A DNA stretch of 36,444 nt from Chrysochromulina tobinii (lineage: Eukaryota; Haptophyta; Prymnesiales; Chrysochromulinaceae), in assembly GCA_001275005.1 (NCBI GenBank), contig JWZX01003333.1:1-36444 (forward strand). The letters are read 5' to 3'. The notes beneath the pieces were generated by a model, which saw nothing but the letters and a program-made list of their open reading frames with translations, ran no database searches and was not told the DNA's origin. A program made the translations under genes and the position numbers. Below are positions 1-36,444 of this stretch, in pieces; position 1 is the first letter of the stretch, and each line of letters begins with the position of its first letter.

Positions 1-1
1 A

Positions 2-62
2 ATTGACGAAACCCAGATCGGGTAGCAATTGACGAAACCTGCCCGCGGTGATTGACGAAACC
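2..62. repeat. Three spaced copies of a 12-bp repeat at the element's left end
   Basis: ATTGACGAAACC occurs at 2-13, 28-39 and 51-62, with start-to-start spacings of 26 and 23 bp. On the coding strand it reads GGTTTCGTCAAT and lies downstream of the recombinase gene. Because the window starts here the array may continue outside. It probably belongs to the retroelement's 3' untranslated or terminal region; no copy was seen near the gag end. Confidence 0.7.
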
Positions 63-220
63 TTGGTCGTGGCCATGATGAGAACCCCATGCGTAGCGGG
101 GGGCTCGTAGAGCCCGCCCTCATCAAGGGCCATCTCCCGTCCCGCGAAGCGCGTCCCCACTCCTCAGCTCTCGAGCTGACCGTCCCTGTGCGTGAGTCGG
201 TTCCTTCCGGCAGCGGGTCG

Positions 221-1742
221 CTACCGGAATGATGCCGGCTGCACCCAACCCTTGCACAGGGTTTCCAAGTCCGCCCCGGCGGCGTCGCCCACTGCGGCGG
301 AGCCACTGAGGTGGGCCTCGGCTAGGGCTCGCTGGTAGATGAATGCTATGTCCGAGTGCCAGCGCCCCCTCTGGGTGATGATCCTCTCGGCGTCAGCCTT
401 GAAGACGTCGCGCCAGTCCGTGGCGCCCCCGATCCTGAAGCTGCTGGCCCCGAATTCGTACGGTTCGAGGCCCAGCGCCCTCGCCATGGCCTGCGCCAGC
501 TGGCGCGTGTCGATCGTGTTCCACCCCGCGCCGCTCCGGCTGAGGAAGAAGGGTTTGTCGGTGAGGGCTCCCTCCACGCGTCCCAGGGTGGGCGGCTCGG
601 TGCCGCTGCTTGCCCGCCATGCCAGAACGACCGCGTCGTATGTGCACAGCGGGTCCGACCCGATTGCTCCCCCCGCCTGCCGGCGTCGCACCGCCATGGG
701 GCAGACGCGCCGACGAGCCACTACGTCCTTGATCGGGACGACGTCCCACGTGAGCCAGGGGAGGTGGTTGCTATCCGCGCATGGCGCCTTGAACTCGATG
801 ACGCCGAAGGAGGCGTCTCGGGTCGCGTCCCATTGCTTGCCCTCGACCACACCGAGCTCGCCTCCGCGAAGGAGGAGGTTGTGGGCGACTAGCGCCGCTG
901 CCCATTCGATCATGCCACGGGCTGACGACCGATCGTATCCTATCGCCGCCAGGCTGCGCAGCATTGCGGCCCGAATGCCGCGCTTGAGCCGGCGCGTCCC
1001 TGGTGGGGCCTGCAGCTGTCGCGCGCGCTTGGAGGCTGCGGGCGCCAGCATGTTGACCTGCTGCATCGTGACCACGTAGTGGGCTTCGCAGCTCCGTAGT
1101 ATCTTGATGGCGGACACGTACCCGTCCACCGTGTCGCTGTTGAGTGGGGTGCCGAGACGGTGCCGCTGCCGCGACCCCTTGCGCCTGATGTATTCGGCGA
1201 AGAGGTCGAGCGTGTCCTGGTTGTAGCGCGCCGCGAGCATGTCCGCAGCGTGCTCCAACGGCATGAAGGGCGTCCTCCCGGTGGCCCGGAGAAAGTCTCG
1301 GAACCACTCGAGAGCGGTGCCCAGCCTGTTGCAATCCCAAGTCTCTCGCACCCGTTTTGGTAAGGCTCTTGCGGAGGTCCGCTAGTAGCTCTCCTCCTCC
1401 CGGCTCGGCTGCCCCGCTGATAAAACCGTCGGCAATCGCTGCTCCGAGTTCGCCCAGCATGCCGCACTCGCTCGCGAGCTGCTCAACCCGTTGCATTTGC
1501 AGTGCGAATGCGACGCTCCAGCCCGTTTGCACCGTAATCACCGGCCGCGTCGTTGCGGCTGGTTGTCGTGGCGCCGTCCGCGGTGTCCCTGATCCCAATC
1601 CCAAAATATGCGCTTTGAGCTGTGCTTCGCCGCTCCCTCGATGGCCGCGCGCGTCCTCGCGGTCGCGGTCGGCCTTCGAAGGTGGCTGCCCGTTGCGCAG
1701 CGCCCTGTGTCCCCGCTGAAGCTCCTCGCGCAGCTGGTTCAC
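221..1742 (-). CDS. Tyrosine recombinase of the retroelement (one frame break)
   Basis: The C-terminal 376 residues (1351 down to 221) carry tyrosine recombinase motifs: box-I arginine in LLLRGGEL (about residue 162), SFRIGGAT with the second arginine (306), GRW (329-331) and the nucleophile tyrosine in AFIYQRA (339). The usual histidine of the HxxR motif is serine (S303). An N-terminal region in another frame (1742 down to about 1350) joins to it if one base of the AAAA run near 1353-1358 is removed, giving about 510 residues. That N-terminal frame is the same as the RT frame upstream, after two stop codons. Role: DNA integration of the element's cDNA in place of an integrase. The frame break is probably a homopolymer indel. 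Confidence 0.8.
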
Positions 1743-1868
1743 CAGGGACGAGCCCGTCGAGACCAGTCGTCTGTTACGTGAGCCTGCGTGGGCGCGTGAT
1801 TCGGTCAGTCTCCGTCAGTCCCCGTAGGGCAGCGCGCGCTGCTGGCGTGCTGCTGCTGCGTGCTGTTG

Positions 1869-4800
1869 CTATCCCCTTCCCTCCTCGGGCGGATCGCCGC
1901 GAGTGAGTGCTCCCGTTCCAAGCGCTACCGCCCGACGCAGCGCCTCCCACATCTCCGGTGTGATGTGGGCGCGTCTGACGCTCAGGCTCGCCGCCTCCGC
2001 GTCTGCAACCACCGCTGCCGGAATGCGCCAGCCGGCGCCGTCAGCCAGTGCGGTGGGGTGGCTCAGTCTGTCCGCGTCCACGTTCAGCTCGCGCGGCACC
2101 GCCACTCCCAGCCACAGCGTCGTCAGTTGACCCGCCTCGCGCAAGATGCTGCGCATCTGCGCCGTGGGGCTCGTCGCTGCGTTGAGGGCGGCCGCTGCCG
2201 GCGCGCAGTCACCGATGGCCGTGATCGCCGTCGCCCTGCGTCCTCTCTCGCTCGCTACTGCGTCGGCTACGGCGATGATGCCGAATAGCTCTGCTGCCGG
2301 CATCGAGAGTGACCCCCCTCCTGTTGGCACTGTCCCCGTCTCGGCCGCTCTGTCGAGCGCGGCCTGGATGTCCGCCGGCCACTTCTCAGAGACCAGCCAG
2401 ACTTCCCCGGGGCTGTTTGCGTCGAAGAGATATCCCCCGACCCCGTCGATGCCACTGGCGTCCGTGGTCACCGTATCCATTCCGAGCTCATCAAGTGCAG
2501 GGAATGACAGCTCGGGTGCGAGCGCCACCCCGACGTTGAGCTCGAGTAGCTCGGCTGCCACAGCCAGTAGCCCCAGCCAGTCGGTCTGCGCACTGCTACC
2601 TGTGCGTAGACGCATGCGGCGGAGGCGACGTCGCCGCCCGCCCGCTTGCCACGACGCCTTGGTGATGGCGTACCCTCCGTGTAGCACGGACTTGAGCTCT
2701 GGGAGAATCTGGGAGATGTTGACCAGCCGCCCTACCAGCGTCTCGGCGCGATCTCGGTCCACCTCGAGCGCCTCACGAGCTGCCTCTGCCTGCTTGGCCA
2801 GATCTGCCAGCATGGATGCCCGCTTGAGCGGCGGGCAGTCGATCCGCCTGGCCGCCCGGTCGATGCGCAGACCGAGCCCGATGACGGGGTCGCCCGCTAC
2901 CACCTTGTGGGGCGCCGCGTCGAGGCCTACGTCCCTGAGCCCCGCGACGGTGAGCTGCGCGTGTACGTACACGCGTGTGCTCGGGCTCGCCGCGGTTCCT
3001 CCCTCGGACCGGACCTGCTCCGGGCCGATGCTGATCCCTCGTACCTCGTCCGGCTCTGTCACCGGGTCGTCGAGTGCTGTGCCCATGAAATCATCAATGT
3101 ACACTTGCAGGTGACTGGGCATCGCCTGCACGTGTGCATTGGGTAGCTCCCCGCGAGCCTGGGCGGCGCGACGCTCGCTCATCCAGCGGCGAGCCGCCGG
3201 TGGCGGTGGCTGTGCCTCGTCGAACGCCGCCTGTTTCGTCCTAATGTGGGCCACGACCATGGTCGAGATGCGCTCGAACCTGTTGGGGGCGAAGGAGCCT
3301 CCGAACGCCGTCCGTCGGTCGACACAGATGCCTGCGCTGCCCTCTGCGTCCCACCACAAGAAGCACTGTTGCCACAGGTCCGCCTCTTGCGTGGGGCAGT
3401 ATCTATAGGCGGATTGGGCGTCTACCACGTACGAGCCCACTCGCGTTGCGTCGTCGCCAGCCGTGTCGCATATAGCTATCCCCCTCCCAAATTGCTGCAC
3501 CGTCGGCAGCTCCACCCAGCACTCGTGGTCGGGAACGCCGGCGTTCACCGACCGATCCCCGCCGTTGCTGCTGTCCTGGGTGACGCGCGGCTTCGGGTAG
3601 AGCTCGAGTGTAGGTTCTCCGCCACTCTCGCTCGGCACCAGCCTCGACCGTTCCTGCATGACGACGTTCCTCGGTAGGAGGCGGCACGGGACAAAAGGCA
3701 GGTGGCGGATCGGCTGATCTACCCACTGCTCCGCGATATCCGTCGCGACCGCCCGCTCGGCTGCGTCCACGTTCTCGATGAGCCCCAGGTGGTGGAATGC
3801 CAACACCGTGTCGAGCGGACAGTCTGAGCGTGACTCTATCCCGCCCTCGCCGACCTGGCTCACGATGTCACGATCGTGCCAGTCTAGCGCGGCTGCCACC
3901 GCCCGAAATGCGGCGCGGTCGATTTGCTTCCCCCCCTTGAACGTCGTGTGCCTCGTCGAGGGCGTCACCAGCTTGCAGTCAAGGGGGTCGGAGCAGTTCC
4001 AGACCACTCCCTGTGCCCACGTCCGCATCTGCTCTTGCCCGATGGTTCGAGTGGGGACCGCCGGTGGTGTGCGGCCCTCTTTTAGAGCTTTGGCCGCCCT
4101 GTCTGCGAGCTGTAGCCACGGCGTCACGATCCCGTCGTACACACCATCGAGGTACAGCTCCCCGATTGCGATGCTGCCCGCCCGTATGCGCTCTGCGCGT
4201 TCCACCGCGTGCTCTTCAGCTCCTGGCTGCGGCGGGCGCATGTGCGGCCTTGGCTTCCCCTTCGGCTTGCTTGGCGCTTGCGCTGGCCAGTGCATGCCCA
4301 CGGGGAACGCCTCGTGCCGGAGGCTCTCCAGCGATGCCGGCCTGCGGTTGCGCATAGACGCAAAGCGCGGTGGGCGGTGCCTGGCTTCCTCGCACGCTCG
4401 TGCGACCCCTGGACCCAGCCGCGGTCCGTCTGCCACGCGGCCGCCCCCGAGTGCCGCCGCTGCTCCCCTGCTGAGCTGGTGCTGCCCCTCCTCTTCCCTG
4501 CGCTCGCGTGCTCTCGCCGTCAGCGCGGATGCCAAGAAGGCGTTCATCGCGAGCGGGTAGGCGGCTGATGCCGCTGAGAGCGAGGATCCGTCGGCTGCCC
4601 GGCCGTGAGCCCGTCCGTCGTGCGCTGTCGCGCCGTGGTCGCACGGACGTTGGCGCAGCGGTGCCAGCAGCCCCTCGAGGTCCGATGAGTACGCGACCGT
4701 CGTCCATTTCTGCGTGGTGGCCCCAAATGCACACTGCGCAAACGTGGCTTCGCGCGCCCCTGCTGCTCCAGCGATCGCGGTCGCCACCGCCGGCTGTAGC

Positions 4801-6350
4801 CACAGCGGTGCGTGATCCGCGTGTTTCTCCCAAAAGGCCGGCGATCGTCGGTCGCCCCGATCCGCAGGATTCTCGATCACCCACGAGGCGCCCGCCGCAT
4901 GCGCTGCCGCCACCAGATCCGCCGTGAACTGTGCAAGTTCATTGTGCTTCCCCAAGTACCTCGCCCACTCGCTCGGCGTGTTCTGCAGACCAAGGGGCTG
5001 CCGCCGCGAGCGCAGCTGCGGCCGGTGAGCTATCGAGTAGCTCTGGCAAGGCGTGGCGATGAACACAGACGTGAAATCGCCGCGCCGCACCGCGTCAAGC
5101 AGGTGGCGGCGTGGCTGTGGCCTGAGCACGTTGTGTTGTTCACCGCCCTGCTTCGTGTCGATCGCCACCACGTGGAGCCCTCGAGCTCTCAGGTGTGCAG
5201 CGAGGTCCCGTTCGCTCCCCGGTCCGGCGAACACGATGAGCACCTTTGCCCATCCCGTGTCAGTCGTGTCGACTTGATCCGTGCTCGCCTCGCTCGTCGC
5301 GCTGTCATCGCTTGCCTCGCTCTGGTCGCTATCCCGTTGGCTGTCCTCTGCGTCTCCAACCCGGTCCATCATCCCCGCCGCCGCCGCCATCATCCCCGCC
5401 GCCGCCGCCCCGGCTCCAGCGGTCACGGACTCGCCCCCAGCTAAGGAGAAGAATCTTGAACCGGTGCTGAGAGCGGGCGGCTGCGACGGTGATGAGGGCG
5501 GCAAGGCAACAGCGAGCTGACTGGCCACGTCGTCCGCTTGCGCGCACCTGGTGGAGATCCAGCTGGCAATCGCGTCACCGTGGCAGCGGCTGGGGCTGCA
5601 CCCGCAGCGTAGCCACAGCGTCTCCCCCTTGCGCGCCCGCTCGGCCAGCCAGCTGAGCGCCAGCAGTCGGCTCTGTGGCGGCGTCCGAGTGCTCTTGGCG
5701 TGTGGCGGGGGCAGTCCTCTGGTGCGTGCGATCTGCTCTGGCGTCGACGCGCCTCGTAGCAGTTCCCCATATCCGTCGACCACCGCGTCCCGTTGGGCTT
5801 CACCGTGCATGAGCAGCGGGTTGCCGAACACTCCCATTTGATCTCCAGATCGCCGAATGTCGATCTCCCCAGTCACAAAAGCGTCGCCTGGTCCCAGTAC
5901 GACCACGCGACCGGCGGATGTGAGTGCCGTCTCGCTTGTATTCGCCGCGGCCGGCGGCGCGGCTATCGTTTCGTGCCTCGCCTCGGCGCGTATGCTTGTG
6001 CCCGCGCCGACGTGTGGCGGTTTGACCACTGAGATGGTGGCCTCGACCAACACGGCTGCAAAGGCGACGCGCGGAGGTTGCCTCCTGCGACGATCCAACC
6101 CCCCAAGTGCTTGCCCAGCTGGCTCGACCCTGCGCTTGTCCCCGGCTTCCGCTGTTGATGTGTTAGCTCGTTGCCCAGCGGCCTCTTCTGCTGGCTCAGC
6201 CCTGTTACCGCTCGACCCCGTTGAGGTCGACGGCTCGCCTTCGCCCGCAGCGTGTCGCCGCTCCCTGTCCAGGTACGCGTCGAGTCGTGCCTCGAAGCCA
6301 CCCTCCTGACCCAGCCCCGGCAGCGGATCGCTGCCTGGGCTGGCAATTTC
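1869..6350 (-). CDS. Retroelement polyprotein: DUF4326-like, C5-methyltransferase-like, reverse transcriptase, RNase H
   Basis: The open frame begins right after a TGA at 6351-6353 and runs about 1490 codons; the first residues (EIASPGSDPLPG) have no early ATG. Counting from a TTG at 6098: DUF4326-like region 91-182 (GNPLLMHG, then CGCSPSRCHGD); methyltransferase-like Rossmann region 285-480 with C5-type signatures ATPCQSYS (348-355) and WVIENPAD (406-413); reverse transcriptase about 820-1100 with VDAQSAYRY, FGGSFAPNRF and the catalytic YIDDF (1000-1004); RNase H-like region 1208-1345 with TTDASG, AAELFG, GDCAPAAAALN and LNVDADRLS. DIRS elements often encode a methyltransferase, but usually an adenine type placed near or after the RT; here it is cytosine-like and N-terminal. 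The shared frame with gag suggests a gag-pol readthrough product. Confidence 0.85.
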   Translation of the reverse strand, partial: EIASPGSDPLPGLGQEGGFEARLDAYLDRERRHAAGEGEPSTSTGSSGNRAEPAEEAAGQRANTSTAEAGDKRRVEPAGQALGGLDRRRRQPPRVAFAAVLVEATISVVKPPHVGAGTSIRAEARHETIAAPPAAANTSETALTSAGRVVVLGPGDAFVTGEIDIRRSGDQMGVFGNPLLMHGEAQRDAVVDGYGELLRGASTPEQIARTRGLPPPHAKSTRTPPQSRLLALSWLAERARKGETLWLRCGCSPSRCHGDAIASWISTRCAQADDVASQLAVALPPSSPSQPPALSTGSRFFSLAGGESVTAGAGAAAAGMMAAAAGMMDRVGDAEDSQRDSDQSEASDDSATSEASTDQVDTTDTGWAKVLIVFAGPGSERDLAAHLRARGLHVVAIDTKQGGEQHNVLRPQPRRHLLDAVRRGDFTSVFIATPCQSYSIAHRPQLRSRRQPLGLQNTPSEWARYLGKHNELAQFTADLVAAAHAAGASWVIENPADRGDRRSPAFWEKHADHAPLWLQPAVATAIAGAAGAREATFAQCAFGATTQKWTTVAYSSDLEGLLAPLRQRPCDHGATAHDGRAHGRAADGSSLSAASAAYPLAMNAFLASALTARARERREEEGQHQLSRGAAAALGGGRVADGPRLGPGVARACEEARHRPPRFASMRNRRPASLESLRHEAFPVGMHWPAQAPSKPKGKPRPHMRPPQPGAEEHAVERAERIRAGSIAIGELYLDGVYDGIVTPWLQLADRAAKALKEGRTPPAVPTRTIGQEQMRTWAQGVVWNCSDPLDCKLVTPSTRHTTFKGGKQIDRAAFRAVAAALDWHDRDIVSQVGEGGIESRSDCPLDTVLAFHHLGLIENVDAAERAVATDIAEQWVDQPIRHLPFVPCRLLPRNVVMQERSRLVPSESGGEPTLELYPKPRVTQDSSNGGDRSVNAGVPDHECWVELPTVQQFGRGIAICDTAGDDATRVGSYVVDAQSAYRYCPTQEADLWQQCFLWWDAEGSAGICVDRRTAFGGSFAPNRFERISTMVVAHIRTKQAAFDEAQPPPPAARRWMSERRAAQARGELPNAHVQAMPSHLQVYIDDFMGTALDDPVTEPDEVRGISIGPEQVRSEGGTAASPSTRVYVHAQLTVAGLRDVGLDAAPHKVVAGDPVIGLGLRIDRAARRIDCPPLKRASMLADLAKQAEAAREALEVDRDRAETLVGRLVNISQILPELKSVLHGGYAITKASWQAGGRRRRLRRMRLRTGSSAQTDWLGLLAVAAELLELNVGVALAPELSFPALDELGMDTVTTDASGIDGVGGYLFDANSPGEVWLVSEKWPADIQAALDRAAETGTVPTGGGSLSMPAAELFGIIAVADAVASERGRRATAITAIGDCAPAAAALNAATSPTAQMRSILREAGQLTTLWLGVAVPRELNVDADRLSHPTALADGAGWRIPAAVVADAEAASLSVRRAHITPEMWEALRRAVALGTGALTRGDPPEEGRG

Positions 6351-9300
6351 TCAGATCTTGGCCTGTAGCGAGGCGACGCACGCTGCCCTTACCTTGTCCA
6401 GTGTGCCAGGCGGTACCGCCGGTGCTCCCCCGGCCTTTTTGGCCATGTCCGCCTGTGTCGTGCACGAGCGGCATGGTGGCGAGCCGATCGCTCCGCCCTT
6501 GCAGCCGCACGCGAATGCCGCGAATGCGCACGGCAGTTGGGCGTTCGAGAGGGTCGGGTGTGCTAGCCGGAGGAGATAGTCGAAGTGCTCGACCGCTCCC
6601 AGCCTCTTCGTCTTCTTGTCGATCAGCATCGTGATGCTGTTCGCCGCGAACGAAGGGACCCACGCGCGTCCGGCCGCTGCCGCCGCTGCTGCCGCCGCCG
6701 CTGATGTCGCGGCAGCTGCCGCCGCCGCCGCCGCCGTCCCGGCCGTCGTCGTCGACGTTGCCGCCGGTGTCCCCCCTGCCTTGGCCGCCTCGAGCTTGGC
6801 TGCGTATTCAAGCCGTCGCCGTTCCCCACGTGGTACCTTGGCGTCGCCCTCGGCGGTGATCACCGGCGCCTTGTGCTTGTTTCCCGCGGCCAGCGCCTCT
6901 GCTGCTGCTTGCTTGCCCGCGCGGGCCCCCGCCTCCTCCGAGTGCTCTTCACGACCGAGTGCCTCGAGCTTCTCGCGCATGTCGACCTCGATGAGCGATG
7001 CCCATCCAGTTTCGAGCACATTCGCGCGCGAGCGCTGGTGGCGTGCGCCGCGGTCCGCTCGCTGGAACAAGTCCTCAAAGAGCTCAGTCGCCTTGACGAC
7101 GGTGAGCTCTCCGAGTGCGTCTCGGGCGAGGTCGTGCATCCCGTAGTCCTCACGGGTGCCCCCGTCCTCACCGAGGGCCTTGACGCGGATCGCGAGGAGG
7201 ATCGTCCCGAGATGCATCATCGCAGTCTCGATGTCCGACGTCGCCTTCGGGCCGGTGGTTGTCCCCCAGTGGCCCGCTCCCGACTTCGAGCTCTTTGTGG
7301 CCCTGTTGTTGCTGGGTTTGGTGGACCCGAGCAGCTTGACAATCAGGGCGAAGTCGACAGACTTGCTCCCCCCCTCGACCTTCACCGCACCCGCGAGGGA
7401 TGATGTGAGGATGGCGAGAGAGAGTGCCTCGATCTCCCCCGTGCATTCCCCCGCCCGCTCCTCGGTGACGAGGCGTTCGATGAACGCCTCGATGAACGCG
7501 AGGAGCCCCTGTTGTGCCAGTAGAACCGGCGCTGCGATGGAACCTGCGAGGTCACAAGTGTGTTACCGCGTCAGCTTCCCCGACGACTGTGCGCGGCGGA
7601 TCGCTCGCGACAGTGTCGCCCCCGTTCGTCCCCGTCGCCCCGTGCGTCCCCTGTTGCTCCCGTTTCCCGATGGGCACGAGCCGGGTTTGGGTCGCTCTGG
7701 TCCAATCACTCCACGCGCCGTGCTGGGCGGTACGCTGCGACTGTCCCTTCGCTCCCCGCCCTCGTCTGCGCCCTGTTGGTTTGCTCCCCCGCGCTGTGTC
7801 TTGTGTGTGTGGGTGTGCGTGTTCGAGTGTGCGGCGCGCACCGTTGCCCGCGAGCGCGTCCTTGTACGAGCCGTCGGATGACATGAGCGCTCTCGCGGCG
7901 TCGCCGTACGAGGTGCCGACGATCCTTCGCGCCTCGTCGATCGGGTCGGCGCTGTGCTCCGCTGCTGCTTCTGCTTCCACGACCCCGGGCTCAGTCAGCT
8001 GCGTAATGATGGATGCCGCGCAAGAGAGCGCCGCCGTCGCCATCGAAGTACGCCGCACGAGCTTGACGCGAGCCGGATCGGCTTCGCTGCCCGCGTCCTT
8101 GAACGCGATCTTGTCCGGCTTGCCCGGCGAGATCTTTGTGTTCTGGTACGCCGTGATGATCTGGCGGAGCCTGTTGCCTGCTTCACGCCAGTCAGGTGGT
8201 GGTAGCTCAAAGTTGACGCCCGCTCCTTTGAGGATGATCGCGTAGTCTTCCCCGGCCGAGGTCGCCATCTCCTCGGCGGTGTCCCCTGCGAAGAGTGCGC
8301 CGGCTGGAGGCCTGCCCACCGCTGCCGCCATCGTGTCTGCCAGCAGCTGCAGCGTGGCGCCCCGTGCTTGTGCAATTTTCTCCCATGCTGCCCCCGGTGT
8401 CACCGTGCCGGTGTTCGCCGGCCTTAAAAAGGGCAGCGTCTCCGTCCACGCGGTCGTCGGTGGCCGTGGGGGCGGTGCTGTGCCCCTTGGTGCCGTTGGC
8501 GCCCCTCCCCCCAGTGCTGCCGCGGCGGCCGCCGCCGCCGCCGCTGTGGTTGCCGCCGCGATTGTTGCCGTGGTGGCCGCGGCCGCCGCGAGTGCCGCCG
8601 TGGCTGCCGCCGCTGTCGCGGACTTGGCCTCGGCCGATCCGATCGACTTCGCGAGCGCCTCGCCTACGCCAGACGGACCCAGCGTAACCCCCAGCAAGGA
8701 TGAAAGGCTCGCCGACATCTTGGCTGTGTCCCCGATGGTGGCTGAGTCAAGTGAGTCCACCAAGTCGCCGATGGCCGACTTGAGTGCCTCGGCCGCCCGG
8801 TAGAGCTGTGATTTTGGTTCGTCGTGTGTGCCCCCCGGGTCGCCCGCTCCGAGGTGTGCAAACACCACTGCGAGGGGCCGTTCGATAGCAGGATCCCCAG
8901 TGAGCCCAGCCACAAACCCCGCATAGTCGGTGACACCGGTATGCACCCCACGCGTTCCGATGTCGGAACCGATCGTCGTCAGAGCCGCGATGCGCATGAG
9001 CGCGTTCGGTCCGGTTGCCAGGTTGCCCAGTAGGATCTTTGCCGCGATTGCGACGGCTTCGGTCGGTACGCCGGCTGCCGCTTATGATCGGGCGGCGTGA
9101 TGTTCGTCCCAGCCCAGTGTTCCCAGATGTTTGGTCCCATGATTGCCTCGAGGTCGTTAAGCTTTCGCATGACCACGGTGCCTCCAATCTTCAATTGGAC
9201 TGCCTCGAGAGGGCCGGTGCTGAGCACGGGCTCGATGGTGACGCCCCAGCCCCATTCCTGTGGCCAGCGTCGCCGCCCGCGCTCCGCGTTTGAGCCCCGA

Positions 9301-9746
9301 GGTGATGCAGCCCACCATCGCTCTTATCGCTCCAGCTGTATTCATCGCTTCTTCTGTGAGCTCTTCCGTCGCCGAACTGTTGTCGGCCTTCGAGACGGTG
9401 ATCTTCAGGTTCTTCTGATCCCCGGTCTTGATGTTGGTGGGGATGTACCGCCAAGAATCGGTCCCGCCAAATCTCATCCAGACGATCGACCCCTTGAGGA
9501 GGTCTCTGGTTTCTCCCATTTTGGTGCTGTCAAATAATGCTGGCTTCGCGGGCGTGTCGCCCGCTGCCGGGTCCAGCACGAGGCCTGCCGCCTCGCGTGC
9601 CGTCCGACCCACTTCCTTGAGCATAGCCTTCCCGAAAAAAGAAGGAGAGGCTGCGCCCGCGCTGCCTGTCGCACGCTGTCAAGTGGCGACGAGCCCTTGA
9701 TCTTCGTGAGGGATGGGGATTTCGTTTCCACGTTCCAGACGTTCAC
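6351..9746 (-). CDS. Gag-like protein of the retroelement (two exons or two frames, broken)
   Basis: Three stretches look protein-coding. From 9746 the frame must change near 9640 (T6 run), near 9250 and near 9080 to keep a sensible product, then runs open as a 481-codon frame from 8997. From 7543 down to 6351 a second frame encodes a helical, Ala-rich region ending with cysteines (ACGCKGG, PPCRSC) and AACVASLQAKI. No known domain was recognised; position before the RT and the Cys/His-poor, Ala-rich make-up suit a gag-like structural protein. The two frames join exactly if 7544-7841 is removed as a GT-AG intron. The end is TGA 6351-6353, in the same frame as the RT. Start codon uncertain. Confidence 0.5.
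7544..7841 (-). other. Possible 298-nt intron within gag
   Basis: Donor GTGCGC at 7841, acceptor CTCGCAG ending at 7544 on the minus strand. Splicing joins AAC G to GT TCC and gives LAGN-GSIAAPVLLAQQG in one continuous frame, linking the two gag frames without any indel. The alternative is two separate ORFs or a decayed frame, since the upstream frame stays open to 7552 with a low-quality Arg/Gly/Thr tail. Confidence 0.4.
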
Positions 9747-10032
9747 AGCACCTGTGAGGGGGCCGGCTGTGATTGTGGTTTTTGCTTATCCCCTGGCTTA
9801 TACCCCGTATAGCTGTGACCTAGATCTGCTGGACCCAGTGTCGTGACCACGCCGTCGGCTCGACGCTCCCGGGGACACTTCACCCCCTCGGGCACAGCCC
9901 AAGGACCCACCCTGCGGCAAAAGATCGTCGAGGTGTCCGACTTTTTCATGTACATGTATAGTAACGTCCGAACATCGGGTCGCGTCGGACTCCGAGGATT
10001 TCCGGACGCCAGCTCTCCTGCGCGCCGACGAG
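9747..10032. other. Boundary region between retroelement and host gene
   Basis: Contains the undefined 5' end of the retroelement (its promoter and 5' untranslated part would lie here) and the upstream region of the BCH-domain gene. No terminal repeat, TATA box or other site was recognised by eye. Confidence 0.3.
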
Positions 10033-10881
10033 ATGCCAGTCATCCTGCCCGTGCCCACCGCCGAGGGCGTCGACGAGCCGTCCATCGCCGATAGCAGTGC
10101 GCTCCACAAAGAGAGTCCGCGATATTGCGAACTCGTGCGGCAGGCGCTGGCGATGCGCGCGGGCGTTGGCTTCGGCGACGTTGAGCGGCTTGACGCCTTC
10201 CGGCTAACGGGGCCGGACAACCACGGGCGCCCCGTGTTCATGTTCCTTCCGGCTGCGATCCCCGAGACGGAAGAGACAGAGGCCATCGTCGAGAAGCTCA
10301 CGCTCTACGTGCTCTCGCTGGTACATGATCTGGTAGTCAACCAGCAGCAGGGCTACACGGCCATCTGGATGTGCAACAACCACTCAGAGTCGCGGCCGCT
10401 CTCCGCCCGCTGGTTCTACAAGATGCATCGATGCGTGCCGTACTGCTACCACGAGCGCCTCGCCGGCCTCTGCCTGGTGCACCCGTCGGTCACCGTGCGC
10501 TGCCTGATCTTTCTGCTCTCGTACCTGCCGCGCGTCTCGTTTTGGGAAAAGCTCAACTACTGCGACCGTCTCGAGTTCCTGGACGCGGACGTGCCGGTCG
10601 CGCTCATCAAGACCGTGCCACAGCTCTACAAGGACTACGACAAGCAGCTCGACCGCGAGATGTACGAGAGCTCGGACCGGCTCGGCGCGGGCGGCGCCCT
10701 CGGCGGAAGCAGTATGGCGGGCATGGCAGGCATGGGCGGACTGCCCGGCGGGCTGGGCATGGGTGTCGGCGGCATGGGCATGGGTGGCGTGCCTGGCGTC
10801 TACGGCGGCGCGAGCGCCGAGGGCGAGCAGTCGGTGCGGCCTAAGGTGGACCTGCCCAAGCGCAATTGGGAGACGGACTGA
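10033..10881 (+). CDS. BCH / CRAL-TRIO_2 domain protein (Sec14-like)
   Basis: 282 residues, intronless. The ATG at 10033 opens the frame and no better upstream start is visible. Residues about 60-190 match the CRAL-TRIO_2 (BCH) fold of GDAP2, BNIP2 and p50RhoGAP: GRPVFMFLPA, then YTAIWMCNNH, WFYKMHRCVPYCYHERLAGLCLVHPS (key VHPS at 149-152), LIFLLSYLPRVSFWEKLNYCDRLEFL. These domains bind lipids or small GTPase regulators in the cytosol. The tail (about 216-262) is a low-complexity Gly/Met/Val stretch, then a short basic end. No Macro or RhoGAP domain accompanies it, so the partner is unknown. Domain call is firm; cellular role is inference. Confidence 0.8.
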   Translation: MPVILPVPTAEGVDEPSIADSSALHKESPRYCELVRQALAMRAGVGFGDVERLDAFRLTGPDNHGRPVFMFLPAAIPETEETEAIVEKLTLYVLSLVHDLVVNQQQGYTAIWMCNNHSESRPLSARWFYKMHRCVPYCYHERLAGLCLVHPSVTVRCLIFLLSYLPRVSFWEKLNYCDRLEFLDADVPVALIKTVPQLYKDYDKQLDREMYESSDRLGAGGALGGSSMAGMAGMGGLPGGLGMGVGGMGMGGVPGVYGGASAEGEQSVRPKVDLPKRNWETD

Positions 10882-11213
10882 GAGAGATAACTTACAGTAG
10901 AGAATCAGGTCTTAGAAATCGCCAGAGGCCAGTCCGCTGCCTCTCGTGGCACTCGACGGTTTTCCTATACCTCGTTGTCAGCCCCGGTGTCAGCCGCGCC
11001 TCGTGCGCGTGCATGCAATTGCGTGCATGCTCGTGCGCGGGGGAGCGCGGCTCCCTGAAAGCGACACTGCTTAACTCAGGAAAGCCTCTTCAAGTTTCGA
11101 ACCAAAGAATTCACTCCTCACCTGTTTCCCCACAGGGGAGTCGGCCCGGCTCGCTCGGCCACCATTCACAATGAGAAAGGAGGGGCTGCAAAAGAATTTC
11201 GCCCGAAGCGCGA
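10882..11213. other. Intergenic region with a near-palindrome
   Basis: 332 bp between two plus-strand genes. Around 11009-11030 lies TGCATGCAATTGCGTGCA, a near-perfect palindrome with one mismatch, inside alternating GTGCGC sequence. It could be the 3' end of the BCH gene, a promoter element of the next gene, or simple sequence. No other site was recognised. Confidence 0.3.
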
Positions 11214-12425
11214 ATGTCAACTGTGGACCCGTCGAGGCTCAAGGTCTCGGAGCTCAAGGCCATCCTGCGCGAGCGAAATGTGGCATTTGAAGGTGCGGTC
11301 GAGCGGCAGGACCTGCTTGATCTTGTGATGCAGAGCGGTGGGCTTCCAGGGACAGCGAGCAAGGCAGGAGCTGGCCGGAAAGAGCGCAAAGCATCCGGCA
11401 TACCGAGTGCGGATCGCCAGCGTCAGGATGAGAAGGGCGAAGCGGCCTACTTGCGCCTCGTTGCGGCAGCAGACGTGCTGAAGATCAGCGTGGACGCGGC
11501 TGATGATGTCGTCAAAGCGGCTCACACAAGGCTTGCAAAGGAACACCACCCGGACCGTGTGGGAGCGGACGATCGGGAGAGGGCAACGGCGCTCTTCATC
11601 GAGGCGCAGGCGGCATTCGAGCTGATCGTGTCGGTGCCGCATAAAGCGCGCGCCCACGCTATGCGCACCGCCAAACGGAAGTTGGCTGCTCGTCAGCAGG
11701 CCACAGCTGCCGCGGGGCTGAGCAGCGGCACAGAGCTCAGCAGCCCAGATGACGTGCCGGAGACGTGGCCCGAGTTGGTCTCAGCGTCAGATGCAGAGCA
11801 GCAGGCGTCGACGGCGCATCGTCATCGGAGAGCTCCGCCGCCGCAACAGCAAGACCAGGCCCCAAGGCGTGCCCAAGACGGCGGGACGCCGAGACGAGGC
11901 CCCTCTCCCGTCGCGGGGACCCCAAGACGGAATCCGCAGCAGTTCCAGGACATCTTGGCGGAGGCGGCACGCGAAAGCACCAGGGCCGCCCGCCCTAAGT
12001 CTGCTCAGGCCATGGCTCAGGGACCAGTGCCGCAGGAGATGGAATCTCGCGCTGGACCGACCGATACGGGAGAGAACCGACGCGGCGATGGGTTTGACGA
12101 TGGGCTAGGCCCGTGCATCGAGGTCTTCACGTGCTTTGCATTCGGCTACATACTGTGCCAGGACGGTCTCAACCGGTGCACCAAGTGCGTCTGCACCTGC
12201 GGCGGCCTACTCGATATCTCCGAGGAGGAGCTGCGATCGTGGGGCTATCGCGTGGAGGAGCACCAGATCGCGCGCTACAGGCACGAGCCCCAGCTCCCAC
12301 GAGATGGAGCCGCGGCACATCGAGCGCAGGTGCGACGCGCGGCGCGGTCGCACACGCAGGAGTTCGAGCAGCAGCAGTACGCGGCGTCGGGGATTAAATC
12401 CCCGGCCGGGATGCACAGAGTTTAG
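11214..12425 (+). CDS. SAP-like plus DnaJ (J) domain protein with cysteine-rich C-terminus
   Basis: 403 residues, intronless, ATG at 11214. Residues 5-40 (LKVSELKAILRERNV...DLLDLV) are a SAP-like helix-extended-helix motif, usually DNA/RNA binding. Residues about 79-140 form a J domain with the invariant HPD at 112-114 (KEHHPDRV) between helices II and III, so it should stimulate an HSP70 ATPase. A long, charged, Gln/Pro/Arg-rich linker follows. Residues about 295-335 contain seven cysteines (CIEV.TCF, ILC, CTKCVCTCGG) that may bind zinc or form a hydrophobic cluster. Likely a nuclear or cytosolic HSP40 co-chaperone; the exact family is not recognised. Confidence 0.78.
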   Translation: MSTVDPSRLKVSELKAILRERNVAFEGAVERQDLLDLVMQSGGLPGTASKAGAGRKERKASGIPSADRQRQDEKGEAAYLRLVAAADVLKISVDAADDVVKAAHTRLAKEHHPDRVGADDRERATALFIEAQAAFELIVSVPHKARAHAMRTAKRKLAARQQATAAAGLSSGTELSSPDDVPETWPELVSASDAEQQASTAHRHRRAPPPQQQDQAPRRAQDGGTPRRGPSPVAGTPRRNPQQFQDILAEAARESTRAARPKSAQAMAQGPVPQEMESRAGPTDTGENRRGDGFDDGLGPCIEVFTCFAFGYILCQDGLNRCTKCVCTCGGLLDISEEELRSWGYRVEEHQIARYRHEPQLPRDGAAAHRAQVRRAARSHTQEFEQQQYAASGIKSPAGMHRV

Positions 12426-12591
12426 AAATAAATAACATGAAACATCCCTGACCCAACGCAGGCATTGACCATTGTGAAAAAAAGTAAATGATAACATGAG
12501 CGAGGGTGGCAGCGGAGCACCAGGTCGCGCGGAACGAGTCCTGAGAGCATCGTTGCGATGACGGGGGTACCAGACATACCTGGGGGTAAAA

Positions 12592-15500
12592 ATGGTCCTC
12601 CATTGCATGCATTCGAATTCTTTACGAACCTGCCCGTTGATTTCGAGGAAAGTTGCGTCATCGCTCTCGGCCCAGTGCACAGGCTGCTGCTGCTCGAGTT
12701 GCCTCCCTCCCGTGGGCAAAATGCCTCCAGTGGGCAAATTGCCTCCCGTGGTCGCACACACAGCCCCGTCCGTTGGAGGAGATTGCCCATACATCCTGGT
12801 GACTGGTGCTGGCGAGGCGGCCGTCAACGGATTGTACGCGCTCGCCGCTCTCGCCAACGAACGGCCCACTTGGAAGGCGCTCACAAACGACGACGCTATC
12901 ATCCAATTCAATACGGCCGCCGAGGCGGACGGCTGGTTTGGCGCGGGCACGGGTGCCATCTACGCCATCGTGGACAAAACGCACAAGTACATCGCCAAGG
13001 ATACGGCCAGCACGGGCCTGCGCTCGCCGCCAACCACTGGCTTCGTCGCACGCTCGAAAAAGGTCAAGGAGCCCGCCCCGACGCTCGCGTGTGCCGCGGT
13101 GGCTCCCTCGTGCGCGCGTGCCCGCGCCATCGCATCGGGGCTCCCGTTTGCGTCGGGCGCGCTCTTCACGCGCAGCAGCTCCCTCGTGCCTCGGACAACG
13201 TACACGCACGCGCTCGCCGCCGGACAGGCGACGCTGAGCTGGCAGGACGCAAGCGCGGCGACTCGCGGGGCCACCGGCGGCGGCACGAGCGGCGGCGCCG
13301 CATGGCTGCTGATCGCGCCGGACGCTGTGAGCGGTCAGCCCCTGGCGCTCTTGAGCGCTCCTGATGCACTCTCGCGGGCGCTAGGCCCGCCTGTGAACAA
13401 TTGGATCCCGCGACCGAGCAAGCACAAGCCGAACAAGGGTGAGGCTCCTCCATCTCTGCGCCTTGAGTGCGCGTGCGGCGCGGCGCATTTCGAGTCGGCC
13501 GAGGCGCTCGGGTACCTTCCACGCTCGTCGAGCTGCGCACGCGAGTGTACGCAGGCGCCTGCGAGTAGCGCTTGCCTTGGCTGCCTGTGCGTGGCTTGCG
13601 GTGTGTGTCCGCCGCCGCCGCCGCCGCCGCCTGCGCCGCCCTCGCCGCCGCCGCCGCCACGAGATCCTTCGCCGCCGCCGCCGCCGCCGCAGCCGACGAG
13701 CCAGACGCTGCTCGCGACGGGCTTCGAAGATGGAGGCGGAGGTGTCGAGGTCTCTGACTCGGGCGGCGGCGGTGGCGGCGTGCTCATGCACGAGATGCCC
13801 TCGCGTGCGGCGAAGCGAATGGGAAGCTACGGCTTACGGCTCGAGGTGCGCATGGCCTTTGAGGCCTCCCTAATTGCCACCCTAATTGCCTCCCTAACTG
13901 TGCCACCTCCTTTTTGCTCCCCAATTGCCTCCCTCCTCCCTAATTGCCTCCCTAATTGCCTCCCCCATTGCCTCCCTAATTGCATGCAGGTGCGCAAGGC
14001 CTTTGAGCCGGCGTACAAGGGCAAAGTTCAGCTGGGCTCCTTTTTGGTCGCGGGGGGCTTCACGCTCCTAACGGTCTCGCTTTGGGTTCGCGCCGAGGAC
14101 GGCGCGCAGCTGCCCTTGCCCAAACTAGACGTCCTCGACGCCGATGAGGGCTATGAGTGGCTCGGATCGGCCGAACCCTGCCTCGTGTCGGCGACCGAGT
14201 GGCGGCAGTGCTCGGCGACCGTGGCGCTCGATACGGCGCGTAGGGGTCACGCACTCGAGTGCAATCTGGTCGTGGGCGGTCACGTGGGCGTTCTGTACGT
14301 GGACGACATCCTCGTCGTCCAATCGATCGCATCGCCACCCAGCCCGCCGACCCCGCCGCCGCCCGCCCCGCCCCTCGATCCGATCCTGCGCATCGAGACA
14401 TTCGAGACCTCGAGCGTGCAGCCGTGGCCTGCGCCTGAGGTGGGCTCAGCCGAGGCGGCGCTCTACAGCCGCCTCGCGGCCCCCGTGCACGCGCGCACGA
14501 TCGTCGCTAGTGATGGTAAGGAGGGCAAGATGGTCGCGGAGATCCCGTCGGGCGGCGGGCGGCCGCCCTCCAAACGCGCCGCGCGGATTGACGTCCAGTC
14601 AGTCTACCGGCCCGCCTGGCGCGCGCGACTGGAGCTGGGCAGGTACGTGGTGCAGCTGAGCGAGCTCCGAGTGCGACTGTGGGGGCGTGCCACCAGGCAC
14701 GTCGAGAGGGGCGATGGCAGGCGGTTGGACGGCGACGATGGCAGGCGGTTGGATGGCGACGATGGCAGCGACGATGGCAGGCGGTTGGACGGCGACGATG
14801 GCAGCGACGATGGCAGTGGTGCCGGCGCCGGCGAGAATGTGCGCGTGACGATTGACGTGACCGACGAGTCCGTGGGCGGCGAGTGGGTGGGCTCTGCTCA
14901 GCCGTTGTACTTTGGGCCCGTGTGGAAGGAGCACACGGTGACGGTGGTGCTTGACACAGCGCGCTCGCTCCACGTGCTTTCGCTGGCTCTGATCGTCGGT
15001 GGGACGGCGGCGGAGTATTGGGTGGACGATGTGGCCATCGAGCAGGCCGTGCCGCCCCGTGGGCTGCGCGAGGGGATCCTGTCCATCGGCTTTGAGGAAG
15101 ATGAACCTCATGACGCCGCGGACGGCGGCCTCGCCATCGTACGCCACCCAGCTGCCCCCGCAGGCGCCCTCCCTTATAGCCGTTCGACTCTCGCGGCTCC
15201 GCTGAGCACCGCCGACCGGATGATCGTACCGCCCGCTGTCGGGCCTACAGGAAGCCGTTGCGCCAAGCTCGTGGTCGAGCAACCGGCCGAGCCGCCCTGG
15301 TACCCGAAGCTCGGATGGCGCCTGATTGCATGCTGATTGCATGCTGATTGCACGCTGATTGCATGCTGATTGCATGCTGATTGCATGCTGATTGCATGCT
15401 GATTGCCTCCCTCATCAGGTACCTGAAGCTCCGGCTCGGAACCTTCCGTGCCGCGAACCAGATGCTTCACGTGGCGCTCACTGCACGGCTGGAGGCCGAC

Positions 15501-18500
15501 GGCGGTGTCGGCGAGTCGCCGCAGCCAAGCCGTCACCACCATCACGGCCGGCGCAGCGCAGAAGTCGCCGCCTCCGCGTCGAATGACGTGCCCCCGTTTT
15601 TCACCGTCGACATCGTCGATGGCGCAGATTGGATCGGGAGTTGGGTGCACTTGAACCTGAGCTCGAGCGCCTGGCAGCGGTACGAGGTCTCGGTGCCACT
15701 GCCCTTTTCGCGCCGCGGCCACTTTCTCGACGTCGCTGTGGTCGTTGGCCATCGGGCGGGCACGTACCTGATCGATGACGTGAATGTCACCCAAACGCTC
15801 GCGCCGCCGCCGCCGCCCGCACCCCCGTCGGTCGCCTGGGGTGCCACTTACGACTTTGAGAGGTTGCCCAGGGTGGAGGGGGGCGCCATGGCCGTGCGTC
15901 TCATCACGTATACGCCCGAGGCGGCTGCGGGCGCGAGTGCGGACCTCTGTGCCTCGTCCGCCGGGCGCGCGGGTGGGCACGGCGCCATGATCACCGTCAG
16001 CCGGGCGCCAGCTCAGCCATGGCATACGCGGATCGGTCTCGGGCTCTTTGAAGCACAACGCGCGGCACTGGTCCTCAAATTCTCCGCCAAGCTCGCGTCG
16101 CCCGCCGCGGGCGCTCAGCTCACGCCGCCACCGCCGCCGCCGCCCTTCCCGCCGCAGCCGCCTCCCTCTGGTCTAGCCATGCCATGCACGAATGCACACG
16201 GCCCTACGGATTCCAAGGTCGAGAAATGCATGGGCTGGTGCACCGAAGGGGCCGCCTCCCAGCGTTCACAGCGCTGTGCCTATTGCAAGTGCCGCCAGTG
16301 CCCGGCATGCCTGGCGGCAGCGGCCACGGGTCCCTTTCTAACGGTGAGCGTCACCGACGCCGACAACGCCTCCGAGTGGCTGGGCTATTGGCAGAGACTC
16401 AACCTGAGCTCCGCCGAATGGCGACAGTTTAAGGTGACGGTGCCGCTCTCCGCCGCCAAGCGCGGACACACGCTCGAGACTTCGATCGTTCTCGGGCACG
16501 CGGCCGGCGTGTACCTGATCGATGATGTCTCCATCTACCAGACGGACCCGGTCGCGCTCGCTCTCCAAGTCGGATTCGAAGAGCCCGACGCCGCCGTCGT
16601 CGCTGTGGGCACAGGTGGCAGTGTCGCTGTGCCGGTGGCCGGGGGCGGCCTGATGACGGCCAATCTCGCCTCTGAGGCGGCGGCGCACGGCGGCGGCAAG
16701 GGCGCCGAGGTGGTGATCCGCGAGCTGTTCACACCAGCCTGGCAGGGGCGTCTGGAATTAGGCACGATCGTAGCTACCCTCAATGCGCTCACCATTCGCC
16801 TCTGGGGACGCGCGAGTCGCCCCGCGCCCATCCACGCCAATCTCATCGACAGCGCGGCGGCCTACGAGTGGTTGGCGTTTTGGGAGCCTCTCAATCTGAC
16901 GAACCACTGGGCAGAGCACTCAACTGTCGCGCCGCTCGACCCTACGCGCCGAGGACATCGACTCCAAATGTCCCTCGTGATGGGTGCCATCGCCGCCACG
17001 TACTCACTCGACGACATTTCACTCACGCAGAGCTGTGAAAACTGGCCGACGCCCTGGCTGCCGCCGGCGCCACTCGGCTCACTCTATACGGGCTTCGAGG
17101 ACTGCACTGGTGCTATCCCCCGGATGGACAGCGCCACGTCGAGCGGCGGCGCCCGGTACAGCGCGACGTCGGGCGGCGGCGCCCGAGACAGCGCGACGTC
17201 GGGCGTCGGTAGCAGCGGTGGCAGTCCGATCGCAGCAGAGCTGTACGCGCCCATGGCGGCGCGTACCGGCCAGCTGGGGATGAGGCTCAAGGTGCGGCGC
17301 CACCTGCATATTGATGAGGAGCGACCCAAGCTCATCCTCGGCAGCTTGATCCTGGCGGACGCGTCGCGCGCTTCGGATGCAATCCTTCTGTCGCTCTGGG
17401 CCAAGATGCAGGTGTGCAAGCAGACACCGTGGAACGCCTCTGAGCGCCACTCAGTGTCATTGAGTGCCCTTGGTAGTGTGCCCTTGGTAGTGGGTGCCAC
17501 AGTGGTCCAGTGCCACGGAGAGCCTAGAGTCCCTTGATTGCCGCTTGAGCTCCCTTGATTGCCCATTGATTGCCCATTGATTGCCCATTGATTGCCCATT
17601 GATTGCCCTTGATTGCCCATTGATTGCACTTGATTGCCCCTTGATTGCCCCTTGATTGCCCTTGATTGCCACGGAGAGCCTCCGAGTCCCACACCCCTTG
17701 ATTGCCGCTGATGAGCGCCAAGTGACCCCCGATCGTTCTTCCCACAGCCCGGCGAGACGGCGGAGCACGGCGAGACACCTCCGTCGATCACCTTCGAGCT
17801 ACTCGACGTCAACCAATCGTACACGTGGATTGGGCACTGGCGTGCGTGCAACATGACGCACGGGCGTGCGTGGACCAAATGTGCTGCCGAAGTCCCCATC
17901 ACGCCAGCTCTCGCGCTGCACGTGATTCAAGTGAGCATCCTCTTTGGAGCGGTACGCGCCTCGTATCTCGTCGATGATCTCGCCGTCGAGCTCTGATGAG
18001 CTCTGATGACCTCTGATTGCCTCCCTCATCAGGTACGCGCCTCGTATCTCGTCGATGATCTCGCCGTCGAGCAGCGCTCTCGTTCGAGCAGCGCCGCCGC
18101 GAGCCGCTCGTATGTGCTCCTGTCCGAAGGCTTCGAAACCGCCGCAAGGCCGCCCAAGCCGCTCGCCTACGGTGCGCATCTCGAGGCGCGCATGTGCATG
18201 CATGCATGCATGCATGCATGTGCTCACCACGGCGCCCGGTGTTCCCCACAGGTGCGCATCTCGAGGCGCGCATGTCCGATGGGGGGTCGGCGATAGCCGC
18301 GGGCATGCATGCCGACTTGCATGCCGCCGACGCGGCGCATGCAAGGCATGGGAGCAAGGCGGGCGCGCAGGTGCGCGTGCCGGCGCGCCTCTCCCCCCAC
18401 CAGCAGACCCTGAGCATGCATGTGCTCATCACGGCGCCCGGTGTTCCCCACAGGTGCGCGTGCCGATGCTTCCGCCGGCGGCGGGCGGCGGCGGCGCACG

Positions 18501-20557
18501 CAAGCCGCTGCTCGCGCTGGGCAAGTTTCACGCGGTCGCGGGCACGTTGCGCGTGGCGGTTTGGGCGAGGGCGGGCGCCGTCGCGGGCGCCACCGCCAAG
18601 GATCTCGCGCTCGGCCTCGAGGTGCTTGACGAAACTGACGAATTCCGCTGGCTCGGGAGCGCCACGACGGCGCCTGTGGGCAGCGCGTGGAAGAAGCTTA
18701 GTATGGAAGTGGACGTGGCCGAATCGGTCGATGGACACCTGCTTGACGTGTCCCTCACGTTTGGGGGCGGAGGCAATTACGATCTCGACGACCTCGAGAT
18801 CACGTGCCCGGAGCGCGCGCTGTCCACAATCCTCAACGTGACGTTCGAGACGAGCGACGCAGTGACCCTCGCCCCGCGCGTCGCCGCGGGCGCCCAATAC
18901 GACGCGCTTCGCACGGCGCTCACGCTCGACGCGCCCATCGCCGGCGCCGGGCGCGCGTCGGCCCACGGCGCCGTGCTGGGCGTCTCTCAGCGCTTCGTCA
19001 ACCCGAGCGATGCCAAATTACGCCTCATCAGGGTGAGCGCCGTTCCGGGCATCCTCAACGTCTCCCTGTGGGTGAAGCTGGCGGACGCGTCCTCTGTAGC
19101 CAGGCTCATCAGCAGTGGCGGCAGCGACAGCAGCGAGACTGGCAGCAGCAGCGGCGGTAGCAGCAGCAGCAGCAGCGGCGGTAGCAGCAGCGGCAGCAGC
19201 GGCGGTAGCAGCAGCAGCAGCAGCGGCGGTAGCAGCAGCGGCAGCACGGGCAGCGGCAGCACTGGCGGCAGCAGTGCAGCTTCGAAGAAGAAAAAGAGCT
19301 CGTCATCAAGCTCCCACAGCTCGTCATCATCAGGCTCATTAGCCAGCCACGGGCGCGAGCTGCTGGCAACGGCGAGCGGCGGCGCCAGCGCCGGCAAGGG
19401 CGGCAAGGGCGGCGGGTCGGCGCCCGGGGCGGCGCCGTCCGGTCCATACGTCAAGATCGAGGTCCTCGACGAAACTGCGGACTTCGAGTGGCTCGGCGCG
19501 TGGATGACGTTCGCCATCAGCGCCTCCGAATGGACGCGCATCGAAGCCATCATTCCCATTCACACCTCCCGTGCCGGCCATTCGCTCGACGTGGCGCTGG
19601 CAGTGGGAGCTGCGACTCCGGGGATACTGCTCGACGACATCGTCATCGCCGCCCCTTCGCTCGTGGGCGCCGGCGTACCGGTCAAGGCGCTGAGCGTCGG
19701 CTTCGATGATGTGGCAAGCACGCGACACATTGGCGTCATCTACTCGGGGGGCACCCCTGGCACCCCTACCATCCTCGGAGGCGGCCCCCATGTACGCTTG
19801 CAGCTGAGCTCTGATGACCTTTGATTGCCTACCATCCTCGGAGGCGGCCCCCATGTACGCTTGCAGCTGAGCTCTGATGACCTTTGATTGTCTTATTGAT
19901 GGCCTCTGATGGCCTCTGATCACCTCTGATCGCCCCTTGATTGCCTCTGATTGCCTCTGATTGCCCTCTGATCGCCTCCTTCATCAGGTGCGCGTGCAGC
20001 TGAGTTCCCCACACGCCGCCCGCACCGGGGTCGCCGGCGCGATGTTCAACGTGCTCGAACCGGTCGGCGCGCCCGCGACGGCGCGCCTGGCCATCTGCAC
20101 CGTCGTCAGCGCCATGCCGGGCGCCCTCAAGGTTGCCTTTTGGGCGCGAACGCCCGAACGGCATCCGGCGCCGCGCCTGGCAGTGGACTTTTTGGATGCG
20201 AGTGACGGCTGGCACTACCTCGGGTTAGCCGATGACTTCCGGCTGAGCACCACGTGGCAGCGCTTCGAGGTCTCCATCCACTTGGGCGCGAGTCGGGTGG
20301 GCCATAAGATCGAGGTGGCGTTACAACTTGGCCGAGCAGCAGAGAACCCTAATTGCCCCCTAATTGCCTCCTAATTGCCTCCTAATTGCCTCCTAATTGC
20401 CTCCTAATTGCCTCCTAATTGCCTCCAGGTGGCGTTACAACTTGGCCGAGCAGCAGGTGTCATCCTCCTCGATGATCTCGAGGTCTGGGGGCCTCGCTCG
20501 GCCGACGGGTACCCGCCGCGCGCCATGCCGCCGCTGCTGCCCGAGCCGGAACCCTAA
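12592..20557 (+). CDS. Giant multi-module protein with nine jelly-roll (CBM-like) repeats
   Basis: Spliced by hand: exons 12592-13845, 13990-15299, 15419-17411, 17748-17951, 18033-18171, 18252-18370, 18454-19791, 19988-20314, 20429-20557; 2270 residues with every junction in frame. An N-terminal unit (65-132) has the VTGAGEAAVNGLY signature seen in protist repeat proteins. Then come two Cys-rich cassettes, each next to poly-proline, and nine modules of about 170-220 residues. Each starts with a GFE/FET motif, has W-LG in the middle and ends with DDI/DDV/DDL (e.g. YVDDILVVQ, LIDDVNVTQ, LLDDLEVWG). This pattern resembles CBM4/9-type carbohydrate-binding sandwiches. Ser/Gly-rich and Asp/Gly-rich linkers occur. 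It is probably extracellular or scale/wall-associated, though no clean signal peptide is seen at the chosen ATG, so a 5' exon may be missing. The last insertion (20555-20606) sets the stop. Confidence 0.75.
13846..13989 (+). other. Introner-type intron 1 of the nine-module gene
   Basis: 144 nt, GTGCGC...TGCAG. The body is repeats of CTAATTGCCTCC. The first 18 bases copy the start of the next exon: GAGGTGCGCATGGCCTTTGA at 13843 versus CAGGTGCGCAAGGCCTTTGA at 13987. The length is a multiple of three without a stop, so retention would only add 48 residues. Confidence 0.75.
14706..14819 (+). repeat. In-frame minisatellite coding for DGRRLDGDDG repeats
   Basis: Tandem units built from GGCGATGGCAGGCGGTTGGA and GACGATGGCAGC inside exon 2 of the nine-module gene encode DGRRLDGDDG and SDDG blocks. 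All units keep the frame. It forms an acidic linker inserted in the second module and is probably length-variable. Confidence 0.75.
15300..15418 (+). other. Introner-type intron 2 of the nine-module gene
   Basis: 119 nt, GTACCC...CTCATCAG, interrupting the tryptophan codon TG|G. The body is seven or more tandem copies of CTGATTGCATG, ending in TGATTGCCTCCCTCATCAG. The intron start GTACCCGAAGCTCGGATGG duplicates the following exon start GTACCTGAAGCTCCGGCTCGG with several mismatches, so it is an older copy. Confidence 0.8.
17412..17747 (+). other. Composite introner-type intron 3 of the nine-module gene
   Basis: 336 nt, GTGTGC...TTCCCACAG; splicing gives LWAKMQ-PGETAEHG in frame. The body has about ten copies of CCATTGATTG / CCCTTGATTG. 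A segment with CCACGGAGAGCCT is present twice inside the intron (about 17513 and 17671), which suggests a second, nested duplication event. Confidence 0.7.
17952..18032 (+). other. Introner-type intron 4, flanked by a perfect 41-bp duplication
   Basis: 81 nt, GTACGC...CTCATCAG. The exon segment 17951-17991 is repeated without mismatch at 18032-18072. Only about 40 bp of insert separates the copies, ending TGATTGCCTCCCTCATCAG. The lack of divergence marks this as one of the youngest insertions. Splicing gives FGAVRASYLVDDLAVEQ, the expected end of the sixth module. Confidence 0.88.
18172..18251 (+). other. Introner-type intron 5 (second family)
   Basis: 80 nt, GTGCGC...CCCCACAG. A 25-bp perfect duplication (18171-18195 and 18251-18275) flanks it. 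The body is a run of ATGC repeats, then GTGCTCACCACGGCGCCC, then GGTGTTCCCCACAG. This family is unrelated in sequence to the TGATTGCC family. Confidence 0.82.
18371..18453 (+). other. Introner-type intron 6 (second family)
   Basis: 83 nt. CAGGTGCGCGTGCCG is duplicated at 18368-18382 and 18451-18465. The 3' part, from GCATGCATGTGCTCATCACG to GGTGTTCCCCACAG, matches intron 5 almost base for base, so the two are recent copies of one element within 120 bp. Confidence 0.82.
19115..19335 (+). repeat. AGC/GGC triplet-repeat tract coding for poly-Ser/Gly
   Basis: Tandem AGCAGC...GGCGGT units in exon 7 encode SSGGSSSSSSGG repeats followed by KKKKSSSSSSHSSSSSG. It forms a flexible linker inside the eighth module. 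Frame is kept throughout. Confidence 0.8.
19792..19987 (+). other. Introner-type intron 7 with a nested tandem duplication
   Basis: 196 nt, GTACGC...TTCATCAG. Splicing gives GGPH-VRVQLSSPHAA in frame. A perfect 63-bp tandem repeat (19765-19827 and 19828-19890) spans the exon end and intron start, so a candidate donor GTACGC occurs twice (19792 and 19855). Using the second donor would retain exon copy plus a TGA. The outer copies GTACGCTTGCAGCTGAGCTC and GTGCGCGTGCAGCTGAGTTC have diverged. Confidence 0.75.
20315..20428 (+). other. Introner-type intron 8, flanked by a perfect 30-bp duplication
   Basis: 114 nt, GTGGCG...CTCCAG. Segment 20313-20342 is repeated without mismatch at 20427-20456. 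The insert is seven tandem copies of CTAATTGCCTC. Splicing gives KIEVALQLGRAAGVILLDDLEV in frame. Confidence 0.88.
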
Positions 20558-20606
20558 TTGCCTCCTAATTGCCTCCGAATCGCCTCCTTATTGCCTCTTA
20601 ATTGCT
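20555..20606 (+). mobile_element. 52-bp introner-like insertion without GT-AG splice sites
   Basis: The insert (TAATTGCCTCC repeats) lies between two copies of CGAGCCGGAACCC (20542-20554 and 20607-20619). There is no GT at the start of the duplication, so it cannot be spliced as GT-AG in register. Unspliced, it adds TAA directly after PEPEP; the uninterrupted frame would end PEPEPAASGQL. It looks like the same insertion process landing in a site that does not allow splicing. Confidence 0.7.
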
Positions 20607-20619
20607 CGAGCCGGAACCC

Positions 20620-20907
20620 GCGGCGTCGGGGCAGTTGTGAGAGAGCGGCGCCGCGAACTCGCCGCCTTTCTGACGCATGTGGAACGATGCCTGGATGATT
20701 GCGTTATGCCTGGATGATATCTATGTTTGTTCCTCTAAGACGTCCTAATAGCGCGAGCTCTAGCGGTAGCACTACGAGTACGTTTACGATAAGCCGTCGA
20801 GTCGATGCATGGCGTGCATGGACCATGTGGACCGCATGGTGCCCGTCGGTGCGGGTGTGCATTGCGTTGTGCACATTGACACAAAAAATACACTCTTCGG
20901 GGCGACC
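20620..20907. other. Intergenic region between convergent genes
   Basis: About 290 bp between the end of the nine-module gene and the 3' end of the minus-strand acidic-tailed gene. Holds the likely remnant end codons of the former gene (to TGA at 20638-20640) and ATG-rich simple sequence. No other feature recognised. Confidence 0.3.
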
Positions 20908-22110
20908 CTATTTCTGCAAATGGTAGCTAGAGTCTACGCCCTCGCCGCCGCCGCCCTTGCCGCTGCCGCCCTCGCCGTCGCCGCCTTCACCGCCACCGCG
21001 ATCGTCCTCACCCTCCTCGTCGTCCTCCCCCTCCTCGTCGTCCTCCCCCTCCTCGTCGTCCTCCCTCTCCTCGTCGTCCTCCCCCCCCTCCTCCTCACCC
21101 TCCTCATCGTCCTCACCCTCCTCATCGTCCTCTGCCTCATCCTCGCCTTCCGAAGCCGATGCCTCCGACGCTGACAGAGCGCTCGCATCCGACTCATGAT
21201 CATCACCATCCTCCTCCTCTTCTGGGCGCAGAGCATCGACGGCCCATCGATCATCATCATTCCCAGTCCCCTCCCAATCTCCCTGCCTTGGAGTAGTCAA
21301 CGGTCCAAAAGGCAAAGCGGCCATGAAAGCGCGCCTGTTCGCACTAACCGTGTCGCTGATGCGAAGCTTCGCGGAGCGCCACGGGGAAGACTCGTCGAGG
21401 TGATCACTAAGATCACAAAGAGAGTATCCCGACGGGAGAGTATCCCGATGCCAAGAGAGCCAAACATCCACAAGTGCGACCGCCTTCTGCATGTTCTCCT
21501 CCCGCCAGAGCTGGACGAGAGCAGCCAGAACCCGCTCCAGGGTCCGCATGTCACGCTCGATCTCCAGGGTTGAGGGCCAGGGTCGAAAACTCGTCCATAC
21601 GTAGAGCACGCGGCCGGCCGCCTCGACGTTGCGCCAGCGCTGTAGGCCGCAAACGATCGATTGGAGGCGGCGCGTGTACTTCCTGTTGCGCCTGAACAGA
21701 TAGTGGACCTCTTCCTGCCCCTCCCCGTACCGGTCCTTGAATCGTGAGGCCATGGCTATGAGAAAGTGGCCCGCCATGTTTGCTTTGTGCCAGAATTCGA
21801 GGCCCAGCATGAACTGCATCGGGTCGCGCTTCCAGAGCGGCTTGAAGCGCCGCAGCAACTTGGGGCACGTGCCCCATCTGTGTGTTTGCTCCTGAATAAG
21901 CAAGTCTGATTTCACGTAGTCATCTTCAGCAGCCGCCACAGCGCACGCGACGCTCCATTCGCTGACTAGGACAGCACGCCCCAGGCGGCACATAGCCCAA
22001 GAAATAGCTTTGAGAGCCCGAAGCTGATCAAAGCTGCAGTGTATTATGATTTGTCGCTGCAGATCCTCCGACAGGCTATCCCACGGCGCAGCGAACGCAG
22101 GCGCCGACAT
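20908..22110 (-). CDS. Hypothetical protein with F-box-like N-terminus and acidic repeat tail
   Basis: 400 residues from ATG at 22110, intronless. Residues about 9-50 (WDSLSEDLQRQIIIHCSFDQLRALKAISWAMCRLGRA) resemble an F-box or F-box-like helix set. The middle (about 80-290) is helical, Trp/Arg-rich and unrecognised; it could be a substrate-binding region. The tail (about 295-385) is made of EDDEEGEDDEEGE repeats, then a Gly/Glu stretch. If the F-box reading is right it would recruit a substrate to an SCF ubiquitin ligase, which fits the SKP1-F-box gene at 30258. The function remains a guess; the gene itself is well supported by length and composition. Confidence 0.62.
   Translation of the reverse strand: MSAPAFAAPWDSLSEDLQRQIIIHCSFDQLRALKAISWAMCRLGRAVLVSEWSVACAVAAAEDDYVKSDLLIQEQTHRWGTCPKLLRRFKPLWKRDPMQFMLGLEFWHKANMAGHFLIAMASRFKDRYGEGQEEVHYLFRRNRKYTRRLQSIVCGLQRWRNVEAAGRVLYVWTSFRPWPSTLEIERDMRTLERVLAALVQLWREENMQKAVALVDVWLSWHRDTLPSGYSLCDLSDHLDESSPWRSAKLRISDTVSANRRAFMAALPFGPLTTPRQGDWEGTGNDDDRWAVDALRPEEEEDGDDHESDASALSASEASASEGEDEAEDDEEGEDDEEGEEEGGEDDEEREDDEEGEDDEEGEDDEEGEDDRGGGEGGDGEGGSGKGGGGEGVDSSYHLQK
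21000..21170 (-). repeat. GAGGACGACGAG-type coding repeat
   Basis: Short tandem units of about 18 bp in the acidic tail encode DDEEGE repeats. All keep frame. Simple-sequence slippage is the likely origin. Confidence 0.7.
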
Positions 22111-22690
22111 CGCTGTTCGCTCGACTTTCCTAACTTAGATTTTGCGCCGTAATGGGCACAGTGCGGCACAAGGAGGTGCTTGGTGGGAAAACTGTGCAGT
22201 TACTTGTAACGTATACATAGCACGCATAAGAGGACCCGCAAACTGGAATGCCGTGGGGTGGCCAAAGCCCGCAAACCGGGACCGATGAGCTCCGAGCAAT
22301 TGGCTCCGAGGCGTGGCGCTGTTCAACGCAACGGCCATGAACGCTAAATTGGTAAATAAGCGGAGGCACGAGGCACCATCAAGGTGTAGGCGTAAAGGGT
22401 TTATTTGGTGCAATGCGCTTTTAAACATTGGTCATTGCCTTTGCGAAATATGGCTATTTCTTGGGCTATTTGGCGCGACACCCCGCACGACGTGAAACCA
22501 ATGCGTGCAACTCGGCACGCACCGGATCGCAAGGTTCGCGCGACGCGGCGCCGTGTTCGTAGGTCCGACAGAGTCAGACCGCGCGACTGACCGACGGACT
22601 TGAAGATACTTCGCTGACAGACGACGCCGAGAGGGCGGGAAGCGCCTTTTCGGGCAAGGCGATCCCACAGGGGTCAAGGCGGTGTGGAGC
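22111..22690. other. Upstream region of the acidic-tailed gene
   Basis: About 580 bp of lower GC than its neighbours, between two minus-strand genes. It should contain the promoter of the gene starting at 22110. No tRNA, repeat or protein-coding stretch was recognised. Confidence 0.35.
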
Positions 22691-22792
22691 TCTCACTTCT
22701 GGCGCTCATCAGCCTCGTCACCTTTGAGGCAATCTCCCGATGTGTCTCACTTCTTGGCGGCCATCAGCCTCGTCACCTTTGAGGCAATCTCC
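22691..22792 (-). repeat. 54-bp-period tandem duplication over the 3' end of the lumenal gene
   Basis: Segments 22691-22737 and 22745-22792 are near-identical and include the last codons and stop of the lumenal protein gene. Each copy carries AAG|GTGACG, so the pair offers a GT donor in one copy and an AG acceptor in the other, a 55-nt potential intron (22722-22776) with no inserted filler. Splicing would replace the last residues VTRLMAAKK with VTRLMSARSESSTPP. Confidence 0.65.
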
Positions 22793-23481
22793 ATCTTCTC
22801 CTCGGCATCAAGCTCACGCCCGAGGACCTCCTCTTTGTTCTTAATCGAGGCCTCTATCAGGCCTTCGAGCGTGAGCGGCACCTCCGACACGGACGAGGAG
22901 CGTGTCGACTCGCCTACACTCTTTCGGGGCGCGGCCGCGACGGCCACCGGAGCCGGTGCCGGCTCGTCACCGGAGAGCACCTTCGCCAGCAGCGGCTTCA
23001 CCTCCTCGTCTCGACACACCTTGCCGCCGAAGCCGTCCGGCTTCAGCTTTTTGCAACCCGCCACGGGCGACGCCGGCTTCGAGCCAGGCGGTTCCATGTC
23101 CCCATAGTTGCGTTTCTTGAACTGCAGAAGAGCGGAGGAGGCGAAGCGTGTCGGGACCCATGGACAATGAGTGTGTTCACCGGAGTGGCAGCTGGAATAT
23201 TCCTTTGCAGAAAGGGCTCGCTGACAGAAGGTTTCACTGGCAGTAGGCTTCAGAGGCTGGGTCCGGGACCGCTGTTTCCATGCATGCCTTCATGTGCATG
23301 CTCCAGAAGGCGGACACACCTGCACCTCCCCTCGATCGAGAGGATTGACGATTGCAAACGATGGGGCGATGGGTGCGAGGGCTGCGATGCATCCGCCTAT
23401 GGCGGCGCGTCGGCCGACGCCAAGCTGCAGGCCACTGGCAGTGCCGATCACGACCAAAAGTCCGAACAAAGTGCGCAACAT
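22747..23481 (-). CDS. Probable thylakoid-lumen protein with bipartite plus Tat-like targeting
   Basis: Two exons, 23481-23320 and 23121-22747, joined in frame (RGEVQ-FKKRNYGDMEPPG), 178 residues. The N-terminus is a signal peptide (MLRTLFGLLVVIGTASG), then a short transit stretch, then a twin-arginine lumen signal (GRRAAIGGCIAALAPIAPSFA, residues about 23-43). Such a three-part leader points to the thylakoid lumen of a secondary plastid. The mature part has Lys/Gly and three Cys, an Ala/Pro linker and a C-terminal helix (LEGLIEASIKNKEEVLGRELDAEEKMEIASKV). No family recognised; a small photosystem II extrinsic or other lumen subunit is possible. Divergent from the GTPase gene. Confidence 0.65.
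23122..23319 (-). other. Conventional intron of the lumenal gene
   Basis: 198 nt on the minus strand, GTGTGT...CTTCTGCAG with a pyrimidine-rich 3' end. It shows no low-complexity body and no flanking exon duplication, in contrast to every other predicted host intron in the window. Confidence 0.65.
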
Positions 23482-23832
23482 TTTATTGCCGCACCTCGCC
23501 GAAATCTCGGTGCTGGACTGACGAAATCTGAATGTTTTGGGTTGAGGGAAGAAGCGGAGGACAGTGGCACGAAAGCTTCACGCACTTACATTAAGTGCTT
23601 CGAACAAGTCTCCACCAAAGATGGTCATATGCAGACAGGTCTGACAGGACGCAAATGCTGAGCCTCGAGCGCCGGCTTTCGGCGCAGCTGAGCTTCGACG
23701 ATAGCAAGCAAAAGATCCTCGCGGCGCTGCTCGCCGATAATGAGGACCTGCGCAAGCAGAACATCTAGCTCGAGATGGAGAACCGCCGGCTGCAGCACAC
23801 GCTCGACCTCGAGGAACGCCGCCAACCACGAG
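23482..23832. other. Divergent promoter region with a coiled-coil relic
   Basis: 351 bp between a minus-strand and a plus-strand start; should hold both promoters. Its right part contains the broken coiled-coil frame described separately. No TATA box was recognised. Confidence 0.35.
23655..23832 (+). pseudogene. Coiled-coil relic or broken 5' exon before the GTPase gene
   Basis: From ATG 23655 the frame reads MLSLERRLSAQLSF..., leucine-heptad rich, is stopped by TAG at 23766-23768, and continues LEMENRRLQHTLDLEERRQ before losing sense. The coiled coil continues across the stop, so it was one unit. It ends in a different frame from the GTPase, which starts 20-30 bp later. Either the GTPase once had an N-terminal coiled coil that is now lost, or there is an unrecognised splice. 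Confidence 0.5.
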
Positions 23833-26035
23833 ATGGCGTCCGCGAATCTGTTTTCGGACGCGTACGATTGGATCGTGGACATCCAGCTGCTTTCCGACGT
23901 GTCCAAACAGGGCTGGAAGGTCCAGTTCTCGGGCGAATTCCTCGCCGGCCTTGACAAGGCCGAGCGCGCACAGGTGCTCTCGCAAGGCAAGTGGACTGCC
24001 GAGGACGGCGCGCAGAGCACGGATGGCTTCGGGCAGCCGCCGGCGTCCGCGTGGCGCGGTGCCATCGTCGCCGTGCTCGGCCTGTACGACAAGGGCAAGA
24101 CCTTCGTGCTCAACAACATCTCGAACGCGAAGCTGCCCTCGGGCAAGAAGGTGGCGACCAAGGGCCTCTCCTTCAAGCACGTCGACTGATTGCATGCTGA
24201 TTGCATGATGAGTGCCTCCCTCATCAGGTGGCGACCAAGGGCCTCTCCTTCAAGCACGTAGAGGTGTCCGGCGGCACCAAGTTCATCCTGCTCGACTCGG
24301 AGGGCTCGTTCTCACCGGTCAAGGTTTCGAATGAGCTCTCGGTCGTCGAGAAGGAGGCCACAGAGCTCTTCCTACAGGAGCTCATCTTCGAGATGTCGGA
24401 TTACTTCCTGTGCGACGGATTGCGTCTGATGGCGTCTGATGGCGTCTGATGGCGTCTGATTGCGTCTGATTGCGTCTGATTGTGTGTGATTGCCTCTGAT
24501 TACATCTGATTGCCTCTGATTACGACGAGTGCTTCTCCTTGCCGCTGATTGCATCGGATTACCTCTGATTGCCTCTGATTGAGATGGATTGCCACCGATC
24601 GACTGCAGGTGCGTCGTCAACGACTTCACCTCGCTTGACCAGCGCTATCTCGACAAGTTGACACGCAATCTCCAAAACTCCAAAAAGGACTTTCGCGAGG
24701 TGATCGTGGTACACAACTGTAAGGAGGTCATTGACGAGGATACACTCCGATACGTGTGGGAGACGCAGGCGACTGCCATCTATGGCAGCGGCACGCCGCA
24801 GACGACGCTTGTAGCCGCGACCGACCCGGCCACGAACACCCTCGTTGAGAAAGCCGTGGGCTGGTTCAAGACGCCCTTTTCCCGCCACGTGCTCCTCGCG
24901 AACTCAGACTCCGATCTCGGAGAGAATCTCAACCCGTGGGCCTTCTCCTTGCTGCGCTACTGGCTCAAGAGTGAGCTGTTGATGACCTCTGATGACCTCT
25001 GATGGCCTCTGATGGCCTCTGATGGCCTCTGATGACCTCTGATGACCTCTGATGACCTCTGATGACCGCTCGTCTCAAGAGTGAGCTGCTGATGAGCGCT
25101 GATGAGCTCCGATGGTCGTTGATGGCAGTTGATGGCCGCTGATGACCTCCGATGGCCGCTGAGCGCCACCGATCGCCCCATAGGCGTCTTCATCCCCGTC
25201 GCTCGCGATTTCTCGGTCGTCGACGCGGTGGTGCACTATTCGAATCAGAAGCTCGCCACGCACTTCAAGACGCACCCGCAGCTGGCGCTCACGCACACAG
25301 AAGAGGCAGGTACAGAAGGGCGCGTCTGGTACATCCGCTCGCACTCGGAGGCTCCGGAGCGATTGCGGCTTCATCAGCTGTCCGTCGATGCTTCCGGCAT
25401 CATGCTGGCGCGTCCGGACTCGTACCTGCCGCCTGTCGACATCGTGCGAGAGCCGGACGCGTACAACATCTACATGGACCTGCCCGGCATGACGCGTGAC
25501 CAGGTGAAGCTCTCCCGCCAAAACGTGGTGACCATCGTCAAGGCCGTCGAGCTGCATGCAGGTGCTCACCGCGGCGCCCGCCCCTCTTCCCCACAGGTGA
25601 AGCTCTCCCGCCAAAACGTGGTGACCATCGTCAAGGGTACCCGGGAAAGTGGCCTGTCAGACCGTGAGATCGCAACCTCGGTCACGCGCCAGGAGCGCAA
25701 GGCAGGAGAGTTCACGATGACCTTCCGGATCCCCGAGGAGTATCAGGTGAGATTGCCTCTGATTGCCTCTGATTGCCACTGATGGTCTCTGATTGCCTCT
25801 GATTGTCTCTGATTGCCACTGACCTTTCGGATCCCCGAGGAGTACCAGGTGAGATTGCCTCTGATTGTCTCAGATTGCCTCTGATGGTCTCTGATTGCCA
25901 CTGACCTTTCGGATCCCCGAGGAGCAACAGAGACGATGGGAGTCGGCCGACATGGAGAATGGCGTGCTGCGAATCAGATACCTCAAGGACGAGGAGGAGG
26001 AGGAGGGCAAGGGCGAAGTTAATCCTATTGCATAG
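23833..26035 (+). CDS. P-loop GTPase (GBP/dynamin-like) fused to a C-terminal HSP20 domain
   Basis: Exons 23833-24150, 24228-24409, 24609-24970, 25184-25503, 25597-25746, 25931-26035; 478 residues, all junctions in frame. G1 is GLYDKGKT (83-90) after a hydrophobic strand, G3 is LLDSEG (DxxG, 129-132), and strand VIVVHN (198-203) sits where a G4 loop would be. CVVNDFTSLDQRYL resembles guanylate-binding-protein/atlastin GTPases. Residues 370-470 are a complete alpha-crystallin/HSP20 domain: PPVDIVREPDAYNIYMDLPGM, RQER..GEFTMTFRIPEE, and the closing NGVLRIRYLK. The tail is acidic. A GTP-driven membrane or assembly motor carrying a small heat-shock chaperone is inferred. I know of no standard family with this order. 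All five introns are introner-type. Confidence 0.8.
24151..24227 (+). other. Introner-type intron 1 of the GTPase-HSP20 gene
   Basis: 77 nt, GTGGCG...CTCATCAG. Segment 24149-24182 is repeated without mismatch at 24226-24259 (34 bp). The insert, about 43 bp, is TGATTGCATG repeats ending AGTGCCTCCCTCATCAG. Confidence 0.88.
24410..24608 (+). other. Introner-type intron 2 of the GTPase-HSP20 gene
   Basis: 199 nt, GTGCGA...GACTGCAG, giving DYFL-CVVNDFT in frame. Body: about 15 units of CTGATTGCGT / CTGATTGCCT. The intron start GTGCGACG resembles the exon start GTGCGTCG, but the duplication is short or decayed. Confidence 0.75.
24971..25183 (+). other. Composite introner-type intron 3 of the GTPase-HSP20 gene
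   Basis: 213 nt, GTGAGC...CCCCATAG, giving YWLKS-VFIPVARDF. Body: TGATGACCTC and TGATGGCCTC units. CTCAAGAGTGAGCTG occurs at the exon end (24964) and again inside the intron (25074), so two insertions were stacked. Confidence 0.75.
25504..25596 (+). other. Introner-type intron 4 with a perfect 43-bp duplication (second family)
   Basis: 93 nt, GTGAAG...CCCCACAG. Segment 25501-25543 is repeated without mismatch at 25594-25636. The unique part has GTGCTCACCGCGGCGCCCG and ends TTCCCCACAG, matching introns 5 and 6 of the nine-module gene. Length is 31 codons with no stop; retention would duplicate part of the HSP20 domain. Confidence 0.88.
25747..25930 (+). other. Double, mirror-image introner at the last intron of the GTPase-HSP20 gene
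   Basis: Three copies of the exon end (CGGATCCCCGAGGAG plus TATCAG, TACCAG or CAACAG) are separated by two inserts that each start GTGAGATTGCC. Here the insert carries the donor, and the duplicated exon end supplies each AG. Acceptors are possible at 25848 and 25930; the full 184-nt removal gives PEEYQ-RRWESADMENGVL. Confidence 0.82.
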
Positions 26036-26659
26036 GGCGGCAGCGCTCCCCGAGCATCGTCTATGAAGCCTGCAAGCAGCAAGAAGATGCCCTTGCCGCG
26101 CACTAATCCGGCCTGAGGCATTCCGCGGGCACCGCAAGCAGGTCGTACGTTACGTAGTAGACGCGTCAGTACGTAGTAGAGTTTAGGCAGGCATTGAGTT
26201 TGAGATGCATCGTGTACTGTACCACACACATAACCCGCACACCCGAAGGGAACGTAAACGGAACGCCGCACGGCCATGTGCCGTCCGGGAGCCATGCCGG
26301 GAGCGTGCACCTTGCACCTTGTCCTTGACGCTTGAGAGACCTGACTCATAGTCATACAGACTTTCATGTTGAGCCCGGTGAGCGGACGGGATCTAGACGG
26401 AAGGATGATGCATGCGAGTTGAGTTTGTTGCATACGGCAACACCACCGGTCGACGCCTGCAATGTGGGTTTTCGAGGTGTGCCAAACAGTATACATGGAC
26501 GGGACTGAAATGAAACGAGTGTGAACGTCTACGAGGTGTGAAACGTGTCAAGTCAAGCCTATACATAAACAACAGACAACCGTACGAAAGCCTAACTGCA
26601 GTACTTGACTTGACTTGACAAGTGTTAAAAAGAGGTGTTAAGTCTGTCCGGAGGTGTTA
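26036..26659. other. Intergenic region before the SET gene
   Basis: 624 bp. Contains TACGTAGTAGA twice (about 26150 and 26170), CTTGACTTGACTTGAC near 26603-26618, and GAGGTGTTAA twice just before the SET start. It presumably holds the GTPase 3' end and the SET promoter. No RNA gene recognised. Confidence 0.35.
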
Positions 26660-28571
26660 ATGCCTGTCGTGCCGCTGCTTGCGGCTGCCTTCCTCCTTGG
26701 ACATGCCATCTGGCCTGCCGCCGCGAGCTGGACCAGGCACGAGGTGTTCCTCACCTGGGCTCGCCAGCAGGGGCTACGCCTTGGACCCGTTTGCATTGTG
26801 CCCTCGACTCTCGGCGGCTTCGGTGTTTTCGCGGAACGCGACATTGCACTCGGGGAAATGGTGTTTGCCGTGCCGAAACGATTGCACGTGGGCTTGAAGG
26901 CAGCATTAGCTGACCCAAGCTGAGGCGCAGAGTTTGAATCTCGCGTCGAGGATGGCAATGCTCTTGGCGTGCTGTGCGCGTTTCTGGCCAAAGAGGCCTT
27001 GTGCAGCGACGGAGCCTTCAAACCGTACATCGACACCCTGGACTTGACCGTCGCAAATCCCGACTATGTGCAGTTCTGGACCGAGGAGGAGGTGGATCTG
27101 CTCTCCGGCACCGCCGCGTACCAGATCGCTTTGGACGTGCGGGCCGAGGCCGAGGACGTCGTCAGGTTTGCGCTCAGTCTGGATTCCCTCCGGAGGTGTG
27201 TGCATCAGGACCTATCGGCGCGAGGTGTACCGATGGACGCGGCGGTAGTCGAGGAGAGGATCGCGACGTGCGTCCGCCGCGCACACGCCGCGGTGCTCAG
27301 CCGCTCGTTTGACGACCTGAGCGACTTTGGCGCGCGGGAGATGATCCCTCTCCTCGACGTGCTGCAGCACGGCAAGCCGCCGTCCGTTCAACATCGAACG
27401 AAGGGGTCCGTGGACTTTGAACAGCCCGTGGATTGGACGGAGTGGGCTGATGAGGATGGAAGAGATGAGTGGGAGGAGGCGGCTCTCTCAGAGCCCTGTC
27501 TCGTCGCTCGCACGCGGCGATCTGTAGCCGCAGGTGAGCTCATCTTTTTTGGCGACCACCCTGAGTGCCTCCCTGAAGACCTCTCTGAGTGCATGCTGAT
27601 TGCCTCCCTCATCAGGCGAGGAACTACTCAACTTTTATGGAGACCACCCACATTTTGTGTTTGCGATGCACTACGGATTTGTGCCAAAGGTCGGTGTGCC
27701 TGCAGGCGTGCCTGCAGGCGTGCCTGCAGGCGTGCACCAAATGGCGACGTGCGTCCTGAACCTCGAGGGCGTCGCGGCGAAGATGGGCAGGACGATGGGC
27801 CCCGCCATCGCCTTGGCCGCGCAGTCGCGTGCGCTCGAGCTTTCGGACGACTGGACGCCTGACGACTTCGATGCGCACGACGACGATGCCTACCAGGGAG
27901 GGAGCGGGACGGAGCCGGCGCCGATCGAAGTGGAAGATGGGCACACATTCTTGGCCCATGTGCTCGCAGATGCTGCGCTGTGGATGAGGCTGCCCGAGCT
28001 CACCTTCTTCGTGAGCGACGAGCTCATTGAGCTCGCAATCTCTGAGGCCGAGATTGGCCGCTTGCCGTCGAACCAGTACGGCGCGGCGGCGCTCGTGGTC
28101 TGTGCGCGGCTGTGCGCGCTCGATGGGAGGACCCTCGAGGCCGTCGGCGGCCAGCAGACCGACCCGAACGAACAGCTCGAGGTGTGGGCACGTCCTCTGC
28201 CTCGTGTGCGCATGCAAGTGCTCACGACGGCGCCCACCTCCCCACAGGCCATGTTTCGTCAACTCCTCGACTCGGAAGATGGGCGGCTCTCGGCCGAGAA
28301 CGACTGGTTAGCGGCCTCGTTGCTCAGGGAAGCCGCGAGGGAGCGGCTGGCCGTGTGCCACGAGCCGCATGGGTGGCTATCCCAGGCGATGATGACGGCG
28401 AGGGAGGCTGGCGGAGCACCAGCACCACGGGAGGCGTGCGTTCGGCTGGCACGCGAGGTGCGCGAGGCGGAAGTGCTCGTCCTCGAACGGCTAGCGCATG
28501 GAGATGTCGCCGAGAGGATGTTCACCACACCCGAGATGCGACTGAATCGTGCAGCACAAACGCAAACGTAA
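26660..28571 (+). CDS. SET-domain (Rubisco LSMT/SETD3-like) lysine methyltransferase with in-frame TGA
   Basis: Exons 26660-27533, 27616-28181, 28248-28571, about 587 codons. The N-terminus is a signal-like peptide (MPVVPLLAAAFLLGHAIWPAAAS). SET features: GGFGVFAERDIALGEMVFAVPKRL, then a long helical insert, then MIPLLDVLQHGK (the NH-box region) and GEELLNFYGDHPHFVFAMHYGFVP closing the active site. A C-terminal helical region fits the LSMT substrate-binding domain. A TGA at 26921-26923 interrupts ADPS-GAEFESRV inside a region that otherwise reads without a break in the same frame. No short intron removes it in frame. It may be a nonsense mutation, an assembly error or recoding. If read through, the product would methylate lysine or histidine in a secretory-route or plastid target. 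Confidence 0.72.
27534..27615 (+). other. Introner-type intron 1 of the SET gene
   Basis: 82 nt, GTGAGC...CTCATCAG, ending TGATTGCCTCCCTCATCAG. The intron start still encodes GELIFFGDHPE, a diverged copy of the exon's GEELLNFYGDHPH, so the duplication of about 36 bp can be seen at the protein level. This is an old example. Confidence 0.8.
27700..27737 (+). repeat. 12-bp tandem repeat in the SET gene
   Basis: GTGCCTGCAGGC repeated three times encodes GVPAGVPAGVPAGV in an inserted loop after the SET core. Frame is preserved. Confidence 0.75.
28182..28247 (+). other. Introner-type intron 2 of the SET gene (second family)
   Basis: 66 nt, GTGTGG...CCCCACAG, with GCATGCAAGTGCTCACGACG and GCGCCCACCTCCCCACAG, the second-family signature. 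Removal joins NEQLE-AMFRQLL. Length is a multiple of three without a stop, so retention would add 22 residues. Flanking duplication has decayed. Confidence 0.7.
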
Positions 28572-28895
28572 CTGAGCTGTTCGTGGCGACCTTCCAAGAA
28601 AAGTAATATTGTTTACTAATTTTCGCGCACTGTTGCTAGTTTGAGAAAGGGTCAGTTGAATCGACACACAAGGCGAGTTTGAGAAAGGGTCAGTTGAATC
28701 GACACACAAGGTACCGACCAGCCACTACCACGCGAAACACTGCCACGCAGTGGTCGCGTCGCTCGGTGGACTAACACACCGGCGAGGATTTTTAAGGATC
28801 CGGCCCCCACCCCCGTCCCGGCCACGCGGCGAGTTTGTGCAGCTTCACAGATTGCTTCACAGCCAAATTGGTTTCTTCGGAGTCGGGGAAAATCG
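28572..28895. other. Intergenic region between SET and FkbM-type genes
   Basis: 324 bp containing the 38-bp tandem repeat listed separately. The rest should hold the SET 3' end and the promoter of the following plus-strand gene; nothing else recognised. Confidence 0.35.
28638..28711. repeat. 38-bp tandem duplication
   Basis: AGTTTGAGAAAGGGTCAGTT continuing to CGACACACAAGG occurs at 28638-28673 and 28676-28711 without mismatch, period 38. It lies between genes. The copies end AAGG and AAGGT, again near an AGGT context. Confidence 0.8.
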
Positions 28896-30074
28896 ATGCG
28901 ACTCCACAATTGGACGGAGATCCTCGCTCCTCTGGGCGAGGTACACAGTCTGGGGCACAGACGTCCGTTTCCGTGGAAAACTTCAACGCCATGCACATCA
29001 CGTGCAATCAGCCGCTCCGCCACGTCCGACGAGGGTTGGCATTGTGTTTGCAAGGCATCCCACCCCATGTTTCGGCACGTGCCCACATACCCGAAATCAC
29101 GACGTGCAGAAGAGGAGGAGTCTGTGTTTATGGCGGTTGCAAACACCACGGCACGCGTGCGTGCGACTGGTCTTCCGTTATGTCCGGAGGGTCTGGCGTT
29201 TAACGCGTTCGCACTCACAGAGGACGTTGCATGCCAAAAGCATCTGCCTGTATTCCAGCTCTTCGCATCAGCCGCGCGCTCTGAATCCCCACATGTTCGA
29301 TCCCAACCAGAGCTCATCAGAGAGTGGCTCGGCAACGCCCGGCCCTGGAGCTGGGACTGCGAGGCCAACACTTACACGGCTCCATACGCGGCGAACGTGC
29401 CAAGCCGCGCCGTGGACTGCTTGCGTGGCGACTCGCCACGCGGCGTGGATTTACCGACTGTCGATGAGGAGTACTTTGAGCTCGCGGACGCCATGATGGC
29501 CGTCGCATCGGCTGACATTGGAGGCAAATTCATCGTCGTCGAGGTTGGAGCCCGTTACGCGCCGTGGGCAGTGCGTGCCATGACCGCGGCGCGAATCTTG
29601 GGCCGCTCGCGCTCCTGGTTTGCCGTTGTGGTCGAGCCGGAGGCGCTACATGTCGCGTGGCTGAGGCAGCACTTTGCCATGAATGGGTTCGGGCCCGATA
29701 CGTACCGGGTCATTCAAGCACCATTCGACCGCGCGCCTCGAGGCGTCACACTCAACGAAACTTTACGTGGCCTCGAGCACGTCGACTTTCTCGACATGGA
29801 TGCGCAACGAGGCGAAATGTTCTTGGTGCAGAGCGCTGCCGATTCCGACGCCCTGCGCCGCGTGCGCCGCGTGCACATCGAAGGCCATGCTGACCACATC
29901 TCGGAGCATGTGGTCAGCACCCTGGAACGGCATGGCTTCAATGTGGTGCGTAACGCGAGCGCGCGTGTCTTCGACGTGTACCACTCCGCGGCCATGGGGC
30001 GCATGCAATTTCGCGGCGCCAGCATCTTCGGCGCGAACCGTCATTCGGCCAATACATGTCTTGGTATGTGTTGA
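28896..30074 (+). CDS. FkbM-family SAM-dependent methyltransferase-like protein
   Basis: 392 residues, intronless, from ATG 28896; a later start is possible because the first ~190 residues are not recognised. Residues about 196-350 match the FkbM methyltransferase fold: motif I FIVVEVGARYAPWA (213-225), acidic strand FAVVVEPEALH (242-252), VDFLDMDAQRGEMFLV (296-311), and RRVHIEGHAD (324-333) before the last strand pair. Such enzymes O-methylate sugars or small molecules. Several Cys and a charged N-terminal part (EEEE near 72) precede. Convergent with the SKP1-F-box gene. The fold is fairly sure; the substrate is unknown. Confidence 0.68.
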   Translation: MRLHNWTEILAPLGEVHSLGHRRPFPWKTSTPCTSRAISRSATSDEGWHCVCKASHPMFRHVPTYPKSRRAEEEESVFMAVANTTARVRATGLPLCPEGLAFNAFALTEDVACQKHLPVFQLFASAARSESPHVRSQPELIREWLGNARPWSWDCEANTYTAPYAANVPSRAVDCLRGDSPRGVDLPTVDEEYFELADAMMAVASADIGGKFIVVEVGARYAPWAVRAMTAARILGRSRSWFAVVVEPEALHVAWLRQHFAMNGFGPDTYRVIQAPFDRAPRGVTLNETLRGLEHVDFLDMDAQRGEMFLVQSAADSDALRRVRRVHIEGHADHISEHVVSTLERHGFNVVRNASARVFDVYHSAAMGRMQFRGASIFGANRHSANTCLGMC

Positions 30075-30257
30075 GAGGAGGACACCAGTGACAGGTCAAG
30101 GCAGCGAGCGGGGGAAAGACGCATACCGGTACCGAATGATATGGAGAGATTCGATGGAGAGATTTTCGGCTAAGAGCTCGAGTTACCCTTCGACGCTGGT
30201 TCCCTTCATTGTTACTTTTCAGACACTTTGGCGCAGCGCGCACCGCTGACCGCCTCT

Positions 30258-31622
30258 CTACAAACTCCGTTGCGTGCACGCGCCCCTCATGAGCTTCCGA
30301 CGCAGGTCATCGGGTGGTAAGGGCTCCTCGTTGCGGTGGGGACGTTTCTTAGCGGCCCTCGCGGCCACTCCCAGCCGCGGCTCGCGCACGTCGCCCACAT
30401 CGGCCTCGTCCGCACATGCCGCCGCGCATGCCGCTGCACCGGTCGCACCGGGATCGCCTGTCGTAGGCAGACGCATTCCAAGTTTGGTCATCAGAGTGCG
30501 CGTGCGCTCGGACGCGATCTCGTGAGGCTCCAGATTGTGCTCGAGGGCGTCGCGCAGGGCGTCGCCGTCGAGTTCGAGGGTGAGAGGCTCCATGCGGCTC
30601 AGCGCACGAAGGGCAAGAGCGCGAGCGCTCGAGCGGCTCTGCGCATGAAGGCACTGCATTAGATCCGGTACAAAGTACGGCAGCTCGACCGTGGCCTCGA
30701 GCGAGTCCAAGGCGAGCAGAGCGCGCTTGCGCATCGTCTCGTCGTCAGACGACAGTCGCGGCACGAACCAATCGACCGCCCAGGTTCCCGCCGACCACTC
30801 CGGATTCGCTCGCCACGCCGAGCACGCGTCGCCGAGGACGCGGCGGGCACGGGCTCGCCACAGACGGGAGACGGCCTTGAGGTTGCGCAGGGAGCGCGCG
30901 TCGAGGTCAGCCAGGCAGGCGCCCCAGCAGTCGGCGTCGGACCTCACGAGGCCATCGGCAGTGTCCACCTCGACCTCGTCCTCAGCAGTCGGCGGCGTGA
31001 ACAACGGCTCGGCGAGCGCCTGCGCTCGCTCCTGTGGAGTCAAGTCATCTTCGGCCTCTAGGATGATCTGAAGCACTTGGCAGGATTTGCCTCGGAGCAC
31101 TTCGCTGATGGCGATGGTCGCCATGCGCGCGACCGAACGAAACTCCAAGAGCTGGGAGGCACGCAGCACGGCCATCCGACGCGGCAGCGACAGCCTCCGC
31201 AGCTTATCAAGGGCAGAAAGAGAGGCCGTCGTCGGCCTGGAGGTGAAGAAGCGCGACACAAGCGCGTCGGCGACTGCGACGAGATCGACGAGTGTCTGGG
31301 CCGGGGCGGCCACATGCACGCAAGGCGCCGAAGGATACATCGGAGCATCAGAGAGCGATGCCGTGGCGCGCGATAGACGCACGATCTTCCCATCTGATGA
31401 GATTACTTCCACGCTGTCATGCGTGACGGTCAGCGGCGTCGAGTCTGTGTACGTTGACAGCATCCGAAGCGGACCGGCGCGGGTGAGACAAGAGGCCATC
31501 TGGTCGTCCGATCGTAGCAGGAAAGTGGCCGGGCGCTCGCTCTCGGATTGTCGTTTCGCGCCTGACGAGCAAACCTCTCGTCTTCCCACTGCCCGCGGAA
31601 GCAGAAGTGCTCTCACAGCCAT
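30258..31622 (-). CDS. SKP1-like domain fused to an F-box and HEAT-like repeats
   Basis: 454 residues from ATG 31622, intronless. Residues about 64-125 read as a SKP1 POZ fold (VTHDSVEVISSDGKIVRLSR... then TLVDLVAVADAL). Residues about 150-208 resemble the SKP1 dimerisation/C-terminal helices (MAVLRASQLL, IAISEVLRGKSCQVLQIILEAEDDLTPQERAQALAEPLF; compare the 'GK..EEIR..F.I..D.TPEEE' pattern). Residues 230-270 resemble an F-box (DCWGACLADLDARSLRNLKAVSRLWRARARRV), followed by HEAT/ARM-like helices (285-380) and a basic tail. SKP1 normally binds F-box proteins in trans within SCF ubiquitin ligases, so having both in one chain is unusual. The SKP1 match is weaker than the fold logic suggests and needs a profile search. 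Confidence 0.65.
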   Translation of the reverse strand: MAVRALLLPRAVGRREVCSSGAKRQSESERPATFLLRSDDQMASCLTRAGPLRMLSTYTDSTPLTVTHDSVEVISSDGKIVRLSRATASLSDAPMYPSAPCVHVAAPAQTLVDLVAVADALVSRFFTSRPTTASLSALDKLRRLSLPRRMAVLRASQLLEFRSVARMATIAISEVLRGKSCQVLQIILEAEDDLTPQERAQALAEPLFTPPTAEDEVEVDTADGLVRSDADCWGACLADLDARSLRNLKAVSRLWRARARRVLGDACSAWRANPEWSAGTWAVDWFVPRLSSDDETMRKRALLALDSLEATVELPYFVPDLMQCLHAQSRSSARALALRALSRMEPLTLELDGDALRDALEHNLEPHEIASERTRTLMTKLGMRLPTTGDPGATGAAACAAACADEADVGDVREPRLGVAARAAKKRPHRNEEPLPPDDLRRKLMRGACTQRSL

Positions 31623-31822
31623 GGTAAGTGTCTTGCGGGACGCACTTCTGTTAGCTAGGTGGTTTCAAATAATATTGATGTGTAGACACTTAGGCCACGG
31701 TTGTTTAGGGGCCAGGTTTCGCGCAATGTCTGCAACGGTATTCCGAAACTGTTCCGAAACGTACTCATCCGTCACGCTCTAGAGTTCCACACTTCGTGTC
31801 CATTTATAATCAGAAACGAGTT
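31623..31822. other. Promoter region of the SKP1-F-box gene
   Basis: 200 bp upstream of the ATG at 31622 on the minus strand; also the 3' flank of the SURNod19-like gene. No specific site recognised. Confidence 0.3.
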
Positions 31823-34593
31823 CTAGTCCTCCTCAAGGTAGTAGACCTGCAGCCAGGCCATTTCGCCGTGATGGCCGTAGGTGTTGTTGGTGGTCGCCTC
31901 CGCGTACAGGTTGACGCCGCTGATGAGCGGTGGCGGCTCGAGACCGTGCTCACTCCGCCCCCAGACGCACGGGGGCTGGGCAATGTAGCCGGGCTCATCA
32001 TAGACCGTCCCCGCGAGGCGAGGGTCGCCCCGTCCGCCGTAGATGGGGCGCTCCTCGCACAGGAGCGTCTTGTTCTGGCAGCTCGTGTGCACGGCTGGGT
32101 CGCACGTGTAGAGCGAGATCGCGAGACATGTGGGCGCATGGCAGTGGAAGTTGGCCTTGACAAGCCGTTGGTGGGGCGACGTGGCCGACGGCTTCGGTTG
32201 GAAGATGCCCAGGCTGGTGATCGTGTGGTTGCACTGGGCTGTTGGCGTGCCAGGTGCGCACTGCGCGACGTCGTACTCGACCGGCGATCCGAGTCCCCAT
32301 GTATTCCGGTACCTGATCAGGGAGGCAATCAGGTGCCATCAGGTGGCACTCAGGTGCCATCAACGAGGCCGAGCCCTGATTGCGGGAGCCATCAGCAAGG
32401 CCGGGCCCTGATTGCGGGAGCCATCAGCAAGGCCGAGCCCTGACTGCGGGAGCTTACACGTTGGTGTGGAAGCTCGGGTCGTACGGCTGCACCCAGTAGC
32501 GGAACTTGAGCTGGTACTCGAGAGGCTGGTCAGCCCACGGCGTGGGTTGGTCCGCGTCGAGGAGGACCCACTCATGATGGCAGGCAATCTGGCCGCCAGC
32601 GTATGTGCGCAGATCGCACGCGGGGTTTTTCTCGGCGAGGGTATCCATCCGGGGCGGCGGCGCGCAGGTGTTGTCGAACCCGACCTTGCCTTTGCTACTA
32701 TTGGTCACGGGGTCAATGTACTCGAGCGTGCCCTTGGCAAAGCCAAAGGCGGGCTCGGGCGCGGGGCAGATGCACATTGGGGCCTCGAGTTGGAGCAGCG
32801 CAAGGGTCGTGGTGGTCTTCTGACTATGGTGGTCGAGCCCAAACGTCGGGCCACTCCCGATCGCGCTGATGATGCTCAGCAGGGACGCGTCGCCCTGAGC
32901 GTCGTCCTCCAAGCGGAACGAAAAGTGCTGTGGCGTCGTGCCGTTGAGTGGACGCTCGAGGACGAGGGTTCGCTTCCCATCGAGCACAGCGCTCGAGAGC
33001 ACCTTGATCGAGGGTTCAAGGAGCTCTCCGGCGGCGTGGTTGTACAGCCGACGCTCACTCACCTCCCCATCGCCCCCGCCCACGAGGATCGCGTACGGGC
33101 CGGTCGGGTCTCCAGGGGCACCACCGCCCATCGTAGTCGCATTGAACCCAACGCCAAACCACTCGTCGGCCGGGCCGGTGATGGTCAGGGTAGCTGTCTG
33201 GTTGGGCTCCGACAGGCTCACTTCAAGGTGCCAGCCGGAGAGGGCGCTGACGACGCCGGCCGCGCGCCGCTTGCCGGCATGGTCCTTGGCTTTGCCGCCA
33301 CATGGACTCGTAGGAGACTCGGGCGGTGCGGAATTCCATGTGGCAGCGCACGACACTGCGCCCGTGGCAGCGCCCGTGGCAGCGCCCGAGGCAGCGCTTG
33401 TGGCAGCGCTCGGCGTCAGCGTCAGGGCGCATCCGGCGGGGACCGTCTTCGACTCCACACTGTGAGTCGTCATCGAGGCGCCACACCTGATGAGGGAGGC
33501 AATCGGACTGATGAGGGAGGCAATCGGACTGATGAGGGAGGCAATCAGACTGATGAGGGAGGCAATCGGACGCCATCAGAAGCCATCATTTGACTCCACA
33601 CTGTGAGTCGGCATCGAGGCGCCGCACAGAGAGGAGCCAAGACCCTTGGCCGCCGCGAAGCACTCGGCCGCGCTCTTCGGACTCCCCACAGCCCCCTCGC
33701 AGCCACCGACTTGCCCAGAGCTGAGCGGCACGTAGCCCGCCTGTACATGCTTGATGATCCGAGAGGTCACTGGGCACTCTAGAAGGCCGCTGTACAGGAT
33801 GTCGGAGGGGGACTTGGGGGGCACGTTGCGCGAGCCGGGAGACGAGCGCCGACGCGGGCAGCGGCCCCGGCACGAAGGGAGTGGACCCATCCAGCGACAT
33901 CAGATCTCTGTTCCACGTGTCGATTTGCATCGGCGTGATGTGCCACGTCGTTGGCGACTCGATGACCTGAACATAGCCGGGGGCGTACCCGTGGAAACTC
34001 TTGCGGTACTCCCCGCCATTGGCGCCGCCAAAGTCCTGCGAGGTCGGAAGGGTCTTGCCCCCCACCTTGATGCCGGGCGAAAGCTCGCGTACGACCCATG
34101 CATAGTCCGCGGTAGTAGAGCCGTGCCCATGCCCGTGACGCCGAGGGTCGTCGGGGCCGCCAAGCTTGACCTTCTCCAAGACCGACTTGTTTCCCGTCAT
34201 GGTGCTCTCAAAGTGGTGGTTGTACGCCACGTTGATCGGCACCGAGACCTCCTCGCCAGTGGCCGTGCGCCGCACCTGGTTGGTCTCAAAGCCGACGACC
34301 GCCATGCCCTTTCCGGCGTATTTGGCGACGATGGCTTGCGGGAGCGGCACCGGGTCAAGCAGCGTCCAGAAAACCTCACCGTATGTCGACCGGATCATCG
34401 GCGAGTACAAGTCGAAAAATTCCACGTCTCCTGGGTAGTCCGAGAAGCGCTTGGGGAACTTGGACCCGGACTTGTCCGCACCGGGGGTTGCCGAGAGCGG
34501 ATAGTCGCCATTCATGTTCTCCGCCTTCGGCCCTTGTGCGGTGGTTGCCACGAAGAGGGAGAGGCCCAGCGACAAGCACAAGGTGCGAAGCAT
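31823..34593 (-). CDS. Secreted SURNod19-like protein with a DOMON domain (one frame break)
   Basis: Exons 34593-33628, 33486-32458 and 32312-31823. ATG 34593 starts a signal peptide (MLRTLCLSLGLSLFVATTAQG). Exon 1 has a SURNod19-like region with a His-rich loop (RRHGHGHGS) and ECPVTSRIIKHVQAG. Exon 2 holds a DOMON-like sandwich (WHLEVSLS...DEWFGVGFNATTMGGG...PYAILVGGGDGEVSERRLYNH). Exon 3 ends with NTWGLGSPVEYDVAQC, FHCHAPTC, and GHHGEMAWLQVYYLEED, typical of the SURNod19 C-terminus, where His/Cys may bind metal. Removing one base in the C6 run at 33816-33821 is needed, and exactly that makes exon 1 end in phase with exon 2, so the indel is probably technical. Likely extracellular; stress-related by family name only. 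Confidence 0.68.
32313..32457 (-). other. Introner-type intron 2 of the SURNod19-like gene
   Basis: 145 nt on the minus strand, GTAAGC...CTGATCAG. Three tandem copies of a ~34-bp unit (CCCGCAATCAGGGCTCGGCC...) precede the family end TGATTGCCTCCCTGATCAG. Splicing restores FHTNV-YRNTWGLGS; the unspliced frame stops at TAA within the donor. Confidence 0.78.
33487..33627 (-). other. Introner-type intron 1 of the SURNod19-like gene, with a four-fold acceptor array
   Basis: 141 nt on the minus strand, GTGCGG...CTCATCAG. About 38 bp of the following exon is repeated at the intron start with two to four mismatches. The 3' part is four tandem 21-22-bp units, each CGATTGCCTCCCTCATCAG or close to it, so four candidate acceptors lie in a row. 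Orientation follows the minus-strand gene. Confidence 0.82.
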
Positions 34594-34963
34594 TTTTTCC
34601 AAATCGCGATTGTACCGGGCACCCAACAAAGAATGACGAAGCCGCGGGGTTCGAGACGTATCGACTGGCGCTTGCTGCGGCAGACTTAAAAAGGTCAACG
34701 CCGAAAGGTACACGCTTCAGAATGGTACACCTACACGCTCGAGAGCGGAGAGGCAACAACGAGTAGGAACACGAAGCGTGGCAAGGAAAGGTTACACCCG
34801 GGGGTCGTCGAGCGGGGTCTCGAGACACGTAGCCGGGAAGTCGGAAGCGTACAGCAAGAGGCACATGACAGTTACAGGATGAAGAAATTGCACAGGTTGG
34901 AGCTCTTGGAGGTCGGGGTCGGATTGTACAGGGGGGAGGAGGTTGTCGAGCAAGATGGTGGGT
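34594..34963. other. Intergenic region between SURNod19-like and RelA/SpoT genes
   Basis: 370 bp between two minus-strand genes, holding the presumed promoter of the SURNod19-like gene. No repeat or RNA gene recognised. Confidence 0.3.
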
Positions 34964-35968
34964 TCATGACCCGGCCCGGCTCGCGAGCGTGAGCGCGGTC
35001 TGACCGTGCAGTGGCCAGCGCAGCTGCGTCACCTGGCCGCGCGCGCCCGGCACTGCCGCGGCCACACCCGATGCGACGCCGGAAGCGACGCCGGAGAGCA
35101 TGCGCTGCGAGAGCCACATAGGGCCACTCTTGTACTTGCGATGCGCGGCGCCGCCCCACATCGCGTGCTCGTGCATGCGCTCGGTGCGGACTTGGATCTC
35201 AAACAGCTGCCCGTTCGGGAGCCGCAGGGTGTCATGGAGCCCCTGGTAGCCGTTGGGTTTGGGTCTCCGCACGTAGTCTTTGAAGCGCCCCTCGCCCACC
35301 GAAGGGTAAAGATGGCGGATGGCCGCGAGGGCTTCGTAGACGTCGGCGGCGTCCTCACCGCGCACGACCACGCGCACGGCCAGCACGTCGTGAACCGTCT
35401 TCTGACGCACCGTCGCCTTGTGGAACGTGCTCCACAAACCCTTTGAGCGCACGGCCACAGCGGCGTGCCGGAGCACGGGATGCTCGTTGCCCATGGCGCG
35501 GATCTGCTGCTTGGTGGACTCGAGGCACGCCTTCATGGCCTCCTGCGCGCCGAAGGCCTGCATCCGCCACTCACGCAGCAGCCAGTACGCCTCGGGCGAG
35601 ACGAGCGCCAGCATGATGTCGTCCGCAGGGATGTTTTGGAGCTGGAGCATCGAGTGCTTGAGCCTCAAGGCAACGGCGGACGACTTCAAACGCCTGGACG
35701 TCTCGTGGAGCAGCAGCGAAGGGAAGGTTGCCTGCACAGCGAGAGCACGTGGGGGCGTGCGCGTCTCAGCCAAAGTGGGGCGCTTGGATTGTTGCTGAAA
35801 CGTGGAGGGGGGCGGCGGCGCAAAGGGGTGGGGCCTTGGGCGCACCGAGAAAGAGGGCAACGTTTCCAATTGCAGTGCGGCGGTTGCCGTCGGTGCCAGT
35901 GCAACGCGCGAAAGTGCATTTGGCAACACGAACACGACCGCGGTTGCGATGAAGAGTGGGACGATCAT
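34964..35968 (-). CDS. Plastid-targeted RelA/SpoT homologue, synthetase domain only
   Basis: 334 residues from ATG 35968, chosen because it puts a signal peptide (MIVPLFIATAVVFVLPNALSRVALA) at the very start; an upstream ATG at 36043 would add 25 residues. A Pro/Arg-rich transit-like stretch follows. Residues about 174-280 are the (p)ppGpp synthetase fold: RSKGLWSTFHKATVRQK, VHDVLAVRVVV, FKDYVRRPKPNGYQGLHDTLRLPNGQLFEIQVRTERMHEHAMWGGAAHRKYK. The EIQVRT...MH...AAH.KYK block is nearly intact; AE-G of bacterial enzymes is AM-G here. There is no HD hydrolase, TGS or ACT domain. Expected reaction: transfer of pyrophosphate from ATP to GTP/GDP in the plastid. The C-terminus (GVASGVASGVA) is low complexity. 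Confidence 0.78.
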   Translation of the reverse strand: MIVPLFIATAVVFVLPNALSRVALAPTATAALQLETLPSFSVRPRPHPFAPPPPSTFQQQSKRPTLAETRTPPRALAVQATFPSLLLHETSRRLKSSAVALRLKHSMLQLQNIPADDIMLALVSPEAYWLLREWRMQAFGAQEAMKACLESTKQQIRAMGNEHPVLRHAAVAVRSKGLWSTFHKATVRQKTVHDVLAVRVVVRGEDAADVYEALAAIRHLYPSVGEGRFKDYVRRPKPNGYQGLHDTLRLPNGQLFEIQVRTERMHEHAMWGGAAHRKYKSGPMWLSQRMLSGVASGVASGVAAAVPGARGQVTQLRWPLHGQTALTLASRAGS

Positions 35969-36220
35969 CTGGACGGCCTCGAGTTTGGGGTCGGACGGAT
36001 GCAAGAATCCGGAAGGATACATGATACATGATGCATGATTCATCAAGTCGATACGGAGGGACCCATGTTCTTTCCGACAAGAGCGTGGGTCATTCCGACA
36101 TGTTCATGAACTTGTCGGACATGTTCGATGATCAATACAAAGTCAGAATCACGTATTTGTGGTTGAATGGCCGTCATCTCATCCGCGTCCCAACATACTG
36201 CATCCTGCTCTAATGGCACT

Positions 36221-36444
36221 TCATCTGCATCCCAAGCCGCAACCCTTTGAAACCCTATGCTGCGAATCTCGGCCGGCATTGGCGCCACATGTCGAGGAGA
36301 GCGCGCAGGTGCGGAGGAACGCGCATGTTGCGGCGATCTCAACAAGGGTTGGGGGTGGCAGGTGCGCCAGAATGAGCTCGAGCAGGCCGAGCTCCTTGTC
36401 GCGCAGGTCGGTCAACATGGCGACACTGACAGCCACAACCTCGT
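36221..36444 (-). CDS. Partial F-box-like gene at the window edge
   Basis: The frame is open to the window end; an ATG lies at 36418. ELGLLELILAHLPPPTLVEIAATCAFLRTCA resembles the first two helices of an F-box. The expected next block, LLDMWRQCRPRFAA, is present but in another frame, stopping at TAG near 36258, so a one-base break near 36315 is possible. Without it the frame ends at 36221 with a poor-looking tail. Too short to decide. Confidence 0.4.
   Translation of the reverse strand, partial: EVVAVSVAMLTDLRDKELGLLELILAHLPPPTLVEIAATCAFLRTCALSSTCGANAGRDSQHRVSKGCGLGCR

Follow-up and report, generated by a model that had tools for sequence, protein, structure and literature searches.

Most of the introns predicted in four genes of a Chrysochromulina tobinii contig adjoin a direct copy of the neighboring exon, and the inserts that could be traced match introns at other loci, including the exon repeats of those loci. 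We favor, at roughly even confidence, an origin in which fragments of existing introns are copied from a DNA template while a staggered break is repaired or synthesis switches template. The window analyzed is a complete contig of 36,444 nucleotides (C2174), and the genome searched amounts to 53.15 Mb in 2,253 contigs, to which the C-numbers below refer.

The 17 predicted introns are distributed over the nine-module gene (eight), the GTPase-HSP20 gene (five), and the SET and SURNod19-like genes (two each), and all of them could be modelled as a first-pass annotation had proposed. Removal of the predicted introns opens a frame of 2,270 aa in the nine-module gene and one of 478 aa in the GTPase-HSP20 gene. 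The 478-aa model is 72–87% identical to its relatives, with which it aligns without insertions at the intron sites, and the nearest match with an organism name among the matches listed is Prymnesium parvum (72%). Upstream of this modelled frame, an N-terminal coiled stretch that is kept in relatives (23655-23836) carries an in-frame TAG, beyond which the frame appears by eye to change. Similarly, an N-terminal stretch of the SET protein (26661-26925, MPVVPLLAAAF...) stops at an in-frame TGA just upstream of the modelled exon. These stops indicate that the gene models or the assembly are imperfect; they represent either assembly errors or damaged genes, with a missed intron as a further alternative for the SET TGA. 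A Pfam scan of ten unspliced frames returned 0 families in each. At E values up to 1, an Rfam scan of the 13-34 kb part of the window produced four matches, each of them short of the gathering score, and detected no ribozyme or catalytic (group I/II) intron. Of two GTPase-HSP20 paralogues, one occupies a single open stretch (C2024:9987-11183) spanning query residues 64–468, whereas the other (C201:2126-3513) is split by several introns; one of their tails and window intron 1 both lie directly before the same residue.

We term X the exon stretch that is present twice, X1 and X2 being its first and second copies. In architecture I, the insert carries the 3′ splice module and X carries the donor; in architecture II, the insert begins at or near GT and the second X gives the acceptor AG. 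The predicted introns of the window and one further insertion are the following:

13846..13989, forward strand: nine-module intron 1, architecture I; X of 18 bp with 1 mismatch (X1 13846-13863, X2 13990-14007)
15300..15418, forward strand: nine-module intron 2; tail CTCATCAG; X of 13 bp with 1 mismatch
17412..17747, forward strand: nine-module intron 3; no exon copy detected
17952..18032, forward strand: nine-module intron 4; X of 40 bp with 0 mismatches (X1 17952-17991, X2 18033-18072); 41-nt insert ending in CTCATCAG
18172..18251, forward strand: nine-module intron 5; family B insert; X of 24 bp with 0 mismatches
18371..18453, forward strand: nine-module intron 6; family B insert; X of 12 bp, marginal relative to the control
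19792..19987, forward strand: nine-module intron 7; X of 17 bp with 2 mismatches; an exact 63-bp tandem repeat inside
20315..20428, forward strand: nine-module intron 8; X of 28 bp with 0 mismatches; insert sharing GAACCCTAATTGCC with the 20555 insertion
20555..20606, forward strand: insertion in the nine-module gene; 13-bp flanking copies at 20542-20554 and 20607-20619
24151..24227, forward strand: GTPase-HSP20 intron 1; X of 32 bp from GT with 0 mismatches (X1 24151-24182, X2 24228-24259)
24410..24608, forward strand: GTPase-HSP20 intron 2; 3′ part also found in the C201 paralogue at the same site (69/70 aligned bases)
24971..25183, forward strand: GTPase-HSP20 intron 3; outer borders without exon copy; internal 15-bp repeat of its own start region
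25504..25596, forward strand: GTPase-HSP20 intron 4; X of 40 bp with 0 mismatches; 53-nt insert, a 5′-truncated copy of a C1617 intron
25747..25930, forward strand: GTPase-HSP20 intron 5, architecture II; the exon copy at the intron 3′ end gives AG; two tandem rounds
27534..27615, forward strand: SET intron 1; diverged copy of the downstream exon
28182..28247, forward strand: SET intron 2; nearly identical to a whole C1145 intron; duplication absent
32313..32457, reverse strand: predicted SURNod19-like intron; no exon copy detected; borders less certain
33487..33627, reverse strand: predicted SURNod19-like intron; X of 36 bp with 2 mismatches

The 20555-20606 insertion, as we read it, has no in-register canonical splice sites; it contributes a TAA at which the nine-module frame terminates, near the C-terminus. 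The window also has two plain tandem duplications that lack an intron-like insert, one of 31 bp at 22707-22792 (22707/22762) and one of 36 bp at 28638-28711 (28638/28676).

Exon copies were scored by comparing the intron start with the downstream exon (architecture I) and the intron end with the upstream exon (architecture II), and the same comparison with the other 16 window introns (mismatched pairs) served as a control. By this self-alignment, 11 of the 17 introns carry an exon copy clearly above every mismatched control, as had been claimed for most of them: 13846, 15300, 17952, 18172, 19792, 20315, 24151, 25504, 27534, and 33627 with architecture I, and 25747 with architecture II. The copies at 18371 (12 versus 11) and 24410 (10 versus 7) are marginal, about the chance yield of 34 comparisons, and in four of the 17 introns (17412, 24971, 28182, and 32457) the copy does not exceed the controls. 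The longest exact repeats, shared flanking bases included, measure 43 bp (25501/25594), 41 bp (17951/18032), 34 bp (24149/24226), and 30 bp (20313/20427). The build initially put forward, an exon followed by X, an insert ending in AG, and X again, describes most of the clear cases. It does not describe 25747-25930, which is a mirror arrangement composed of X, an insert starting with GT, and X ending in AG before the exon, and a build based on duplication leaves out 28182-28247, a whole-intron copy from another contig with no duplication.

The inserts fall into two families. Family A ends in CTGATTGCCTCCCTCATCAG, usually after units of 10–12 bp, while family B has the core GTGCTCACCACGGCGCCC, often with a pyrimidine run up to CCCCACAG; several of the 20 family-B loci fetched have other ends or no clear copy. 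The CTGAT and CTAAT units resemble the branch-point consensus, so that each tail looks like a 3′ splice module in minimal form. When no more than one mismatch is allowed, the 19-nt family-A tail has 2,286 matches in the genome (0 for the reversed-pattern control) and the family-B core 1,616 (18 for the control), so that introns of this type are present well outside the window, contrary to the reservation that there might be no others. GT directly follows 590 of the 879 exact family-A tails, and the donors favor GTGCGC or GTACGC over the usual GTAAGT-like consensus (12 of 38 GT starts after family-A tails). Within the window, neither family has a match outside ~15.3-33.6 kb, family B being reported only where a copy was found, and to this extent the neighboring genes agree with their earlier description as intronless. 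Family A has 3 matches in bacterial and archaeal contigs, near the estimated chance of ~2, and 0 in viral contigs. One viral contig has a family-B match (L077:4200-4554), consisting of an intron tail with repeated flanks at the contig end; as its other frames look phage-like by eye, this match was set aside as a chimera, probably a chimeric assembly from a sample containing a related alga.

We located 60 family-A tails in a non-random set comprising 20 arbitrary 10-kb stretches, the window, six similarity-derived loci, and 20 short loci chosen by their tails; five tails with another tail within 45 nt were dropped, and sites lying too close to the end of a sequence were left out of the count. 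Of the 55 remaining tails, 23 reached a copy score of 14 or more, whereas none of 1,306 mismatched pairs did. In 32 clean events, selected by hand under stated rules from 53 rows and limited to repeats above the ~12 bp detection floor, X measures 12–50 bp (median 22.5). The insert has a median length of 54.5 nt and the total a median of 80 nt (quartiles 74.5 and 86), mostly within 70–95 nt. X and insert lengths are inversely related (Spearman −0.57, P 0.0006, n 32; −0.54, P 0.025 for the 17 mismatch-free events), a relation that is partly arithmetic, as the two add up to the intron length, and to which decay of X may contribute. The proposal that AG always precedes X was rejected: among 47 non-nested rows, which include repeats of one intron, 28 have AG as the two bases in front of X. 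Some introns contain tandem arrays of whole X-plus-insert units of ~63–90 bp (L007:2724-3010, L008, and L015:3626-3790), apparently reflecting repeated rounds at a single site.

Direct exon repeats with GT and AG in register are what simple tandem duplication of AG-GT exon segments would produce if the middle part later turned repetitive by slippage, and insert-free tandem duplications do occur in the window. We nevertheless hold this origin to be highly improbable: the middle parts are common to thousands of loci and contain sequence of other loci, which slippage cannot supply, and the traced pairs described below are already poorly compatible with it. Two families with thousands of similar copies, a constant 3′ module, and a duplication that gives a splice site, as in the introners described in the available part of PMC9860276, would also suit short non-autonomous DNA transposons (introners proper) whose transposase made unusually long duplications. 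Such an element is unlikely, given that architecture I inserts have a constant 3′ module but variable 5′ ends, some of which begin with the exon repeat of another locus. Moreover, cut-and-paste transposases leave a fixed short duplication offset, whereas the duplications here vary from 12 to 50 bp. The first-pass name, introner-type elements, is therefore apt for the relatedness of the introns but not for a mobile element with fixed ends, the traced inserts being intron fragments with variable ends.

Each traced insert is a copy of an intron located elsewhere in the genome (C395 to C19, C1617 to intron 25504, C2231 to C239, and C1145 to intron 28182), and three of these inserts are truncated at the 5′ end and carry 7–27 nt of the exon repeat of the donor locus. 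The C19 insert includes 27 nt that belong, on C395, to a repeat present three times; two of these copies adjoin intron tails and one, in our reading, lies in an exon, and C19 matches the intronic version. The insert of intron 25504 consists of the 3′ part of the C1617 intron together with 16 nt of the C1617 exon repeat, again in its intronic version. That both daughters match the intronic and not the exonic copy favors an intron as the source. C239 carries the C2231 intron with 7 nt of the C2231 exon repeat, the last part having diverged. Intron 28182 reproduces the C1145 intron over its full length, GT and AG included, and differs from it by a single substitution and a single inserted base; the first 30 nt of the C1145 intron are an exon repeat at C1145, and the window copy is devoid of X. 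The direction of copying seems firm for the C395, C1617, and C2231 pairs and fair for C1145.

In three further relations, copying may have run in either direction. In the C239 architecture II insert, which is cut at its 3′ end, the GT start is common with C1604, and divergence sets in within a stretch of 13 bases of which the two loci have 11 in common, 8 of them consecutive; at the two positions that differ, the product takes one base from one partner and one from the other. The C201 paralogue and window intron 2 agree at 69 of 70 bases at the same site, where C201 has a flanking X of 27 bp. The 20555 insertion and intron 20315 have 14 bases in common (GAACCCTAATTGCC), the first six of which are exon at the 20555 site. 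Further examples of architecture II, in our reading, are found at L010, L012, L014, L050, L075, L081, and L082.

A source at another locus was found for 4 of 28 architecture I or whole-intron segments (1/1, 2/13, and 1/14). Among the 13 segments, two matched another locus, one only paralogous gene copies, one a low-complexity body, and seven only themselves, and two matched nothing. The 14 segments yielded one new source in addition to self, seven matches to self only, and six with nothing, self included. As 8 of the 28 segments failed to match even themselves, the search is insensitive and an absent source says little. Four architecture II segments were also searched: that of C239 led to C1604, that of L012 to C506 beside its own copies, one gave many body-like matches, and one matched itself only. 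A candidate parent-daughter case, C490/C982/C894, was dropped as one gene in paralogous copies, and the L041 matches and most matches of the L010 segment look like tandem body only. Microhomology at architecture I junctions, beyond the donor consensus, is weak, with 10/17 for C395/C19 (P 0.34) and 13/17 for C1617/25504 (P 0.03), and none is visible by inspection at C2231/C239.

The C1145 to 28182 copy, spanning GT to AG without duplication, is as expected from reverse splicing of a whole excised intron followed by reverse transcription and recombination. Such a process predicts duplication-free whole introns, yet 11 of the 17 window introns are clearly duplicated; as the general origin it is very unlikely, and it could play a minority role.

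In the DNA-templated copying that we favor, synthesis at a staggered break or stalled fork in an exon would copy the target exon first, switch to an intron elsewhere, copy a fragment of it, and return slightly upstream of the departure point, leaving the stretch X present twice. If the fragment carried the 3′ half of an intron (branch point, pyrimidines, and AG), X would give the donor, as in architecture I; if it carried the 5′ half, X would give the acceptor, as in architecture II; and a whole-intron copy would need no X. The survivors would be those copies that splice out exactly or do little harm, the protein being unchanged. As most fragments would be below a workable intron size (~65–95 nt), X would often have to be long, in keeping with the inverse relation between X and insert lengths. 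Architecture I fragments are cut at the 5′ end and architecture II fragments at the 3′ end, as expected if a double-stranded source could be entered or left anywhere. DNA copying would explain not only these cuts at either end but also the seemingly unspliced source at 20555, the transfer of an insert between paralogues at one and the same position, and the mixed C239 junction. The weak microhomology in architecture I and the few sources traced (4/28) speak against it, and copying of excised intron RNA would likewise make architecture I inserts end exactly at AG.

Copying from RNA could take the form of target-primed reverse transcription by a retroelement enzyme: a nicked exon would prime on the 3′ end of the excised intron, an early stop would truncate the 5′ end, and offset nicks would leave a long variable duplication. 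Architecture I inserts do end exactly at the intron AG with variable 5′ cuts, and 0 of the 4 traced copies begin upstream of the GT of the source intron. Variable long target duplications are typical of target-primed retroelements, and those observed here fit such elements. Nonetheless, architecture II copies retain the 5′ end and lose the 3′ end, one likely source (20555) seems unspliced, paralogues have an insert in common at the same site, inserts are as short as ~30 nt (C395), and the exact AG end could be fixed by selection for splicing alone. Target priming thus appears to us a rather unlikely origin. Extended to the whole genome, DNA-templated copying would amount to intron making without a transposase, in which intron fragments act as repair patches completed by a host-exon duplication that is carried into the next copy; this broader picture is advanced tentatively.

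Splicing of the predicted introns would be in line with environmental proteins, which run exactly across five predicted junctions and whose source contigs could be DNA or RNA. P0008 (372 residues) is one residue off the GTPase-HSP20 model and crosses four junctions exactly, including that of the mirror-type 25747-25930. Its start coincides with the first codon downstream of intron 1, which would be the case if this intron, with its in-frame stop, were still present there. P0132 crosses the 17412-17747 junction, with the intron absent, then reads into the X copy belonging to the next intron, where it stops; P0135 and P0136, in contrast, enter intron 17412 itself. The difference is due to either partial splicing in RNA or an allelic difference in DNA. 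P0128, a 57% identical protein, is uninterrupted across four sites (17412, 17952, 18172, and 18371), a pattern expected if those four introns were gained in the lineage of the window. P0121 and P0134 read through 18371-18453 in two frames, with differing intron bodies, suggesting that this intron varies in length and sequence within the population. The introns were apparently gained, as first claimed, but calling the process ongoing goes further: recent or continuing activity is suggested by the identical copies and was not itself observed. The two genes with in-frame stops could point to an assembly artefact in which the exon repeats stem from mis-joined reads. This is scarcely credible, as the repeats lie at GT and AG in register and the frames are restored, while P0132 (ending in VDDLAVEL) and P0122 (ending in LQLSSDDL) read into the same X1 and insert.

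How introns originate has long been an open question, and recent cases that can be read are few. The surprises here are the scale, how long the duplications are, and the presence in the inserts of exons of other loci. Thousands of related introns retain the scar of their insertion and the traced cases keep the address of the source locus, so that the template (DNA or RNA), the geometry of the break, and the minimum intron size become statistically testable in a single genome. If the broader, transposase-free picture is true, these introns would have a readable lineage of source genes and would multiply like mobile elements without an element-specific enzyme. The data also suggest that surveys that drop low-complexity introns and seek short duplications may miss a large class.

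The following comparisons draw on the available parts of the cited papers. Daphnia neointrons, attributed to the repair of staggered double-strand breaks, have 33 repeats of 4–12 bp (PMC4202315). They share the anatomy described here, with the exon end repeated across the intron and repeated rounds at one site. Hence, the statement that no described mechanism matches was too strong, filler insertion at staggered breaks having the same anatomy; direct repeats around filler DNA are a recognized trace of end joining (PMC3296678). The present repeats differ in measuring 12–50 bp (median 22.5, those under ~12 bp being undetectable), and the traced filler is intron sequence of other loci, in thousands of copies. 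Tandem genomic duplication (PMC3443670) likewise uses a duplicated exon to give splice sites, whereas here a foreign insert between the copies brings one of them. In intron transposition and paralogue transfer (PMC3443670 and PMC3296678), a pre-existing intron is the source, as for 28182 and C201, but the copies here are mostly partial and flanked by exon duplication. In the accessible parts of the open-licence literature, we found no description of 12–50 bp exon duplications around intron-derived inserts; the parts of PMC3152781 and PMC11782384 that were available contain no precedent, and the relevant terms are absent from that of PMC12124190.

Introners show duplications of 3–9 bp, and their duplicated target may give the 5′ or the 3′ splice site (PMC9860276). 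As here, similar introns are present at unrelated sites and the duplicated target gives either splice site, but the introns described above have 12–50 bp repeats, variable ends, tandem-repeat bodies, and hitch-hiking exon sequence. The Chrysochromulina example in that paper has 4-bp duplications and its own donor, unlike architecture I. Low-complexity families were removed by hand from that survey (PMC9860276), which therefore probably missed family A. The Amoebophrya introner elements (PMC7789003) are likewise introns in repeated copies, with direct repeats that span the exon borders; they have repeats of 3–5 nt, inverted repeats, and non-canonical sites, in contrast to the GT/GC-AG sites and long repeats found here. 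With exact repeats of up to 43 bp, beyond the range of both introners and Daphnia neointrons, the duplications are indeed unusually long, as first noted. We accordingly class the process as intron gain by repair, similar to that of Daphnia but departing from it in repeat length, and introner-like without the constant ends or the short duplications.
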